From positions 18,319 to 82,318 of the forward strand of contig JADLFU010000183.1 of assembly GCA_020849655.1 (NCBI GenBank): a stretch of 64,000 nt of DNA, in the 5' to 3' direction. Shown here piece after piece: positions 1-64,000 of the stretch (its first letter is position 1; each line of letters starts with the position of its first letter). The DNA comes from Polyangiaceae bacterium. Lineage in GTDB: Bacteria; Myxococcota_A; Polyangia; Polyangiales; Polyangiaceae. A model generated the notes under the pieces. The model worked only from the letters and a program-made list of their open reading frames with translations. It searched no databases and was not told where the DNA came from. The position numbers were made by a program, and so were the translations under genes.

Positions 1-1
1 C

Positions 2-1315
2 AAGATCGCGTCACAAGCGATGAAGAGTGACGCCGTGCGCGCGCGCGTCGTCCCCTGCGCTCCCGGCGGCCCAGGCGACGCGGCGTGCGCGGAGAAGCTG
101 GCGTCGTCGCTCGGGCTGCGCCTCTGGCGGCGGCCGCTGTCGGCGGACGAGGTCGCCTCCGTCCGCGATCTCACGCTGAAGGCCGCCGCCGTGCTGGGCG
201 ACTTCTACAAGGGCGCGGAGCTGGGGATCGCGCGGCTGCTGCAGTCTCCGTACTTCTTGTTTCGCGTCGGGCTCGGCGAGCAGATCGACGGCGCGCGGCG
301 GTACCCCGCGTACGAGCTCGCGGCCCGGCTGTCGTACTTCCTGTGGAACACGACCCCGGACGACGAATTGCTCGGCGCCGCCGCGAACGGCGCGCTGTCG
401 ACCGAGGCCGGGCTGCGGGAGCAGGCGGAGCGGCTGCTCGCTTCGCCGCGCGCGCGGATCGGGCTCCGATCGTTCGTCACGCAGTGGCTCGGCCTCGGCG
501 ACCTCGATCAGCTCTCGAAGGATCCGACGCTGTTCACCTACTACACCCCCGATCTCGGGCCGATGGCCCGCGAGGAGACGCTGAGGTTGTTCGAGCGCGT
601 CGCGTTCGACGAGCGGGGTGACTTTCGTGACGTGTTCACCACCCGTCGCACCTCGGTGAACCCCAAGCTCGCGTCGATGTATGAGGTGCCCGCGCCCACG
701 CGCGACGGGTTCGGGGAGGTCGAGCTGCCGTGGGACGGCCCGCGGGCGGGGCTGCTCGGGCACATCAGCCTGCTCGCACAGTACGCGCACCCGGTGTCCT
801 CGTCGGCCACGCTGCGCGGCAAGTTCATCCGCGGGCGCCTCTTGTGCGGCGAGATCCCGCCTCCTCCGGTCAACGTCAACACCGCGCTGCCGGAGCCCTC
901 CGGCACGACACGCACGCTGCGCGAGCGCGTCGCCGAGCACCTGACGGATCCAGGCTGCCGCGCCTGTCACTTTCGCATGGATCCGATCGGGCTCGGCCTC
1001 GAGAACTTCGACGGGATAGGGCGCTACCGCCGCGACGATCACGGCGAGCGGATCGATCCCTCCGGGGACGTCGACGGCGCGCGGTTCGCGGACGCGCGTG
1101 GCCTCGGGCAGGCGCTGCGCGACGATCCGAGGACGACCCGCTGCGTCTCCGCGTACATGTACCGCTACGCGACCGGCTTCCTCGAGGCGTACCAGGAGGA
1201 GCCCACCATCGACGCCGTCGACTACGCGTTTCGCGCCTCGGGCCACAGGCTCGACCAGCTGATGCTGGCGATCGCCCTCACCCCTGCGTTTCGCCTCTCG
1301 GGAGACCCACAGTGA
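2..1315 (+). CDS. DUF1592/DUF1588/DUF1585 protein, 5' end outside window
   Basis: This is the C-terminal part of a planctomycete-cytochrome-C-like protein of the DUF1587-DUF1592-DUF1588-DUF1585 family. The frame is open back to the window edge and the N-terminal DUF1587 region is missing, so the ATG at 20 is probably internal. The first residues (RLWRRPLSADEV) match the conserved start of the segment that precedes DUF1592. DUF1588 is marked by CRACHFRMDPIGLGLENFD, which holds a CxxCH haem-c-like motif. DUF1585 ends the protein (AYMYRYATGFL). The stop overlaps the start of the next gene (GTGA), as expected for the usual DUF1592-DUF1552 pair. Family function is unknown; electron transfer in the envelope is an inference. 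Confidence 0.9.
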   Translation, partial: KIASQAMKSDAVRARVVPCAPGGPGDAACAEKLASSLGLRLWRRPLSADEVASVRDLTLKAAAVLGDFYKGAELGIARLLQSPYFLFRVGLGEQIDGARRYPAYELAARLSYFLWNTTPDDELLGAAANGALSTEAGLREQAERLLASPRARIGLRSFVTQWLGLGDLDQLSKDPTLFTYYTPDLGPMAREETLRLFERVAFDERGDFRDVFTTRRTSVNPKLASMYEVPAPTRDGFGEVELPWDGPRAGLLGHISLLAQYAHPVSSSATLRGKFIRGRLLCGEIPPPPVNVNTALPEPSGTTRTLRERVAEHLTDPGCRACHFRMDPIGLGLENFDGIGRYRRDDHGERIDPSGDVDGARFADARGLGQALRDDPRTTRCVSAYMYRYATGFLEAYQEEPTIDAVDYAFRASGHRLDQLMLAIALTPAFRLSGDPQ

Positions 1316-2646
1316 AGAAGCCCACCCTCTCTCGCCGCGCCGTCTTGCGCGGCGCGCTCGGCGGCGCCGCCGTCGCGATCGGCCTGCCGATGCTCGACGT
1401 GTTCCTCGACTCGTCGGGCGCCGCGCTCGCGGACGGCAGCCCGCTGCCGCGGCGCTTCGGGATCTTCTTCTGGGGCAACGGCGTCCTGCCTCCCCAGTGG
1501 AACCCGGCCACCACGGGCGCCGGCGACGAGTGGCAGCTCTCCCCGCTGCTGCTGCCGCTCGAGCGCCACAAGAAGAAGCTGACGGTGGTGTCAGGCATGC
1601 AAGTGAAGACCGGCAATTCCGTCCCCCACAAGTCGGGCCCGGCCGGCCTCCTGTCGGGGACGACCGTGCAGCAGGGCGGGGACGAGTCGTTCGGCGGGCC
1701 CACCATCGACCAGACCATCGCCGAGCAGCTGGGCGCGCCGACGCGGTTCCGCACGCTGGAGACGGCGGCGTGGCGCGGCACCGGGACGCTGTCGTACACC
1801 GGCGTGCACGCGTCGAACCCCGCCGAGTTCTCGCCGCGGGGGCTGTTCGACCGGCTGTTCGGCGACGGCTTCGTGGAGCCCGGATCGAGCGCGAAGGCCG
1901 ATCCGAAGATCGCGCTGCGGCGCAGCGTGCTCGACGCGGTCGGCGACGACGTCGGGCGGCTGTCGTCGCGCCTCGGGAAGGTCGACCAGGCGCGCCTCGA
2001 CAAGCACCTCTCTGGCATCCGCCAGCTCGAGCAGCAGCTGCAGAAGCTCGAGGAGAACCCGCCGAACCTCGCCGCCTGCAAGGCCCCCGCGCAGCCGCTC
2101 GACGACTACCCCGACACCGACGGTCGCCAGCCGCTCGCGGAGGTCTCCCGCGCGATGGCCGCCATCCTCGCGATGTCGCTCGCGTGCGACCAGACGCGGG
2201 TGTTCTCGCACTGGTTCAGCTACCCGGTGAACAACCTCCTGTATCCGGGGGTCTCCGCCGGGCACCACCAGCTCACCCACGACGAGCCGGGCGATCAGCC
2301 GCAGGTGGCGAAGATCCTCGGGTACGTGATGACGGAGCTCGCGGCGTTCCTCGACGCGCTCGACGGGGTAGAGGAGGGAGATGGCACGCTGCTCGACCAC
2401 CTCGTGCTCCTGGCGACCAGCGACGTCTCCTACGGGCGCACCCACTCGCTCGACGACTACCCCATCCTTCTCGCCGGCTCGTGCGGCGGGAAGCTGAAGA
2501 CAGGGCTCCACTACCGGAGCCCCGCGAGCGAGAACGCCGGCAAGGTGATCGTCTCGCTCGCCCGCGCCATGGACGTGTCGCTCGCGAGCTTCGGCAGCGG
2601 CGACGCGAAGACCAGCGACAGCCTGTCCGCCATCGAGGCCACGTGA
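1312..2646 (+). CDS. DUF1552 family protein with Tat signal
   Basis: A 444-residue protein starting with GTG inside the stop of the preceding DUF1592 gene, so the two are translationally coupled. The N-terminus carries a twin-arginine-like signal (SRRAVLRG followed by a hydrophobic stretch ending near ALADG), which implies export in a folded state. The body contains the DUF1552 hallmarks, including FGIFFWGNGVLPPQW near residue 50 and the SGPAGLLSGT segment. DUF1552 proteins are almost always encoded next to DUF1592 proteins in planctomycetes, acidobacteria and myxobacteria. No reaction is established. The family identity is firm and the function unknown. Confidence 0.9.
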   Translation: MKKPTLSRRAVLRGALGGAAVAIGLPMLDVFLDSSGAALADGSPLPRRFGIFFWGNGVLPPQWNPATTGAGDEWQLSPLLLPLERHKKKLTVVSGMQVKTGNSVPHKSGPAGLLSGTTVQQGGDESFGGPTIDQTIAEQLGAPTRFRTLETAAWRGTGTLSYTGVHASNPAEFSPRGLFDRLFGDGFVEPGSSAKADPKIALRRSVLDAVGDDVGRLSSRLGKVDQARLDKHLSGIRQLEQQLQKLEENPPNLAACKAPAQPLDDYPDTDGRQPLAEVSRAMAAILAMSLACDQTRVFSHWFSYPVNNLLYPGVSAGHHQLTHDEPGDQPQVAKILGYVMTELAAFLDALDGVEEGDGTLLDHLVLLATSDVSYGRTHSLDDYPILLAGSCGGKLKTGLHYRSPASENAGKVIVSLARAMDVSLASFGSGDAKTSDSLSAIEAT

Positions 2647-3509
2647 GGCGGGTCTGCGGCCTGTTGCTCGCGCTCGCGCTCGCGGGCTGCGCAGGCGGGG
2701 AGCTCGACGAGCCGGCCGGCCCGCCGGGGCCCGTGCCCACCGATACGCGAACGCGGGGGTACGTGGTGACGACGCTCGGCTTCACTCGTCAGACGCAGCC
2801 GGGCGTGCGCGAGGGGTTCGATCTCGACGGGCGCGAGAGCGACGGCTCCGACGAGGCCACGTGCTTCAAGGCGGACGCCACCGATCCCGACGGACGGGTG
2901 GGCATCGACAACGAGCTGTCAGGGATCATCCCGACGGTGGACGGGGTGTTTCAAGGCGCCGTCGACGGGCTCATCCAGAGCTCCCTGCGCGATGGACAGC
3001 TGGTGCTGACGTACGAGCTGCGCGGCGTCGACTCCCTCGTCGACGATCCGGAGGTCGAGTTCGTGTTCCAGGTCGGTCAGAAGGCCCACCCCAGCCTCGG
3101 CACCGACGGCGTCATCGAGGCGTACCAGACCTTCGATCCCGATCCCGCGAGCCCGGCGAACAGCACGCGGAGGGGCCGCATCGAGGCGGGTGTGCTGTAC
3201 GTCGGTCCGCTGACGCTGGCCTTGCCGATCGCCATCTTCGACGTGTCGTTCGTCTTGCACCTGCAGGACGCGCAGTTTCGCGCCGCCGTCGCCGAGGACG
3301 GCAGCATCGACGGCCTGCTCGGCGGCGGCATCATCGTGCAGGAGCTCCTGGACGGCGTGAAGCAGGGTGCCGGCGTCGAGCAGAACCTCCCGATGATCAG
3401 GCTCGCGATGAACGCCTCGGCCGATCTGGCGCCGGACGCCGACGGCGTGTGCCGTCAGCTGTCCGCCGCGCTGTCGTTCCGCTCGAGGCCCGCCTTCGTC
3501 CGCTGGTAG
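2643..3509 (+). CDS. Hypothetical lipoprotein of the DUF1592/DUF1552 operon
   Basis: A 288-residue lipoprotein. The GTG start overlaps the DUF1552 stop by four bases. The N-terminus is a lipoprotein signal with lipobox LAGC (Cys about residue 17). The mature part has no domain I recognise; it alternates acidic and hydrophobic stretches suggestive of beta structure. It ends with TAG at 3507-3509, thirteen bases before the end of the convergent FadL-like gene if that gene stops at its TTA. Cotranscription with the two upstream genes suggests it belongs to the same envelope complex, which is an inference from spacing only. Confidence 0.8.
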   Translation: MRRVCGLLLALALAGCAGGELDEPAGPPGPVPTDTRTRGYVVTTLGFTRQTQPGVREGFDLDGRESDGSDEATCFKADATDPDGRVGIDNELSGIIPTVDGVFQGAVDGLIQSSLRDGQLVLTYELRGVDSLVDDPEVEFVFQVGQKAHPSLGTDGVIEAYQTFDPDPASPANSTRRGRIEAGVLYVGPLTLALPIAIFDVSFVLHLQDAQFRAAVAEDGSIDGLLGGGIIVQELLDGVKQGAGVEQNLPMIRLAMNASADLAPDADGVCRQLSAALSFRSRPAFVRW

Positions 3510-3522
3510 CGGGCGGCGCTCG

Positions 3523-5073
3523 TAAGAACCGGTAGACGCCGCCGATCGAGAACACGTCGATCGACTGCGTGAGCTTGCCGCCGTTGACGCCGTACGGAGA
3601 GCGGAACTCCTGATCGCTGTCGGTGACGGTGCGGCCCGCGACGAGGCCGCGGATCTGGCCGTTGCCGTGGTTGTCGACGCTGCCGACCATCACGTGCTGG
3701 TAGCCGGCCTGGATGTCGACGGGCCCCGCGCGGAACGTCCCGCCGACCGTGAGGCCGATGCGCTGGCTCGGCACGAAGTCCATGTGCAGGTACTCCTCGC
3801 GCACCGCCGAGGTCTGGAACCACGCGCCCGCCCGCACCGCGAGCTTCGCGGGGAGGATGACGTAGTCGCCGCCGAGCCGCGCGCCGTACGAGTCCTTCCA
3901 GCGGTGCGGGACGTCGGCGTTCACCGGGACGTCGGCCGTGATGCCCGGCCCGTTGACCACGGTGTTCGGCGCGAAGCGCAGCTCGAGATCCGTGAATTGG
4001 CTGTCGTGCGCCCACTCGAGGTCGAGCTCGACATCGAACACCTCCTCCTTCAGCGGATCCTTGCGGCCGGTGGGCGTGACGCCGTCGCGGCGCTTGTAGT
4101 AGCGCACGCCGACCCTGGCTTCCATCGGCTGCGGGACGTTCGCGTCCGTCTGGCCCGCCGGGGTCTTGTTGGCGACCTTGTCGCCCGAGGGGTTGGCGAC
4201 GTCCGGGTTGGAGCGCACGACCGTGATGTCGGCGGCGCCCTTCGCGCGGACGGAGTCTGACCAGTGGAACCAGGCGGCGAAGTCGAAGCGATCGTCGAGC
4301 GTGTACATGCTCGACAGCACGATCCCGGGGACGAAGTAGTCCTTCGCCGACACCGCGGCGGTCGCGTCCATGCCGGCCGAGTCACGGATGGTGCCGTCCG
4401 GGTTGCGCTTCTGGGTGTCGCTCGACTGGCCCATCGAGACGTTGCCGAACTTCAGCATCGCCACGCCCCAGATGAAGGACGCGCCGACGCGGAGGTTCGG
4501 CGCGATCTCGTAGCCGACCGCGAATTGCGGCCAGATGATCTTCGCGTCCTTCTCGGTGAGGACGTAGCGGGTGCCCGACGGCGCCTTGATCGACGCGCCG
4601 TCCGACACGCGGTACCCGCCCGCCGTCTCGGGGAACTTGGCCTTGCCGATCGCCGACGGCCCGAGCACCGCGACGCCGATGCCGAGCTTGTCCGTGACGC
4701 GGTACTGGAAGGCGATCTGCGGGTTGGGGAACAGCTCGGGATCGCTGCACACCTTGCCGTAGCGGTACGTCGTCGACTGCGAGCCGGAGCCCACGTAGGC
4801 CGGGCCGCCGCCGGGGCTCTGGCGCTGGAAACAGGTGTTCGCCTTGAAGAGGTTGACAGTGACGGACGCGCCGCTGCCGTTGCGCGAGAGCGCGGCGGGG
4901 TTGTAGAACGTCGCCAGGGGGTCGGACGCGCGGGCGAGCCACGCGGAGCCGCGGGCCATCTGTTCGGTGCCGTTGCCCGGCGTCTCGAAGCCGTTGGCGA
5001 GCGCGGCGGTGGTGAGGGTCAGGGTCGCGAGCGCGGCCGCGGACGAGGCTGTGAGGTGGTGGGTTCGGCGCAT
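3523..5073 (-). CDS. FadL/OmpP1/TodX-type outer membrane transporter, ends at TTA
   Basis: A FadL-family beta-barrel for long-chain fatty acid or hydrophobic solute uptake. After a signal peptide the mature N-terminus has GFETPGNGTEQMARG and ASDPLATFYNPAALSR, the family's plug motif. The barrel finishes with FSIGGVYRF, a normal outer-membrane C-terminal aromatic signal, at residue 516. The next codon is TTA (3525-3523). In the standard code the frame continues 41 more Arg-rich residues to TGA at 3397-3399, antisense to the convergent lipoprotein gene and burying the terminal Phe that BAM needs. I therefore end the gene at the TTA (see findings). Family call is firm; the end is an interpretation. 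Confidence 0.85.
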
Positions 5074-5083
5074 GGGTGGTGTC

Positions 5084-6736
5084 TCAGTCCTTCACTGGGC
5101 TGGCCTTCAGGGCGGCCTTGCCCTCTTTCACGTACACGGTGAACTTGACGCGCTTGCAGCCGTGGCGCGCGACCAGCGCGTCGCGGTTCTTGACGAGCGT
5201 CTGACGAAACTTGTCGAATGTGAGGTTGTCCGTGGGCTCGCCGTTGGAGCGCTTCAGCTTCACGAACTCGTCGAACACCTGGGGCCAGTCGGCGGTGTCG
5301 TCGTCGATGGCCTTGTGCTCACCGGTCGCGAGCGCCATCACCTCCTGCGGGATCTTGCTGACGACCGTGGAGTCGTCCTCCGGCTCCACGGGCGGCTGCG
5401 GGGCGCTCGGGCGCGCGGGCGGCTTCGGCGGGCCGGGCCTGCGCGGCGGCGGCTTTGGCGCCTCCGCCGGGGGCGCGGTGAGCGACATCATGTCGATCGA
5501 CGCGGAGGGGGCGTCCTGAGGGAAGGAGAAGGCGCTCATCGACGGCTGCTGCGGGAGCGGGCCGAGCACGCTCTCGAGGTCGGCGGCCTTCCTGGTGCCG
5601 CCGCCCTTCACCGCGATCTTCTCGACGCCGTCGTTGAGGTCGGCCGCGATCTTCCGGTAGACCGAGAAGAACTTGCTCGGCGCCATCGTGTCGACCTCGC
5701 CCTTCGCGAAGCGCGCGGCCTCGTTGCGGAACTTCATCAGCGGGCGCGTGTGCTCGATGAAGGAGAACAGGAGGCCGAGCAGCGCGACGGCCAGGCCGGC
5801 GCCGACGACGACCGGGTAGCTGACGGACTTCTTGTCGAGATCGTCGGCCTTCTGCACGAAGGCGAGCGGGCCGCCGAGCAGCGAGGCCGAGCGTCCGACC
5901 GCGTACCCGGCCCCGAGCGGCCACGACTCGCCGGGGATGCGCGCGTACATCACGCCGAGGTTCCCGTGGAGGATGCGCGCCTCGGTGCGGCCCTTCGTCT
6001 TGTAGCTCTCGTCGGCCGCGAGCCCGGAGAGGTCGCTCGTGATGGCGTCGAGCTGGCCCGCGTCGAAGCCCTCGGGGGCGGCGGCGGAGACGCGCGTGTT
6101 GGCGGCGTAGAAGGCGACGGCGGCGCCCGTGCGCTTCGACAGCTCGCGCGCGTAGGAGTCGTCGAAGATGCGCGCGCCGACGATGGCGCCGGCGGGCGCC
6201 TGGGAGGGATCGGTCTCGACCGGCCGCGCGACCACCTTGTAGATGCGCCCGTCGAGCACCCACGTGTCGTCGCGCACCCAGCCGTGCAGGGCGTCCGCGA
6301 CGAGCGGGTAGCCGCCGAGCTCGAAGTCGGCGTTGCCAGCGACCTGATCGAAGCCCACCTGCGCGACGACGCGGCCGTACTGATCGACCGCGAAGAGCGC
6401 GGTGAACTTCAGGTCGGCCGGCAGCTTGTCGTCGACGCTCCGGAGGAGCTTCTTCGCCTTGTCGTGCGCCTCCGCCGGGAGCTTGTCGGGCGACGCGGTG
6501 GCCTTCGAGAGCGCCGCGCCGAGCTCGGCGTCGAGCGCGAAGTTGATGAGCGCCGAGGAGCGCTTGCGCGCGTCGTCCTTCATGTACCAGGAGACGACCT
6601 GCGCGTCGCCGTTGAGCCCCTCGCTCATCACGCGCTTCGCGGCGCGGTCGTACATCGACGTGCCCACGTACAGCGCGAACACGAGGAACGCCGTCGCGAT
6701 GCCGAGGACGACGTACCAGAGCCGGGACGCGATCAC
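5084..6736 (-). CDS. MXAN_5187-like membrane protein
   Basis: A 550-residue protein. It has one N-terminal membrane helix (about residues 6-26), a periplasmic region of about 280 residues that looks like a single-Cache or CHASE-type sensor, a second helix near 305-327, a short HAMP-like helical stretch, a Pro-rich linker and a C-terminal domain of about 65 residues. That domain (FDEFVKLKRSNGEPT ... HGCKRVKFTVYVKEGKAALK) matches what I recall of the MXAN_5187 C-terminal domain, found mainly in myxobacteria. There is no kinase, cyclase or methyl-accepting domain, so output is unknown. GTG start overlaps the stop of the upstream cupredoxin-like gene by four bases; the longer frame upstream is antisense noise. 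Confidence 0.8.
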   Translation of the reverse strand: MIASRLWYVVLGIATAFLVFALYVGTSMYDRAAKRVMSEGLNGDAQVVSWYMKDDARKRSSALINFALDAELGAALSKATASPDKLPAEAHDKAKKLLRSVDDKLPADLKFTALFAVDQYGRVVAQVGFDQVAGNADFELGGYPLVADALHGWVRDDTWVLDGRIYKVVARPVETDPSQAPAGAIVGARIFDDSYARELSKRTGAAVAFYAANTRVSAAAPEGFDAGQLDAITSDLSGLAADESYKTKGRTEARILHGNLGVMYARIPGESWPLGAGYAVGRSASLLGGPLAFVQKADDLDKKSVSYPVVVGAGLAVALLGLLFSFIEHTRPLMKFRNEAARFAKGEVDTMAPSKFFSVYRKIAADLNDGVEKIAVKGGGTRKAADLESVLGPLPQQPSMSAFSFPQDAPSASIDMMSLTAPPAEAPKPPPRRPGPPKPPARPSAPQPPVEPEDDSTVVSKIPQEVMALATGEHKAIDDDTADWPQVFDEFVKLKRSNGEPTDNLTFDKFRQTLVKNRDALVARHGCKRVKFTVYVKEGKAALKASPVKD

Positions 6737-7476
6737 TTTCCCTTCTCCTTCGGCTCGTCCGCGATGACGAGCGCCTCGCGGAGATCGAGGTTGCCCGTCG
6801 CCCGCACGTTGACCTGCAGCGGCTTGCCGGACGGCTCGCCGTTGAAATAGGCGCGCAGCGTGTACTCGCCCTCCGGCAGGTTGCCGAACGTGAACGAGCC
6901 GTCGCGGCCCGGGTAGGCGATCCCGGCGACCTTCGGATCGACCACGATCCACGACCGGACGCTGGGGGCCAGCTCGTCGCGCAGCTCGTACTTGCCGGGC
7001 GCCGGGGCCTTCCACTGCCGCACGGCGCCGCTCTTCATCTCGGCGGCCTGGAAGGATCCCTGCCCGACAAGGTAAGGTTTGTGTGGAAAGGGATCGCGGT
7101 TCTGGAACTCGATCGAGGCGCCGGGCGGAACGACCAGCGTCACCGGGGAGGTGCGGCCGCCGGTGATCTTGAAGGCGATGGCGCCGGTCGACGGGGGGGC
7201 GTTGTTCGCGCCGATGGCGGCGATGCACACCTCCTTCGGCGCGTGCGCGAAGAGCGTGCGGAACTCGGCCTTCACGGTCGGGGACGGCTCACGCCACGTG
7301 AAGCGGTTCGCGCTCGCGTCCTTCGCCTCGCTCCAGACGGGGTTCAGCAGGCGCTGCGCGCCCGTCACCTTGCCCTTGACCGATCCGGGCAGCGCGGTCG
7401 CGGGCGCCAGCAAGAGCACCCCCGCCACCACCGCCGGAAGACCCCAAGCACGCCCTGCCGCTGGTCGAGTCCACAT
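6733..7476 (-). CDS. Exported cupredoxin-like/carboxypeptidase-regulatory-like protein
   Basis: A 247-residue exported protein. I start it at ATG 7476, which places a signal peptide (basic MWTRPAAGR, then a hydrophobic core ending ATALPG) at the N-terminus; the longer frame has no such signal. The middle resembles a plastocyanin/methylamine-utilisation fold, with IEFQNRDPFPHKPY the counterpart of the copper-site loop, though a full His-Cys-His-Met set is not obvious. The C-terminal part (GSFTFGNLPEGEYTLRAYF) is a carboxypeptidase-regulatory-like beta domain. It is coupled to the MXAN_5187-like gene through a GTGA overlap and probably works with it at the periplasmic face. Confidence 0.75.
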   Translation of the reverse strand: MWTRPAAGRAWGLPAVVAGVLLLAPATALPGSVKGKVTGAQRLLNPVWSEAKDASANRFTWREPSPTVKAEFRTLFAHAPKEVCIAAIGANNAPPSTGAIAFKITGGRTSPVTLVVPPGASIEFQNRDPFPHKPYLVGQGSFQAAEMKSGAVRQWKAPAPGKYELRDELAPSVRSWIVVDPKVAGIAYPGRDGSFTFGNLPEGEYTLRAYFNGEPSGKPLQVNVRATGNLDLREALVIADEPKEKGK

Positions 7477-7582
7477 GCGAGCGGTGGACGTTACACACTC
7501 GCGCGAAGGAGTGTAAACCGAGGCCGATCGAGGCGGAATCATCCGTCCGAGACGGAAGCCTCGTGGTAGTCAGGCGCCCGTG

Positions 7583-7975
7583 ATGCGCGGCGCTGCCCTC
7601 TCTCGCGGGCTCGGTGTGGCCCTCGCGGTCGGCGTGGTCGCGGGGGACGCTCGCGCGGACGACGAGTGGCTCGGGCGCGACAAGCGGCTGCACTTCGGCG
7701 CGTCCGCGGTCGTCGCCGCGGGTGGGTACGGCGCCGCGTCCGTCTGGACGACGTCGCGCGGAGCGCGGGCCCTCGCGGGCGGCGGGCTCGCGCTCGCCGT
7801 GGGCGCCGCGAAGGAGGGCTGGGACGCGGCGGGGCGCGGCGATCCGTCGTGGAGAGATCTCGCGTGGGACGCGGCGGGCGCGGCGGTCGGCGTCGCCGTG
7901 GCGTGGGCGATCGATCTCGCGCTCCGGCCTGCCGCGCGCGCCCACGCCGACGCCCCGCTGGTCGTGCGATGGTGA
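7583..7975 (+). CDS. YfiM/DUF2279-like exported protein
   Basis: A 130-residue protein. An N-terminal signal sequence runs to about ARADD. The motif DKRLHFGASAVV near residue 33 and the later AAKEGWDAAGRGDPSWRDL are the two conserved blocks of the DUF2279 (YfiM) family, small envelope proteins of unknown role. A GTG lies one codon before the ATG I chose. The stop overlaps the ATG of the downstream XPB-type helicase by seven bases, so the genes are probably cotranscribed although no functional link is known. Confidence 0.7.
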   Translation: MRGAALSRGLGVALAVGVVAGDARADDEWLGRDKRLHFGASAVVAAGGYGAASVWTTSRGARALAGGGLALAVGAAKEGWDAAGRGDPSWRDLAWDAAGAAVGVAVAWAIDLALRPAARAHADAPLVVRW

Positions 7976-9336
7976 GGCCCGAGGTCCGCTGGCTCCAGGG
8001 CACGATCGACGTCGTCGGGCTCGACGAGGGCGCCGTGCTGCCGCCGGGCTTCGCGTGGGACGCGCGGACGGGATCCCACCGCGCCCCCGCGTTCGCGTAC
8101 CCGGCGCTCGTGTGGCAGCTGATCCGCGGCGGCGTCGCGTTCGACGACCGCGCGAAGGCGTACGAGGAGCTCCCCGCGGGCGCGCGCGAGCTGCCGCGCC
8201 TGCGAGACTACCAGGAGGCGGCGCTCGACGCGTGGGCCGCGGGCCGGGGTGGAGGGGTCGTGGTCCTGCCGACGGGGGCGGGCAAGACGCTGGTCGCCAT
8301 CGCCGCGATCTCGCAGCGGCGCCGCGCGACCCTCGTCGTCGCGCCGACGCTCGACCTCGTGCGGCAGTGGGCGACCCAGCTCGGGCGCGCGTTCGGCGGC
8401 GAGATCGGCGTGGTCGGCGGGGGCCACCACGACGTGCGCCCGATCACGGTGACGACCTACGAGTCCGCGCACCTGCACATGGGCAACTTCGGTCATCGGT
8501 TCGGGATGCTCGTGTTCGACGAGTGCCACCACCTCCCGAGCGACGCGTACGCGACGGCCGCGCGGATGTCGCTCGCGCCGTTTCGCCTCGGCCTCACCGC
8601 GACGCCCGAGCGCGCGGACGGGCGCGACGCGGAGCTCTCGCGGCTCATCGGACCCGTCGTGTACCGGCGCGACATCGTCGAGCTCTCGGGGGAGTTCCTC
8701 GCGGACTACGAGGCCGTGCGGGTGACCGTCCGGCTCACCGACGAGGAGCGCGCCCTCTACGAGCGCGAGCGCGGGATCTACCGCGCGTTCGTCTCGTCGC
8801 AGGGCATCCGCATGTCGTCGCCGTCCGGCTGGACGGACTTCGTCATCCAGTCGTCGCGCAGCGAGGAGGGGCGCCGCGCGATGCGGGCGTACGTGGCGCA
8901 GCGCCGCGTCGCGTTCTCGCCGCCGTCCAAGATCGAGCACGTCGGGCGCCTGCTCGCGCGGCACGCGGGCGAGCGCGCGATCGTCTTCACCGAGGACAAC
9001 GCGACCGCGTACGCCGTGTCGCGGAGGTTCCTCGTGCCGGTGATCACGCACCACACGAAGGTGCGCGAGCGCGCGGAGATCCTCGAGCGGTTCTCGGCGG
9101 GCACGTACGACGTCATCGCGACGTCCAAGGTGCTGAACGAGGGCGTCGACGTGCCGGACGCGAGCGTCGCCGTCGTGTCGAGCGGCTCCGGGTCCGTGCG
9201 CGAGCACGTGCAGCGGCTCGGGCGCATCCTGCGCAAGAAGGGCGACAAGCGCGCGACGCTCTACGAGCTCGTCTCCGAGGACACCGGCGAGACCTACACG
9301 AGCGAGCGCAGGAGGCAGCACAGTGCTTACCGCTGA
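7969..9336 (+). CDS. XPB/Ssl2-type superfamily 2 DNA helicase
   Basis: A 455-residue helicase of the RAD25/XPB family, the DNA translocase that opens DNA in nucleotide excision repair of archaea and eukaryotes. It has an N-terminal damage-recognition-like segment, Walker A PTGAGKT near residue 101, DECHH as motif II near 184, LGLTATPERADGRD as motif III, an RED-like thumb region, and a second RecA domain with ATSKVLNEGVDVP and QRLGRILRKKG (motif VI). ATG 7969 overlaps the preceding stop. The end overlaps the next gene, a Bax1 homologue, by 14 bases, reproducing the known archaeal XPB-Bax1 pairing. A role in DNA unwinding at lesions is inferred from family. Confidence 0.93.
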   Translation: MVRPEVRWLQGTIDVVGLDEGAVLPPGFAWDARTGSHRAPAFAYPALVWQLIRGGVAFDDRAKAYEELPAGARELPRLRDYQEAALDAWAAGRGGGVVVLPTGAGKTLVAIAAISQRRRATLVVAPTLDLVRQWATQLGRAFGGEIGVVGGGHHDVRPITVTTYESAHLHMGNFGHRFGMLVFDECHHLPSDAYATAARMSLAPFRLGLTATPERADGRDAELSRLIGPVVYRRDIVELSGEFLADYEAVRVTVRLTDEERALYERERGIYRAFVSSQGIRMSSPSGWTDFVIQSSRSEEGRRAMRAYVAQRRVAFSPPSKIEHVGRLLARHAGERAIVFTEDNATAYAVSRRFLVPVITHHTKVRERAEILERFSAGTYDVIATSKVLNEGVDVPDASVAVVSSGSGSVREHVQRLGRILRKKGDKRATLYELVSEDTGETYTSERRRQHSAYR

Positions 9337-10540
9337 GCACGCCCGCGTGCGCCGCGTGAAGGGCGAGCTGCGGCTCGTCCCCCTGTCGCCCGCCGCGCGC
9401 GAGGAGGCGCGCGCGACCGCCGAGTCGCTCCTCTCCGCCGCGCACGCCGCGATCGGCGCGTCGCGGGGCGAGGTCGAGGCCGCGTGGGCCGACGTCCCCA
9501 CCGGACCGAGCGGCAAGCGCCTCCGCGACGGGATCCTGAAGGTCGTCGCCGACGCGTGCGAGTTCGACTCCCCCGACGGCGAGCAGGCGGCCGCGCTGCG
9601 CCGCGCGGTGTTCGCCGGGGCGACGGCGGCGCGCGCGGCGGGCGCTCTCGATCGTGCGCAGGTGCTCGGCCTTGCGGGCGCGGCCTTCGGCCTCACGCCC
9701 GACGAGGTCGAGGCGCGGCTCTACGCCGATCTGCCCGACGCCCACCCGCTCGTCCGCGTGGGGTTCCAGCGCGCGGACGCCGTCGTCGACGCGTACGTCG
9801 CGGGGCAGGCCGCCGCGGTGCTGCTCCGCGCGACGCGGGTCGTGGCGGAGGTGACGTGCGGCTCAGCGGGCGCGTACCGCGCGCTCTTCCGCGCGCTGAA
9901 GTTTCACCGCCTGCTGTTCCACGCCGAGGCGCTCGAGGACGGCGCGTACCGCCTGACCCTGGACGGCCCGATGTCGCTGTTCCAGTCGACCCGCAGGTAC
10001 GGCCTCGCGCTCGCGCTGATGCTCCCGTACGTCGCGGCGTGCGAGCGCTGGTCGATCGTCGCCGACGTCGCGTGGGGGCCGACGCAGGAGCCGCTCGTGT
10101 TTCGCGCGCGCGGCGAGGGGGGAGAGGGCGTGGCCTCCGCGCCGCTGCCGGACGAGGTCGACGCCCTGCGAAGGGCGATCGGGCGCGCGTCGCTCGGGTG
10201 GCGCGCCGAGGCCGCGCGGCGGCTCCTCCCCGTCGGCGCCGGCGGCGTGATCGTGCCCGATCTCTGCCTGTCCCGCGACGACGGCGCGCGCGTGTACCTC
10301 GAGGTGCTCGGGTACTTCCGCCGCGAGGCGGTGTTCCAGCGCGTCGACGCGGCGCGCGGCCTGCGCGAGCGCGTGCTGTTCGCGGCGAGCGATCGCCTCC
10401 GCGTCAGCGAGGAGCTGCTCGGCGACGACGTCCCGGCGTCTTTGTACATATACAAACAGTCGATGAGCGCCCGCGCCGTCCTCGCCCGCGCCGACGCGCT
10501 CGCGGCCCGCGGCGTTGACCAGCCCTCGGGGGAGGGGTAG
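9323..10540 (+). CDS. Bax1/DUF790 nuclease, XPB partner
   Basis: A 405-residue DUF790 protein, homologous to archaeal Bax1, a structure-specific nuclease that binds XPB helicase and cuts the unwound strand. The N-terminal half is helical and the C-terminal half holds the nuclease-like core: GGVIVPDLCLSRDDGARVYLEVLGYF, where the PD and E..GY residues form a PD-(D/E)xK-type metal site around residues 310-335. The GTG start lies 14 bases inside the helicase gene, giving tight coupling. It ends with TAG. Function as the incision partner of the neighbouring XPB is inferred from archaeal work. Confidence 0.9.
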   Translation: MLTAEHARVRRVKGELRLVPLSPAAREEARATAESLLSAAHAAIGASRGEVEAAWADVPTGPSGKRLRDGILKVVADACEFDSPDGEQAAALRRAVFAGATAARAAGALDRAQVLGLAGAAFGLTPDEVEARLYADLPDAHPLVRVGFQRADAVVDAYVAGQAAAVLLRATRVVAEVTCGSAGAYRALFRALKFHRLLFHAEALEDGAYRLTLDGPMSLFQSTRRYGLALALMLPYVAACERWSIVADVAWGPTQEPLVFRARGEGGEGVASAPLPDEVDALRRAIGRASLGWRAEAARRLLPVGAGGVIVPDLCLSRDDGARVYLEVLGYFRREAVFQRVDAARGLRERVLFAASDRLRVSEELLGDDVPASLYIYKQSMSARAVLARADALAARGVDQPSGEG

Positions 10541-10549
10541 GCCCGGCGC

Positions 10550-11398
10550 GTGCGCCAGCCGTCCGCCCGCCCGGCCGCCCCCTCGACGCTCGCGCGGGGC
10601 TCGCTCGGGGTCGGCTACCGCGCCGCGCACCGCGAGGCGCTCCTCGGCGAGGTCTTGCCCGCGGAGATCCAGCACCTCGAGATCATCACGGAGAACTTCC
10701 TCGGCCCGGCGCCCGCGCCGAGGGAGACGCTCCGCAGGCTGGCGGCGCGGCTCCCGATCGTGCTCCACGGCGTCGGCCTGAACCTCCTCGGCGCCGAGCC
10801 GCTCGACGAGCGGTACCTCGACGCCGTCGCGCGGCTCGCGGACGAGGTCGACGCGCCCTTCGTGACCGATCACCTCTGCTGGACGGGGAGCGCGGGGCAC
10901 GCGCACTTCGATCTCCTGCCCTTCCCGTACACCGACGAGGCGCTCGAGCTCGCGGCGGCGCGCGCGGCGCACGTGCAGGCGCGGCTGGGGCGCCCCTTCG
11001 GGCTCGAGAACGTGTCGAGCTACGTGACGTTCGTCGAGTCGAGGATGTCCGAGGCCGAGTTCACGACGCGCGTGGTGCGCGAGGCCGGGTGCTGGCTGAT
11101 GTTCGACGTGAACAACGCCGTCGTCTCCGCGCACGACCACGGCGGCGATCCCGAGGAGTGGCTCGGCCTCGTCGACTTCTCGCGCGTCCTGCAGGTGCAC
11201 GTCGCGGGGCACGATCGCCAGGCCGACGGCCTCTGGGTCGACACGCACGATCGCGAGGCGTCCGACGAGACGCGCGCGCTCTACCGGGCCGCGTGGCGCG
11301 CGGGCGGGCCCTTCCCGACGCTGTTCGAGTGGGACGAGCGCATCCCTCCGCTCGACGTCGTCGTCGAGCAGCTCCGTCGGCTCGTGGAGGCGCGGTGA
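10550..11398 (+). CDS. DUF692 multinuclear non-haem iron oxidase (MbnB/BufB-like)
   Basis: A 282-residue DUF692 protein of the MNIO family, TIM-barrel enzymes that use two or three irons to modify cysteine or other residues in ribosomal peptides (MbnB in methanobactin, BufB in bufferins). Family metal-ligand segments are visible: HLEIITENFLG near residue 42, IVLHGVGLNL near 70, VTDHLCWTG near 105, FGLENVSSY near 148, FDVNNAVV near 185, VHVAGHD near 215 and TLFEWDERIP near the end. A weak GGAGG lies upstream of GTG 10550. It is followed by its usual DUF2063 partner with a four-base overlap. No precursor peptide gene is seen nearby. Confidence 0.9.
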   Translation: MRQPSARPAAPSTLARGSLGVGYRAAHREALLGEVLPAEIQHLEIITENFLGPAPAPRETLRRLAARLPIVLHGVGLNLLGAEPLDERYLDAVARLADEVDAPFVTDHLCWTGSAGHAHFDLLPFPYTDEALELAAARAAHVQARLGRPFGLENVSSYVTFVESRMSEAEFTTRVVREAGCWLMFDVNNAVVSAHDHGGDPEEWLGLVDFSRVLQVHVAGHDRQADGLWVDTHDREASDETRALYRAAWRAGGPFPTLFEWDERIPPLDVVVEQLRRLVEAR

Positions 11399-12288
11399 AG
11401 CGGCTGGAGGCGCCGGCGTCGCTCGCAGAGATGCAGCGCTGGTTCTCCCTCGTGCTGCGGGCGCCGCTCGACCCCTCGTCGCGGTCGTTCGTCGCCTCGC
11501 CCGAGGCGTGGCCGCCCGAGGCAGAGCGCCTGACGACGCCCGGCGCCCACGGGACACGGCGCGAGAGACTCGCCGTCTACAACCGGCAGTACTGGTTCCG
11601 GTTGTTCACCGCGTTCGGGCGCGAGTACCCGCTGCTCGCGCGCCTCGTCGGGCATTTTCGGCTCAACCAGCTCACGCAGCGCTTCGTGCTCTCGCGCTCG
11701 CTCTCGGGGGTCGATCTCGGGCGCGCCGCCGACGGCTTCGACGCCTTCGTCGCCGAGGAGCTGTCGCGGGGCGAGCTCGGGCTCATCCCCTCGTTGCCCG
11801 CCGAGGTGAACGACGCGCTCCGGGACGCCGCCGCGATCGACGCCGCGTATCGCGCGCTCTGGGCCGCGCCGAAGGCGCCCACCCTCAGGCCCGATCCGGC
11901 CGACCTCGAGGCGCTCACGGCCGCGCCGCTCGTGCCCTCGGGGGCCGCGGTGATCGTCGAGGAGGGCTGGGCGCTGCTCGAGCTGCGCCGCGCGCTCCCG
12001 GGCGTGGAGGGGGAGGGCGCGGTCGCGCTGCCCGAGCGACACGACGCGCGCCGAGCGGTCGCGCTCGTGCGGCGTGACGGCGTGATCGTCGAGGCGCCGC
12101 TCGAGCCGCTCCAGGCGCTGCTCTACCGGGAGCTGGCGAGGCGGGCGCTCCCCGCCGCGCTCGACGTGGTCGCGGCCGCGTCGACGTCGCCCTCGGCCGA
12201 GCTCGCCCGCGACGTCGAGCGCTGGGTCGCGTGGAGCGTCCGGGCCGGCCTGTGGGCTGCGCCGGCCCCGCCCGCTCCTCTGCGCTAA
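11395..12288 (+). CDS. DUF2063 partner protein (MbnC/BufC-like)
   Basis: A 297-residue protein with the DUF2063 'putative DNA-binding' domain, which in MNIO systems acts as the substrate-recruiting partner of the DUF692 enzyme. The N-terminal half has the family signature (ERLAVYNRQYWFRLFTAFGREYP, split here as RLAVYNRQYWFRL and TAFGREYPLL). The GTG start overlaps the DUF692 stop (GTGA). The stop is TAA at 12286-12288, one of only two TAA stops in the window, and that same triplet read on the other strand is the TTA that ends the convergent lipoprotein. The substrate peptide is unknown. Confidence 0.88.
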   Translation: MKRLEAPASLAEMQRWFSLVLRAPLDPSSRSFVASPEAWPPEAERLTTPGAHGTRRERLAVYNRQYWFRLFTAFGREYPLLARLVGHFRLNQLTQRFVLSRSLSGVDLGRAADGFDAFVAEELSRGELGLIPSLPAEVNDALRDAAAIDAAYRALWAAPKAPTLRPDPADLEALTAAPLVPSGAAVIVEEGWALLELRRALPGVEGEGAVALPERHDARRAVALVRRDGVIVEAPLEPLQALLYRELARRALPAALDVVAAASTSPSAELARDVERWVAWSVRAGLWAAPAPPAPLR

Positions 12289-13554
12289 CTTGCCTGCCGC
12301 CACCTTCGCCTGGAACGGCCGGAACCCGCGGAACGTGACCGCCGTGATCGCGTCCGGGAACACGCGGACGTCGGCGTAGCCGAGCGTGACGACCTTGCCG
12401 CCGACGACGCCGACGGCCGAGACGCGCGCCGGGCCGGGCGTGATGTCGAGCGTGCTGTAGAGGCCGAGCGTGCTCGTGCCGAGCGAGTCGCGGCTCGGAT
12501 CGGGCAGCGGCGACGCCTCGTTGTCGGTGAAGTACCCGCGGTACGCGCGCTTCGACGAGATGTCGACGCTCGCGCCCGTGACGCGCACGTCGCCGCAGTC
12601 GTGGATCTCGCCGGCGACGCTGCCGTTGCCGTCGGTGATCTGGCGGCCGATCGCGGTCGTCGGGATGACCGTGTAGTCGCCCGCGACGACGACGCGCACG
12701 TCGTGCGCCCAGTACTCGCCCTCGGCGTCGGACTTCAGGACGGAGTTCGGGACGTAGACGTAGTCATAGAGCGTCGTGAAGCCGTTCATCCCGTCGGCGC
12801 TCAGCGACTTCACGATGAGTTCCGTCTCGGTGGGGATGCCGTCGTACACGAACGCGCGCTCCTTGCGCTCGTCTCCGATCTTGCATTTCCCCTCGACGAC
12901 CTGCAGCCGGCAGGCCGCGTCGTTGTTGCACGGGCCGTCGACGACCGTCACCGCCTTGCCGACGAGATCGCCCGGCAGCCCGTCGTCGGCGCCGCCGCGC
13001 TTCACCTTGTAGACCTCGATCTTCGAGCCCTTCGAGTCGCAGCCGTTCGCGAAGTTGCGCGCGTAGCCCTTCATCTTGACGGTCTTCGTGGCGGCCTCCT
13101 TCGGCCAGCTCGACATCTGGAAGCAGCCGAGATCGACCGGGCCGGTGCCCGCGTACTCGTCCGTCGACGTCGTGCGCGAGATCTCGGACGGGTTGCCCGA
13201 CGGATCGCGCGCGAGGGTGATGAACGTGCCGCACGCCTCGACGTTGCGGTCCTTCGCGCTGCTCGAGTTGCAGTCGACCGCCGGGCCCGTCGCGGGGCAG
13301 ATCTCGTGGTTCTCGGGGCGCACGCAGCCGCAGCGGCCGTCCGCCTCGCCGGGGATGCCGGTGACGTTGCAGGTCTTCGGGTCGCCCTGGCCGGAGCCGC
13401 CCTGCGCGCTCGATCCGCCCGAGCCCCCGGTGCTGCTGCTCCCGCACGCGGCGCCGCACGCGGCGTCGTCGCCGCCTCCGCAGCCGACGAGGGAGGCCGC
13501 CGAGAGGGCGACGGTGGAGAGGGCGACCAACAGCGAGGTGGGCAGGTGTTTCAT
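12286..13554 (-). CDS. Secreted lipoprotein, ends at TTA shared with convergent TAA
   Basis: A 422-residue lipoprotein. The signal ends in lipobox LVGC (Cys about residue 25), followed by a Ser/Gly-rich linker (SSSTGGSGGSS) and a large domain rich in paired cysteines that I cannot assign. The last plausible residues are VTFRGFRPFQAKVAAGK, then TTA (12288-12286), which pairs base for base with the TAA stop of the DUF2063 gene. In the standard code the frame has no stop until 11281, adding 335 residues that are purely antisense to DUF2063. I end it at the TTA. Short spacing to the divergent queG leaves its promoter in 13555-13602. Confidence 0.7.
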
Positions 13555-13602
13555 AGGGGGGCTCCTTGACCGGCGAAAGCGGCGGGACGATAGCCAAACA
13601 GC

Positions 13603-14649
13603 GTGGTCGAGAGCAACGAGCACCGCATCCGCGCGCGCGCCGAGGAGCTCGGGTTCGACGCGGTCGGCGTCGCCGCGGCCGACGCCGCGATCGACCGGGA
13701 CTTCGAGCGCTACGCGCGCTTCGTCGACGCCGGCATGCACGGGACGATGGCCTGGGTCGCCGAGCACCGCGAGGTGCGCCGCCGCGTGGACACCGCCGAC
13801 GTGCTCCTCGGCGCGCGCTCGATCGTCTGCGTCGCCGGCCGCTACGTCACCGACGCGGCGCCGACCGAGGGCGTGACCGCGGGCATCGCGCGCTACGCCC
13901 GCGGGCAGGACTACCACAACCGCATGCGCAAGCAGCTCCGCAAGCTCGCGGTGATGATCCGCGGCCTCGGCGACGGCGTCGCGGCGCGCCCGATCTCCGA
14001 CACGGCGCCGGTGCTCGACCGCGCGTGGGCGGCGCGCGCGGGGCTCGGGTTCGTCGGCAAGAACGGCCTGCTGATCGTCCCCGGCCAGGGCTCCTTCGTG
14101 CTGCTCGGCGCGGTCGTGACGACGCTCGCGCTCGCGCCCGACGCGCCGATCACCGAGCGCTGCGGCGCGTGCACGCGCTGCCTCGACGCGTGCCCCACGC
14201 AGGCGTTCCCGCGGCCGTTCGTCCTCGACGCGCGCAGGTGCGTCTCGTACCTGACGATCGAGCGCCGGGACGCCATCGACGAGGCGCTGGCGCCGGGCGT
14301 GGGCGCGAACCTCTTCGGCTGCGACGTCTGCCAGGAGGTGTGCCCTTTCAACGCGTCTCGCCGCCAGACGACGCTCGACCCGCGCCCCTTCGAGCCGCTC
14401 GCGCGGTGGGCCGACCTCGATCTCGGCGATCTGCTGCGGCTCGACGAGGCGGGCTTCGTCGCGCTGACCACCGGCTCGCCCGTGCGCCGCGCCACGCGCG
14501 ACGGGCTCGTGCGCAACGCGTGCGTCGTCGCGGCGAACACCGGGCGGAGAGATCTCCTGCCCGCGCTCCTCGCCCTCGCGGCAGGCGATCCGTCGCCCGT
14601 CGTCCGCGCGCAGGCCGCCGCCGCCGCGGCCAGGCTCCGCGCGGGCTGA
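13603..14649 (+). CDS. queG: Epoxyqueuosine reductase
   Basis: A 348-residue cobalamin- and Fe-S-dependent reductase that carries out the last step of queuosine synthesis in tRNA, converting epoxyqueuosine to queuosine in the cytoplasm. Both cluster motifs are present: CGACTRCLDACP near residue 187 and CDVCQEVCPFN near 242. The N-terminal cobalamin-binding region (GMHGTMAWVAEHREVRR, ARYARGQDYHN, VGKNGLLI) is typical, and the C-terminal HEAT-like tail is of normal length. GTG start chosen because it gives the expected N-terminus and follows the divergent lipoprotein by 48 bases. Confidence 0.95.
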   Translation: MVESNEHRIRARAEELGFDAVGVAAADAAIDRDFERYARFVDAGMHGTMAWVAEHREVRRRVDTADVLLGARSIVCVAGRYVTDAAPTEGVTAGIARYARGQDYHNRMRKQLRKLAVMIRGLGDGVAARPISDTAPVLDRAWAARAGLGFVGKNGLLIVPGQGSFVLLGAVVTTLALAPDAPITERCGACTRCLDACPTQAFPRPFVLDARRCVSYLTIERRDAIDEALAPGVGANLFGCDVCQEVCPFNASRRQTTLDPRPFEPLARWADLDLGDLLRLDEAGFVALTTGSPVRRATRDGLVRNACVVAANTGRRDLLPALLALAAGDPSPVVRAQAAAAAARLRAG

Positions 14650-14682
14650 GCGCCGCGCGGGATCTGGGGTATCCGTGGCGGC

Positions 14683-16416
14683 ATGTCCGACGAGCTCCTC
14701 GCGCGCGCGCGCGCCTTTCGTGACGGCGATCCCGACCCCGCCACCCAGCGCGAGCTGGGCGCGCTGATCGACGCGGGCGACCTCGCCGAGCTGCGCGAGC
14801 GGATGGCCGGGCCCCTCGAGTTCGGCACGGCGGGGCTGCGAGGCGTGCTCGGGGCGGGCGAGAGCCGGATGAACCGCGCCGTCGTCCGCCGCACGACCGC
14901 CGGGCTCGCCGCGTACCTCGCCCGCCAGGTGCCCGACGCGCGCGAGCGGGGTGTCGTCGTCGGCCACGACGCGCGCCATCAGAGCCGCGCCTTCGCCGAG
15001 GACTGCGCCGCCGTGCTCGCGGCGGCCGGCTTCCGCGTGTGGTTGTTCGCCGACGTGGGGCCGACGCCGCTCGTCGCGTTCGGCGTGCTCCACCACCGCG
15101 CAGCGTGCGGGGTGATGGTCACCGCGAGCCACAACCCGCCCGAGTACAACGGCTACAAGGTCTACTGGGAGGATGGCGCGCAGATCATCCCGCCCCACGA
15201 CGCGGGCATCTCCGCCGCCATCGCCGCCCAGCCGCCGGCGCGCCTCGTCCCGCTCGCGGACCTGTGCGCCGCGCAGGCCGACGGGCGCGTGGCCACCCTG
15301 TCGCCCGAGGTGACAGAGGCGTATTTTCAGCGGATCGCGGCGCTCGGCGCGGACGCGCGCGGGCGCGACGGCGTGCGCATCGTGGTCACGGCGATGCACG
15401 GCACGGGCGCGCCCTGGACGCGGGAGGCGCTCCGCCGCGCCGGGTTCTCGAGCGTCTCGCCCGTGCCGGAGCAGGAGCTGCCGGATCCTGACTTTCCTAC
15501 CGTCAAGTTTCCCAACCCCGAGGAGCCTGGCGCGATGGACCTCGCGCTCGCGCAGGCGGCGCGGGAGGGCGCGAACCTCGTGCTCGCCAACGATCCCGAC
15601 GCCGACCGCCTCGCCGTCGCCATCCCCGCGCGGGCCGGGTGGAGGCTGCTCACGGGCAACGAGATCGGCGCGCTGCTCGGCGAGTACCTGCTGCGCGCGC
15701 GGCCGGAGGGCGGCGCGTCCCGCCTCGTGCTCACGACGATCGTGAGCTCGCCGCTGCTCGTCCGCGTCGCCGAGGCGCTCGGCGTGCGCTACGCCGAGAC
15801 GCTGACGGGGCTGAAGTGGATCTGCGCGGAGGCTCGCCGGCAGGAGGCGGAGGGGGCGCGGTTCGTGTTCGGGTACGAGGAGGCGCTCGGCTACTGCGTC
15901 GGCAACGTGCGCGACAAGGACGGCGTCAGCGCCGCGGCCGTCTTCGCCGAGCTCGCGGCCGTCGCGGGCGCGGAGGGGCGCACGGTCGAGGACGAGCTCG
16001 GGCGCATCGCGCAGGCGTACGGCCTCTACGTCAGCGGCCAGCACAGCGTCGTGCACAAGGGCGCCGACGGCCTCGCGGCCATCCGGGCGACGATGGCGAG
16101 GCTGCGCGCGTCGGCGCGCGGCTCGATCGGCGGGCTCGCCGTCGTGGGCGTGCGCGACGTCGAGGCCGGGACGTGCCGGCGGGCCGACGGCGCCGTCTCC
16201 GCGCTCTCGCTGCCGAGGAGCGACGTCGTGATGTTCGACCTCGAGGGCGGCTCGCGCGTCGTCGCGAGGCCGAGCGGCACCGAGCCGAAGATCAAGTTCT
16301 ACTTCGACGTGTGTGAGCGCTGGGCGCCGGGCGAGCCCTTCGACGTCGCGCGCGCGCGGGCGGAGGCGAGGCGCGGGCGCGTCGTCGCGGAGTTCCTCGA
16401 GCTCGCGGGCGCATGA
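14683..16416 (+). CDS. Phosphoglucomutase/phosphomannomutase family (alpha-D-phosphohexomutase)
   Basis: A 577-residue mutase that moves phosphate between C1 and C6 (or C5) of hexose or pentose phosphates. The length and N-terminus (FGTAGLRGVLGAGESRMN) fit the PgcA/PGM2-like subgroup. The phosphoserine loop is TASHNPPEYNGYK near residue 147, the metal loop DPDADR near 305, the sugar loop GYEEALGYC near 396, and the phosphate-binding loop GTEPKIKFY near 529. The stop overlaps the ATG of aroE (ATGA), so the two are likely cotranscribed. Whether it prefers glucose-1-phosphate or pentose-1-phosphate cannot be decided from sequence. Confidence 0.9.
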   Translation: MSDELLARARAFRDGDPDPATQRELGALIDAGDLAELRERMAGPLEFGTAGLRGVLGAGESRMNRAVVRRTTAGLAAYLARQVPDARERGVVVGHDARHQSRAFAEDCAAVLAAAGFRVWLFADVGPTPLVAFGVLHHRAACGVMVTASHNPPEYNGYKVYWEDGAQIIPPHDAGISAAIAAQPPARLVPLADLCAAQADGRVATLSPEVTEAYFQRIAALGADARGRDGVRIVVTAMHGTGAPWTREALRRAGFSSVSPVPEQELPDPDFPTVKFPNPEEPGAMDLALAQAAREGANLVLANDPDADRLAVAIPARAGWRLLTGNEIGALLGEYLLRARPEGGASRLVLTTIVSSPLLVRVAEALGVRYAETLTGLKWICAEARRQEAEGARFVFGYEEALGYCVGNVRDKDGVSAAAVFAELAAVAGAEGRTVEDELGRIAQAYGLYVSGQHSVVHKGADGLAAIRATMARLRASARGSIGGLAVVGVRDVEAGTCRRADGAVSALSLPRSDVVMFDLEGGSRVVARPSGTEPKIKFYFDVCERWAPGEPFDVARARAEARRGRVVAEFLELAGA

Positions 16417-17216
16417 GCGGCGTCACGGTCTGCGGATCGCTGTCGAGGTTCCCCGTCTCGCTCGGCCGCGCGATGCACGAGGCGGGGTACCGCGCGCTCG
16501 GGCTCGACTGGATGTACGCGCCGTTCGCGTGCGTCGACGTGCGGGGCGCGCTCTCTGGCATGCGCGCGCTCGGCATCCGCGGGCTCGGCGTGTCGATGCC
16601 GTTCAAGGTGGAGGTCCTCCCGCACCTCGACGCCGTGACGCCGCAGGCCTCGCGCATCGGCGCCGTGAACACGCTCGTCAACGACGGCGGCCGCGTCACC
16701 GGGCACAACACCGACGCCGCCGGCGCGGTCGAGGCGCTCCGCGAGGTCGTCTCGCTCGAGGGGCGACGGGTGCTCGTGCTCGGCGCGGGCGGCGCCGCGC
16801 ACGCCGTCGTCTTCGGGCTGGTCGACGCGGGCGCGCGCGTGACCGTCGCCAACCGCACGCCCGAGCGGGGGCGCGCGCTCGCGGCGCGGTCGGGCGCGGC
16901 GTACGCGGCGTGGGACGCGGCGCTCGCCGGCGACCACGAGGTGCTGGTCCACGCGACGTCGCAGGGCATGGCCGGCGTCGGCGACGAGTCGCCCGTCCGG
17001 GCGGCGAGCCTCACCGCGTCGACGGTGGTGATGGACATCGTCTACAAGCCGATCGAGACGGCGCTCGCCCGCGCGGCGCGCGAGCGTGGCGCGACGGTGA
17101 TCACCGGGGAGCGCATGCTGCTCCACCAGGCGATGGGTCAGTTCTCGCTCTACACCGGGCTCGCGGCGCCGCGCGAGGCGATGGAGTCGGCGCTCCTCGC
17201 CGCGCTCTGTGCGTTA
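16413..17216 (+). CDS. aroE: Shikimate dehydrogenase, ends at TTA shared with convergent folD TAA
   Basis: A 267-residue NADP-dependent shikimate dehydrogenase (3-dehydroshikimate to shikimate, aromatic amino acid pathway). Visible are SMPFKVEV with the catalytic Lys, NTLVNDGG, GHNTDAAGAVEAL, the Rossmann loop GAGGAAHAVV, ANRTPERGRAL, and the terminal GERMLLHQAMGQF. The family ends about 15-20 residues later, and here the codon is TTA at 17214-17216, exactly opposite the folD TAA stop. In the standard code the frame runs on for a further 329 residues to 18203, antisense across all of folD. I end it at the TTA, giving a normal length. ATG overlaps the mutase stop. Confidence 0.88.
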
Positions 17217-18080
17217 CGCGCGCCGCTTCGCCGCCTCGCGCGCGCGCGCCGCGGTGACCGTGTTCGCGAGCAGGCACGCGATGGTCATCGGGCCGACGCC
17301 GCCCGGCACCGGCGTCAGGTGCCCCGCGCGCTCCGCCGCCTCGGCGAACGCGACGTCGCCGACCAGCTTGCCGTCCGCGCCGCGGTTGATCCCGACGTCG
17401 ATGACGACCGCGCCCGGCTTGATCCAGTCGCCGCGCACCAGGTTGGCGCGGCCCACCGCCGCGACGAGCACGTCGGCCTCGCGGCAGACGGCGGGCAGAT
17501 CGCGCGTCCTCGAGTGCGCGATGGTGACGGTCGCGTGCTTCGCGAGCAGGAGCTGCGCGATCGGCTTGCCGACGATGTTGCTGCGACCGACCACGACGGC
17601 GCGCGCCCCCGCGAGCTCGACGCCCGACTCGGCGATGAGGCGCATGCAGCCGAGCGGCGTGCACGGGACCAGCGCGGGGTGCCCCGTCGCGAGGCGCCCG
17701 GCGTTCAGCGCGTGGAACCCGTCGACGTCCTTGTCGGGATCGATCGCGCGGAGGACCTCGGCCTCGCGCACCTGCTTCGGCAGCGGGAGTTGCACGAGGA
17801 TGCCGTCGACGGCGTCGTCGCGGTTGAGCCGCTCGACCAGCGCGAGCACCTCGGCCTCGGGCGTCTCCGCGGGCAGGCGGATCAGCGTGCCCGCGATCCC
17901 GCACTCCTTCGCGCTCCGCTCCTTGTTGCGGGTGTAGACGACGCTCGCCGGATCCTCTCCGACGAGCACCACCGTCAAGCCGGGCGCCCGGCCGTGCGCC
18001 GAGGTGAACCCGGCCACGTCCGCGCGGACCTCCGCGCGCACCTTCTCTGCGATCGCCTTGCCGTCGAGGATGTTCGCCAT
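17214..18080 (-). CDS. folD: Methylenetetrahydrofolate dehydrogenase/cyclohydrolase
   Basis: A 288-residue bifunctional folate enzyme that interconverts methylene-, methenyl- and formyl-tetrahydrofolate in the cytosol. Motifs are the [14 protein letters not shown] segment with the catalytic Tyr/Lys, [32 protein letters not shown] and [11 protein letters not shown] near the C-terminus. ATG 18080 starts at [14 protein letters not shown]. It ends with TAA at 17216-17214, the triplet that on the other strand is the aroE TTA. It lies 70 bases downstream of the TrmN6-like gene and may be the last gene of the long minus-strand operon. Confidence 0.96.
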
Positions 18081-18150
18081 GCGCCCGGTGTACACCAGCG
18101 CCCGTGCGGCGCGAGCGCCCGCTGCTCGGCCGGGAGGCGCGCCCGCGGGA

Positions 18151-18909
18151 TCATCCCCGGCGCAGCCCGAGGCGCGCGCGCGCCTCCGAGTACTCGTCGG
18201 TGATCGCGCCGCGCAGGTCGCGCACGGAGAGCCTCTCGCGGGCGATGTCGCCCTCCTCGCGCGCGAACGCCCAGACGTCGAGCAGCGGCGCGGGCCGACC
18301 GGCGCGCGCGAAGACCTCGACGTGCACGCGCGCGTGGAGCCTCGCCAGCCTGGCGGCGTCCTCGGCGCGCGCCCGGCCCGCGCTCGGGAACACGACGACG
18401 AACCTCCCGCCGGGCGCGAGCGCGCGCGCCGCCGCTCGGGCGTAGTCAAGGACGCCCCCGCGCAGCTCGAACCTGCACGCGCGCCGCTGCGGATCGGACG
18501 GAAGCACCCCGGTGCCGACCGGGAAGTAGGGCGGCGATCCGGTGATGAGCTCGAACGCGGGCAGCGCTCGCTCCTCGAGCGCGCGCAGATCGCCGCGCAG
18601 CAGCTCGATGCGCGGAGGGTCGGGGAGCTCCGCGACGGCGCGCGCGCACATCGCGTGGCTCTCCTCCTGCGCCTCGACGCCGAGCGAGAACGCAGGGCGG
18701 AGCGCGTGCGCCGTCAACAGGAGGACGGTGCCCACGCCGCACCCGAGATCGAGGTAGCGCGCGGGCGGCGCCTGCGAGACGCGCGCCGCGAGCCACGCCG
18801 TCACGACGTCGTCCGTGCTCGCGCGGTGACCGCCCGATCTCTGGTAGAACGACCAGTCGCCCACGAGCTCCTCGCGCGCGGCGTCGGCGGGCCACGGCGT
18901 CGCGCTCAC
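18151..18909 (-). CDS. TrmN6-like SAM-dependent N6-adenine methyltransferase
   Basis: A 252-residue methyltransferase resembling tRNA1(Val) A37 N6-methyltransferase (TrmN6/YfiC). The N-terminal [12 protein letters not shown] and the SAM motif [13 protein letters not shown] near residue 52 are followed by GSPPYFPVG near 125, the (N/D/S)PPY active-site motif of N6-adenine and glutamine-N5 methyltransferases. The GTG start overlaps the stop of the acyltransferase gene (GTGA). RNA is the probable substrate but the exact nucleotide is not certain. Confidence 0.8.
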
Positions 18910-19634
18910 CGCGCGGCCAGCTCCGCGCGGTAGGGGGCGAGCACCGACTCCAAGGCGTCGAACGTCGCCTGGCGCACGCGCGCGACGTCGGCCGGATCCT
19001 CAGGATCGCCCGCGGTGTCGACTGGAGGCAGCGCGTGGTAGCGGAGCGGGACGTCCCGCGGGACGAGCGACGCGACGATCGGGAGATCGTACCGCGCGTC
19101 GCCGAGCAGCGCGCGGCCGAGCCACGGCTCGTGCGCGATGACAGAGAACAGCTCGTCGATCCCGAGGGCCGCCATGGGCACGATCGGCGCGCGGGCGCGC
19201 ATCGCCACCCGCGCGAACCCCGCGCGCTCGCCCCACCGCAGCGTGTACGCGTCGCGCGCGAGCTTGAACGAGTCGTCGACCCCGCCCGGGTACACGCCGA
19301 CCAGCTCGCCCTCCGTGAGCAGGCGCGTCGCGGCCTCGGGCTCGCCCGGCACGGCGCCGATCGCGTCGAAGAGCGCCCGCGCGAACGGCGCGCGGAACAG
19401 GTTTCGCTCCGCGAGGAACCTCGGCGCGCGCCCCACCTCGAGCTGAAGGAGCGCCGTCAGCACGATCGAGTCGACCCCGAGCAGCGTGTGGTTGCCGACG
19501 AGCAGTGCGGCGCCCTCTCGTGGCACGTGCTCCGCGCCCGTCAGGGTCGCGCGGAACCGCTCGCGGATCAGCCGCGCCACGCGCTTGCCCGCGAGCGTCG
19601 CGGCGAACCTGTCGAGCAGCGTCGGCGTCGTCAC
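18906..19634 (-). CDS. PlsC-like acyltransferase
   Basis: A 242-residue lysophospholipid acyltransferase-family protein that would transfer an acyl chain to a lysophospholipid or glycerolipid at the inner membrane. The catalytic block is GNHTLLGVDS (H-x4-D, near residue 47) and the acceptor-binding block is GVYPGGVDDSFK near 113. Its short length and lack of a strong membrane anchor resemble the DGAT/monoacylglycerol acyltransferase-like branch seen in myxobacteria. GTG start overlaps the upstream reductase stop. Context with acyl-CoA enzymes suggests lipid or storage-lipid metabolism. Confidence 0.8.
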   Translation of the reverse strand: MTTPTLLDRFAATLAGKRVARLIRERFRATLTGAEHVPREGAALLVGNHTLLGVDSIVLTALLQLEVGRAPRFLAERNLFRAPFARALFDAIGAVPGEPEAATRLLTEGELVGVYPGGVDDSFKLARDAYTLRWGERAGFARVAMRARAPIVPMAALGIDELFSVIAHEPWLGRALLGDARYDLPIVASLVPRDVPLRYHALPPVDTAGDPEDPADVARVRQATFDALESVLAPYRAELAAR

Positions 19635-21070
19635 GGGGCCTCGTCGAGCGGCACGTCGACCGACACCGACGGGCCCACCGGCCCGCGGCGGCCCGCGAGA
19701 TCGTAGGGCCGGAGCGCGTAGCGGTACGTGTGTCCCCCCGTGATCTCGCGGTCCTCGAAGCGCAGCGACCGCCCACGCACCGACGCGCGGTGGAGCAGGA
19801 GGTCGTGCCCGGTGGCGCGCAGCAGCTGGAACCCATAGGGCGCGGCGTCGGGGGCGGTCCAGGTCACTACGATCTGTCCGTCAGCGTAGCGCGCGCTCGG
19901 CGCGAGCGGGGCACGGGCGGGCGGTCCGCCTTCGGGCGCACGAGGGGCCTGCAGCGAGCCCTTCGGCCACAGGGTGCAGACCACCTTGCGAAAGGACTCG
20001 TCGAGCGCCTTGCAGACGTTGCCGTACTGGCAGCGCACGACCTCGTCGTCGCGGCCCTCGCGCCACTTCCTGGGCAGATCCGGGTCGGCGAGCAGCGCGC
20101 GGGCCATGCCGACGAGATCGACGTCCCCTCGCTCGAGCGCGCGCTCCGCGAGCTCGCGCGTCGCGATCTTCCCGGCGCCGACGACCGGCGTCTGGAGGCC
20201 CGCGGCGCGCAGGTGGCGGCGCACGTGCGCGGCGAGGTGCAGGTTCGCGCCGTCGGGGTAGGCCGCGCCCGGCATGCACCGATCGCCCGAGTAGCCCGTG
20301 TAGGGATAGAGCGGCGCGCCGTCGCGCTTGACCGCGTCCTCGAACTTGCCGCCCGCCGAGAGCGACACGTACGCGGCGCCTATCCGCGCGAAGCGCTCGG
20401 CGATCTCGGCGGCCTCGATCGCGGTGTAGCCGTCCTTGATGGCCTCGTCGGCGACGAAGCGGACGCCGACCGGGAACCCCTCGCCCACCTCGCGCCGCAC
20501 CGCCGCGAAGACCCGGGTCGGCAGCCGCAGGCGGTTCTCGAGGGTGCCGCCGTACGCGTCGCGCCGCGGGTTGAGCCGCGAGAGGAAGCTGGAGAGCGTG
20601 TACGCGTGCGCCATGTGCAGCTCGACCCCGTCGAACCCCGCCGCCCGCGCGCGCGCCGCCGCCGCCGCGTACGCGCCGACGACGCCGTCGAGGTCGCCGT
20701 CGGACAGCGAGTCGATCGTCTGGCGCCAGCCGCTCCGCGCGACCTTCAGGAAGTGGATGATCTGCGGGAAGATCTTGCTCGGGGACGCGTCGTGGCACGC
20801 CGCCGCGAGATCGCGCAGGCCGGGGAGGAACGCGTCGCTGCAGACGCGCAGCAGCGGCCCGCTCTTCGCGTCGTGCACCGCCATCGCCTCGACGACGACG
20901 AGGCCCGCCTCGCCCTCCGCGAAGCGCACGTACCGATCCCGGACGTCGCGGTTGACGTGGCCGTCCTCGCCCGAGAGGCGCGTCACCATCGCCGGCACGA
21001 CGACGCGGTTGGGCAGCGTGAGCCCCGACGAGAGCCGCAGCGGCGACAGGACCGGCGAGGCCGCGCTCAC
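19631..21070 (-). CDS. OYE-family NADH:flavin oxidoreductase with C-terminal Ig/FnIII-like domain
   Basis: A 479-residue FMN-dependent reductase of the old yellow enzyme family. The TIM barrel (residues 1 to about 375) shows PNRVVVPAMVTRLS, HMAHAYTLSSFLSRLNPRRD with the family H..H-like site, GTLENRLRLP, and DLVGMARALLADPD near 335. After CQYGNVCKALDESF, with only part of the Fe-S cysteine pattern, a segment of about 90 residues follows (QIVVTWTAPDAAPYGFQLLR ... YRYALRPYDLAGRRG) that looks like a fibronectin-III-type beta sandwich. It does not replace the NADH-binding domain of dienoyl-CoA reductases. Coupled by GTGA overlaps on both sides. Confidence 0.85.
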   Translation of the reverse strand: MSAASPVLSPLRLSSGLTLPNRVVVPAMVTRLSGEDGHVNRDVRDRYVRFAEGEAGLVVVEAMAVHDAKSGPLLRVCSDAFLPGLRDLAAACHDASPSKIFPQIIHFLKVARSGWRQTIDSLSDGDLDGVVGAYAAAAARARAAGFDGVELHMAHAYTLSSFLSRLNPRRDAYGGTLENRLRLPTRVFAAVRREVGEGFPVGVRFVADEAIKDGYTAIEAAEIAERFARIGAAYVSLSAGGKFEDAVKRDGAPLYPYTGYSGDRCMPGAAYPDGANLHLAAHVRRHLRAAGLQTPVVGAGKIATRELAERALERGDVDLVGMARALLADPDLPRKWREGRDDEVVRCQYGNVCKALDESFRKVVCTLWPKGSLQAPRAPEGGPPARAPLAPSARYADGQIVVTWTAPDAAPYGFQLLRATGHDLLLHRASVRGRSLRFEDREITGGHTYRYALRPYDLAGRRGPVGPSVSVDVPLDEAP

Positions 21071-22224
21071 CGCCGCACCAGATCGCCGCCGATGATGAGG
21101 CGCTGGATCTCGCTCGTCCCCTCGTAGATGCGCAGCGGACGGATCTCGCGGTACAGGCGCTCGACGACGCTGCCCGACACGACGCCCATCCCCCCGAACA
21201 GCTGCACGGCGTCGTCGACGACGCGCTGCGCGCTCTCGGTCGCGAAGAGCTTCGCCATCGACACCTCCGTCGAGGCCCGCGCCGCGCCCGCGTCCTTCGC
21301 GTGGGCCGCGCGCGCGACGAGCAGCCTCGACGCGTCGAGGAGCGTGGCCATCTCCGCGAGCTTGCTGCGCACGACCGGCTGGTCCGAGAGCGGCTTGCCG
21401 AACTGCGTGCGCGCCCTCACGCGGGCGACGGCCTCGTCGAGCGCGCGCCCCGCCATCCCGCACGCCGCCGCGCCGACGGTCACGCGGAAGGTGTCGAGCG
21501 TGCGCATCGCCAGCTTGAACCCGCCGCCCTCCGCGCCGACCCGCGCGCCGCGGGGCACCTTCGCGCCGTCGAAGCGCAGCCGGCCGATCGGGTGCTCGAC
21601 GCCGAGCTGCATCGGCTCCTCGGTGAGGCCCGGCGTCCCGCGCTCCAGCATGAAGGCGGTGATCCCGTCGCGGCCGCGGGCCGGATCGACGGTCGCGAAG
21701 ACGATGAAGTGCGTCGCGATCCCGACGTTGGAAATGAAGACTTTCTCGCCGCGCAGCACGTAGCCGTCGCCGTCGGGCGTGGCGGTCGTCGCGATCGCGG
21801 CGACGTCGCTGCCGGCGTCCGGCTCGGTGAGCGCGAACGCGCCGACGCCCGACCCGTCGGCCACGCCGGGCAGCACCCGCGCGCGCTGCTCGGGCGTCCC
21901 CTCGAGCACGATCGGATACGAGCCCAGCCCCTGCACCGCGAGGATGGAGTCGGCCGTCGGCGACACGTACGCGAGCGCCTCCCGCGCGAGGCAGAGCCCC
22001 CGCACGTCGACGGCCGACGGCGAGGCGGGCTGGCCGATCGCGGCGCCCCCCAGCGACTCGGGCAGCAGCAGCCTCGTCAGGCCGAGGTCTGCGAGCGAGC
22101 GGGCCAGGCGCGCGGCGTCGTGTCCCGCTCCCTCGAGCGTCGGCGCGAGCCCGGTGAGCCTCGCCGCCAGCGCGTCGTGGCGCGCCTCGAAGAACGGCCG
22201 CGCGATCTCGAGCGTGAGCCTCAC
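21067..22224 (-). CDS. Acyl-CoA dehydrogenase
   Basis: A 385-residue FAD-dependent acyl-CoA dehydrogenase (alpha,beta-desaturation of an acyl-CoA thioester). The FAD/substrate region FALTEPDAGSDVAAI is near residue 125, KVFISNVGIATHFIVFA near 155, RTQFGKPLSDQP near 270, and the C-terminal LFGGMGVVSGSVVERLYRE ... IYEGTSEIQRLIIG carries the usual catalytic Glu (YEGT). GTG 22224, inside the stop of the hydratase gene, gives the normal N-terminus; an upstream in-frame start would only add antisense residues. Chain-length specificity is not clear. Confidence 0.93.
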   Translation of the reverse strand: MRLTLEIARPFFEARHDALAARLTGLAPTLEGAGHDAARLARSLADLGLTRLLLPESLGGAAIGQPASPSAVDVRGLCLAREALAYVSPTADSILAVQGLGSYPIVLEGTPEQRARVLPGVADGSGVGAFALTEPDAGSDVAAIATTATPDGDGYVLRGEKVFISNVGIATHFIVFATVDPARGRDGITAFMLERGTPGLTEEPMQLGVEHPIGRLRFDGAKVPRGARVGAEGGGFKLAMRTLDTFRVTVGAAACGMAGRALDEAVARVRARTQFGKPLSDQPVVRSKLAEMATLLDASRLLVARAAHAKDAGAARASTEVSMAKLFATESAQRVVDDAVQLFGGMGVVSGSVVERLYREIRPLRIYEGTSEIQRLIIGGDLVRR

Positions 22225-23048
22225 GGGTCGGTCTCGCCACGCGGCGCGCCCACGAAGGCGGGCTCGCGCTTCTGCTTCCACGCGTCGTGCGCGATCCTGA
22301 AGTCGGGGTGGGCCATGCAGATCATCTGCGCCTGCGCCTCCGCCTCGATGGCCTGCGCGAGCGTCATGCCGTGCTCCTGCTCCAGCATCTGCTTCGTCAT
22401 CGCGTGCGCGAACGCGGGGCCCGCGGCGAGCTTCTCGGCCATCGCCATCGCCGTCGCCTCGGCCTCCCCCGCGTCGGCGAGGCGGTTCAAGAACCCGAGG
22501 CGCTCGGCCTCCGTCGCGTCGAAGATCTCGCCGAAGAAGAGGATCTCGGCCGCGCGCCCCAGCCCGACGATGCGCGGCAAGAGGTAGCTCGCGCCCATGT
22601 CGGCGCCCGAGAGCCCAACCTTCGGGAAGATGAACCCGAACTTCGCCGTGCGGTCCGCGACGCGCAGATCACACGCCGCGGCCATCACCGCCCCCGCGCC
22701 GACGCACGCGCCGTGGATGGCGGCGACGACCGGCCGGCGGCACGCCCGGATGGCCGCGATCAGCCGCCCCGTCATCCGCGTGAACTCGAGCAGGCCCGCC
22801 GTGTCGCGCGAGAAGAGCTCCGCGATGATTTCGTCCTGGTCGCCGCCCGAGCAGAAACCGCGCCCGCGGCCCGAGAGCACGACCGCGCGCACCTCGTCGC
22901 ACGACGACAGCGCCTCGAAGCACTCGGCGAGCTCGCGGTACACGGTGAACGTCAGCGAGTTGAGGCGCGCCGGGCGCGCGAGCACGACGCGCGCGACGCC
23001 GCGCTCGACCGACAGCTCGAACGACGTGGGGCAGGGGAGCCTGCTCAT
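22221..23048 (-). CDS. Enoyl-CoA hydratase/isomerase family protein
   Basis: A 275-residue crotonase-fold protein. It has the substrate-binding AVVLSGRGRGFCSGGDQDEI near residue 57 and the oxyanion-hole GACVGAGAVMAAACDLRVAD near 110, with FGFIFPKVGLSGADMGASYLLPR following. The position of the catalytic Glu of true hydratases is occupied by Ala/Asp-type residues in GLSGADMG, so hydratase activity should not be assumed. ATG 23048 overlaps the RidA stop by one base. It sits between a RidA protein and an acyl-CoA dehydrogenase, as in amino acid or unusual acyl-CoA degradation clusters. Confidence 0.88.
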   Translation of the reverse strand: MSRLPCPTSFELSVERGVARVVLARPARLNSLTFTVYRELAECFEALSSCDEVRAVVLSGRGRGFCSGGDQDEIIAELFSRDTAGLLEFTRMTGRLIAAIRACRRPVVAAIHGACVGAGAVMAAACDLRVADRTAKFGFIFPKVGLSGADMGASYLLPRIVGLGRAAEILFFGEIFDATEAERLGFLNRLADAGEAEATAMAMAEKLAAGPAFAHAMTKQMLEQEHGMTLAQAIEAEAQAQMICMAHPDFRIAHDAWKQKREPAFVGAPRGETDP

Positions 23049-23452
23049 CAGGCGCGCTCCTCGGGCAGCACCGCGATGGCCTCGATCTCGACCTTCGCGC
23101 GAGGCTCGACGAGCCCCGCGACGCCGACGAGCGCCATCGACGGGTAGTGCCGCCCCATCCGCGCCCGCCACGCCTCGCCGAGCGCCTTGCCCGCGCCGCG
23201 GTAGGCGTCGAGATCGGTCACGTAGATCGTCATGTGCGAGAGGTGCTCGACGTCGCCGCCCGCCGCGCGCACGACGGCGAGCACGTTGTCGAGCGCCTGG
23301 CCGAGCTGCGGCACGAGCTCGTCGCTCTCGAACTGCTCGCGGGCGTCCCAGCCGATCTGCCCTGCCACCGTGAGCACGCGGCCCGACGCGAGCACGCCGT
23401 TCGAGTAGCCTCGCGGCCGCGGAAACCCAGGGGGGTGAATGATGGTCGCCAT
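23048..23452 (-). CDS. RidA/YjgF/YER057c family protein
   Basis: A 134-residue RidA-family protein (enamine/imine deaminase or related). The start MATIIHPPGFPRPRGYSNG gives the normal N-terminus. The motifs VAGQIGWD, QALDNVLAVVRAAGG, THE-like HMTIYVTD and a C-terminal VEIEAIAVLPEE are present. The Arg that binds the carboxylate in canonical RidA is replaced in the LVEPRAKVEIEAIA region by LVEPRAKV, which keeps an Arg-type residue in a shifted context, so specificity is open. It is the first gene of a seven-gene overlapping minus-strand run; its promoter should lie in 23453-23615. Confidence 0.85.
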   Translation of the reverse strand: MATIIHPPGFPRPRGYSNGVLASGRVLTVAGQIGWDAREQFESDELVPQLGQALDNVLAVVRAAGGDVEHLSHMTIYVTDLDAYRGAGKALGEAWRARMGRHYPSMALVGVAGLVEPRAKVEIEAIAVLPEERA

Positions 23453-23615
23453 CGCGCGCAGCCTGTACGGCGCGTTGGGGCCGCGAGGCAAGGCCGCCCT
23501 GCTGGCGCGCCGCGCCGGCGGGGCGCGTCACGCGGCTCGGGTCGGCCGCCCCTCCAGGAGCTTCCGCCTTTGACGCCGCGTCGGCGCCGGGCGTAGGTTC
23601 GTCCCCACGAACCAC

Positions 23616-24482
23616 GTGGCTAGATTTCGCCTGCGGTTTCTCCTCCAAGAGTTCGATCTCCCCCAGGGCGAGACGATCCTCGGCCGCAGCCCCGAGTGCC
23701 ACGTGTCGATCGAGGACCCGCTCGTCTCCCGTCAGCACGCGCGGGTGACCATCCTCGGCGACGACGTCGCGATCGAGGATCTCGGCAGCCGCAACGGCGT
23801 CCGGGTGAACGGCGCCCCCATCACCGGGCGGCACCAGCTCGCGGACGGCGATCGGCTGCGCATCGGCACCCAGGAGCTGGTATTTTCGCGCGTCTCCTCC
23901 GCGGCGCGCGAGGCGTCGTCGAAGCGCACGGGCTTCCTGCGCCACTGCGGGCAGTGCAACACGCCCTACCCCGAGGAGCTCGGCGCGTGCCCCTCGTGCG
24001 GCGCCGTCGCCCCGCTCGACGAGGAGACGATGAGCGGCATCGTCGGCGAGACGAAGCAGTCCTGGACGCTGCAGCTGCTCGTCGAGGTGCTCGACAAGGC
24101 GCTGTCGGTGGGGCGCGACGTCGACGCCGAGCGCATCCTCCGGCGCGCGACCGCGAGCGTCGACGAGCGGCTCGACGCCGGGGGCGCGTTCGATCGCCGC
24201 CAGATCGACGCGCTCGCCGAGGGCGCCGCGCGGCTCGCGCTGATGCAGCGCGACGCGCGCTGGTGCGGCTGGGTGCTCTCGACGTACGCGAGGCTCGCGT
24301 GGGTGCCCCGCGCGACCTTCGTCGCCCACGCGCAGGGGCTGCCCGAGGCCGAGGGCGCCGCGCTGCGGCCGGCCGTCGCGGGCCTCATCGCGGTGCTGCG
24401 AGATCGCGGCGGCACGATGATGGACGACGATCTCGCGGGGATGCTGAAGCTCGAGGCGCTCGGCCGGGAGCTCGGCGCCTGA
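23616..24482 (+). CDS. FHA-domain protein with zinc-ribbon-like motif
   Basis: A 288-residue cytoplasmic protein. The N-terminal FHA domain (residues about 3-90) carries ILGRSPECHVSIEDPLVSRQHARV and DLGSRNGVRVNG (each the phosphothreonine-binding core). It is followed by CGQCNTPYPEELGACPSCG, a four-cysteine zinc ribbon, and a helical C-terminal domain shared with the next gene (LLVEVLDKALSVGRDVDAERIL). The GTG start follows a weak purine stretch. It overlaps the downstream paralogue by one base. FHA domains bind phosphothreonine, so these proteins probably read the output of Ser/Thr kinases such as the two in this window. Confidence 0.88.
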   Translation: MARFRLRFLLQEFDLPQGETILGRSPECHVSIEDPLVSRQHARVTILGDDVAIEDLGSRNGVRVNGAPITGRHQLADGDRLRIGTQELVFSRVSSAAREASSKRTGFLRHCGQCNTPYPEELGACPSCGAVAPLDEETMSGIVGETKQSWTLQLLVEVLDKALSVGRDVDAERILRRATASVDERLDAGGAFDRRQIDALAEGAARLALMQRDARWCGWVLSTYARLAWVPRATFVAHAQGLPEAEGAALRPAVAGLIAVLRDRGGTMMDDDLAGMLKLEALGRELGA

Positions 24483-25306
24483 TGCGGTTCCGCCTTCGCT
24501 ACCAGCACCACAACCTCGAGCTCGCGCCGGGGCACTTCGTCATCGGCAGGAGCACCGACTGTCAGCTGTCGCTCGATGATCCGCTCGTCTCCCGCCGGCA
24601 CGCGCGCCTCGTCGTGACCGACGACTCCATCTACCTGGAGGATCTCGGCAGCCGCAACGGCGTGCTCGTCTCGGGCGCCAAGGTCGAGGGCAAGCGCCAG
24701 CTCGTCGGCGGAGATCGCTTCACCATCGGCAGCCAGGAGATGGTGGTCATCGACTCGCAGGGCTCCGACCGCTCCGTCACGGGCCCCGCGACGGGCTCGG
24801 TCCACGCGACGTTCGCCGGCCCGCTCACGGTGACGTCGATGCCCGCGTTGAAGAGCGATCAGGACGAGGGCTCGCGCAAGGCCGACGCGTTCAAGCTGCT
24901 CGGCGCGGTCGCGGACAAGGCGCTCGCGATGGGCAAGGCGGACGAGGCCGAGCGCATCCTCGGCTCGCTGCTCGGGCAGCTGATCGAGCGCGCGCGCGCC
25001 GGGGCGAAGCTGCAGCCCGAGGTCATCGAGCAGGCGGCGCGCTACGCGGCCCGCCTGGCCGGCGCGACGGGCAAGGGCTCGTGGGTCGACTACACGATCG
25101 AGCTCTTCGCGCTGCACCAGCGCGTCGTCTCCGCCGTCGTAGTCGACGAGCTGTACGTCAGCGTCCGCCGCGCGAGCGCCGTGAACCTCGCCCAGCTGCG
25201 AGCGTATCTCGCAGCCATGAAGACGGTGTCGACCCAGCTGTCACCGAACGAGCGGTTCCTGCTGCAGCGCGTGGAAGGCCTGGAGAAGCTGGCGGCGCTG
25301 CGCTGA
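24482..25306 (+). CDS. FHA-domain protein, paralogue of upstream gene
   Basis: A 274-residue protein with the same architecture as the gene before it: FHA domain (VIGRSTDCQLSLDDPLVSRRHARL, given here as its two halves VIGRSTDCQLSLDD and PLVSRRHARL, and DLGSRNGVLVSG) and the helical C-terminal domain (KLLGAVADKALAMGKADEAERIL). It lacks the zinc ribbon, which is replaced by a Ser/Thr/Gly-rich linker. Tandem duplication with loss or gain of the ribbon is the likely history. The 3' end overlaps the convergent DUF721 gene by 149 bases. Confidence 0.88.
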   Translation: MRFRLRYQHHNLELAPGHFVIGRSTDCQLSLDDPLVSRRHARLVVTDDSIYLEDLGSRNGVLVSGAKVEGKRQLVGGDRFTIGSQEMVVIDSQGSDRSVTGPATGSVHATFAGPLTVTSMPALKSDQDEGSRKADAFKLLGAVADKALAMGKADEAERILGSLLGQLIERARAGAKLQPEVIEQAARYAARLAGATGKGSWVDYTIELFALHQRVVSAVVVDELYVSVRRASAVNLAQLRAYLAAMKTVSTQLSPNERFLLQRVEGLEKLAALR

Positions 25307-25766
25307 GGCGGTCGTGCGCGCGCTGCCACGCGAGGTTGCGCTGCGCGGCGAGCTGCAGGATCGCGCGCAGCTCGGGGTCGTCCACCTTCGAGAGCGCAAG
25401 GTCGACCACCGCGGGCAGCGGCTCGGCCGGCGGCGTCCGCGGCACCGTCACCTGGCGCTCGGGCTCGCGCGTGGGCCGCGCGATCGGCTGGACCTTGAAC
25501 CTGACGCGCGACACGTCGAGCCCCGCCTCCCTCGATCGCGCGACGAGGGCGGTCTCCATCAGCGCCAGCTCCTGCGCCCACGACGAGCTGCTGACCGCGA
25601 CGAGCAGCACGCCGCGATCGACGCGCAGCGGCCGCGTGCGCCGCGCGATGTCGACGCCGACCAGCCGACGCCACCCGTGCTCGTCGAGCGGCGTCGTGGA
25701 CGGCGCGCCCGAGAGCACCGGATCGACGAGGTAGGAGAGCCGCACGGGCGCGCGCGCGCGCTTCAC
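25158..25766 (-). CDS. DUF721 (DciA-like) protein
   Basis: A 202-residue protein whose N-terminal part holds the DUF721 domain: HGWRRLVGVDIARRTRPLRV and GVLLVAVSSSSWAQELALM, with FKVQPI after a short helix. DUF721 includes DciA, the replicative helicase loader of many bacteria, and this is a plausible role. The last 50 residues are low-complexity and lie antisense to the end of the FHA gene, so the functional part may be about 150 residues; no TTA or other odd codon marks an earlier end. GTG start. Confidence 0.75.
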   Translation of the reverse strand: MKRARAPVRLSYLVDPVLSGAPSTTPLDEHGWRRLVGVDIARRTRPLRVDRGVLLVAVSSSSWAQELALMETALVARSREAGLDVSRVRFKVQPIARPTREPERQVTVPRTPPAEPLPAVVDLALSKVDDPELRAILQLAAQRNLAWQRAHDRLSAAPPASPGLPRAAAGTARSVTAGSTPSSWLRDTLAAGRGSRRSRGGR

Positions 25767-25897
25767 GTCGTCCTCCGCGCCACGGTCCTGCCTCGCACCC
25801 GTCGGGCATAGCGGCTCTCTCGCCCGAGGCCAACGCGCTCCCCGGCGAGGGGCGGCCCACCCTCGCGCCGCCGCGGGCGCCTGTGCTAGGAAGGAAC

Positions 25898-27061
25898 ATG
25901 GAACCCGAGAAAAAGCTGCCGCTGTCGTTCTTCGAGCGGCTCCCGAAGACCGATCTGCACGTCCACCTCGACGGCTCGCTGCGGCTGAGCACCATCCTCG
26001 AGCTCGCGAAGCAGGACGGCGTCGCGCTCCCGGCGACCACCGAGGCCGGCCTCCGCGACGCGATGAACCTCGGGCGCAACTGCGGCACGCTCGTCGAGTA
26101 CCTGCGCGCGTTCGACGTGACCCTGCAGGTGATGCAGACCGAGGAGGCGCTGTTCCGCGTCGCGTACGAGCTCGCCGAGGACGCCGCCCGCGAGAGCGTC
26201 CGGTCCATGGAGGTGCGCTACGCCCCGATGCTGCACGGGCGCCTCGGGCTGAAGATGACCCAGGTGGTCGAGGCCGTGCTCGCGGGGCTGCGCGCGGCGC
26301 AGCAGCGCTACGGCATCGAGTCGACCGTGATCATCTGCGGCATCCGCAACATCTCCGCGGAGGTCTCGCTCGAGATGGCGGAGCTCGCGGTCGCCTACAA
26401 GAACAGGGGTGTCGTCGCGTTCGATCTGGCAGGCGCCGAGTACGACCACCCCGCGAAGCACCACAAGGCTGCGTTCCAGCTCGTCCGTGACAACAACATC
26501 AACGTCACCATCCACGCCGGCGAGGCGTACGGCCCCGAGTCGATCGCGCAGGCCATCCACTTCTGCGGGGCGCACCGCATCGGCCACGGCTGCCGGCTGC
26601 GCGAGAACGGCGATCTGCTGCACTACATGAACGATCACCGCCTCCCGCTCGAGTGCTGCCCGTCGTCGAACGTGCAGACGGGCGCCGTGCGCGATCTCGC
26701 GTCGCACCCGCTCAAGCTCTACTTCTCGCTCGGCCTGCGCGTGACGATCAACACCGACAACCGCCTCGTCACGGACACCACCGTCTCGAAGGAGCTGTGG
26801 CTCTGCCACACGGAGATGAACATGCCGCTCCGGGACATCAAGACGATGATCCTCGCGGGGTTCAAGTCGTCGTTCCTGCCGTTCCACGTGAAGCAGTCGT
26901 ACCTCCGACAGATCAACGAGGAGCTGACGAGGTTCTCGGCCGACGGGAAGATCGCGGACGCGCCGACCCGCGCGACCGGCGACCCGCCGTGGCGCGATCC
27001 CGCCGCGCGGCTCCTCCGCCCCTCCGAGCCCCCCGCGGAGAGCGTCGCGAGCGTGAGCTGA
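25898..27061 (+). CDS. Adenosine deaminase
   Basis: A 387-residue metal-dependent deaminase (adenosine to inosine, purine salvage). Zinc ligands and catalytic residues sit in TDLHVHLDGSLR near residue 21, IHAGEAYGPESI near 205, RIGHGCRL near 228 and NTDNRLVTDTTVSKE near 280. ATG 25898 is preceded by a clear AGGAAGGA ribosome site at 25888-25895. The stop overlaps the next ATG by one base. A Pro-rich tail of about 35 residues extends past the catalytic domain. The cotranscribed two-component pair has no obvious link to purine use. Confidence 0.92.
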   Translation: MEPEKKLPLSFFERLPKTDLHVHLDGSLRLSTILELAKQDGVALPATTEAGLRDAMNLGRNCGTLVEYLRAFDVTLQVMQTEEALFRVAYELAEDAARESVRSMEVRYAPMLHGRLGLKMTQVVEAVLAGLRAAQQRYGIESTVIICGIRNISAEVSLEMAELAVAYKNRGVVAFDLAGAEYDHPAKHHKAAFQLVRDNNINVTIHAGEAYGPESIAQAIHFCGAHRIGHGCRLRENGDLLHYMNDHRLPLECCPSSNVQTGAVRDLASHPLKLYFSLGLRVTINTDNRLVTDTTVSKELWLCHTEMNMPLRDIKTMILAGFKSSFLPFHVKQSYLRQINEELTRFSADGKIADAPTRATGDPPWRDPAARLLRPSEPPAESVASVS

Positions 27062-27741
27062 TGCCGCGCATCGTCGTCGTCGAGGACGACGCGCCGATCG
27101 CCGACGCCGTCACCTACGCGCTCGCGAAGGACGGCATGACCGCCGAGGCGGCCGGCACGCTCGCCGTGGCGCGGCGCCTGCTGTCGGGCGCCGATCTCGT
27201 CGTGCTCGATCTGACGCTGCCGGACGGGAGCGGCTTCTCGCTGCTCGACGAGATCCGGCGCGCGGGCGGGCCGCGCGTGATCGTGCTCACGAGCCGCGAC
27301 GACGACGTCGACTGCGTCGCGTCGCTCGAGGCGGGCGCCGACGACTTCGTCACGAAGCCCTTCTCGCCGCGCGCGCTCGTCGCCCGCGTGCGCGCCGTGC
27401 TCCGACGCTCGGGCGCAGGCACCGCGCGGCCCCCCGCCGCGCTCCCGCTCGGCAAGCTGCTGGTCGACGCCGAGCGGCGGGCGGCGACGTTCGACGGCCG
27501 CGAGGTGGCGCTCACGAAGATCGAGTTCGATCTGCTCGCCGCGCTCGCCGAGGTGCCGGGGCGCGTGCGGACGCGCGCGCAGCTCGTCGAGCGCGTGTGG
27601 GGGCCGAGCTACGCGCTCACCGAGCGCACGGTCGACTCTCACTTCAAGGGGCTGCGCCGCAAGCTCGAGGAGGCGGGCGCCCCGTCGGCGCTCGTCGAGA
27701 CGGTGCGGGGCGTCGGCTTCAAGCTGCGCGACGAGCCGTGA
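27061..27741 (+). CDS. OmpR/PhoB-type response regulator
   Basis: A 226-residue response regulator. The receiver domain has the acidic pair VEDD (8-11 region), phospho-acceptor Asp in LVVLDLTLPDGSGF near residue 51, the switch Thr/Ser in IVLTSRDDD and Lys in FVTKPFSP near 99. The winged-helix DNA-binding domain covers residues 130-222 (LTKIEFDLLAAL, ERTVDSHFKGLRRKL, VRGVGFKL). One-base overlap with the deaminase stop and four-base overlap with the downstream kinase place all three in one operon. Confidence 0.95.
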   Translation: MPRIVVVEDDAPIADAVTYALAKDGMTAEAAGTLAVARRLLSGADLVVLDLTLPDGSGFSLLDEIRRAGGPRVIVLTSRDDDVDCVASLEAGADDFVTKPFSPRALVARVRAVLRRSGAGTARPPAALPLGKLLVDAERRAATFDGREVALTKIEFDLLAALAEVPGRVRTRAQLVERVWGPSYALTERTVDSHFKGLRRKLEEAGAPSALVETVRGVGFKLRDEP

Positions 27742-28835
27742 TCGCGGTCACCGTCGCGGCGCTCCTCGCCGACGCGGCGCTGCTCTTCTTCACCCTCTCT
27801 CGGCTCTGGCGCTCGCGCGGGGAGGGCGCGTCGCTGCGCATCCAGATCTTCGCGTCGCTCGCGATAGCGACGCTGCTCGGCGCGCTGGTCACGGGCCTCG
27901 TCGCGGTCGCGGAGGACGCGTACGCGCACGGCGTCGCGGTGGTCGCCGCACGCGTCGCGCCGAAGGCCCTGTTGCTCGCCACGCTGCTGCTCGGCGGCGC
28001 GGCCGCGGGCGCCGCGCTGGTCGGCCGGCGGCTCTCTCGATCGGTCGAGGAGCTGGCGGAGGCCGCTTCGCGCATCGCGGAGGGGCACCTCGACGAGCCG
28101 CTGCCGCGCGGCCGGGGCCGGGAGATGCGCAGCCTCGCGCGCGCCCTCTCCAGCATGCGCAGCGAGCTCGAGGGGCGCCCGTACGCCGCCGCGTTCCTGC
28201 GCGACGCGTGGCACGATCTGAAGACGCCGGCCGCGGCGATGAAGGCCACCGTCGAGGTGCTCGAGGACGGCGCCCTCGACGATCCGGCCGAGGCGCGGCG
28301 CTTCGTGTCGAACCTCCGCCGCTCGTCGGAGCAGCTCGAGCGCACGCTCGACGATCTCGTCACCCTGGCGCGGCTCGAGACCTCCACGACGAAGGACGAT
28401 GTAGAGGTCGCGGTGGGGGAGCTGGCGCGGGATGCGTGCGAGGCCCTCCGCCCGCTCGCCGACGCGCGAGGCACGTCGCTCGTGTGCGACGACACCTCCG
28501 AGGGCGCCCTCTTGCGGTGCGATCCCGACGCCTTGACCCGCGCGCTCTCGAACCTCATCGACAACGCGATCGCCGCGAGCCCCGGCGGTCGCGTGGAGCT
28601 GACCGCCGCGGTCACGGACGCGGCGTTCTGCCTCGAGGTCGCGAACAGCCCGGGCGAGGTGCCCGAGGAGATGCGCGCGCGGCTCTTCCACCGCGCGGCG
28701 ACCTCGCGCAAGGGCGCCGGCTCCGGGCTCGGCCTCGCGATCGCGCGCGCCGCCGTCGAGGCGCACCGCGGGCGCATCAAGTTCGTGTCGATGGGGCCGC
28801 CGAGGGTGGCGCTGAGGATCGAGCTGCCCCGGTGA
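27738..28835 (+). CDS. Sensor histidine kinase
   Basis: A 365-residue membrane kinase and the partner of the adjacent regulator. Two helices flank a short periplasmic loop (first about residues 3-20, a second hydrophobic pair about 40-100), then a HAMP domain (VEELAEAASRIAEGHLDEP), an H-box FLRDAWHDLKTPAAAM with the phospho-His near residue 157, N-box LSNLIDNAI, and G-box GSGLGLAIA. The overall order and the short sensor region resemble CreC-type kinases. The signal is unknown. Confidence 0.93.
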   Translation: MIAVTVAALLADAALLFFTLSRLWRSRGEGASLRIQIFASLAIATLLGALVTGLVAVAEDAYAHGVAVVAARVAPKALLLATLLLGGAAAGAALVGRRLSRSVEELAEAASRIAEGHLDEPLPRGRGREMRSLARALSSMRSELEGRPYAAAFLRDAWHDLKTPAAAMKATVEVLEDGALDDPAEARRFVSNLRRSSEQLERTLDDLVTLARLETSTTKDDVEVAVGELARDACEALRPLADARGTSLVCDDTSEGALLRCDPDALTRALSNLIDNAIAASPGGRVELTAAVTDAAFCLEVANSPGEVPEEMRARLFHRAATSRKGAGSGLGLAIARAAVEAHRGRIKFVSMGPPRVALRIELPR

Positions 28836-28878
28836 GCCGCCCTGGCGAAAAATGCAACTAACTTAACACACGCGCCGC

Positions 28879-29508
28879 TCACACCGCGGCGTAGGCCGAC
28901 GGCGACAGGCCCGCTCTGCGCAGGATCTCGTCGAGCACGGAGTCGGCCGCGGCGACGAGCGCCTCTCTCGCGCCGGAGTTGTCGATCACGTGATCGGCCG
29001 CCGCGAGCTTCGCCGAGAGCGGCGCCTGGGCGTCGAGGCGCGCCCGCGTCTCCTCTTCGCTCGCGCCGTCGCGGGCCATCGCGCGGGCGAGCTGCGCCTC
29101 GTAGGGCGCGGAGACGACGACCAGCGGGCGAAACGCGTCCGCGACGCCGTTCTCGACGATCAGCGCGGCCTCGTAGCAGGCGATCCGGGCCCCCGAGGCC
29201 TCGAGCCTCGCCGTCGCCTCGGCCGTCGCGGCGGCGATGAGCGGGTGCACGATCGCGTTGAGCCGCTGGCGCTCGGCCGCGTCGGCGAACACGCGGGCCG
29301 CGAGCGCCTTGCGATCGAGCGCGCCGTCTGCCCCGAGGAGCTCCGGGCCGAAGGCCTCGAGGATCGCCGCGAGCCCGGGCGTCCCCGGCGCGACCACGTC
29401 GCGCGCGAGCTGGTCGGCGTCGATGACGGGCACGCCCCGCGCGCGGAACCTCGCCGCGACCGCGCTCTTGCCGCTCGCGATGCCGCCGGTCAGCCCGAAG
29501 AGCCGCAC
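28879..29508 (-). CDS. coaE: Dephospho-CoA kinase
   Basis: A 209-residue P-loop kinase that completes coenzyme A by phosphorylating the 3'-hydroxyl of dephospho-CoA. Walker A GLTGGIASGKS begins at residue 5, followed by VIDADQLARDVV, HPLIAAA near 116, and the lid region ARAMARDGASEEETRARL. GTG start lies one base after the stop of the HEAT-like gene, so they are cotranscribed. The 43 bases after the convergent kinase gene are AT-rich (AACTAACTTAACA) but form no clear hairpin. Confidence 0.95.
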   Translation of the reverse strand: MRLFGLTGGIASGKSAVAARFRARGVPVIDADQLARDVVAPGTPGLAAILEAFGPELLGADGALDRKALAARVFADAAERQRLNAIVHPLIAAATAEATARLEASGARIACYEAALIVENGVADAFRPLVVVSAPYEAQLARAMARDGASEEETRARLDAQAPLSAKLAAADHVIDNSGAREALVAAADSVLDEILRRAGLSPSAYAAV

Positions 29509-29509
29509 G

Positions 29510-30637
29510 CTACTGGTTCTTCCCCTTGCGCTTCAGCTGCTGGGTCGCCGCCTGACGCACCGGGGCGGAGACGTCGCGGCTGCGCTCGAGCGCCTTCAGC
29601 TCGTGCTCGCGCATGTGCAGGACGAGCTTCGACGCGACGACGAAGGGCGTGCGCGGGTTCGAGACGAGGTTGAATTTCACCTGGTGGTTCTTCAGCCACT
29701 CGCCGTTGTTGCCGATGATGCGCAGCACGTCGTCGTGCGTGTTCTTGCTCGCGGAGAACCGCACGACCTCGGGCTCCTGGACCTGCGGGCTGCGGATGGC
29801 GGCCGACGCGACGAGCTTGTTCTTGTCGCGCACGAGCAGGCTGCGCTCGGCGGCGGTGCCGAGGATGGCGCGGCGGATCTTGGCGCTGATGGGCATCTGC
29901 GCGAGCGCCGCGTGGAGCGGCAGGACCTTCTTCGTCGGCTGCTCCTCGCCGTCCGCCGTGGCCTCGAACGTCTCCTCTCGCTCGACGTCGAGCGCGAGCG
30001 CGGCCGCCACCGCCTCGGCGTCGTCGAACGCGAGATCGTCCGGCGACGGCTCGTCCGTCGCCTCCGCGATGAGCTCGCCCTCGAGCGCCGCGGCGGCCTC
30101 GCGGAACGCGCCGATCCCCTTGACCTCCACGCCGTTGCGCGCGGCGAGATCGATCAGGCGGTCGGCGGTGCTCATGCGCGTCGCCTTGTTGAGGTAGAGC
30201 GCGGCGATGATGTCGGGCGCCGCGAGCAGGCGCGTCTCGTTCGTCGCGATGATCTCCGTGAGCCGCTCGCCGCCCGTCTTCGCGAGCCAGACGAGCGTCT
30301 CGTCGGCGATGCGCGGCTGCGACGCCAGCTTCTCGAGGGTCTCCGCGCCGGCGGGCAACGCGCGCGCCAGCCGCTCGATGGCGTAGGGCTCGAGCTCGGC
30401 GGCGAGCGCGGGCCCGAGCACCGGCGGCGGCAGCGCGGCGAGCGTGGCGGACGCGACCGACGAGACGGCGGCGTCCGGGTGCTCCGTGAGCGCGGCGACG
30501 ATCGCGACGACGTGCTCGGGACGCGCGCCGGGGACGATGCCCCTCGCGGCCATCGCGCGCATCGGCGGCGGCGCGCTCGCGTCGAGCACCTTGCGCGCGG
30601 GGGGCGGGAGCGCGGCCACGTCGAGCGGCGGGATCAT
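29510..30637 (-). CDS. Hypothetical HEAT-like helical protein upstream of coaE
   Basis: A 375-residue cytosolic protein made almost wholly of alpha helices. Short repeated helical pairs with Leu/Ala heptads (AIVAALTEHPDAAVSSVASATLAAL, shown here only in part: AALTEHPDAAVSS; RMSTADRLIDLAARNGVEV) look like HEAT or leucine-rich-variant repeats. An acidic linker occurs near residues 190-240, and the C-terminal third (EVVRFSASKNTHDDVLRII, VSNPRTPFVVASKLV) is the best-conserved-looking block. I do not recognise a named family. It ends with TAG, one base before coaE. No signal peptide. Confidence 0.65.
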   Translation of the reverse strand: MIPPLDVAALPPPARKVLDASAPPPMRAMAARGIVPGARPEHVVAIVAALTEHPDAAVSSVASATLAALPPPVLGPALAAELEPYAIERLARALPAGAETLEKLASQPRIADETLVWLAKTGGERLTEIIATNETRLLAAPDIIAALYLNKATRMSTADRLIDLAARNGVEVKGIGAFREAAAALEGELIAEATDEPSPDDLAFDDAEAVAAALALDVEREETFEATADGEEQPTKKVLPLHAALAQMPISAKIRRAILGTAAERSLLVRDKNKLVASAAIRSPQVQEPEVVRFSASKNTHDDVLRIIGNNGEWLKNHQVKFNLVSNPRTPFVVASKLVLHMREHELKALERSRDVSAPVRQAATQQLKRKGKNQ

Positions 30638-30676
30638 CGGCGCGACGGTAGCAAATCGCCCGCCCTCGCGCGTCGC

Positions 30677-31129
30677 TCACTTGATGACGAACGACGCGAT
30701 CGACGCGTCGATCTCGGTCGCGTGGGCCTCGACGTCCGGCTTCGCCCCGCCCGCCTCGAGCACGAAGATGCGGTCGTCGGTCACGAACAGCGTCACCTGG
30801 TAGCTGTGCGGCGCGCCGCCGTGGTCGCGGCCGAACCTCAGCGTCGCGCCCCGCTGCCCGGAGCGCGCGACGGCCTCTCGCTCGTCGACCAGCGTGTACC
30901 CGTCGCGCTCGCGCAGCTTGCGCTTCGTGACGTCGACGTAGAACGAGAGCGTGCCCTTCGGGCGGTTCTCGAGCGATCGCGCGGCGAGCACGACGCCGTC
31001 CGCGCTGGCGGCGCGGTAGTCGTAGCCGGGCGACTCGAGCTCCACGAACTCGGCGGGCGTCTTCGCCTCGAACCGCTGACAACCCATGACCGACAAACCA
31101 AACAGCAACGCGGTGAGCAAGTGTTTCAT
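30677..31129 (-). CDS. Hypothetical small lipoprotein
   Basis: A 150-residue lipoprotein with signal MKHLLTALLFGLSVMGC (lipobox VMGC, Cys 17). The mature part is a single compact alpha/beta domain with two likely strands around LSFYVDVTKRKL and VTLFVTDDRIFVLEAGG. No family recognised. A second ATG two codons upstream (31135) is possible. It follows the DUF4349 lipoprotein gene by 15 bases and is probably cotranscribed with it. Confidence 0.7.
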   Translation of the reverse strand: MKHLLTALLFGLSVMGCQRFEAKTPAEFVELESPGYDYRAASADGVVLAARSLENRPKGTLSFYVDVTKRKLRERDGYTLVDEREAVARSGQRGATLRFGRDHGGAPHSYQVTLFVTDDRIFVLEAGGAKPDVEAHATEIDASIASFVIK

Positions 31130-31144
31130 GTGCATCGTCCAGTG

Positions 31145-31954
31145 TCAGAGGGAGAGCAGCCTGCCGAGCCCGAGCGACTCGACCCACGGCAGCGGCAGGC
31201 GCGGACGACCGGGCGCCGCGGGCGGCGCGTCGGTCTTCTTCGGGGAGAAGCGGAGCGTGAGCGTCGAGAACGCGGCGCGGTCGCGCAGCAGCTTCACGCG
31301 GCCCTGCAGGCGCTCGAGATCCGAGGTGACGCGGGCGAGCTCGCGCTCGAGGTTGATCGAGTCCTGGATGGTGGTCGACTTCGCGAGCAGCTGCTCCAGG
31401 CGGTCGCGGACGGCGCGCGCGTTCTTGATGCGCACCTCGAGGTCGGCGAACTCCTCGGTCACGTCGGCCGCGGAGACGTCGCGCCGCACGACGTCCCCGA
31501 GCGCCGCCGCGCGCGCGACCGCGTCACCGAAGCGCGCGACCGGCACCCGCAGCGTGATGGATCGATCGTCGCGCCGCGCGAGGTAGCCGCCGTGCTCCGC
31601 CGCGAGCTTCTCCGCGTCGGCGAGCGCCGCCGCCGTGTCGAGGACGGCGAGCTCGAGGTTGCCCGTGTAGATCAGCATCGGCAGGCGCGCGTCGGGCGCG
31701 GCCACCTGCGCGGGGGCGTCGACCCCGAAGAGCGCGCGCGCCGGGGCCTGGGACGCCTGCGAGGCCCCGGGCGGCGCGGCGGGCTCCTCGCTGGGCGCGC
31801 GCAGCGGTGACTCGTCGGCCGTGGTGGTCGCGGGCTGCGCCGCCGGGGCCGCGCCGCCGCTCATCGCCGCGGCGGGCGCCCTGTGCATCGAGGAGGCGCC
31901 GCACGCCGTGGTGGCGAGCGACGCGGTGAGGAGGAGGAGCGCCGGCGTCCGCAT
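31145..31954 (-). CDS. DUF4349 lipoprotein
   Basis: A 269-residue lipoprotein. Lipobox TTAC at about residue 18, then a Pro/Ala-rich linker of about 65 residues, and a DUF4349 domain. The domain begins LPMLIYTGNLELAV, contains ITLRVPVARFGDAV and VTEEFADLEVRIKNARAVRDRL, and has the long coiled-coil hairpin (QDSINLERELARVTSDLERL, RVKLLRDRAAFSTLTLRF). The family usually ends in a membrane helix, which is missing here; anchoring by lipid would make it unnecessary. Function unknown. Confidence 0.85.
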   Translation of the reverse strand: MRTPALLLLTASLATTACGASSMHRAPAAAMSGGAAPAAQPATTTADESPLRAPSEEPAAPPGASQASQAPARALFGVDAPAQVAAPDARLPMLIYTGNLELAVLDTAAALADAEKLAAEHGGYLARRDDRSITLRVPVARFGDAVARAAALGDVVRRDVSAADVTEEFADLEVRIKNARAVRDRLEQLLAKSTTIQDSINLERELARVTSDLERLQGRVKLLRDRAAFSTLTLRFSPKKTDAPPAAPGRPRLPLPWVESLGLGRLLSL

Positions 31955-32017
31955 GCACCCCGAAACGCGGCAGCCAGGGCTGTCTTACACCGCGCGGTCG
32001 TGGCAGGAGCGCGGGGC

Positions 32018-32515
32018 ATGGACGACGCCTGCGCAGCCCTCATCGCCTCGCTCGAGCTCGCGCCTCACCCCGAGGGCGGGTTCTACCGGGAGACGTTCCG
32101 CTCGCCGCAGCGGCTCGACGGCCTGCCGCACGGAGCCCCGCGCGCGGCGTCGACCGCGATCTACTTCCTCCTGCCGCCGGGTGAGTTCTCGGCGTTCCAC
32201 GCGGTCGCGTCGGACGAGGTGTTTCATCACTACGACGGCGCGCCGCTCGCGCTCGAGCTCCTGCACGCCGACGGGCGCCACGAGCGGCTCATGCTGGGGC
32301 GCGACGTGGCGAGGGGTCAGCGCCCGCAGGGCGTCGTGCCCGCGGGCGTGCTGCAGGCGTGCGCGCCGTCGGGCGGCGGATGGTCGCTCGTCGGCTGCAC
32401 GGTCGCGCCGGGGTTCGACTTCGCCGACTTCGTGATGCCGTCGCGGGAGGCGCTCCTCGCGAGGTTCCCGGCGCACGCGGCCCTCATCACCGCGCGCACG
32501 CGCGCCGCGATCTGA
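32018..32515 (+). CDS. Cupin_5/DUF985 family protein
   Basis: A 165-residue cupin of the DUF985 family. The diagnostic N-terminal LELAPHPEGGFYRETFRS, the IYFLLPPGEFSAFHAVASDE strand and the GWSLVGCTVAPGFDFADF ending are all present. Members are small single-domain beta barrels with unknown reactions; some resemble sugar epimerases. ATG 32018 is preceded by GGAGCG. Divergent from the DUF4349 lipoprotein with 63 bases between starts. Confidence 0.88.
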   Translation: MDDACAALIASLELAPHPEGGFYRETFRSPQRLDGLPHGAPRAASTAIYFLLPPGEFSAFHAVASDEVFHHYDGAPLALELLHADGRHERLMLGRDVARGQRPQGVVPAGVLQACAPSGGGWSLVGCTVAPGFDFADFVMPSREALLARFPAHAALITARTRAAI

Positions 32516-32554
32516 CGCTCGCCGCGCCGCGCTGGCTCCGGCACAATCGGCGAC

Positions 32555-33022
32555 GTGCGAGGCTGGTGGCGGCGCAGGTGGACGGAGCTCGCGCGGCTCG
32601 CGCGGCGCGCGGTCCGCGAGGCGTCGTCGCCGCGCGAGCTCGCGCTCTCGGTAGGGCTCGGCGTGCTCGTCGGCGCCTCTCCGCTCGTCGGGCTGCACTC
32701 GGTCGTCGCCCTCGGCGCGGCGAGCGCGCTCCGGCTCAACCGCGTCGGCGCGTTCCTCGGCTCGAACGTGTCGTTCGGGCCGATCGTGGTCGGGCTCGTC
32801 TGGGCCGAGGTGCGGCTCGGCTGCGCGGCGCTCGGCGTGGCGCCGCTCGCGGGCGACGACGCGCTCGCGCTCGCGCGCAGCCACCTCGCGGCGTGGTGGC
32901 TCGGCTACGCGCTCCTCGGCCCGCTGCTCGCGTCCCTCTCGGCCGCCTTGACGTGGGCCGCGGCGAGCGCGTGGCAGCGGCGCGTCAGTTCAGCGTCAGG
33001 GAGAACATCAGCCCCGGGGTGA
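32555..33022 (+). CDS. DUF2062 membrane protein
   Basis: A 155-residue integral membrane protein. A basic N-terminal helix is followed by the DUF2062 core: ALSVGLGVLVGASPLVGLH, a loop with RLNRVGAFLGSNVSFGPI, and a final helix (LGYALLGPLLASLSAALTWAA). These motifs match small inner-membrane proteins often attached to glycosyltransferases. The last 38 bases overlap the convergent outer membrane gene. Confidence 0.8.
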   Translation: MRGWWRRRWTELARLARRAVREASSPRELALSVGLGVLVGASPLVGLHSVVALGAASALRLNRVGAFLGSNVSFGPIVVGLVWAEVRLGCAALGVAPLAGDDALALARSHLAAWWLGYALLGPLLASLSAALTWAAASAWQRRVSSASGRTSAPG

Positions 33023-33908
33023 TCGCCTTCAGCTTCGCGCGGCCGCCGTCGACGGTGGCGCTCATCTGCGACCACTCCATCCGCGCGAGCCCGCCGATCG
33101 CCCAGTTGGGGCCGACCCAGCCCTCCCAGCCGATCGCCGCGTTGAGCTGTCCGCCGGAGAAGTTCTGGTCCTCCGCCATCGTGCTGACCGCGCTCGGCAC
33201 GGCGAGCGACCGTCGCGCGGAGATCGTCGCGGACGCGAGGCCGCCGCCCGCCTGGACGTGGAAGCCTCTTCGCGGGTTCGGGTAGAAATCGACGAGCACG
33301 CCGATGCGCGAGGCGCCGTACGCGCCGATCCGCAGGCCGTCGCTCGCGCTCGTCGTCGGCGCGCTCGTGTCGTGCCCGCCGAAGTCGAGCGCGATCGCGA
33401 AGCCGGGGAAGACGTTGCCGCCGACCGCCGCGTCGAGCCCGAGCCCCGCGCCGCGGATCGTGTCGGTGCCCGTCCCCGCCGGCTGCCCGTTGGTCGCGAA
33501 CACGAGCGGGTAGGAGATCGCGACGCTCGGGCGCGCCAGGCCGGCCGCCATCCGGAAGTAGAACCCGTCGCGCAGGTGGTAGCCGGGCAGGCGCTCGGGC
33601 GGCACGTACACGGGCGGCGGCGGCCCGTAGTCCCACATCGGCGGGGGCTCCGGCTCTCCGGCGTAGCCCGGGGGAGGAGGAGGTGGCGGCGGCGCGGGCG
33701 CGGGCGGCCCGCTCGCGCCAGGCGGCACCACGGGGAGGAACACGAACGGCGATCCCGATCCCATCGGTCGCGCCGACGACGGGGGCGCGGGGGGCGCGCC
33801 GGTCGAGGGCGGGGGCGTCGCGCCGGGCTCATCCGCGCGCGAGCTCGCGGCGACGACGAGGGACATCGAGACGACTAGCGCGGCGATCGCCCGCTCCGTG
33901 GCCCGCAT
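32985..33908 (-). CDS. Exported beta-barrel-like protein with Pro-rich N-terminus
   Basis: A 307-residue exported protein. Signal peptide (MRATERAIAALVVSMSLVVAASSRA) is followed by a very Pro-rich region of about 75 residues and a C-terminal domain of about 200 residues with alternating polar/hydrophobic strands (FYFRMAAGLARPSVAISYPL, IGVLVDFYPNPRRGFHVQAGG) ending in GLMFSLTLN. This pattern suggests a small outer membrane barrel. No named family is recognised. It ends with TGA, overlapping the convergent DUF2062 gene. Confidence 0.7.
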   Translation of the reverse strand: MRATERAIAALVVSMSLVVAASSRADEPGATPPPSTGAPPAPPSSARPMGSGSPFVFLPVVPPGASGPPAPAPPPPPPPPGYAGEPEPPPMWDYGPPPPVYVPPERLPGYHLRDGFYFRMAAGLARPSVAISYPLVFATNGQPAGTGTDTIRGAGLGLDAAVGGNVFPGFAIALDFGGHDTSAPTTSASDGLRIGAYGASRIGVLVDFYPNPRRGFHVQAGGGLASATISARRSLAVPSAVSTMAEDQNFSGGQLNAAIGWEGWVGPNWAIGGLARMEWSQMSATVDGGRAKLKAITPGLMFSLTLN

Positions 33909-33911
33909 CGC

Positions 33912-34694
33912 TCAAACGTCCGGCGCGTCGGGCGCCGCGTCAAGGCAGGCCGCGAGGCCGTCACGGTACGACGGGTAGCGGAGCGTGACGCCGAGCTCGC
34001 GCAGCGTCGCCCGGGGATCGATCTCGCGCGATCCGCGCAGCGTCTCGGCCACGTCCGTCGCGGGGACCGACGGCGGCGTCGGCGCCCGGAGGCGCGCGAC
34101 GATCAGCGCGACCGCGTCGACGTGGCGTGCCGGGTGGAGATCGGCGGCGAGGTACGTCGCGCCAGGCCGCCCGCGCGCGAGCGCCGCCACGATGATCGCG
34201 GCCAGATCGTCGACGTGCACGCGAGAGATCACGTTGTCGCCGGGGCCTGGCATCGCGTGGACCCCGCGCCTCACGCGCTCGTGCAGCCCGAACCCGGAGC
34301 CGTAGATCGCCGCCGCGCGCACGACCATCGCGCCCCGCGCGCGCCACGCCTCCTCGGCGGTGCGCCGCGCGATCGCGCGAGGGGTCACCGCGTCCGCGAC
34401 CGTGCGCTCGTCGACGCGGCCGCCACGGTAGACCCCCGTCGACGACACGTAGACGAGCCGCCGCGCGGCGCACGCGCCGGACCACGCGTCGTCCGTCGCC
34501 GGATCGGGCGGGAAGCTCGCGACCACGTCGTGGCCTTGTGTGAGGTTCGTGATATCGGCCGACGCGGCCAGCGCGGGCGTGACGCCGAGCGCCGAGAGCG
34601 CGGCGAACCTCGCCGGATCGCGGGTCGTGCCCACGCACGGGCCGGCCATCCGCGACAGCGCGGCCCCGACGCGCCCGACGCCGAGCAGGATCAC
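33912..34694 (-). CDS. NAD-dependent epimerase/reductase-like protein (extended SDR)
   Basis: A 260-residue Rossmann-fold protein of the extended SDR type. GTG 34694 gives a clean start VILLGVGRVGAAL, a GxGxxG-like nucleotide-binding loop; a longer frame upstream is antisense. The catalytic region is YVSSTGVYRGG near residue 87. The YxxxK motif is not obvious, so catalysis may be altered. It resembles YeeZ-like proteins. Start overlaps the DUF3501 stop (GTGA), which attaches it to the peroxide-defence operon, but a role there is unclear. Confidence 0.75.
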   Translation of the reverse strand: MILLGVGRVGAALSRMAGPCVGTTRDPARFAALSALGVTPALAASADITNLTQGHDVVASFPPDPATDDAWSGACAARRLVYVSSTGVYRGGRVDERTVADAVTPRAIARRTAEEAWRARGAMVVRAAAIYGSGFGLHERVRRGVHAMPGPGDNVISRVHVDDLAAIIVAALARGRPGATYLAADLHPARHVDAVALIVARLRAPTPPSVPATDVAETLRGSREIDPRATLRELGVTLRYPSYRDGLAACLDAAPDAPDV

Positions 34695-35266
34695 GCGAGA
34701 TCGAGCGCCAGCGAGCCGACCGTCGCCGGCGACAGCGCCGCAGTGTGCAGGTAGCGAGGGTGGCAGGAGCCGAGCGTCCACGCGCCCTCGCGCGCGCGGA
34801 GCTTGGCCCGCGCGCCCTCGTCGAGCGGCACCTTCGCGTAGTGGACCGCTGTCGTGCGGTCGGGGAGGACGCCGCGCGTCTCGCTGCGCGCCTCCTGCCT
34901 GTGGCCGTCCACCTCGAGGTAGAAGCAGCGCTCGAGGCCCGCGAGCTCGACGAGCATCCGCTCGCGCAGCGCCGCCTCCGGGATCTCGACGAACAGCGTG
35001 AGCGACAGCTCGCCCTCGCCCGGCACGAGCTCGTTGTAGGTGTCGAGCTCGTGCTGCACCGCGTCCTCGCGCGTGATGCGCTCGGTGCGGAGCATCTCCT
35101 GCACCTGGTGCAGCACGGTGTCGCGATCCTCGAACACCGCCGACATGTGCGGCCCGAGCGCGACCCGCCGCGCGCGCTTGTGCTCGATGACGCGCGCGCG
35201 AAATCGATCGCGGACCAGCTCGTACTCGGCGAGCGGCAGCAGCTCCCCGCGGTCAACCTTGCGCAT
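34691..35266 (-). CDS. DUF3501 family protein
   Basis: A 191-residue DUF3501 protein. The signature N-terminus LLPLAEYELVRDRFRARVIEHKR, written in part as LLPLAEYELVRDRFR, and MSAVFEDRDTVLHQVQEMLRTER, in part FEDRDTVLHQVQEMLR, are present, and the C-terminal region (RGVLPDRTTAVHYAKV) is typical. DUF3501 genes are nearly always beside a rubrerythrin and an Fe-S oxidoreductase, as here. The role is unknown but a part in peroxide reduction is the usual inference. Overlaps the Fe-S gene by 14 bases. Confidence 0.88.
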   Translation of the reverse strand: MRKVDRGELLPLAEYELVRDRFRARVIEHKRARRVALGPHMSAVFEDRDTVLHQVQEMLRTERITREDAVQHELDTYNELVPGEGELSLTLFVEIPEAALRERMLVELAGLERCFYLEVDGHRQEARSETRGVLPDRTTAVHYAKVPLDEGARAKLRAREGAWTLGSCHPRYLHTAALSPATVGSLALDLA

Positions 35267-36623
35267 CGTGGGCTCCTCTCGCGTGCTCCGAGCCGGGGCG
35301 GTGGTCGGGCTCGTCGAGGCCGTAGGCGAGCGCGAGCGCCTCCACCGGGTGCAGCACCTCGCGGCGGTTCTCCTGTGCGACGCGCAGCCCGGCGAGCGAG
35401 CAGTCGCTGACGACGAGGTCGGCCTCGGCCCGGTCGACCGCGCGCACGAGCTTCGCCGCGTAGCGCCGCCCGAGCTCGTAGTAGGCGGCCTTCATGCCCC
35501 AGGTGCCGTCGACCGCCGAGCACTCCTCGATGATCTCCACCTTCGTGTCGGGCGCCATCGCCATCAGCCGAGCCGCGGGCGAGCCCACCTTCTGCGCGCG
35601 CAGGTGGCACGGCGCGTGGTACGCGACCGCCCCGAGGCCGCGCGCGAACTCGGTCGGCAGGCGCTTCTTGCGCCGCAATTTGTCGAGAAATTGCATCAGA
35701 TCGTCGGTCGCGGCCGCCACCCGGCTCGCCGCGTCGGTGCGGAGCAGCGCGGGCCACTCGCGCTTCATCGTGTAGCCGCACGTCGGCCCCGGGACGACGA
35801 CGGTCGCGCCCGCGTCGACGTGCGGCGCGAGCGCGGCGACGTTCTGTCTCATCTTCTCACGGGCGGCCTCGAGGTCGCCGCCGTCGAGGTTCGGCATGCC
35901 GCAGCAGGTCGCGTCGTCGACCGTGATCACGCGGAGCCCGGCGTGCTCGAGCACGCGCACCGCCGCCTTCGGGACGCCGGGGTAGTTCGACTCGCCGTAG
36001 CAGGTCGCGAACAGCACGACCGTGCCCGCGTCGCCCGCCCCCGCGGGGGTGCGCCGGGCCATCCACGCGGAGAACGGCTCCTCGGCCATGCGCGGCAGCG
36101 GGAAGCGCGCGCTCACGCCGGTCGTCTTCTCCATCACCTTGCGCACGAGCGCGCTCGCGTTGACGAGGTTCGCGACCCGCGCCTGCGGCCCCGCGCCGAG
36201 CTTGCCGACGAGCTGCGGCTCGCCGAGCGCGCGATCGACGAGCGCGACGCCGTCGCGGCGCGCGCGCACCGCCTTCTCGCGGAACATCATCCGCGGGAAA
36301 TCGAGCGCCTCGTACGCCTCCTCGTCAGGCGTGTACGGGCACTTGATGTAGCAGAGCTTGCACTGCCAGCAGAGCTCGGTGACCCTCGCGAAGTCCTTCG
36401 TGTCGAGGTGCTCGGCGCCCTCGGCGCGCCCCGCCTCGATGTCGCGATCGACCGCGTCGAACAGCGCCGGGAACGATCCGCAGTAGCCCACGCACATCCG
36501 GCACTCGTGGCAGATCTGGAACGTGCGCCGCAGCTCCGCCTCGAGATCGCGCGCGTCCCAGAAGCGCGGATCGTCAGGATCGTGGGCGGGCGGTGCAGCG
36601 GGGGCGCGGGGGAGGACGGACAT
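35253..36623 (-). CDS. Heterodisulfide-reductase/GlpC-like Fe-S oxidoreductase
   Basis: A 456-residue Fe-S protein. Two 4Fe-4S ferredoxin motifs lie near the N-terminus ([15 protein letters not shown] and [15 protein letters not shown]) and two CCG-type domains follow: [12 protein letters not shown] ... [11 protein letters not shown] and GPTCGYTM, then [13 protein letters not shown] and [12 protein letters not shown]. The order matches the Fe-S partner of rubrerythrin/DUF3501 clusters, probably passing electrons to rubrerythrin. The second CCG site lacks the double Cys (CSAVDG). Start ATG 36623 is clear of rubrerythrin only if that gene ends at its TTA. Confidence 0.9.
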
Positions 36624-36684
36624 GGCAGAGGGCAGGGTGGAGGGGCGCGGCGAGCGCGTGGCGGCGCCGCGCCTCCTCGGTGGA

Positions 36685-37101
36685 TAACAGCGCCTCGAGC
36701 GCCTTCTGGAAGCGACCGGCGTGGCTCTTCTCGGCCTTCGCCAGTGTCTCGAACCACTCGGCGATGTCGGCGAAGCCCTCCTCGCGCGCGGCCTTCGCCA
36801 TGCCCGGGTACATCGTCTCGTACTCGTGCGTCTCGCCGGCGACCGCGGACCTCAGGTTGGCCTCGGTGTCGCCGATCGGCAGGTTCGTCGCCGGATCGCC
36901 GACCTCCTTCAGGTAGTCGAGGTGGCCGTGCGCGTGGCCCGTCTCGCCGTCGGCCGTCTCCTTGAAGAGCGCGGCGGCGCTGGTGAGCCCCTCGATGTCG
37001 GCCCGCTTTGCGAAGTAGAGGTAGCGGCGGTTCGCCTGGGACTCGCCCGCGAACGCGTCCTTGAGGTTCTGGTGGGTCTTGGTTCCTTCGAGCTTCGGCA
37101 T
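36685..37101 (-). CDS. Rubrerythrin-family diiron protein, ends at TTA
   Basis: A 138-residue short rubrerythrin with only the diiron ferritin-like domain and no rubredoxin domain. Ligand motifs are [16 protein letters not shown] near residue 16, [11 protein letters not shown] near 48, [12 protein letters not shown] near 81 and [18 protein letters not shown] at the end. Homologues I recall end within one or two residues of this KAL(E/D)xL. The next codon is TTA (36687-36685). In the standard code the frame adds 37 residues of Arg/Pro/His-rich sequence and runs 50 bases into the Fe-S gene. I end it at the TTA. It reduces peroxide, probably with the downstream Fe-S protein. Confidence 0.88.
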
Positions 37102-37148
37102 GGTGACGGTGCTCCGCTGGGTGGGGTGGATGGGGGAGGAGAGCTTGC

Positions 37149-37571
37149 TCAGCGCGCGCGGCACCTGGCGCACGCGCCGCGGTAGATCGTCTCGACGGCG
37201 CGCACGACGAACCCCGCGGGCGGCGCCGCCGTCGCCCGCGCGGCGCGCCCCGGGAGATCGATCAGCGCGCCGCAGGAGTCACAGACGGCGTGGCCGTGGG
37301 GGGCGACGTTGGGATCGAAGCGCGCGGGCCCGGGCGACAGCGCGCGCACAGCGCACAGGCCCGCGGCGGCGAGGGTGTCGAGCGTGGTGTACACGGTCGC
37401 GAACGACATCGTCGGCAGGCGCCGCCGCAGCCGCTCGAAGATCTCCTGCGCCGTCGGGTGGGTCGGGTCGTCGGCGAACGCCTCGACGATCGCGAGCCGC
37501 TGGGGCGTCAGCTTCAGCCCCGCGCCGCGGAGGCCCTCGATCATCTGCTCCGCGGCGGCGCTCCGGTGCAC
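37149..37571 (-). CDS. Fur-family regulator, probably PerR-like
   Basis: A 140-residue Fur-family repressor. The winged helix is [18 protein letters not shown] ... [29 protein letters not shown] (split motifs), and the dimer domain has [16 protein letters not shown] with CxxC and a terminal CARC, forming the structural zinc site. Its place directly upstream of rubrerythrin, with a 47-base gap, argues for a peroxide sensor rather than an iron or zinc one. GTG 37571 lies next to an 18-base inverted repeat, suggesting autoregulation. Confidence 0.9.
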
Positions 37572-37575
37572 GGTG

Positions 37576-37593
37576 GATTCTCTAATAAGAATC
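37576..37593. promoter_or_regulatory. Candidate Fur/PerR operator (inverted repeat)
   Basis: A perfect 6-6-6 inverted repeat, GATTCT-CTAATA-AGAATC, in an otherwise GC-rich window, four bases upstream of the Fur-family start and about 80 bases before the biotinyl carrier gene. Position and AT content fit an autoregulatory operator of a Fur-type protein that could also act on the divergent gene. It differs from the textbook Fur and PerR boxes, so the assignment is an inference. Confidence 0.6.
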
Positions 37594-37671
37594 TTTCCTA
37601 CTTGCAAGCCCCTCTCGCCCGCGTGTGTCTGGTGGCCGCGCGCCTCGGGCTTTGTTAGAGGGCCGCCTCGC

Positions 37672-38172
37672 ATGCGCTACTTCGTCACCATCGAGGGAGA
37701 GGAGCTGGCCGTCGACGTCACGGCGCTGCCGGGCGGGGGCGTGGAGGTGCTGGTCGACGGCAGGGAGGTGCCGGTCGACGTGGCGCCGCTCGGCGACAGC
37801 GACAGCCTGATCATCGACGGCGGCGTCATCGATCTGACCGTCGAGGGCAGGCCGCCGCGCGTCGGCGTGATCGCGAGCGGCAAGCGCGTGTACCTCGACG
37901 TGGAGAGCGCCCGGCTGCGCGCGGCCCGGGCCGCGAAGAAGGGCGCCGGAGCGGAGGGCGACGGCGTCATCGTGTCGCCGATGCCGGGGCGCGTGCTGAA
38001 GCTCCTCGTGGCGAAGGGCGACGAGGTGGCCGCCGGCCAGGCGGTCGCGGTCGTCGAGGCGATGAAGATGGAGAACGAGCTGAAGGCTACGCGCGCGGGC
38101 AAGGTCACGGAGATCTCGGCCGAGGTGGGCGCCGCGGTCGAGGCGGGCGCGAAGCTCGTCACCATCGCGTGA
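37672..38172 (+). CDS. Biotinyl carrier domain protein
   Basis: A 166-residue protein with a C-terminal biotinyl domain: VSPMPGRVLKLLV, biotin-accepting Lys in VVEAMKMENELKA near residue 133, and ATRAGKVTEISAEVG. The first 80 residues form a beta-rich region as in the carrier subunit of acetyl-, propionyl- or methylcrotonyl-CoA and oxaloacetate decarboxylase-type enzymes. No carboxylase genes are adjacent, so the partner enzyme must be elsewhere. The stop overlaps the next gene (GTGA). Confidence 0.9.
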   Translation: MRYFVTIEGEELAVDVTALPGGGVEVLVDGREVPVDVAPLGDSDSLIIDGGVIDLTVEGRPPRVGVIASGKRVYLDVESARLRAARAAKKGAGAEGDGVIVSPMPGRVLKLLVAKGDEVAAGQAVAVVEAMKMENELKATRAGKVTEISAEVGAAVEAGAKLVTIA

Positions 38173-38897
38173 GCGCCCGGACCGCCGCGCGCGCCGCCGC
38201 GTGGTGGCTCGGCGCGGCGGTGGTCGCGCACGTCGCGACGGAGGCGCTGTCGGAGCGGCCGCTCGGCGCCGTCGTGATCGCGGCGGTCGGGGTCGACTTC
38301 GTCGCCGGGCGCGCGGGAGCGCCGTGGATCGGCGGAGAGATCGCCGCTGCGGCGCGCCGAGGCGTCGCCGGCGCGCTGCTCGGGGTCGCGCTGGTCGTGG
38401 TCTCCACGGTCGCGCTGGTCGCGGTCGGGCAGGGGCGGCTGTCGTTCGCGCTCGAGCCCGTGTCGCTCGCGCTCGGCGTCGTCGGCGCGATCGCCGCCGC
38501 GGTGCGCGTCGAGCTGCTCGCCCGGCACCTGCCCGACGCGCTCCTCGGCCGGTGGCTCGGCGCGCGAGGCGGCGCGATCGTCGCGATCCTGGCGGGCACC
38601 GCGCCGCTCGCGCTCTCGACCGGGGCGCGCCCCGCGGCGTTCGCGCTCGCGCTCGCGACCGGCGCGCTGTCCGTCACGCTGATGCGCGCGTGGGGGACGG
38701 TCGCCGCGGTCGGCGCCCGGGCCGGACTCTCGCTCGCGAGCACCGCGCTCCTCGGCGACGTCCGCTGGGCGCGCGGGGGGCTCTCGCCGCTCGAGCTCGC
38801 CTCGGGCCCGCCCGCGGTCGCGCTCTCGGTCGTCGCGCTCCACGCGGCCGCGGTCGTCGCCTGGCGCGCGCCGGCGTCGGCGCGGCGAGCCGAGTGA
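38169..38897 (+). CDS. Hypothetical polytopic membrane protein
   Basis: A 242-residue membrane protein with about seven hydrophobic stretches (for example WLGAAVVAHVATEAL, GALLGVALVVVSTVALVAVG and FALALATGALSVTLMRAW), mostly Ala/Val/Leu. The family is not recognised; spacing of helices is loosely like CPBP intramembrane proteases but no EExxxR motif is seen. GTG start overlaps the biotinyl carrier stop. A role linked to the carrier is not evident. Confidence 0.65.
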   Translation: MSARTAARAAAWWLGAAVVAHVATEALSERPLGAVVIAAVGVDFVAGRAGAPWIGGEIAAAARRGVAGALLGVALVVVSTVALVAVGQGRLSFALEPVSLALGVVGAIAAAVRVELLARHLPDALLGRWLGARGGAIVAILAGTAPLALSTGARPAAFALALATGALSVTLMRAWGTVAAVGARAGLSLASTALLGDVRWARGGLSPLELASGPPAVALSVVALHAAAVVAWRAPASARRAE

Positions 38898-38935
38898 GCA
38901 CGGATTTCAGGGTCTCGGGCGTCTCCCGACGACCG

Positions 38936-39589
38936 TCAGCAGCCTGGCAGGCAGGTGACGCCGAGCCGAGCGGCCGCGGCGGCGCGGGCCGCCCCCGCGA
39001 GCTCGGCCACCCGCCCGACCGCCGCCCGGGCTTCGTCGCGGAGCGCAGGCGTCGTCGCGTACTTGTGCAGCAGCTCCCTCCCGAGGTGCGGGTGCGCGAG
39101 CTCGTCGGGCTGGATGTAGCTGCGGTAGATCCGCACGGTCTCCTCGTCGCCGAGCGCCACGCAGAGATCGATGAACCGCTCGTTCACCGAGTACGCCAGC
39201 GCCTCGAGGGTGAACAGCCCCGCGGCGACGCGGGCGACCGTGCCCTCGAGGTCGCGCAGGTAGGCGAAGAGCGGGCTCGGCGCGGGCGGTGAGAACGACT
39301 CGAGATCGACGCCGAGCGCGGCCAGGCGAGACGCGACCAGGCGAAAGTGGCTCGCCTCGTCGCCCGCTTGCCGCGCGAAGGCGATCTTCACGTCGACCTC
39401 GCGCGTCGTGGGGATCCAGTGCGACGCGAGCTCGGTGACGCTGAGCTCGTTGACGAGCGCGACGAGGAGCCGCTTCCTCGCGCCGTCCGCGTCGTCCGCG
39501 TCGTCCGGCGTCGGGGTCGGGGCGACGAGCGGTGCGAGCAGGGCGTCGCGGGTGCGCGTGAGCTCGTCGACGAACGAGGCTGGGTCCAC
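38936..39589 (-). CDS. Ferritin-like domain protein
   Basis: A 217-residue all-alpha protein with a diiron ferritin-like pattern: ALVNELSVTELASHW near residue 48, ARQAGDEASHFRLVASRL near 73 (ExxH), LEALAYSVNERF near 128 and QPDELAHPHLGRELL near 160 (ExxH). These four helices can hold a two-metal site as in MiaE, PaaC or DUF455-like oxygenases. I cannot name the substrate. GTG start; divergent from the CAP-domain lipoprotein with only 44 bases between. Confidence 0.75.
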   Translation of the reverse strand: MDPASFVDELTRTRDALLAPLVAPTPTPDDADDADGARKRLLVALVNELSVTELASHWIPTTREVDVKIAFARQAGDEASHFRLVASRLAALGVDLESFSPPAPSPLFAYLRDLEGTVARVAAGLFTLEALAYSVNERFIDLCVALGDEETVRIYRSYIQPDELAHPHLGRELLHKYATTPALRDEARAAVGRVAELAGAARAAAAARLGVTCLPGC

Positions 39590-39633
39590 CGTGTCCCTCT
39601 ACCATCACGGGGCGCACCCGGTATGCTCTTCGT

Positions 39634-40731
39634 ATGAACCGCCTCGCCGCCGCGCTCCTCGCCCTGCCCGCGTTCGTCGCCGTCGCCTGCGCGGGGAGCG
39701 ACTCGGGCGGCGACGCGACCTGTGTTGGCGCGACCTGCACCAACGGCGCGGCGCTCGGTGGATCGCCGGGGAGCGGCGGCTCGAAGGCGGCGTCGGGCGC
39801 GGCGGGCGGGCTCTCGACCGCGGGCACCTCGAGCGCGGGCTCGCCCGGCGGAGGAGGGGCGCTCGGCACCGGCGGGGACCCGGGCACGGGCGGCGCGGCG
39901 GGCTCCCCTGCCCAGTCCGCCTGCGATCCGTCCCAGGGCGAGACGGCATGTTATTCTTGTTGCGCCACCGCGCACGCCGACGGGCGCAAGGTCTACTCCC
40001 AGGACGTCAGCGCCTGCGCGTGTCAGGGCACCTGCAAGACCGCGTGCTCGGCCGAGTGCAAGGCGGGGGGCAACGTGGGGCAAGGGTGCGGAGCGTGCCT
40101 CGAGGCCGCCTTCTCGGGCGGCACGTGCGCACTCACCCAGTGCGGCGCAGACACCGATTGTGTCGCCTACGCGGGCTGCCTCGACACCTGCGGCGCTGGT
40201 CAGGGCGGCGGGGGCCAGGGCGGCGGCGGGCAGGCGGGGAAGGCCGGCAGCGGGCAGGCGGGGAAGGCCGGCAGCGGGCAGGCGGGGAAGGCCGGCAGCG
40301 GGCAGGCGGGGAAGGCCGGCAGCGGGCAGGCGGGCGGCTCGAGCGGCGATCCGCTCGAGCAGGCGCGCGCGCTCTGCGTGCAGGAGATCAACGAGCACCG
40401 CGCGACGATCGGCCTCGGCCCGCTCGAGCGCTGGACGGCCGCGGAGAGCTGCTCCGACGGCGAGGCGAAGAGCGACAGCCAGACGGGCAAGCCGCACGGC
40501 GCGTTCGGTCAGTGCGGCGAGTGGGCGCAGAACGAGTGTCCGGGGTGGCCTGGCCCGCCGGTCGCCCAGCTGCCTGGCTGCCTGCAGATGATGTGGGACG
40601 AGGGCCCCGAGAACGGCGACGGGAAGGTGCACGGTCACTACGTCAACATGACCAACAAGCAGTACAAGCGCGTCGCCTGCGGGTTCAGCTCGGCCACTGG
40701 TTCGTGGTGGGGCGTACAGAACTTTCAGTGA
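39634..40731 (+). CDS. CAP/SCP-domain lipoprotein with Gly-rich repeats
   Basis: A 365-residue lipoprotein. Signal with lipobox VACAG (Cys about residue 19), a Gly/Ser/Ala linker, a Cys-rich segment (CYSCCATAHADG ... CQGTCKTACSAEC ... CGADTDC) of about 12 cysteines, then four GQAGKAGS-type repeats and a C-terminal CAP/SCP domain from about residue 245 (ARALCVQEINEHRATIGLGPL, GQCGEWAQNEC, GHYVNMTNKQYKRVACGF). The CAP His is in the PHGAFG and GHYVNM positions. CAP proteins are extracellular with varied binding roles. The paired cysteines suggest a disulfide-bonded surface protein. Confidence 0.85.
   Translation: MNRLAAALLALPAFVAVACAGSDSGGDATCVGATCTNGAALGGSPGSGGSKAASGAAGGLSTAGTSSAGSPGGGGALGTGGDPGTGGAAGSPAQSACDPSQGETACYSCCATAHADGRKVYSQDVSACACQGTCKTACSAECKAGGNVGQGCGACLEAAFSGGTCALTQCGADTDCVAYAGCLDTCGAGQGGGGQGGGGQAGKAGSGQAGKAGSGQAGKAGSGQAGKAGSGQAGGSSGDPLEQARALCVQEINEHRATIGLGPLERWTAAESCSDGEAKSDSQTGKPHGAFGQCGEWAQNECPGWPGPPVAQLPGCLQMMWDEGPENGDGKVHGHYVNMTNKQYKRVACGFSSATGSWWGVQNFQ
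40227..40334 (+). repeat. 24-bp tandem repeat inside CAP lipoprotein gene
   Basis: Four identical copies of a 24-base unit beginning CGGGCAGGCGGGGAAGG plus a 12-base partial copy. Each encodes GQAGKAGS-like residues in the linker before the CAP domain. Identical copies indicate recent expansion by slippage or unequal exchange and predict length variation between strains. Confidence 0.95.
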
Positions 40732-40744
40732 GCACCGACGCGCG

Positions 40745-42256
40745 TCACCCGAGGAACAGCTGGTACACGGGGTTGTCACTCTCGTCGACGTAGGGATAGC
40801 CGAGCGATCCGAGGAACTCCCGGAACTCCCCGCGCTCGGCCGGGGGCACCTGGATGCCGACCAGGATGCGGCCGTAGTCGGCGCCCTGGTTTCGATAGTG
40901 AAACAGGCTGATGTTCCAGCTCGGGCTCATCGACGTGAGGAACGTCATCAGCGCGCCCGGTCGCTCGGGGAACACGAACCTGTACACCGACTCGTCGCGC
41001 GCGAGCGGCGAGCGGCCGCCGACCATGTGTCGAATGTGCAGCTTGGCGAGCTCGTCCTTGGTCAGATCGATCGCGCGGAACCCGGCCCGCGTGAACCCGG
41101 CGGCGATCTCGCGCGCCTCGCCCCGTCTGCGCGTCTCGATGCCGACGAAGATGTGCGCGACGTGCAGGTCCGCGATCCGGTAGTTGAACTCCGTGACGTT
41201 GCGGGCGCCGACGAGCTCGCAGAACCGACGGAAGCTCCCGCGCGCCTCCGGGATGGTGACGGCGAACACCGCCTCGCGCGCCTCGCCGAGCTCCGCGCGC
41301 TCGGAGACGAAGCGGAGGCGGTCGAAGTTCATGTTGGCGCCCGAGCAGACCGCCACGAGCTCGCGCCCCTGGCGGCGCCTCGCCTGGCTCCAGGCCTTCG
41401 CCCCCGCGACGGCGAGCGCGCCCGCCGGCTCGAGGATGCTGCGGGTGTCGCGGAACACGTCCTTGATCGCGGCGCTCACCTGGTCGGTGTCGACGAGCAC
41501 GATCTCGTCGACCACCTCGCGGCAGAGGCGGAGCGTCTCGGCGCCGACCTCCTTCACCGCGGTGCCGTCGGAGAAGAGGCCCACGCTCGCGAGCCGCACC
41601 CGGCGGCGCGCGGCGATCGATCGGCGCATCGCGTCCGAGTCGACGGTCTGCACGCCGACGACGCGCACCTCGGGCCGCACGCACTTCACGTAGGCGCCGA
41701 CGCCCGCCGCGAGGCCGCCGCCGCCGATGGGCACGAAGACGGCGTCGAGCGGCCCGGGGTGCTGCCGGAGGATCTCCATCCCCACCGTGCCCTGTCCGGC
41801 GATGACGTCGGGATCGTCGAACGGGTGCACGAAGACGCGCCGCGCCGTCCGCTCGAGCTCGCGCGCGCGCTCGTACGCGTCCGAGTAGCTGTCGCCGTGG
41901 AGGATGACCTCGGCGCCGCGGCGCCTGACGGCCTCGATCTTCAGCTCGGGCGTCGTCACCGGCATCACGATCGTCGCCGGGCACCCGAGGCGCGAGGCGG
42001 CGAGCGCGACGCCCTGCGCGTGGTTGCCCGCCGACGCCGCGAGCACGCCGCGCGCCCTCGCCCGCGCCGGCAGGCGCGCCATCGTGTTGAAGGCGCCGCG
42101 GAGCTTGAAGGAGACGACCGGCTGGAGATCCTCTCGCTTCAGCCACACGCTGGACGACAACCGCAGCGACAAGAGCTCGGCGCGCTCGAGCGGGCTCTCG
42201 ATGGCGACGTCGTACACGTTCGCGGTGAGGATGCGGGAGAGGTAGGCGCGGGGCAT
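40745..42256 (-). CDS. ilvA: Threonine ammonia-lyase, biosynthetic type
   Basis: A 503-residue PLP enzyme that deaminates threonine to 2-oxobutanoate, the first step to isoleucine. The PLP lysine is in VVSFKLRGAF (Lys 51), with SAGNHAQGVA, the Gly loop PIGGGGLAAGV near 190, and CSGANMNFDRLRF near 315. Two C-terminal ACT-like domains (residues 325-415 and 420-503) include VYRFVFPERPGALM and VGIQVPPAERGEF and give feedback control by isoleucine. ATG 42256; convergent with the CAP gene, 13 bases apart. Confidence 0.95.
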   Translation of the reverse strand: MPRAYLSRILTANVYDVAIESPLERAELLSLRLSSSVWLKREDLQPVVSFKLRGAFNTMARLPARARARGVLAASAGNHAQGVALAASRLGCPATIVMPVTTPELKIEAVRRRGAEVILHGDSYSDAYERARELERTARRVFVHPFDDPDVIAGQGTVGMEILRQHPGPLDAVFVPIGGGGLAAGVGAYVKCVRPEVRVVGVQTVDSDAMRRSIAARRRVRLASVGLFSDGTAVKEVGAETLRLCREVVDEIVLVDTDQVSAAIKDVFRDTRSILEPAGALAVAGAKAWSQARRRQGRELVAVCSGANMNFDRLRFVSERAELGEAREAVFAVTIPEARGSFRRFCELVGARNVTEFNYRIADLHVAHIFVGIETRRRGEAREIAAGFTRAGFRAIDLTKDELAKLHIRHMVGGRSPLARDESVYRFVFPERPGALMTFLTSMSPSWNISLFHYRNQGADYGRILVGIQVPPAERGEFREFLGSLGYPYVDESDNPVYQLFLG

Positions 42257-42339
42257 CGGCCCCGACACTCCGACACAGAATCGAGGGCGTGTCCTCGGTG
42301 TTCGTGCGGCGCGCGGCGCGCGCGGCGCCTGCCTCGATC

Positions 42340-43017
42340 TCAGCTCCTCCGCGCGAGGACGCGCGCGATCCTGGCGAGGGTCGCCCGCTGGTCGCCGGAC
42401 ATCCGCACGCCCGGGCGCCGGTCGCGCATCAGCGCCTCGGCGTGCGCCGCGTCCGCTGCGTGACCCCGCGCGACGAGCAGCGCGGCCATCACCATCGCGC
42501 TGCGGCCGTGGCCCGCGGCGCAGTGGATCGCGACCACGCGGTGCGCGTCGAGGTAGCGGACGAGCTCGAGGACCGACGCCTGCCGGGGCGCGGCGCCGTC
42601 GAGCGTCGGGATGGGCAGGTACTCGGCGTCCCCCGGGATGCGCCCGAGCTCGGCCGTCAGATCGACGACCGCCGTCACGCCGTCGGGCAGCCGTGAGGCC
42701 CGTCGCCCGAGGAAGAGCCCCGGCACGATCTCGTCCCAGTCGGGCTCGCGCCCGAGCCGGGACATCGCCCAGACCGTGAGCTCGGCGAGCGCGAGGTACG
42801 GCGCGAACAGCAGCCACGTCGTCAGGGGCACCCTCCCGTCTCGCCGCTTGCCGAACACGCGCGGCTCGTTCGCCGCGTACGCCGCCGCGACCGCCTGCGT
42901 CGAGAGGCCCATCCAGCCGAGCGGCGCGAGCCCCCACGGGCGCGTCAGCATCCCGAGCGCGAGCAGCCCGGCCCCCAGCCAGAACAGCCACAGCGCGAGC
43001 CACGCGCGCGAGGTCAT
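42340..43017 (-). CDS. Membrane-anchored dual-specificity phosphatase
   Basis: A 225-residue protein. Two or three hydrophobic helices occupy residues 1-85, followed by a dual-specificity phosphatase domain with GLFLGRRASRLPDGVTAVVD and the catalytic loop HCAAGHGRSAMVMAALL (HCx5R, Cys near residue 165). It is likely a cytoplasmic-facing phosphatase at the inner membrane. It may counter the Ser/Thr kinase encoded upstream in the same run. Gap to the PPC lipoprotein stop is 10 bases. Confidence 0.85.
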   Translation of the reverse strand: MTSRAWLALWLFWLGAGLLALGMLTRPWGLAPLGWMGLSTQAVAAAYAANEPRVFGKRRDGRVPLTTWLLFAPYLALAELTVWAMSRLGREPDWDEIVPGLFLGRRASRLPDGVTAVVDLTAELGRIPGDAEYLPIPTLDGAAPRQASVLELVRYLDAHRVVAIHCAAGHGRSAMVMAALLVARGHAADAAHAEALMRDRRPGVRMSGDQRATLARIARVLARRS

Positions 43018-43027
43018 CTACCTAGAC

Positions 43028-44836
43028 CTAGAAGATCGTGAGCGACAGCGCGTACGTGCCGGTCGCTCCCTGGAAGCCGTCGATCGCGAGCCAGATGGGG
43101 ACGCCGGCCTGCACCGGCACGTCGACGCGCTCCTTGCCGTTGCCGATGACGTCGTCGCAGGCGAGCTCCGCGCTCGACGCGCCGAAGCACGCGCCCGCGC
43201 GCGCGTAGAGCACGGCGTCGAAGCTCGCCGTCGTGATCTCGGCGCGGAGCGTGCCCGTGGCGTGCGGGACGACCTGGTAGAACCGCTCCTTCGCCGTGTC
43301 GCCCCCGCACGTGCCCTTGTCGAAGGCCGCGTAGCCGACCGTCGTGCCGGACACGATCGTCGCGTCGTCGAAGACGTGCACCTCCTGGCCCGGGCAGTCG
43401 CCGTCCGCGGGGGCCTGCTCGACCTTGCAGGCGAAGCAGCCGTCGCCGCTCGCGGAGTTCTTGTCGTCGCACTGCTCGCCCTTCGTGACGACGCCGTCGC
43501 CGCAGCTGGTCGTCGAGAGTGACAGTGACAGCGAATAGCCGCCGGACGATCCCGACTGCCCGTCGACGACGACGCTGTAGGTGGCGCCGGCCGTCACTGG
43601 CATCGTGAGCTCCTCCGCGCCCGCCGGCCCGGCGGCGGCGCTGCACGCCTGCTGCGCGCCCGTCGTGCACGCGCCCGAGCGCGCGTACAGGACTCCGTCG
43701 AACGGCGCTGTCGGGGTCAGCGTCGCGGTCAGCGTGCCGCCGGCAGACGGGGTGACCGCGTAGACGACGTCGTTCGTCGAGTTGGTCTTGTCGCACGGGG
43801 CCGCACCGACGAGATCGGCCTTCGCGAGCGACGTGTCTCCGGTGAGCACGACGGGTGCGCCGGCGGCGAGCGCCACCGCCTTGCCAGGGCACTTGTCTCC
43901 CTCGACCGAGGTCGGTGGCGCGACGGACAGCGTGAGCTCGAACGCGCCGTCGGTGGTCGCCGCGTCGACGGCCACCCACACCGGCTTCGACGCCGTGATC
44001 GGGAACGTGCCCGCCTCGACGCCGCCCGCGCCCGCGGCGTTGGCGCACAGGGCAGGGGCGCCCGCGCCGCACGCGCTCGTCCACGCGACCACCGCCGCGT
44101 CGAGCCCGCCCTCCGCCTTCACTTGCACCGAGAGCGTGCCAGTGATCGTCGAGGTGATCTGGTAGACGACGTCGCCGCCCTTGCCGGTCGCGCACGTCGC
44201 CGAGAGCTGATCGCTCGCGCCCGCTGTCGTGCCCGAGAGGACGGTCGGCGCGCCCGGTGACACCGCGACCACGGTGCCGGGGCAGGTGTCGTTCGGCGAG
44301 GGAGGCCCCCCCGCGGCGCCGCTCGCGCCCGCTTGACCGGCCGCTCCCGCCGCGCCGCCGCCCGCGCTCCCTGCCTGTCCGGCCTTGCCCGCCTGCGCGG
44401 CGCCGCCCTGGCCTCCGACGACGCCTCCCGCGCCGGCCTGGCCCGCGCCCGCCGCGCCGCCGCCGCCCGACCCCGCGCCCGCCGCGCCGCCGCCGCCCGA
44501 CCCCGCGCTGCCGCTCGCGCCCGCGTGTCCGGCCGCGCCCTCGCACTCGCACGCGAGGTAGCGCGTCCCGTCCTCCGCGCACTGCTTCGTCCCCTCGGAC
44601 TTGTCGGCGCAGGTGCACAGCTCGTAGTTGCCGGGATCGCACAGACACGGCCCGAACGACCCCCCGCCCGGCGCACACTGTTGCAGGCCGGGCGCGCCGT
44701 CCGGGAGCCGACAGTACACATACTCGTCAGGCTTGCAGCTCACCGCCCCCGAGGGCGAGCGACCGTCGTCGGGCGCGTCGCCGCCCCCGGCGCAGGCGGC
44801 GAGGACGAAGAGCGAGAGGGCGAAGAAGCTACGCAT
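43028..44836 (-). CDS. PPC-like/DUF4215 lipoprotein
   Basis: A 602-residue lipoprotein. Lipobox LAAC (Cys about 14), a Cys-rich segment (CKPDEYVYCRLPDGAPGLQQC ... CLCDPGNYELCTCADKSEG; shown in parts), a long Gly/Ala-rich linker (AGSGGGGAAGAG), and then three beta domains of about 100 residues each resembling the pre-peptidase C-terminal (PPC) fold (each with a PVWVAVDAATTDGAFELTLS-type ending). Between domains two and three lies a DUF4215 repeat (CGDGVVTKGEQCDDKNSASG ... GCFACKVE), a myxobacterial signature. ATG 44836 chosen for its signal. Ends with TAG. Confidence 0.85.
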   Translation of the reverse strand: MRSFFALSLFVLAACAGGGDAPDDGRSPSGAVSCKPDEYVYCRLPDGAPGLQQCAPGGGSFGPCLCDPGNYELCTCADKSEGTKQCAEDGTRYLACECEGAAGHAGASGSAGSGGGGAAGAGSGGGGAAGAGQAGAGGVVGGQGGAAQAGKAGQAGSAGGGAAGAAGQAGASGAAGGPPSPNDTCPGTVVAVSPGAPTVLSGTTAGASDQLSATCATGKGGDVVYQITSTITGTLSVQVKAEGGLDAAVVAWTSACGAGAPALCANAAGAGGVEAGTFPITASKPVWVAVDAATTDGAFELTLSVAPPTSVEGDKCPGKAVALAAGAPVVLTGDTSLAKADLVGAAPCDKTNSTNDVVYAVTPSAGGTLTATLTPTAPFDGVLYARSGACTTGAQQACSAAAGPAGAEELTMPVTAGATYSVVVDGQSGSSGGYSLSLSLSTTSCGDGVVTKGEQCDDKNSASGDGCFACKVEQAPADGDCPGQEVHVFDDATIVSGTTVGYAAFDKGTCGGDTAKERFYQVVPHATGTLRAEITTASFDAVLYARAGACFGASSAELACDDVIGNGKERVDVPVQAGVPIWLAIDGFQGATGTYALSLTIF

Positions 44837-45713
44837 GGCGACCCCGTCGTCTACCACGCGAGGCGACCAGGAGCAGCGCGAGGCAAGCGACGCACGCCGG
44901 CGGCGTCGGCGAGCCGTGGCCGAGGGCGCACCCTCCCCCGTCGTCGGGCGGCGCGGACTCCGTGCAGTCGGCGGAGAAGCCGTTCGCCGGCGTAGGGAGG
45001 CAGGGCGCGCCGCGATCCGGCGGGTACGCCTCGCAGACCGCGTCGACGTCGTCCGGCGTGAGCGTCCGCAGCGACGTCGCCCCGCGATCGTAGGTCGCGT
45101 ACATCGTCGCCGTGGGATCGGCCGAGTGCGACAGGCCGAGCGCGTGGCCGAGCTCGTGCGTGAGGATCGACTGCAGATCGAACTTCACGCCGACGTCGCC
45201 GGTCGTGAGCGGGTTCTGCGCGGCGTTCACCTCGGTGTCGCTGTCGAGGATCTCGCCGGTCGCGACGTCGTAGGTGACCGTCGTGAACGCGAGCGTGTTC
45301 TCCGCGCCCGGGTGCGGCCACGCGTCGTCACGGAACAGCAGCACGTTCGCGTTCGGCAGCTCGCGACGGTAGCCGACGCCGCACGACGACGGCGCGAGCC
45401 GCGCCCACGCGAACGACGCCGCTCCAGGCTCGCCGCACGAGAGGGCGCTCCACGAGGCCATCGACGCCGACAGCACGCGCTCGACCTCGGCCGCGTCGAC
45501 GTTGCGCGTGCCCCGCGGGCTGAGGCTCAGGCCGGGACAACCCGTGCGCCACGCGAGCGGGAGGCCCGTCAGCTTGCAGCCCTCCTCGTCGCGGAGGCAG
45601 TCAGCCTTGCGAGGATCGCACGTCGTCGAGCGGCAGAACCCCCACGCGGGCGCCGCGACGAGCCACGCGGCGAGCGCGACCGACCAGGCGGGGATCGAGG
45701 GCACGCGCGCCAC
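44829..45713 (-). CDS. Matrixin-type zinc metalloprotease with C-terminal membrane anchor
   Basis: A 294-residue secreted protease. Signal peptide ends near AWGF; a short Cys-rich region and a metzincin catalytic domain follow, with the zinc motif HELGHALGLSH near residue 185 and a Met-turn at TATMYATY. The C-terminal 40 residues (GGGCALGHGSPTPPACVACL ... LLLVASRGRRRGRHA) are a Cys-containing tail, hydrophobic helix and basic end, close to the MYXO-CTERM sorting signal. This predicts processing and surface attachment. GTG start; 8-base overlap with the downstream lipoprotein. Confidence 0.88.
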   Translation of the reverse strand: MARVPSIPAWSVALAAWLVAAPAWGFCRSTTCDPRKADCLRDEEGCKLTGLPLAWRTGCPGLSLSPRGTRNVDAAEVERVLSASMASWSALSCGEPGAASFAWARLAPSSCGVGYRRELPNANVLLFRDDAWPHPGAENTLAFTTVTYDVATGEILDSDTEVNAAQNPLTTGDVGVKFDLQSILTHELGHALGLSHSADPTATMYATYDRGATSLRTLTPDDVDAVCEAYPPDRGAPCLPTPANGFSADCTESAPPDDGGGCALGHGSPTPPACVACLALLLVASRGRRRGRHA

Positions 45714-45716
45714 GGT

Positions 45717-46316
45717 TCAGTCGTCGCGCAGGCGTGAGAACACGGCGTGATCGAGCCACCGGCCGTGCACGTACTCGGCCTGGCGCGCGACGCCCTCGAA
45801 GTGGAAGCCGAGGCGACGGATGACGGCGAGCGAGGGGTGGTTCTCGGTCGACGCGGCGACGCGCACCCTCGCCGCGCCGAGCTGGCGGAACGCCCACACC
45901 ACGACGCCGCCCGCGGCCTCCGTCATCAGCCCCGATCTCCACGCGCCGCTGTGCAGCCAGTAGCCGAGATCGGCGCTGAGGTTCTGGTGGGAGAGGGCCT
46001 CGAGGCTGACGACGCCGAGGAACCGCCTCCGCTCGCGATCCTTGACGGAGAACCGCAGCGCGCGCGCGCCGTCCCAGTCGACGATCGAGGACTCGATGTA
46101 CTGCTGCGCGGCGCTGGCGGACGTGATCGAGGGCACCCACGGGAGCCAGGGCTCGAGGTGCGGGCGGCACGCGTCGACCGCGAGCCACATCGCGTGCGCG
46201 TCGTCCGGCTCGAGCGGCGCGAGAGACAGGCGCGGCGTCACGAGCGGGGCGCGGCGGAGCTCGAGGCGGAGGGGGACCGCGAGGGCAGGGGGCCGCGCGA
46301 CCGGAGGCCGCCTCAC
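45717..46316 (-). CDS. GNAT N-acetyltransferase (RimJ/RimL-like)
   Basis: A 199-residue GNAT-fold acetyltransferase that uses acetyl-CoA to modify an amine or protein N-terminus. It has LVTPRLSLAPLEPDDA near residue 25, the acetyl-CoA loop region ADLGYWLHSGAWRSGLMTEA (near 115, typical of the RimJ subgroup), and VAASTENHPSLAVIRRLGFHFEG near the end (shown in part ENHPSLAVIRRLGF). GTG start overlaps the stop of the Ser/Thr kinase. The substrate is unknown. Confidence 0.85.
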   Translation of the reverse strand: MRRPPVARPPALAVPLRLELRRAPLVTPRLSLAPLEPDDAHAMWLAVDACRPHLEPWLPWVPSITSASAAQQYIESSIVDWDGARALRFSVKDRERRRFLGVVSLEALSHQNLSADLGYWLHSGAWRSGLMTEAAGGVVVWAFRQLGAARVRVAASTENHPSLAVIRRLGFHFEGVARQAEYVHGRWLDHAVFSRLRDD

Positions 46317-48907
46317 GGACAGCTCGCGCCGAGCGCGTACGGCTCGAGCTTGCCTGCCTCGTAGTCGAGCCAGGCGATCGTCCAGTCGCTCGGCGTCGCG
46401 CCGACGGCGAGGGACGGCGGCGGCTGATCACCCGCGACGCGCGCGAGCACCGACGCCGGGCCGACCCCGTCCCGCGTGATCTGGGCGGTCTTCAGCCTGC
46501 CCTGCTCGATCCAGGCGATGCGGCCGATCCCGCCGGTGCCGATGGCGACCGACGGCCGCCCGCCGGAGGTGGCGAAGCGCTTGCGCCAGACCATCTGCCC
46601 GCTCTTCGGATCGAGGAACGCGGCGTTCGCGCCGCCGCCGGTCGTGCCCTTCTCGATGTGCCAGACCGCGAAGCAGCCGTCGGCGCCGCACGCGAGCTGC
46701 GGGGTGTCGGCCTTCTCGGTCGTCGGCGACAGCGACCGCCTCGTCCCGGTGAACTTGTCGGCGTGGCGCTTCGGCTCGGAGGGGACGCCGGCGGGCGGCG
46801 CGCCGTCCTCGAGCGGCACGCGCAGGCTCTCGACGAGCCGCTGGCTGTCGCGGTCGAGGCGGAAGACGAGATCGATCGCGCCGTGCTGCAGCCCGATCTG
46901 CGGGGGCCCGATCTTCTGCGGCACCTTGCGCAGATCGGTCAGGCGCGTCGCGGGCGGCGGCTGGCCCGTGCCGGGCACCTTGCGCAGCATCAGATCGGTG
47001 TGCTCGCCCTCGACGCGCTCCTCCCACGCGACCCAGAGGTTGCCGCCCTCGCTCGTGACGCTCGGCGAGCCCGCGCGCGCGGGGCCGACGGACGTGCTCG
47101 GCCCGAGGATGCGCCCGCGCTCGTCGATCCATCGCGAGTAGAGCGCCGCGGCCTGGCCGCGCGCGTCGACGAACGCGAGCGCGATCTGGTCACCCACGGC
47201 CTTCGCGTCGAACCGCGTGACCGTCTCGGCCTCGGGCGTCAGATCGATCGGGAGCGCGGTCGGCCGCAGGCCCGCGTCGAGCGGCGTCGCGTATGCGTGG
47301 ATGCGCCCTCCCCCCTCGTGATCATCGGAGTAGATCGCGAGCGCTCCGGCCTTCGTGCGCAGCAGGATCGGCCGACCGACCGTGCCGCCGAGCGTCGTGT
47401 ACGGGCGGAGCCGCGCGAGCGCCGACAGCTTGCAGGTGCCCTTGCCCTGGGCGAAAGCCGCGAGGTGCTCGCCGAGGTTGCGCGGGGCCGCCGCGCCGCC
47501 GTTGTCGAACGCGTCCTTCAGGCGCTTCGCGGCGTCGTCGTACGCGCCCGCCGCGATCTTCGTCTGGGCCTCCGACACCAGGGCCGCCCACTTCGGGCCC
47601 GGCGGCAGCGCCTCGGGCGCGGCGTGCGGAGGCGCGGCGGACGCTGACGCATGCGCGCTCGCCGAGGTCGTCGGCGCGGGCGGGGCGCTCGTGGGCTTCT
47701 GCGAGACGAGCGGCAGCGGGCGGTTCATCCACCCGGCGACGCCCGCGCCGCCGAGCGCCGCGACGCCGAGCAGCGCCAAGACGACCCGCGATCCGCTCCG
47801 CCGCTTGGGCTCGGCGAGCGGGGAGGCCGCGCTGCGAGACGTGCCGTCGTCGGCGACGCTCGGCGCCGCCAGCCTCGTGATCGCGTCGTCGGCCCCGGCG
47901 CCCGTCGCGCGCGGGCGCGACGAGGGCGGAGGCGGGACGTCGGACTCGCGCGACACGACGGGCGCGGGCTCGGTTGACTCGTGCTCGGTCGACACGAAGC
48001 CCGACGGCTCGCTCTCCTCCATCGCCGCCGCGAAGGCCTCCGCGAGCTCCTTCGGCGTCGGGCAGCGCTGGTCGATGTCGCGATCGAGCGCCTTCGAGAA
48101 CCACAGCTGCGCCGCGCGCGGCAGGTCGGGCCGGTACTTGTTGAGGTTCGGCAGCGGCGAGCTCGCGATCTGCGCGAACGTCATCGCGATGCCCTTGTCG
48201 GTCGACCACACCGTGCGCCCTGTGAGGCACTCGTACGTGATGCACCCGAGCGCCCAGGTGTCCGCGCGGTGGTCGACGGCGCCCTGCCCCTGCACCTGCT
48301 CGGGGCTCATGTACGCGGGCGTGCCGAAGATCGCGCCCTCGCGCGTCAGGCGCGCGGTCGCGCCGCCCTCGGTCGCGGGCGCGTAGAACTTCGCGAGCCC
48401 GAAATCGAGGATCTTCGCGAGCATCTGGCCGTCCTCATCGATCGTGAGGAAGATGTTCTCGGGCTTCAGATCGCGGTGGACGATGTTGGCTTCGTGAGCC
48501 TTCATGAGCCCGCGCGCGACGTGCGTGATGATGCGCACCGTGGTCGCCGGATCGAAGAGGCGGACGCGGACCATGCGCTCGTAGAGCGACTCGCCCGTCA
48601 ACAGCTCCATCACGAGGAACGGGCGACCGTCCTCGAGCTTGCCGGTGTCGTAGACGTCGCAGATGTACGGGCTGCGCACGGCCGCCGCGGCGCGCGCCTC
48701 GCGGAGGAAGCGCTCGACGACGACGGGCGACGTGACGAACTCCGCCGACAGCACCTTGATCGCGACGGGCTTGCCGATGTCGGCGTGCTTGCCCTCGTAC
48801 ACGAGCGCCATGCCGCCTCGCCCGATCTCTCGGGTGACGCTGTAGCGCCCGGCGATGACCGTCCCGGGGACGACCTTCTGCGCTTTGTCGAGGGGGCTGC
48901 CGCCCAT
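46313..48907 (-). CDS. Transmembrane Ser/Thr protein kinase with extracytoplasmic beta-propeller-like domain
   Basis: An 864-residue Hanks-type kinase. The cytoplasmic kinase domain (residues 20-290) has GRGGMALVYEG, AIKV with the ATP Lys, HRDLKPENIF with the catalytic Asp, KILDFGLA (DFG) and GTPAYMSPEQ. A Ser/Pro-rich linker leads to one helix (SRVVLALLGVAALGGAGVAG, near 375) and a large outside region with repeats such as SVTSEGGNLWVAWEE and PQLACGADGCFAVWHI that look like a WD/PQQ-type beta-propeller sensor. ATG 48907. Cotranscribed with an acetyltransferase. Confidence 0.93.
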   Translation of the reverse strand: MGGSPLDKAQKVVPGTVIAGRYSVTREIGRGGMALVYEGKHADIGKPVAIKVLSAEFVTSPVVVERFLREARAAAAVRSPYICDVYDTGKLEDGRPFLVMELLTGESLYERMVRVRLFDPATTVRIITHVARGLMKAHEANIVHRDLKPENIFLTIDEDGQMLAKILDFGLAKFYAPATEGGATARLTREGAIFGTPAYMSPEQVQGQGAVDHRADTWALGCITYECLTGRTVWSTDKGIAMTFAQIASSPLPNLNKYRPDLPRAAQLWFSKALDRDIDQRCPTPKELAEAFAAAMEESEPSGFVSTEHESTEPAPVVSRESDVPPPPSSRPRATGAGADDAITRLAAPSVADDGTSRSAASPLAEPKRRSGSRVVLALLGVAALGGAGVAGWMNRPLPLVSQKPTSAPPAPTTSASAHASASAAPPHAAPEALPPGPKWAALVSEAQTKIAAGAYDDAAKRLKDAFDNGGAAAPRNLGEHLAAFAQGKGTCKLSALARLRPYTTLGGTVGRPILLRTKAGALAIYSDDHEGGGRIHAYATPLDAGLRPTALPIDLTPEAETVTRFDAKAVGDQIALAFVDARGQAAALYSRWIDERGRILGPSTSVGPARAGSPSVTSEGGNLWVAWEERVEGEHTDLMLRKVPGTGQPPPATRLTDLRKVPQKIGPPQIGLQHGAIDLVFRLDRDSQRLVESLRVPLEDGAPPAGVPSEPKRHADKFTGTRRSLSPTTEKADTPQLACGADGCFAVWHIEKGTTGGGANAAFLDPKSGQMVWRKRFATSGGRPSVAIGTGGIGRIAWIEQGRLKTAQITRDGVGPASVLARVAGDQPPPSLAVGATPSDWTIAWLDYEAGKLEPYALGASCP

Positions 48908-49008
48908 TCGTCGGCGGCGTTATCGCACATTCGCCGCTGACCCGACAGGCCGATCGGGCGCGCCTCGGGCGATCGCGCGGCGCGTCGCCGTCCGGCCTGA
49001 GAGAGCGC

Positions 49009-49848
49009 TCAGTAGCGGCCCTTGCGCCCCGAGCGGTGCTCGGCGAGCGCGGCGTGATCCTGCTCCTTCTTCAGCAGCACGCCGGCGAAGGGCAGGGGCA
49101 GCTCGCGCTTCAGGCGCTCGTGCCCGACGCCGCTCCGCGAGAGCACCGCGAGCCAGTCGACCAGCTCGCTCGTCGACGGCTTCTTGCGCACGCGCGGCAC
49201 CTGCCGCAGCTCGTAGAACGCGACGATCGCCTGATCGACCAGCGCGTCGTCGAGCTTCGGGTGGTGGACGCGCACGATGGCCTTCATCATCTCCGGCGTC
49301 GGAAAATCGATGAAGTGGAACACGCAGCGGCGGAGGAACGCGTCGGGCAGCTCCTTCTCGTTGTTGCTCGTGATGATGACGATCGGGCGCTCCCTGGCGA
49401 CGATCTCGTCGCCGGTCTCGCCGACCACGAACCGCATCCGGTCGAGCTCGTGCAGCAGATCGTTCGGGAACTCGAGGTCGGCCTTGTCGACCTCGTCGAT
49501 GAGCAGGACGAGGCGCCTGTCGGACGAGAACGCGCGCCCGAGCGGGCCGAGCTTGATGTACCGACGGATGTCCTTCACGTCGCCGTCCCCGAAGCGGGCC
49601 TCGTAGAGCCGCTGCACGGTGTCGTAGACGTAGAGGCCATCCTGGGCGCGCGTGGTCGACTTCACCGGCCAGTGGATGAGCTCGGCGGAGAACGTCGACG
49701 CGATCGCCTCCGCGAGCAGCGTCTTGCCGGTGCCGGGCTCGCCCTTCACGAGCAGCGGCCGCTCGAGCGCGAGCGCGCAGTTGACGGCGGCCTCGAGCGA
49801 GTCGTTCGTGATGTAGGTGACGGTGCCGCGGAAGCGCTCGAACGTCAT
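49009..49848 (-). CDS. MoxR-family AAA+ ATPase
   Basis: A 279-residue AAA+ ATPase of the MoxR branch. Walker A GEPGTGKTLLAEAIA near residue 36, Walker B LVLLIDEVDKAD near 114, sensor ITSNNEKELPDAFLRRC near 158 (Asn/Arg finger) are clear. MoxR proteins act as chaperones in the assembly of metal-containing or secreted complexes, often with a VWA-domain partner, and none is adjacent here. ATG 49848. The 101 bases between it and the kinase hold no gene. Confidence 0.93.
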   Translation of the reverse strand: MTFERFRGTVTYITNDSLEAAVNCALALERPLLVKGEPGTGKTLLAEAIASTFSAELIHWPVKSTTRAQDGLYVYDTVQRLYEARFGDGDVKDIRRYIKLGPLGRAFSSDRRLVLLIDEVDKADLEFPNDLLHELDRMRFVVGETGDEIVARERPIVIITSNNEKELPDAFLRRCVFHFIDFPTPEMMKAIVRVHHPKLDDALVDQAIVAFYELRQVPRVRKKPSTSELVDWLAVLSRSGVGHERLKRELPLPFAGVLLKKEQDHAALAEHRSGRKGRY

Positions 49849-49957
49849 GCGGGGCGCGCTCGTACCGGAGCAGCCCGAGCGTGTCTACGCGGGAGCGCGC
49901 TTGCCGGGCGCGCGACGCGTCCGCTAGTGTCGAGGGCGCTCGCGCGGCGAGCTCGCA

Positions 49958-51277
49958 TTGGACAGCTCCTCCGTCCCACCCGCCCTGCTGCTCGGCGCCG
50001 CCGCGGCGTCCGCGTTCGGCTCGGTCGTGGCGGCGGGCGACGCGGCGCTCTCGGCGCTCAGCCCGGCGCGGCTCTCGGCGCTCGCGGACCAGTCGTCCAC
50101 GGCCTCGCGCGACGCGCTGACGAGGTTCGCGCGGGCGCCGTCGAAGACGCTCGGGCGCTGGCTCGTCCTGCGCACGATCGCGACGGCGCTCGTCGCGGTG
50201 CTGTTCGACGAGGTCCCGCTCCTCGCGGTGACGGGCGCGCGGCCGCTGCTCGCCGTCGGCGCCGCGCTCGTGACGTGCGGCACGCTCTACGAGCTCGCGT
50301 CGGCGCTGGCGCGCGCGCGCGCCGTGACGGTGGCGCCCTTGATGCTGCGGGTGCTGCGGCCGATCGAGCTCGTCGTCGCGCCGGTCGCCGATCCGCTCTC
50401 GGCGATGGGCCGGTGGGTGAGCGAGCGGCTCGCGCCGGCCGATCCGTCGGCCGAGGGCGCGCGCTCCGAGGCTCGGCTCGCCGAGTCGGAGGTGGAGCAC
50501 CTCGTCGAGGACGCCGAGAAGGCGGGGCAGATCGCCGCGGAGCCCGCGGAGCTCATCCGCAACGTGCTCGACTTCAAGGATCGGGTCGCGCGGGACGTGA
50601 TGGTGCCGCGCATCAAGGTCACGCACATCTCGGTGGAGCAGCCCATCGACGAGACCGCGCGGCAGGTCGCCGAGGAGGGCCACTCGCGGTACCCGGTCTA
50701 CGCGGGCAAGACGGACAACGTCGTCGGCGTGCTGCACGCGAAGGATCTCTTCCGCCGGCTCGCGACCGACCGGCTCGGCGACGCGACCGTGCGCGCCGTG
50801 ATGCGCGCGCCGGTGCAGTTCATCCCGGAGACCCAGGCCGTCTCGGCGGTGCTGCGCGACATGCGCGCGCGCCGTGACCACCTCGCGATCGTCATCGACG
50901 AGTACGGGGGCGTCTCGGGCATCGTGACCCTGGAGGACATCCTCGAGGAGATCGTCGGCGACATCCGCGACGAGCACGATCTCGACGAGCCGCTCGTGGA
51001 GGATCTCGGGGACGGCCGCTACCTCGCGGACGCGTCGGTGAGCCTCGGCGATCTCTCGAGCTACCTCGGGCAGTCGCTCCACGCGGACGGTGACTTCGGC
51101 TCGCTCGGCGGCCTCCTCACCAGCCAGCTCGGGCGCGTGCCGGCGGTCGGCGAGGCGGTGCACGCGTCCGGTGTGGAGCTCGTCGTCCGCGAGGCCGACG
51201 AGAAGCGCGTCATCAAGGTCGAGATCGTGACGCCCCCGCCGCGGTCCATCCGCGTGCCGAGGCCCGCGTCCGGCTGA
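49958..51277 (+). CDS. HlyC/CorC-family protein with CBS pair
   Basis: A 439-residue transporter-associated protein of the CNNM/CorC family. Hydrophobic segments occupy residues 1-140, with only partial similarity to the DUF21 membrane domain. A CBS pair follows (RDVMVPRIKVTHISVEQPI shown as RDVMVPRIKVTHIS, AVMRAPVQFIPETQAVS, IVIDEYGGVSGIVTLEDILE) and a CorC_HlyC C-terminal domain (GRYLADASVSLGDLS). Likely divalent metal or magnesium-related function. TTG start; no better start is in frame. Zero-base convergence with the next minus gene (TGA at 51275, TAG from 51278). Confidence 0.85.
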   Translation: MDSSSVPPALLLGAAAASAFGSVVAAGDAALSALSPARLSALADQSSTASRDALTRFARAPSKTLGRWLVLRTIATALVAVLFDEVPLLAVTGARPLLAVGAALVTCGTLYELASALARARAVTVAPLMLRVLRPIELVVAPVADPLSAMGRWVSERLAPADPSAEGARSEARLAESEVEHLVEDAEKAGQIAAEPAELIRNVLDFKDRVARDVMVPRIKVTHISVEQPIDETARQVAEEGHSRYPVYAGKTDNVVGVLHAKDLFRRLATDRLGDATVRAVMRAPVQFIPETQAVSAVLRDMRARRDHLAIVIDEYGGVSGIVTLEDILEEIVGDIRDEHDLDEPLVEDLGDGRYLADASVSLGDLSSYLGQSLHADGDFGSLGGLLTSQLGRVPAVGEAVHASGVELVVREADEKRVIKVEIVTPPPRSIRVPRPASG

Positions 51278-51694
51278 CTAGTCCACGCGGTCGAGGCCGC
51301 CGGGCTCGCCGTCCGGGCCGTCCGACGAGACGTCGTACGCGCGCTCGGGGCGCGCCGCGGGGCACGTGAGCCGCAGCGGCCGCCGCCACGCGTCCTCGGG
51401 CACGCGCGGCAGGTAGCCCGCCGCGACGAGCTCGCCCCAGCCCGCCTTCGGGCACGCGAGCGCGTGGTCGGCGCGGTACGCGTCGACGGCGCGGCGCGCG
51501 AGCAGCAGCGAGGCGCGGGTCGTCCGCAGGTTGGCTTTGTGATTTTCACGCCGCCGGAGCACGATCGCGAGCAGCGCGATCGCGAGCACGCCGAGCGCGA
51601 GCCGCACGCGACCCATCCCCAGCCGGCGGAGCGCTGTGCCCTGCCTCTCCCACGGCAGGAACACCGTGCGAGCGGAGCCGCGTCGCCTCGCCAC
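51278..51694 (-). CDS. GspG-like pseudopilin-domain protein
   Basis: A 138-residue protein. One hydrophobic helix (VRLALGVLAIALLAIVLRRR, residues 30-49) precedes a C-terminal domain with VDAYRADHALACPKAGWGEL, YLPRVPEDAWRRPLRLTCPA and a final YDVSSDGPDGEPGG that is typical of type II secretion GspG pseudopilins (calcium-binding DGxxGG-like ending). The N-terminal G/FTLIE prepilin cleavage motif is absent, so it may be a minor, non-assembled relative. GTG start follows the small membrane gene directly. Ends with TAG. Confidence 0.7.
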   Translation of the reverse strand: MARRRGSARTVFLPWERQGTALRRLGMGRVRLALGVLAIALLAIVLRRRENHKANLRTTRASLLLARRAVDAYRADHALACPKAGWGELVAAGYLPRVPEDAWRRPLRLTCPAARPERAYDVSSDGPDGEPGGLDRVD

Positions 51695-51940
51695 TCAGGG
51701 CCCTCGGCTCGCGCTCGCCGACGGCGCGGGCGGGGCCGCGGAGGCCGACGCGCTGGCGCTGACGCGGGGCCGAAACGGCACGTCGCCGAGCCCCCGGCCG
51801 CGCGGCGTCGCCTCGCCGAAGACGACCTCACGGCGCCCCCCGCGCGCCACCATCATCGCGCTCGCGAGCAGCATCAGCAGCATCAGCGGCAGGAACCCCG
51901 GGGACTTCCAGGGCGGTGGCTTCTGAGGGTCGAACCCCAT
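51695..51940 (-). CDS. Hypothetical small membrane protein
   Basis: An 81-residue protein with a single hydrophobic helix (FLPLMLLMLLASAMMVA, residues 17-33) and a Ser/Ala-rich C-terminal half (VSASASASAAPPAPSASAS). Family not recognised. ATG 51940 has GGAG directly before it. Its stop abuts the start of the pseudopilin-like gene. It is free of the upstream kinase gene only if that gene ends at its TTA; otherwise the two overlap by 113 bases. Confidence 0.55.
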   Translation of the reverse strand: MGFDPQKPPPWKSPGFLPLMLLMLLASAMMVARGGRREVVFGEATPRGRGLGDVPFRPRVSASASASAAPPAPSASASRGP

Positions 51941-51986
51941 CTCCGGCCCCCATACCTCGCGCGGCGGCGCTCGCCAAAGCGCGGGG

Positions 51987-53471
51987 TAAGTAGACTGGAT
52001 CCTTCCAGCCGGGCGCGAGCGTCGGCGGGGGAGGGGCCGCGGCCGCCCTCGCCTTCAGCTTCACCTTCTCGGGCGTGGCGCCGATCTTCAGCGTGGCCGT
52101 CTGCGGGTGAAAGCCCGCCTTCGTGAGGTAGAGTTTCACCTCGGCGCCGGCCTTCGCCCGCTCACCCTTGACCGTCAGCGAGCAGGGCGTGCCGGTGCAG
52201 ACCTCGTCTCCGTCGGCGCCGTCGAGCCGCACGCTCGCGCCGCTCGGCTCGCTCACGATGCGCAGCGTCGCCTCCTTCGGGGGCTCGGGCTTCGGGGGCG
52301 GCGCCACGGACGCCGCGGGCTCGGGCTTCGGCGGCTCCGCGCTCGGCGCGGCGGCGGGCGCGGGAGGGGGCGCGGGAGGAGGGGTCTTCTGCGAGTAGAG
52401 CGCGACCGCCGCGGCCGCCGCGACCGCCGCGAGCCCCGCGCCGATGAGGAGCCCCTTGCCCTTCTTCGGCGGCGCCGCGCTCTCGGCGGCGAGGAGCGAG
52501 GCGCGCGACGCGGGATCGCTGTCCATCCCGCGGGACACGAACACGTGGGCGCCGGAGCCCGCGGTCGTGCCGTCGGTGCCCGTCATGGTCATGGTCAGCG
52601 CGTTCGGCGAGGTGGCCTTCAGCGCCGCCAACAGCTCCTCCATCGAGAGGAAGCGCTCGTCCGGGTTCTTCGCGAGGCACCTCGCGACGAGCGCCTCGGT
52701 GAGCTCGTCGACGTCGGCGAGCGGGTTCACCTCCGCGAGCCTGGGGGGAGGATCGTTGACGTGCGCCATCAGCGTCTGGACGTTGCCGCCCTTGTCGAAG
52801 GGCACCTTGCCGGTGAGCATCTCGAACAGCACGACGCCGAGCGCGTACACGTCCGCCCGCCCGTCGGTCGCGTCGCCGCGGATCAGCTCCGGGGCCATGT
52901 ACTTCGGGGAGCCCATGAAGGTGCCCGCCTGCGTGAGGTCCTCGTCGGCCTCCTTCACCAGGCCGAAGTCGATCACCTTCACGAAGTCGTCCTCGTCGCC
53001 GTGCTTGACGAGGTAGACGTTCGCGGGCGTCACGTCGCGGTGCACGACGCCGAGGCCGTGCGCCTCGCGCAGGCTGCGCGCGATCTGCCGGGTGATCGAC
53101 AGCGCGCGCTCGCGAGGCAGCGGACCGTCGTCGCGGATGGCGCGCAGGAGCGTGCGCCCCTCGAGCAGCTCCATCGCGAGGTAGAGCATGCCGTCCTCGG
53201 CGGACTTCCCGTAGTCGAACACCGTGACCGTGTTCGGGTGGGTGAGCTTCGAGACCACGCTCGCCTCGAGGAAGAAGCGCTTCGAGAACTCGACCACGTC
53301 GCCGCCCTCCGGCAGACGCAGCACCTTGATCGCGCACGCCCGGCCGAGCGACGCCTGCTCGGCGCGGTAGACCGCGCCCATCCCGCCGCGGGCGATGCGC
53401 TCCAGGATCTTGAACTTGCCGCCCAGCTCGCGCCCGACGAGCGGATCGAGGTTCGTGTCGCTGTTTGCCAT
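51987..53471 (-). CDS. Ser/Thr protein kinase with PEGA domain, ends at TTA
   Basis: A 494-residue Hanks-type kinase: GRELGGKFKILERIARGGMG with the Gly loop, ACAIKVLR, VVHRDVTPANVYLV (catalytic loop; Lys-Pro replaced by Thr-Pro), VIDFGLVK (DFG), GSPKYMAPELI. One helix follows (LLIGAGLAAVAAAAAVAL near 350), then a Pro/Ala linker and a PEGA domain (LRIVSEPSGASVRLDGADG, CTGTPCSLTVKG). The protein ends PGWKDPVY and then TTA (51989-51987), a place where myxobacterial kinases commonly stop. In the standard code 52 more residues follow to 51828, overlapping the next gene. I end it at TTA. Confidence 0.88.
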
Positions 53472-53548
53472 GGATACCAATGGACGATCTTGGACGAGAT
53501 TCGGCCTCTTGGCGACCACGAATGATCCCGTCGGCCTCGTCAGCCTCG

Positions 53549-54328
53549 TCAGCGCGCGACCGCGCAGCGGGGCTCGCCGGCGATGACCGTGAGGCCCTGG
53601 TTCGACGGCAGGCGGCGATTCAGCAGGCGGGTCATCGCCTCGGAGCCCGTGAACAGGTCGAGGTGCTGGCCCTTCACGCGGCTGCCTCGATCCTCGGCGA
53701 TCACGCACCCGTCGTGGCTGCCGGCGCCGTCCTCGGACGTCGGCATCCCGACGAGCTCCGGGAGGAACAGGCGCGTGCCGAGCGGCACGACGGACGGGTC
53801 GACGGCGACCGTGCGGAGCGGGGTGATCGCCGTCCCGAGCGCGCCGCGTCCGCTGGGGAACCGCGCGGGGTCGAGGGCCTCGAAGCAGATCTTCTGGCCG
53901 GACCGCGGGCAGACCTCGGCGCACGGGCAGTCGCGCTTCGCGAAGCTGATGGTCGCCCCGGACGCGAGCCGCCCGCTGCCCTGCACGCAGACGGCGTCGT
54001 GGAACCCGCGCGGGACCCGCGCGATCTCGCGGCAGTCGGCGGAGAAGACCGGCGTCGGCGGGCCCTCGTGGTCCGTCGCGCGGGGGAAGTCGTAGTACGT
54101 GTTGCGGAACGTCCCGAGCACCCGGCGCGGGCCGGCGTCGACGGCGCGCGCGCTGTCGATCGGCGTGGTCGGAGGGCCGACCTCCTCGCGGGCGCGGGGG
54201 CGGGCGCCGCGCGTGGGGCCGGCGCCCGGCGGGGGATCGTCGGGTAGCGGCGTCGCCATCCACCTCGATCCCTGCGTCTCGGCGCACGCCGTGAGCACGA
54301 GCAGCGACAGCAGGCAACGGGCGCGCAT
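53549..54328 (-). CDS. 3D-domain (MltA C-terminal-like) lipoprotein
   Basis: A 259-residue lipoprotein. ATG 54328 gives signal MRARCLLSLLVLTACAE with the lipobox Cys at 15. The C-terminal 3D domain has GTAITPLRTVAVDPSVVPLG (in part TAITPLRTVAVDPSVVP) and the Asp-rich SHDGCVIAEDRGSRVKGQHLDLFTG (in parts HDGCVIAEDRGSRVKG, GQHLDLFTG), carrying the three Asp residues of the 3D fold used in lytic transglycosylases. A Cys-rich region (CPCAEVCPRSGQKIC) lies between. It probably acts on peptidoglycan, but the MltA catalytic N-domain is missing. Confidence 0.85.
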   Translation of the reverse strand: MRARCLLSLLVLTACAETQGSRWMATPLPDDPPPGAGPTRGARPRAREEVGPPTTPIDSARAVDAGPRRVLGTFRNTYYDFPRATDHEGPPTPVFSADCREIARVPRGFHDAVCVQGSGRLASGATISFAKRDCPCAEVCPRSGQKICFEALDPARFPSGRGALGTAITPLRTVAVDPSVVPLGTRLFLPELVGMPTSEDGAGSHDGCVIAEDRGSRVKGQHLDLFTGSEAMTRLLNRRLPSNQGLTVIAGEPRCAVAR

Positions 54329-54421
54329 CGCCTCCGTGTACCACCGCATCCTGCGGCCGCGGGGCGCTTGCGTGCACCTCCGCCGATTCGATAGCGTGGG
54401 CGGGCAGGCACGGAGGCCCCC

Positions 54422-55474
54422 ATGCGCAAAGCTAACATTTCATTCTGCGTGCTCTCTCTCGCTCTCGCCGCCGCCTGCGGAGGGGGCACCGACGACGCGT
54501 CGCTACCGGCCGCGTCGGGCGGCGGCGCGGGCGCCGGAGGAGGGGTCGCCGGCGCCGGTGGCAAGGCGGCCGGCGGGGCGGCGGGCGCGGCAGGGAAGGC
54601 CGCCGCGGGCGCGACGAGCGGAGGCGCCGCTGGCAAGGCGGCGGGTGGCTCCTCGGGCGCGACGTCCGGAGGCGCGAGCGGCGCGGCAGGGAAGGGCGGC
54701 GCCGCTGCGGGCGCGGGCGGCGTGGTCGCCGGTGCGAGCGGCGCAGCAGGGAAGGGCGGCGCGGCTGCGGGCGCAGGAGGAGCGGCTGCGGGCGCAGGGG
54801 GCGCGGCTGCGGGCGCAGGAGGAGCGGCTGCGGGCGCCGCAGGGACGAGCACCGGTGGTTCGAGCGGCGGACCGGGCGGCGGCGGCGCGGCGGGCAAGGG
54901 GACGGCTGGCGCCGGAGGCGGGTCGGCAGGCGCTGGGGGCGGCGCGGCGGGCACGAGCGGCGCGGCGGGGGCGGCGGGGAGCGCCGCGGTGTGCCCCGCG
55001 AACCCGCCTGGGTTCAACCAGGCCTGCCCCGAGCTCGGCATGTGGTGCACCTACGGCAACCAGCAGTGCAGCTGCTTCGGCGGTCGCTGGGACTGCGACC
55101 CCTGTCCGGCCAGCCGACCCAACGACGACAGCCAGTGCAACTCGGGCGGCGGCCAGGGCTCCCAGTGTCGGTACTCCGACGAGATCTGCGTCTGCGCCGG
55201 CGGCGACTGGGACTGCGGTTCCTGCCCGGCGACCGAGCCCGCCGAGGACTCCGCGTGCGCGAACAACCTCCCTGGCATGCAGTGCGCGTACGGCGCGCGC
55301 CAGTGCACGTGCGCCAACTCCAACTGGAGCTGCACCACGCCGAACATGGGCGGCTGCCCCCAGAACGAGCCCAACCCCGGCAGCTCGTGCCAGGCGCCGC
55401 CGGGCGGCGGAGTGTGCAACTACCCCGGCGGCGCGACCTGCGCCTGTGTGCAGGGGCAGTGGCTGTGTAACTGA
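54422..55474 (+). CDS. Gly/Ala-rich and Cys-rich surface lipoprotein
   Basis: A 350-residue lipoprotein. Lipobox AAAC at about residue 19, then about 160 residues of Gly/Ala-rich repeats (GAAGKGGAAAGAGG and variants), then a Cys-rich C-terminal region made of four similar units of about 40 residues (CPANPPGFNQACPELGMWC, CPASRPNDDSQC, CPATEPAEDSAC, CPQNEPNPGSSC, each followed by a C-x-Y/CxCxxxxWxC segment). This is a tandem disulfide-domain layout of a surface-exposed protein. No catalytic motif. A weak GGAGG precedes the ATG. Confidence 0.8.
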   Translation: MRKANISFCVLSLALAAACGGGTDDASLPAASGGGAGAGGGVAGAGGKAAGGAAGAAGKAAAGATSGGAAGKAAGGSSGATSGGASGAAGKGGAAAGAGGVVAGASGAAGKGGAAAGAGGAAAGAGGAAAGAGGAAAGAAGTSTGGSSGGPGGGGAAGKGTAGAGGGSAGAGGGAAGTSGAAGAAGSAAVCPANPPGFNQACPELGMWCTYGNQQCSCFGGRWDCDPCPASRPNDDSQCNSGGGQGSQCRYSDEICVCAGGDWDCGSCPATEPAEDSACANNLPGMQCAYGARQCTCANSNWSCTTPNMGGCPQNEPNPGSSCQAPPGGGVCNYPGGATCACVQGQWLCN

Positions 55475-55705
55475 CGCGCGGAGGCGCGGGTCCTGGCGGC
55501 GCTCCGCTCGCGGCGCCATGCTCGGTGGTGTCGGTGGTGCCCGGCGCGCCGCGCGAGAGCCGCCGGGCCGTAGGCGCGGAGTCAGGAGCTGACAAGGCGC
55601 GCGAGCGGGACGGCGGCTCTCCGAGGGACGCGCTGTCGCTCACGCTCCGTGCACAGGCACCCGCCGCGTCACCGGACCGAGCAGCCACCTCCGACCTCCG
55701 GGCGA

Positions 55706-55731
55706 AAATCGCGGCCCTCCGGCCGCGATTT
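55706..55731. terminator. Strong hairpin between convergent genes
   Basis: Perfect 11-base stem AAATCGCGGCC / GGCCGCGATTT with a 4-base loop CTCC (55717-55720). It lies between the stop of the plus-strand lipoprotein and the stop of the minus-strand SDR, where a bidirectional terminator is expected. The A/T ends give a short A/U flank on both strands rather than a long U-tract. Confidence 0.7.
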
Positions 55732-55814
55732 CGGGGGGAGTTGGGAGAGTTTGGAGGGGGGCTGGCCTGGCTGGCTTGGGGGCCGGGGAGGCCCCCCAAC
55801 CTCGAGCGCCTCCA

Positions 55815-55912
55815 CGCCCCCGCAGCCGGGCAGCCATGCGACAATGGCCCAGCGCAAGCGCCCCCCGCAGCCGGCGCAGTCATGCGACAAAGGCCCAGCG
55901 CCAGCGCCCCCC
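55815..55912. repeat. Two-copy direct repeat of about 45 bases
   Basis: Copy one 55815-55858 and copy two 55859-55904, with the shared core CATGCGACAA(T/A)GGCCCAGCGC, followed by the first bases of a third copy. The two differ by a few substitutions and a short indel. No gene is encoded; possibly a dispersed intergenic element. Confidence 0.85.
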
Positions 55913-55917
55913 AGCGA

Positions 55918-56685
55918 TCACTTCGCGGCCATGCGGATCGCGCCGTCGAGGCGGATCGTCTCGCCGTTCAGCATCGTGTTCTCCGCGATGTGGCACACGA
56001 GCGCGGCGAACTCCGGCGGCCGGCCCAGGCGCGGAGGGAACGGCACCTGCGCGCCGAGCGACTTGCGAGCGTCCTCGGGGAGCGCGGCCAGCATCGGCGT
56101 GTCGAAGATGCCCGGCGCGATCGTCAGGACCCGGACCCCGAACCGCGCGAGCTCGCGCGCGATCGGCAGCGTCATGCCGACGACGCCCGCCTTCGACGCC
56201 GAGTACGCCGCCTGTCCGATCTGCCCGTCATACGCGGCGACCGACGCCGTGAGCACGATGACGCCGCGCTCGCCCTCCTCGTCGGCCGGGTTGGCCTGCA
56301 TCGCCGCCGCGGCGAGGCGCGTCAGGTTGAACATGCCGACGAGGTTCACCTCGACCGTCTTCTTGAACCAGTCGAGCGGCATCGGGCCCTCCTTGCCGAG
56401 CACGCGCCCGGCGAAGCCGATGCCCGCGCAGCCGGCGACGATCGACAGCGCGCCGAACCTCGACGTGGCGAGGTCGACCGCGGCCTTCAGCGCGGCCTCG
56501 TCGAGCACGTCGCACTCGGCGAAGACGGCGGCGTCTCCGAGCTCCCTCGCGAGCGCCTCGCCCGGCTCCTTCGCGCGGTCCGCGATCACCACCCGCGCGC
56601 CCTTCGCGACGAGCGCGCGCGCGGTCGCGGCGCCGAGCCCCGACGCGCCGCCAGAGACGAGACAACCCTTGCCTTGGATGTTCAT
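55918..56685 (-). CDS. SDR, 3-hydroxyacyl-CoA dehydrogenase type II-like
   Basis: A 255-residue short-chain dehydrogenase. [19 protein letters not shown] is the NAD-binding TGxxxGxG loop, GCAGIGFAG the NAG region, and [11 protein letters not shown] near residue 165 the YxxxK catalytic motif with the Ser in [11 protein letters not shown]. The insert [16 protein letters not shown] and the long C-terminal loop [20 protein letters not shown] match HSD17B10-type 3-hydroxyacyl-CoA dehydrogenases. ATG 56685. Divergent from the FAD oxidoreductase. Confidence 0.9.
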
Positions 56686-56801
56686 GCGCGGCGCTTCGCA
56701 CGGCCGGGCCGCGGCGTCCCGGAGATCCCGCCCGCGCCGATCGCGCGCCGGCGTGTGAGTAGCCGGTGACCCGCGGCGGGCGACAGGGCAGGGTGCGGGC
56801 G

Positions 56802-58349
56802 ATGGATCGCGCGTTCGACGTCGTCGTCATCGGCGCGGGGCACAACGGCCTCGTCGCCGCGAACCTGCTCGCCGACGCGGGCCTCTCGGTGCTCGTGCTC
56901 GAGGACAAGGACGTCCTCGGCGGCGCGACCCGCACGGAGCGACCGTTCGCGCGGGCGCCCGGCCTCGGCACGTCGACCGGCGCGTACCTCCTCGGCGTGA
57001 TGCCGCCCGAGCTGCCGCGGAGGCTCGGCGTCGAGATCCCGACCCTGCGCCGCGATCCTCACTATTTCCTGCCGACGACCGGCGACGCGCACCTCCTCTT
57101 CGGGCGCGACGCCGCCGTGACGCGCGGGCAGCTCGCGCGCTGGTTCTCGGCCGCCGACGTCCGCGCGAACGACGCGTTGAACGCCGAGCTCGCGGCGCTC
57201 CGAGACGACGTCGCGCCCGCGTGGCTCGCCGAGCCCGGCTCTGTCGAGGAGACCGCCGACCGTTACGTCCGCCCCGCGCTCCGCGACACGTTCGTGTCGC
57301 TCTGTCGAGGCAGCGTGGGCGAGTACCTCGATCGCTTCGGCTTCGAGAGCGATCTCCTGAAGGCGATGTACGCCGTCACCGACGGCCTCTCGGGGCTCAC
57401 CGGCACCTGGTCGACGAAGGGCTCCGGTCACAATTTCCTCGTCCACAACATGTGCAGGCTGCCTGGCGCGGACGGCACGTGGATGATCGTCGAGGGCGGG
57501 ATGGGCACCGTCGCCGGCGTCCTCGCCGACGCCGCGAGGAGGCGCGGCGTCACGTTCGTCGTGGGGGACGGCGCCGCGGCGGTCGAGCTCACGTCCGGGC
57601 GTGTGTCGGCGGTGGTGACGAAGAGCGGCCGCCGCTTCGACGCCGGCGTCGCGGTCTCGGCCGCCGATCCGTTCCGCACGGCGGCGCTCGTCGCCGGCGC
57701 GCTCCCGGCCGAATTCTCGGCGCGGCTCGAGGCGTGGAGGCGCCCCGGCACCACGATGAAGGTGAACCTCGCCCTGTCACGCCTGCCCACGTTCACTTGC
57801 CTCCCTGACCCACCGGCGCGCTTCGGGCCGACGATCCACTTGTTGCCCCAGGGAGAGGACGTGCTCGGGGCGCTCGAGCGCGGCTTCGCCGAGGTGATGG
57901 CGGGGCGGCTGGCGACGGAGCCCACGATCGAGTGGTACTTCCACACCAGCGTCGATCCCTCGCTGCAAGACGCCGCCGGCAACCACAACTCGGCGCTCTT
58001 CGTCCAGTGGGTGCCGCACACGATCGCCGGCTCGAGCTGGGAGGCCGAGGAGGCGCGCTACGTCGCGCACTTGCTGTCGATCTGCGACAGGTTCGCCCCC
58101 GGCACGTCGGCGAGCGTCGTCGACACGTTCGCCCTGCCACCGCCGAAGATCGAGCAGCACTTTGGCATCTCGATGGGACACATTCACCACATCGACAACT
58201 GCTTCGCCTTCGCCGACCGCGCGCCGTACCGGTGGCCCGTCGCGGGCCTGTACGCCGCCGGCGCGGGGTGTCACCCGGCGGGGAGCGTCATCGGCGCCGC
58301 GGGCCACAACGCGGCCCAGGTGGTCCTCGAGGATCTGGGGCGCGCGTGA
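56802..58349 (+). CDS. FAD-dependent oxidoreductase, phytoene desaturase/PYROXD2-like
   Basis: A 515-residue flavoprotein. N-terminal Rossmann motif [21 protein letters not shown] (in part [15 protein letters not shown]), acidic [15 protein letters not shown], and a C-terminal FAD-binding segment [20 protein letters not shown]. These place it with the PYROXD2/carotene desaturase-like oxidoreductases. ATG 56802 chosen; a GTG eight bases upstream (56794) is not in the same frame, and an upstream GTG at 56766 is possible. Its coupled partner is a thioesterase (GTGA overlap), and the neighbour on the other strand is an acyl-CoA dehydrogenase-type SDR. Lipid or terpenoid oxidation is an inference. 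Confidence 0.88.
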
Positions 58350-58792
58350 TCACGCTCCATCGGCAGGTGAGGTTCGAGGAGGTCGACGCGGCCGGGATCG
58401 TCTTCTTCGCGCGGTTCTTCGGCTACGCGCACGAGGCGATGGAGCACTTCTTCGCGGGGGTCGACGGCGGCTACCCGGGGCTCATCGTGACGCGCAGGAT
58501 CGGGCTGCCCGCGGTGAAGACGGGCGCGGAGTTCGCGTCACCGCTGCGCTACGGCGAGGTCGTGCGCATCGACACCACCAGCGCGCGGATCGGCACACGC
58601 AGCGCGGACCTGCGGTTCGTGCTCGCGTGCGGCGAGCGACGCGCCGCGGTCGTGACGCACACGGTGGTGACGACCGATCTGGTGACGATGCGCTCGTGCG
58701 AGATGCCGCCCGACGTCCGCCGTGTGCTGGAGGCGCACCTCGAGCCCTCCGGCGAGGGGCGCGCCGAGGCACAGGGCGGGCGTCGAGCGTGA
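58346..58792 (+). CDS. Hotdog thioesterase (4-hydroxybenzoyl-CoA type)
   Basis: A 148-residue hotdog-fold protein. The active-site block FEEVDAAGIVFFARFFGYAHEA near residue 9 (in part VDAAGIVFFARFFGY) carries the Asp that catalyses thioester hydrolysis, and ASPLRYGEVVRIDTT follows. It is coupled to the upstream oxidoreductase (GTG inside the stop). It would release a CoA ester product. Tail of about 20 residues is low-complexity. Confidence 0.87.
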   Translation: MITLHRQVRFEEVDAAGIVFFARFFGYAHEAMEHFFAGVDGGYPGLIVTRRIGLPAVKTGAEFASPLRYGEVVRIDTTSARIGTRSADLRFVLACGERRAAVVTHTVVTTDLVTMRSCEMPPDVRRVLEAHLEPSGEGRAEAQGGRRA

Positions 58793-58841
58793 CGCCACCA
58801 TCCTCCGCGCGGCACCGGCCGAGGCGCCGCCGGCCGCCCAG

Positions 58842-59195
58842 CTACTGGAACCTCGGGCACCCGTGCCAGGTCGCGTCGGGCTTGAAGCACCTGTGTTCAC
58901 ACCCGGGGCGCCCGCAGGGATAACAACAGACCAGCCCTGCCTGGCAGTTGGCACGAGGGCGATCGCAGGTCTCTCCCTCGCCGGCGAGCGGCGTTGGCGG
59001 CGGTGGCGCGCTCGAGCTGACGGCCGTCGGGGCGGCAGAGTCGGCGGGATGCGCCGCGGTCGTCGCGACGGCCGGGGTCGACGTCCCGGTCGACCTGGGG
59101 GCGCGCGCCGGCTCCGGCGGGCCCGGCGGCGCTGCCGCGACACAGGCGACCGTGGCCCAGGCGAGTCCGACGAGCGGGAGGTGACTGGCGCGCAT
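58842..59195 (-). CDS. Small Cys-rich exported protein
   Basis: A 117-residue exported protein. Signal-like N-terminus MRASHLPLVGLAWATVACVA with a weak lipobox, a Pro/Ala/Ser-rich linker, then a compact domain with eight cysteines: CDRPRANCQAGLVCCYPCG, CEHRCFKPDATWHGCPRF. The cysteine layout (with CCYPCG and CEHRC) is seen in myxobacterial 'EB domain-like' lipoproteins. No catalytic role visible. Ends with TAG. Confidence 0.7.
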   Translation of the reverse strand: MRASHLPLVGLAWATVACVAAAPPGPPEPARAPRSTGTSTPAVATTAAHPADSAAPTAVSSSAPPPPTPLAGEGETCDRPRANCQAGLVCCYPCGRPGCEHRCFKPDATWHGCPRFQ

Positions 59196-59434
59196 CCGAA
59201 GCCTACACACCCGGCAAGGCGACCGCGTCAAGCGCGGAGGGGTGCTTCGGAGGCGGACGGCGACCTCCGGGCGGAGCGACGGAGCAACGGCGGGGATGTC
59301 CCGGGCGGCGCGAGCAGTTGTTCGCGACGCGCTGGGTGACGTGGACGCGCTGGCGGCGTCGTGCGCGCTCCAGGTGCGGTCGCGGCGCTGTGGACCAGCG
59401 GCGCCTCGCCACCCCCGGCGCGGACGGGTGACGG
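59196..59434. other. Intergenic, no gene seen
   Basis: 239 bases between a small secreted protein gene and a pseudogene fragment. Neither strand has a frame with recognisable protein features. Confidence 0.6.
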
Positions 59435-59718
59435 TCAGCGTGGGGTGACCGTGACGGTGACGCGATCCCCGGCGCCCGGCTTCGTCACGCGGACGACGTC
59501 GCCGTTCACCTCGAACGCGCAGCCTCCGCACTCGACGTCGAAGCCGCTCGGGTACGCCCGCTTCGGCGCGACGAATTCGGTGGGCGCGGTGACGGCGGCG
59601 ACGGGCGCGTAGGACAGCGAGAAGACGCGGGTCTTCGCGTCGAAGGCGTAGGTGACCGCGTCGCCCGCGACCCTCCGCGGCACGGGGCGCACGACGACGT
59701 GCGGGCGAGGCTGGGGCG
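59435..59718 (-). pseudogene. Fragment of a GH5 endoglycosylceramidase-like C-terminal domain
   Basis: About 95 codons on the minus strand read RPVPRRVAGDAVTYAFD, VFSLSYAPVAA, TEFVAPKRAYPSGFDVECGG and end TKPGAGDRVTVTVTPR then TGA. This is the pattern of the C-terminal beta domain of glycoside hydrolase family 5 endoglycosylceramidase-like enzymes. The catalytic barrel is absent: upstream sequence is unrelated and starts inside another gene fragment. It looks like the 3' remnant of a deleted gene. Confidence 0.65.
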
Positions 59719-59729
59719 ATCGTGCATTC

Positions 59730-59760
59730 CAGGTGGCGACGTCTAGCACGTTCGACGCCA
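59730..59760 (-). pseudogene. Very short remnant of the parallel beta-helix gene 3' end
   Basis: 31 bases (CAGGTGGCGACGTCTAGC...) match the terminal codons of the beta-helix gene at 62430 with a few substitutions, encoding VLDVAT in place of SIDVATCQ. It sits just upstream of the GH5 fragment. Confidence 0.5.
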
Positions 59761-59880
59761 GCCTCCGCGCCGGCCGGGAGGCTCGGAGTTGCTCGGAGTT
59801 CCGTCGCGACAGCGCCAATCTTGCGCCCTTCGAGCGAACCCCGGACTCCCAGACCGAGGCGCTGGGGTGCCCGCGACCGT

Positions 59881-60016
59881 TCACTGACAGGTGGCGACGT
59901 CGATCGAGTTCGACGCTGGCGCCGCGTCGACGCCCGTCGCGGCCGTCGGAGCACGCGGGCTGTTCGCGAGCCGGGACAGCGTCGCCGTCGAGCTCGCGCG
60001 GTCATTGGGGCCGCCG
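59881..60016 (-). pseudogene. Truncated duplicate of the beta-helix gene 3' end
   Basis: About 130 bases are nearly identical to 62430-62560. On the minus strand they encode ASSTATLSRLANSP ... GVDAAPASNSIDVATCQ then TGA in frame, matching the intact gene's ASSTATLSRLANGP ... GVDATPASNSIDVATCQ. Similarity stops abruptly near 60016, and the flank downstream of the stop is also partly similar (GAGGCGCTGGG ... CGACCG). A duplication that kept only the end of the gene, or a recombination remnant. Confidence 0.75.
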
Positions 60017-60184
60017 GTTGCCCGAGCGGGGTCCGACGGCGCTCGGAGGAGGGTGGCGGGTCCGCGGGGGGCACCCCGATCGCGCCGTCTGGCGGCGAGT
60101 ACATTGCGCCGTTCCTCCGCTCGCTCCGCGGCGAACGCTGACGCTCGCTGGCAGAGGTCGGCGAGACCGCGCTACCTTGCCCGG

Positions 60185-60751
60185 ATGGTGTCCTCCGTTC
60201 GCGCGCTGGGGTTCGTGTCGCTCGCGCTCGTGGCCTGTGGCGGCGAGGTGCTCGGGGGCGCTCGCGTGGCCGAGGTGCCCGACGCGCACGCGCGGGCCAC
60301 CCCCGCCGAGATCGCCGCCGATCCCTGCCTGCACGGCGCGAGGGACGCCTGCGCGAGGCGCTGCCTCGACCGACAGGACGCGCCGAGCTGCAACACCGTG
60401 GGCGTGATGCTCGAGTTCGACGCCGACCGCGCCGATCCTGCCGAGGCGTCCCGATACTACCGCCTCGCCTGCGGCGGCGCGTACGCACCCGGTTGCAACA
60501 ACCTCGGCTGGCTCTACATGCTCGGGCGCGGCGTGAGGCGGGACCCGCCGCTGTCGATGGCCCTGTTTGCCCGCGCGTACGACGCTCACCGCACGGCGTG
60601 CCTGCGCGGGGAGGTCGAGGGGTGCGTGCTCGCGGGAGACCTCGCGCGGGAGGGTCGCGCCGGAGACGCCACCCCGGCCGACGCGCTGGCGCTGTTCGCG
60701 CGCGGCTGCGGGCTCGGCCACGCGCCCGCGTGTCGGCGCATGGCTGACTGA
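60185..60751 (+). CDS. Sel1-repeat lipoprotein
   Basis: A 188-residue lipoprotein. ATG 60185 gives MVSSVRALGFVSLALVACGG with lipobox LVAC. The mature part holds Sel1-like/TPR-like repeats rich in paired cysteines (CNTVGVMLEFDADRADPAEA, YYRLACGGAYAPGCNNLGWLY, ACLRGEVEGCVLAGDLA, CGLGHAPACRRMAD), as in secreted cysteine-rich Sel1 (HcpA-like) proteins. The upstream open frame across the pseudogene fragment is ignored. Likely a periplasmic or surface protein-interaction lipoprotein. Confidence 0.8.
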   Translation: MVSSVRALGFVSLALVACGGEVLGGARVAEVPDAHARATPAEIAADPCLHGARDACARRCLDRQDAPSCNTVGVMLEFDADRADPAEASRYYRLACGGAYAPGCNNLGWLYMLGRGVRRDPPLSMALFARAYDAHRTACLRGEVEGCVLAGDLAREGRAGDATPADALALFARGCGLGHAPACRRMAD

Positions 60752-61015
60752 CGCGGGTCGAGCTCCCGGCGCCCCCGGCGTCGCGGGGGACAGGGTCTCC
60801 ATCGACAGTGTCGTTCTCCACCTCGGTAGCGACACCGGAGACCGCCGCGCCCGGTGATGAGCTGGAGTGCGCGCGTGACCAGTTGCCTGGTCTGCATGCG
60901 CTCCCGTCCCTCTGTCGCGCGCCTGCGTCGGCGCGGAACGTGCGTGTGAGAGGCGCAGAGACCCGCCGGCTCCAGCGCTCGCCCCCTGGGTCTCGTTGCG
61001 TGGTAGGGTGGCGGA
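60752..61015. other. Intergenic, no gene seen
   Basis: 264 bases upstream of the esterase-like lipoprotein gene. It should contain that gene's promoter; no clear -35/-10 pair or operator was recognised by eye. Confidence 0.5.
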
Positions 61016-62185
61016 ATGAGGACTGTACCGGTGGGGCTCCTGGTCGGGGTGCTGGCGGCGGTGGGGTGCGGGTCGGGGAGCGAGGAGTCCCCGCCGGCGA
61101 ACGCAGGGTCCGGAGGGGGTGCTGCCGGCACGGGCCAGGGCGGAACGGCGGGAATGGGACAGGCGGGAGACGGGCAAGGCGGCGCGGGACAGGCGGGAGT
61201 CGGGCAAGGCGGCGCGGCGCAAGGCGGCTCCGCGCAAGGCGGCGCGGGACAGGCGGGCGCAGGGCAGGGGGGAGGTCCTGGCGAGAGCGTGACGCTGAGG
61301 AGCCAGCCCTGCGAGAAGAACCCGCAGCAGGCGAGCAAGTGCGAGTCGTACGAGGTGGCGTGCGAGGGGCTCGAGCCTGCGGTGGTCGACATCGCCTACT
61401 ACGACGCAAAGGGGGCAAAGAAGGGGACGATCCTGTTTGGCAGCGGGGGGGACGGGACGGGGTACTACAACTTGAACGAGTCGACGGCGCTGCAGGACGC
61501 TGGCTACGCGGTCGTCGATCGGCGCTGGCCGAAGGGGTGGTTCACGGGGGCCAAGGACGGCCCCCAGCAGGCGGCCTGCCGGCTCGCTTCGGTGCTGCGG
61601 ATGCTCCGCACGACGGTGGCGGCCAAGGGCGCCCTGTGCGCGACGGGCAACTCGGGCGGGAGCGCGGAGAACGTCTACGCGTGGACTTGGCAGGGCGCGG
61701 GGCAGTCGCTGGACTTCGCCCTCCCGACGTCCGGACCGTTCCACAGGCTCGATCTCGCGTGCCAGGGGCAGAGCGACGCCGCGTGGGTGACAGAGTGCGA
61801 GGCTCTGATGGCCCAGCGCTGCCCGGACTGCGCCTCGAGCTCCTGCCAGCTCGCCGGCGCCCGGGGGTTGCTCGACATCTCGTTCGACAACCAGACGAGG
61901 TGTACCCAGCCGGGGCCAGGTGATCTCCAGCTCCTGAAGCAGCGCAGCCCCACCCAGGGGCCCTTCGTCGCGAAGCTGGGCAAGCTGCCCATCAAGTTCC
62001 TGGTGGGCAAGGACGACCCGGGCGCCTACGCGCCGCTGGCGACCGCGCTGGTGGACGACCTGCTCGCCGCGGGGGCGAAGGTCGAGATCAGCTACGTGAC
62101 CGGGGCCCCGCACGAGATGGACCAGACCCCCGAGGGGGCGTCTGCGATCCGGGACGCCCTGCTCGCCGGCTGCAAGACGCCCTGA
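61016..62185 (+). CDS. Alpha/beta-hydrolase-like lipoprotein
   Basis: A 389-residue lipoprotein. Lipobox AVGC (Cys about residue 18), a Gly/Gln/Ala-rich linker of about 65 residues (GQGGAGQAGVGQGGAAQGG), then a catalytic-looking domain with a nucleophile elbow ATGNSGGSAENVY (G-N-S-G-G near residue 205) and a histidine in VTGAPHEMDQTP near the end; the acid may be the Asp of VGKDDPGAYAP. This fits an esterase or lipase of the alpha/beta-hydrolase fold. Pairs of cysteines suggest disulfides. Substrate unknown. Confidence 0.75.
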   Translation: MRTVPVGLLVGVLAAVGCGSGSEESPPANAGSGGGAAGTGQGGTAGMGQAGDGQGGAGQAGVGQGGAAQGGSAQGGAGQAGAGQGGGPGESVTLRSQPCEKNPQQASKCESYEVACEGLEPAVVDIAYYDAKGAKKGTILFGSGGDGTGYYNLNESTALQDAGYAVVDRRWPKGWFTGAKDGPQQAACRLASVLRMLRTTVAAKGALCATGNSGGSAENVYAWTWQGAGQSLDFALPTSGPFHRLDLACQGQSDAAWVTECEALMAQRCPDCASSSCQLAGARGLLDISFDNQTRCTQPGPGDLQLLKQRSPTQGPFVAKLGKLPIKFLVGKDDPGAYAPLATALVDDLLAAGAKVEISYVTGAPHEMDQTPEGASAIRDALLAGCKTP

Positions 62186-62429
62186 CGCCTCTCGGTCGGG
62201 CAGCGGCGAGGTAGTCTGCCCAGCCCGTCCGCTGACCTCGTCACTGCGGCACGATGCTCGACCAGTTGAGCATCGCGCACGCAAGGGTCGACACGGAGAA
62301 GCCGAAGGACGCGAGGGAGGTGAGGGCGCTCACGCGTCACCTCCCTCAGGCCTGGCGGCGTGCGTCACCGCCGACGCCCCGGCCGAGGCGCTGGGTGCGC
62401 CCGCGCCGCGCTGGGCGTCCCACGACCGC
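62186..62429. other. Convergent intergenic region
   Basis: 244 bases between the plus-strand hydrolase stop and the minus-strand beta-helix stop. It contains the hairpin at 62252 and a stretch similar to the 3' flank of the truncated duplicate near 59850. Confidence 0.6.
62252..62275. terminator. Hairpin between convergent genes
   Basis: Perfect 8-base stem CGATGCTC / GAGCATCG with an 8-base loop, between two stop codons of converging genes. Possible bidirectional terminator; no U-tract. Confidence 0.55.
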
Positions 62430-64000
62430 TCACTGACAGGTGGCGACGTCGATCGAGTTCGACGCCGGCGTCGCGTCGACGCCCGTGTCGCGGCCGCCGG
62501 AGCACGCGTTCGGGCCGTTCGCGAGCCGGGACAGCGTCGCTGTCGAGCTCGCGCAGTCATTCGGGCCGAAGATGTTCCCGCGGGCGGGGATGGTAAGGTT
62601 CGTTCGGTTGGCAGGGGAGAAGCAGACGCCGACGCCGAGGTTGATGTTCCCCTGGGCGTTCGTGCGCTGCAGCGTGTTGTGGCCTGGGTCTCCGGCGGTG
62701 CCCAGGTCGACCCGCAGCGTTCCGGCGCCGCCGTTGGGGGCGATGAGGTGCACGCCGTGGCCGGTGTTGCCGAGCATGGCGCTGTTGCGCAGCTTCACGT
62801 TCGACGTCCAGGTCGCGCGCAGGCCGCTGCCGCCGATGCCGCCGCCGTTGGCGAAGGAGACGACGCCGTCGAGCTCGCAGAGCGGCGGGCCGCCGACCGA
62901 GGTCGCCGACTGGGTGATCAAGACGCCGCTGCCGGCGCACTTCTCGATCAGGATCGTGCCCTGGCCGACGGTGACCGGATCGGGGACGCCCGAGAGCTTG
63001 ACGGCCGCGCTGCCGATGACGGCGAGCCCCGTCGGTGACTGCTCGATGTGGATGGGCGCCTCGCCCGCCGCGGCGACGAACGACGCGAACGCGGCGCCGT
63101 CTCCGACAGTGAACGCGGCCCGCGGGCTCAGACGCCCACAGCTGGTGAGGTGGGTGCCCTCCTTGACAGTGACGCGGCCGGTGCCGCCGACGGCGACGCA
63201 GGAGGCAGGCGCGCCCGTGATGCGCACCCTGCGCAGCGTCGTCGCGTCGGTGGAGCCGGTGGTGACGAGCACGCCGACGGTGTTGTTGCCGACGAGCGAG
63301 GTGGCGTCGATGTCGAGCAGGTGCGCGCCGCCGTCCAGCGTCGCGCCGTCGGTGGCGAGGTCGAAGACCCGGTCGTCTCCGGTGGGCTTGACGATGACGT
63401 CTCCGCCGCTCGTGGTCACCGTCACGAGCCGCGGGACGCGCAGCGGGTAGGTCTCGCCGGCGTCGAGCGTGCTCGGCCCGACCACGGAGATCGTGAGCGC
63501 GGGGCCGGCCGCGTTCCCGCCGATGGCCGCGATCGCGGCGGTCACCGTCTTGAAGGCGCAGCGCGCCGCCGCCGCGCCGCCCGAGGTCCCGCTGCCCGTC
63601 GCGAGCGCGTCGTCGCCGTTGACCGGATCGACCACGTACGTCGTCCCGACCGCGTCGCACACGCCGCACGCCGCCGCGAGGCAGACGTTGCCCGCGCCGT
63701 ACGCGGCGCCGCACGCGCCGTCGTCCGCCGGCTCGGCGCAGTCGGCGCAGACGCCGCTGCGGCACAGGCCCTGCGTGTTCGTCGACGTCGTGCACGCGGT
63801 GTCGGTGCCCACGCAGCCCACTGCGCCGCCAGCGCCGCCCGTGCCAGCGGCGCCTGCGCTCGCGCCGCCCGCGCCTGCGGTCGCGCCGCCGGACCCCGCG
63901 CTCGCGCCGCCGGATCCCGCGCTCGCGCCGCCGGATCCCGCGCTCGCGCCGCCGGATCCCGCGCTCGCGCCGCCCGTGCCTGCGCTCGCGCCGCCTGTGC
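62430..64000 (-). CDS. Parallel beta-helix (DUF1565-like) surface protein, 5' end outside window
   Basis: The frame is open from the window edge to TGA at 62432-62430, so the N-terminus lies beyond 64000. The visible part begins with a Gly/Ala/Ser-rich repeat linker, a Cys-rich segment (CVGTDTACTTSTNTQGLCRSG, in part TQGLCRSGVCADC), and then a DUF1565-like start TTYVVDPVNGDDA ... ARCAFKTVTAAIAA. A right-handed parallel beta-helix follows with IHIEQSPTGLAVIG, LRNSAMLGNTGHGVHLI and GNINLGVGVCF, ending SIDVATCQ. It is probably a lipid-anchored surface protein with carbohydrate-binding or lyase-like fold; no lyase residues identified. Confidence 0.85.
   Translation of the reverse strand, partial: TGGASAGTGGASAGSGGASAGSGGASAGSGGASAGSGGATAGAGGASAGAAGTGGAGGAVGCVGTDTACTTSTNTQGLCRSGVCADCAEPADDGACGAAYGAGNVCLAAACGVCDAVGTTYVVDPVNGDDALATGSGTSGGAAAARCAFKTVTAAIAAIGGNAAGPALTISVVGPSTLDAGETYPLRVPRLVTVTTSGGDVIVKPTGDDRVFDLATDGATLDGGAHLLDIDATSLVGNNTVGVLVTTGSTDATTLRRVRITGAPASCVAVGGTGRVTVKEGTHLTSCGRLSPRAAFTVGDGAAFASFVAAAGEAPIHIEQSPTGLAVIGSAAVKLSGVPDPVTVGQGTILIEKCAGSGVLITQSATSVGGPPLCELDGVVSFANGGGIGGSGLRATWTSNVKLRNSAMLGNTGHGVHLIAPNGGAGTLRVDLGTAGDPGHNTLQRTNAQGNINLGVGVCFSPANRTNLTIPARGNIFGPNDCASSTATLSRLANGPNACSGGRDTGVDATPASNSIDVATCQ
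63857..64000 (-). repeat. 21-bp repeats in the linker of the beta-helix protein
   Basis: Three perfect copies of GCGCTCGCGCCGCCGGATCCC at 63898-63960 with imperfect copies on both sides. On the coding strand they encode the heptapeptide GSGGASA. Low-complexity linker typical of lipoproteins here. Confidence 0.9.

What the first reader, a model, noticed from the sequence alone, without database searches (positions are those of the whole stretch)
3397..53471. UUA appears to act as a stop codon: five genes end at in-frame TTA, and no in-frame TTA was found inside any recognised gene
Seen: five minus- or plus-strand genes (FadL-like, lipoprotein, AroE, rubrerythrin, Ser/Thr kinase) have an in-frame TTA at the residue where their family normally ends, and no TAA/TAG/TGA there. 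In the standard code all five run on into low-complexity or antisense sequence (41, 335, 329, 37 and 52 residues). By eye, every other sense-strand TTA in a gene is out of frame (7073, 9327, 39951, 57263, 58921, 62592), so TTA is not absent from the sequence, only from frame. Known: Leu-UUA is very rare in GC-rich genomes, and UUA is a stop in some mitochondrial codes. Inferred: UUA is read as a termination codon, or is unassigned after loss of tRNA-Leu(UAA) and triggers ribosome rescue. To my knowledge this would be a new bacterial code change.
Basis: partly seen in the sequence, partly recalled or inferred. Interest (0 to 1): 0.97.

Follow-up and report, generated by a model that had tools for sequence, protein, structure and literature searches.

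The report
Bacteria that stop at UUA
In a lineage of myxobacterial genomes the leucine codon UUA stands at the ends of genes, almost never inside them, the tRNA that would read it was not found and release factor 2 carries changes in its codon-reading part, so UUA is likely read there as a stop signal, which would be a new genetic code for bacteria.

Summary
All five genes end at an in-frame TTA where the coding signal stops; three end where their family or homologues end. In 1.29 Mb of this genome (20%), 30 of 32 TTAs after confident coding end it, and the other two look like gene ends on inspection. TGA does so in 548 of 575 cases, CTA, ATA and GTA pooled in 25 of 175. A same-genus genome and two of a second genus (one at 62% GC) behave alike; in five other family genomes 20 of 30 TTAs continue and 5 end. 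The four genomes share: no tRNA-Leu(UAA) found (94 of 104 other family genomes give a hit); an RF2 with Asp143Gly and Leu201Phe (E. coli numbering), in one 100/100 clade; and a tmRNA tag ending ...AA-TTA, where 21 of 21 relatives read have TAA, TAG or TGA. UUA is almost certainly a fourth stop codon, probably read by the changed RF2. Rescue of an unassigned codon is unlikely, since the rescue RNA itself ends on UUA. UUA stops with RF2 changes are known in organelles; I found none reported for bacteria. One contrary TTA lies inside metH of the sister genome. No experiment exists.

The parts
3523..5073 (-). FadL/OMPP1-type outer membrane protein gene ending at TTA 3523-3525; last residue before TTA is Phe
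   Evidence: PF03349; the best 19 homologues aligned all end 0-2 residues from the TTA column, the 78% identical P0122 exactly there
3397..3522 (-). run-on tail of 41 codons that the standard code would add to the FadL-like protein
   Evidence: coding posterior 0.000 in this frame; present in the database's own 558-aa version P0121, in none of the 19 homologues aligned
   Evidence: upstream posterior 1.0, downstream 0.004; no Pfam or NCBIfam match, so its family end could not be checked
16413..17216 (+). aroE, shikimate dehydrogenase, ending at TTA 17214-17216
   Evidence: TIGR00507 matched to position 269 of 270, 3 residues before TTA
17214..18077 (-). folD, convergent with aroE; its TAA stop is the same three base pairs as aroE's TTA
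   Evidence: FolD models NF010785 and others; TAA at 17214-17216; opposite-strand coding posterior 0.979
36685..37173 (-). rubrerythrin gene ending at TTA 36685-36687
   Evidence: PF02915 matched to 136 of 137, 5 residues before TTA
51987..54377 (-). Ser/Thr protein kinase gene ending at TTA 51987-51989
   Evidence: kinase models matched well before the end, so the family end does not test it; upstream posterior 0.935, downstream 0.000

Best explanation
In this genome and three relatives UUA stands at gene ends beside the three standard stops, and it is likely read as a fourth stop codon by a changed release factor RF2. Seen in the sequences: TTA ends coding frames, the UAA-anticodon leucine tRNA was not found, the tmRNA tag frame ends at TTA, and RF2 carries clade-wide substitutions, all in its codon-reading part, while the RF1 motif looked at is normal. 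Inferred: UUA became very rare, probably under GC pressure, its tRNA was lost, and RF2 changes (Asp143Gly and Leu201Phe, E. coli numbering; Phe207Tyr in most) relaxed the purine demand at the second codon position so that U as well as A and G is accepted before the third-position A. UUA then spread as a real stop, also into essential genes. UGA stays the main stop and still sits at the programmed frameshift site of the RF2 gene.
For: Up/down coding test: TTA ends in 30 of 32 (G000) and 6 of 7 (G001), 9 of 9 (G026) and 4 of 5 (G078). Controls, ends/seen: G006 1/7, G008 1/14, G004 2/4, G005 1/3, G009 0/2, G012 none seen. Profile ends meet the TTA: NuoK 101/101, isocitrate lyase 428/430, malate synthase 510/511, NadA 295/295, AroE 269/270, FadI, RpoH, pirin; of 33 frames scanned 27 had a match and none has a matched domain across TTA. 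FadL: 19 of 19 homologues aligned end within 2 residues. tRNA-Leu(UAA) not found in the 4 genomes; pattern hit in 94 of 104 other family genomes. RF2: Asp at site 143 in 93 of 93 rows outside the genus and in 82 of the 120 homologues listed, Gly in 37, one unread by the regex; at site 201 Phe in 40 of 40 Gly proteins and Leu in 43 of 43 Asp proteins; one clade, 100/100. tmRNA tag ends ...AA-TTA in 4 of 4...AA plus a standard stop in 21 of 21 relatives read.
Against: No protein, ribosome profiling or release data exist. One TTA lies inside metH of G001; three relatives have TTC there and a second odd change lies two codons away, so a private mutation or sequence error is likely but not shown. 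One G078 TTA is ambiguous (downstream posterior 0.36; an ATG follows one codon on). The RF2 serine changed in organelles with UUA stops is unchanged here, Phe207Tyr also occurs in 4 RF2 rows outside the clade, and any link between RF2 residues and UUA is correlation. RF1 of G026 and G078 was not looked at. The genomes are incomplete (81-97%), so tRNA absence rests on four drafts.
Confidence: 0.9

Rival explanations
1. UUA is unassigned after loss of its tRNA; ribosomes stall there and are freed by tmRNA or ArfB, which in effect ends the protein.
For: No tRNA-Leu(UAA) found; tmRNA present in all four genomes and an ArfB-like frame in G000.
Against: The tmRNA tag frame itself ends at TTA in 4 of 4 genomes, so rescue would run into the same stall; tagging would mark NuoK, S21, RpoH, FadI and others for breakdown (recalled function of the tag); RF2 is changed in its codon-reading part. 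ArfB-type release without a codon is not excluded.
Confidence: 0.06
2. UUA is a stop, but another factor than RF2 reads it (RF1, or a factor or rRNA change not looked at), and the RF2 changes are unrelated.
For: The RF2 link is correlation; the serine changed in organelles is intact.
Against: RF1 of G000 and G001 has its PAT motif; the three PF00472 hits in G000 are RF1, RF2 and an ArfB-like frame; RF2 has substitutions at sites otherwise invariant in the rows compared.
Confidence: 0.09
3. Standard code: TTA is merely rare because of GC bias, and the ends at TTA are chance, sequence errors or read-through genes.
For: TTA is very rare in this genome; the genome is a draft.
Against: CTA, ATA and GTA are as AT-rich and coding goes on after 131 of 175; G078 has only 61.7% GC and 85 CTA sightings yet no clear internal TTA among 5; family ends coincide with TTA; tmRNA and RF2 agree.
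Confidence: 0.01
4. TTA is a regulatory leucine codon as in Streptomyces, where the rare tRNA gates expression.
For: High GC and rare TTA are shared (comparison recalled).
Against: The gating tRNA was not found and TTA lies at gene ends.
Confidence: 0.005

Closest known systems
UUA stop codon in mitochondria of Labyrinthulea (mtRF2a) and plastids of peDinoflagellates (pRF2), PMC12574857 (passages read)
   Same: UUA turned from leucine to stop; cognate tRNA lacking (reported for the plastids); RF2-type factor changed in its codon-reading region
   Different: there the conserved RF2 serine (Ser204) is replaced by Ala, Gly or Cys; here the SPF serine stays and Asp143, Leu201 and mostly Phe207 change; there organelle genomes, here draft bacterial genomes of 5 to 8 Mb
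UUA/UUG stop codons in mitochondria of Marsupiomonadales and Pseudoscourfieldia (mtRF1a), PMC12574857 and PMC6821328 (passages)
   Same: leucine-to-stop change with a modified release factor
   Different: RF1-type factor and UUG included; here UUG is still sense (91 of 759 end) and the RF1 motif looked at is normal
Arginine codon reassignments in bacteria (Codetta screen, PMC8629427, passages)
   Same: a bacterial sense codon changes meaning; codon usage reduced first (their proposal)
   Different: sense-to-sense; here sense-to-stop; Codetta cannot detect sense-to-stop (PMC9825746, passage)
bldA-type TTA regulation of Streptomyces (recalled)
   Same: GC-rich genome with rare TTA
   Different: there TTA is leucine and the tRNA exists

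Membership tests
UUA leucine-to-stop reassignment | UUA at the ends of genes where homologues end | tested here: met
   33 frames scanned, 27 with a profile match, none with a domain across TTA; 19 of 19 FadL homologues aligned
UUA leucine-to-stop reassignment | UUA absent from inside genes | tested here: met
   0 of 32 in G000 after inspection, 0 of 9 in G026; exceptions: 1 of 7 in G001 (metH), 1 of 5 ambiguous in G078. Only parts of each genome were sampled
UUA leucine-to-stop reassignment | no tRNA with anticodon UAA | tested here: met
   Leu tRNAs found: CAA, CAG, GAG, UAG in all four genomes; genomes 81-97% complete
UUA leucine-to-stop reassignment | peptide release at UUA shown by experiment | not testable with these tools
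   needs biochemistry or proteomics
Organellar RF2-type mechanism (Ser204 substitution) | serine of the RF2 SPF motif replaced | tested here: not met
   Ser kept in 97 of 97 RF2 rows, the genus included, and in G026 and G078
Organellar RF2-type mechanism (Ser204 substitution) | RF2 codon-reading region otherwise altered | tested here: met
   5 diagnostic columns (one of them defines the groups), all at residues 122-200 of 363
Unassigned codon with tmRNA rescue | rescue RNA can end on a codon that is read | tested here: not met
   tag frame meets TTA right after ...AA in 4 of 4 genomes
bldA-type regulation | tRNA-Leu(UAA) present | tested here: not met

The most novel reading that the evidence does not exclude
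A lineage of Polyangiaceae has a fourth stop codon, UUA: the first sense-to-stop change known outside organelles. It arose once with a re-tuned RF2 (Asp143Gly, Leu201Phe, mostly Phe207Tyr) that accepts U, A or G at the second position, and it spread into essential genes and tmRNA. Because UUA and UAA are reverse complements, one base-paired triplet now stops two convergent genes at once (aroE and folD in the window; 8 of 32 TTA stops sampled in this genome).
Probability: 0.88. Interest if true: 0.97.

Novelty: new variant of a known kind. Interest (0 to 1): 0.96.

Why it matters
The bacterial code changes that I know of give a codon a new amino acid; here a sense codon appears to have become a stop in genomes of 5 to 8 Mb. 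A main screening program cannot see such changes (PMC9825746, passage), so others may be hidden in GC-rich clades. The clade offers natural RF2 variants for testing how release factors choose the second base, and a living case of codon loss followed by capture. A practical point: standard-code gene calls in this clade run past the likely real ends, as the database copy P0121 does.

Tried and rejected
GC bias alone: rejected by the AT-rich sense codons after which coding continues and by the 61.7% GC genome G078. A first scoring scheme was too strict and transferred badly to other genomes; it was replaced by a model trained per genome. A looser threshold (20 codons, 0.6) gave 39 TTAs after coding in G000, two of them coding-like on both sides: the rubrerythrin end and the NUDIX junction. 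Tandem backup stops: TTA within 10 codons after standard stops is not clearly enriched in frame (4, against 5 in the two other frames together). A special +4 base: C after 19 of 30 TTA, much as after TAG (53 of 85). Phe207Tyr as sole cause: it is missing in 3 of 40 clade proteins and present in 4 rows outside. G004, where the tRNA pattern also failed, has TTA inside coding in 2 of 4 cases and the Asp/SPF form of RF2: a missed pattern alone is no evidence. In the family search 8 of 108 genomes gave no RF2 match and three hits were short fragments (G059, G115 at 72%, G032 at 67%); I did not read these. First regex for RF2 motifs recovered 65 of 80 loci; redone by tblastn (97 rows, some of them the same gene fetched twice). 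Shared two-way stops were not seen in G026 (0 of 9) or G078 (0 of 5) and once in 7 in G001. Structure prediction of RF2 was not run, since it would not show codon choice.
Full report
Where the window lies. It is part of contig C183 of genome G000, a draft of 6.56 Mb in 307 contigs, 96.9% complete; the window has 73.8% G+C. The only other genome of its genus that the searches gave, G001, is by my inference the public MAG 'Myxococcota bacterium KLAP97': the contig with its RF2 gene has the same number and length, 41,079 bases. RF2 relatives carry names such as Polyangiaceae bacterium, Labilithrix and Sorangium.

The observation. No TTA was found inside coding sequence in the window. AroE ends 3 residues before its TTA by TIGR00507 (269 of 270 positions), rubrerythrin 5 residues before by PF02915. 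For the FadL-like protein I aligned the best 19 of the 119 listed database homologues: all end 0 to 2 residues from the TTA, and the 78% identical P0122 ends exactly there. The database's own copy of the window protein (P0121, 558 aa) runs on for 42 residues that none of the 19 has. The large gene at 12286 has no profile match and the kinase models end far upstream, so for these two only the coding signal speaks.

Genome-wide test. I trained a codon model per genome and asked, for every codon, whether coding signal in the same frame goes on for the next 30 codons after 30 codons of confident coding. In 1,289,001 bases of G000 (20% of it) TTA ends the signal in 30 of 32 cases, like TGA (548 of 575), TAG (85 of 93) and TAA (11 of 12). 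The 60 other sense codons together do so in 23,594 of 296,491 (8%), and the highest single one, CTT, in 48 of 144. CTA, ATA and GTA pooled: 25 of 175; Fisher p = 9e-19. The two 'continuing' TTAs look like gene ends too: one is followed 9 bases on by a GTG in the same frame and then a NUDIX domain, while the part before it has no Pfam match; the other ends a FadI thiolase and has a standard stop 13 codons on. So I count none of the 32 inside a protein.

Families. All 33 TTA-ended frames of G000 (32 plus the kinase) were scanned, 30 against Pfam and three against NCBIfam (seven of the 30 against NCBIfam as well); 27 had a match and no matched domain crosses the TTA (among matches listed; long lists are capped at 25). 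Profiles that end within 5 residues of it include NuoK (101/101), isocitrate lyase (428/430), malate synthase A (510/511), NadA (295/295), FadI (434/436), RpoH (269/270), pirin C (103/103) and FadD11 (583/585), some of these below the curated cut-off of the model. Others (RluA, YebC, ribosomal protein S21, CtaA, pyrimidine phosphorylase) end 6 to 22 residues before it.

Relatives. The sister genome G001 (357 kb sampled): 6 of 7 TTAs end coding (Fisher p = 8e-4 against CTA, ATA and GTA). The seventh lies inside metH, at a Phe that is TTC in G000, G026 and G078, two codons after another private change (TGC for TTC). A search of 108 family genomes with the G000 RF2 (100 with a match) found two more genomes with a close full-length RF2 (76% identity), G026 and G078 of another genus. 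There TTA ends coding in 9 of 9 and 4 of 5 cases; the fifth is ambiguous, and an ATG follows it one codon on. G078 has 61.7% GC in the sample and 85 CTA sightings, so GC bias does not explain it. In other family members, ends/continues/seen: G004 2/2/4, G006 1/4/7, G008 1/10/14, G005 1/2/3, G009 0/2/2, G012 none seen.

tRNA. ARAGORN on all 40 tRNA hits of G000 gives leucine tRNAs CAA, CAG, GAG and UAG, none with UAA; some other tRNAs (such as Asn and Ile) are missing too, so absence in one draft is weak. G001, all 34 hits read: the same four. G026 and G078, all hits of Leu/Ser length read but not every short hit: the same four anticodons, no UAA. A pattern for tRNA-Leu(UAA) hits 94 of 108 family genomes and none of the four; of the other 104, ten have no hit. 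Of 30 loci held from exact pattern hits, ARAGORN a tRNA-Leu(UAA).

RF2. I compared 40 proteins with Gly and 43 with Asp at the site of E. coli Asp143. Besides this column, which defines the groups, four columns differ at 90% or more in both: Leu201Phe (40 of 40 against 0 of 43), Phe207Tyr (37 of 40 against 1 of 43), position 211 Gly (40 of 40 against 1 of 43; E. coli also has Gly) and position 218 Val (40 of 40 against 0 of 43). All five lie at residues 122-200 of 363, in the codon-reading part (numbering from the alignment and 205-SPF-207 in PMC6742477, passage). Asp143 is kept in all 93 rows outside the genus. Of 120 homologues listed out of 8,000 scored, 37 have Gly, 82 Asp, and one was not read by the regex. 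A tree of 67 proteins puts all 40 Gly proteins on one side of a branch with 100/100 support; that stem is long. From memory, the equivalent Asp of Thermus RF2 lies near the second codon base; I could not check this (paper not held). PMC6821328 (passage) states that RF2's Ser206 allows A or G at the second position. RF1 of G000 and G001 keeps the PAT motif. The RF2 gene keeps the frameshift site AGGGGG-TAT-CTT-TGA-C in the four genomes, which fits continued UGA reading.

tmRNA. Rescue RNA is present in all four. Its tag frame reads ANDNAVPFALAA-TTA in G000 and G001 and ANDNVEAEEI(L/F)AVAA-TTA in G026 and G078. In the 21 relatives read (of 32 with a match over the cut-off, the four genomes not counted) it reads ANDN...AA followed by TAA (16), TGA (3) or TAG (2). 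This sign does not depend on protein families, and it counts against tmRNA rescue as the normal fate of UUA.

Two-way stops. TTA on one strand is TAA on the other. At 8 of 32 TTA stops of G000 the opposite strand is coding up to the same triplet, and 6 of 12 TAA stops face a TTA-ended frame in this way. In the window aroE and folD share 17214-17216. For TGA and TAG stops, in-register coding on the other strand is seen in 26 of 548 and 8 of 85. It was seen once in G001 (1 of 7) and not in G026 or G078.

Literature. UUA stops are known from organelles with altered RF2 or RF1 (PMC12574857, passages). [quoted passage not shown] The listings of my searches for a bacterial case (each capped at 15 to 20 titles, empty) show none; subscription papers and preprints are mostly not held, so this is no proof.

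Verdict. Not shown: release at UUA, protein C-termini, and which RF2 residue matters.

Noticed in passing
L388:596-4619 (G026:C300, about 14.1-18.1 kb): A dense array of about 32 tRNA genes on a contig of the second-genus genome, with one tRNA whose anticodon UUA would read UAA; possibly a phage or other mobile element. No leucine tRNA with anticodon UAA is in it or in the Leu arrays on C72, C465 and C14.
   Followed up: partly
17214-17216: One base-paired triplet stops two convergent genes, aroE (TTA) and folD (TAA).
   Followed up: yes
L093:17598-17600: TTA inside metH of G001 (KLAP97) at a conserved Phe, with a Phe-to-Cys change two codons before; private mutation, decay or sequence error.
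   Followed up: partly
28864-28866: TTA as fifth codon behind a TGA stop on the minus strand, perhaps a backup stop, perhaps chance; no clear general enrichment.
   Followed up: partly
L060 and L276 (G009, G004): RF2 of these two relatives shares an unusual stretch around SPF (MSPFNADHTRQ) and lies apart from the UUA clade.
   Followed up: no
G026 sample, 196 kb: Of 84 stop-like triplets after confident coding none is TAA and two are TAG, fewer than TTA (9); the rest are TGA.
   Followed up: no
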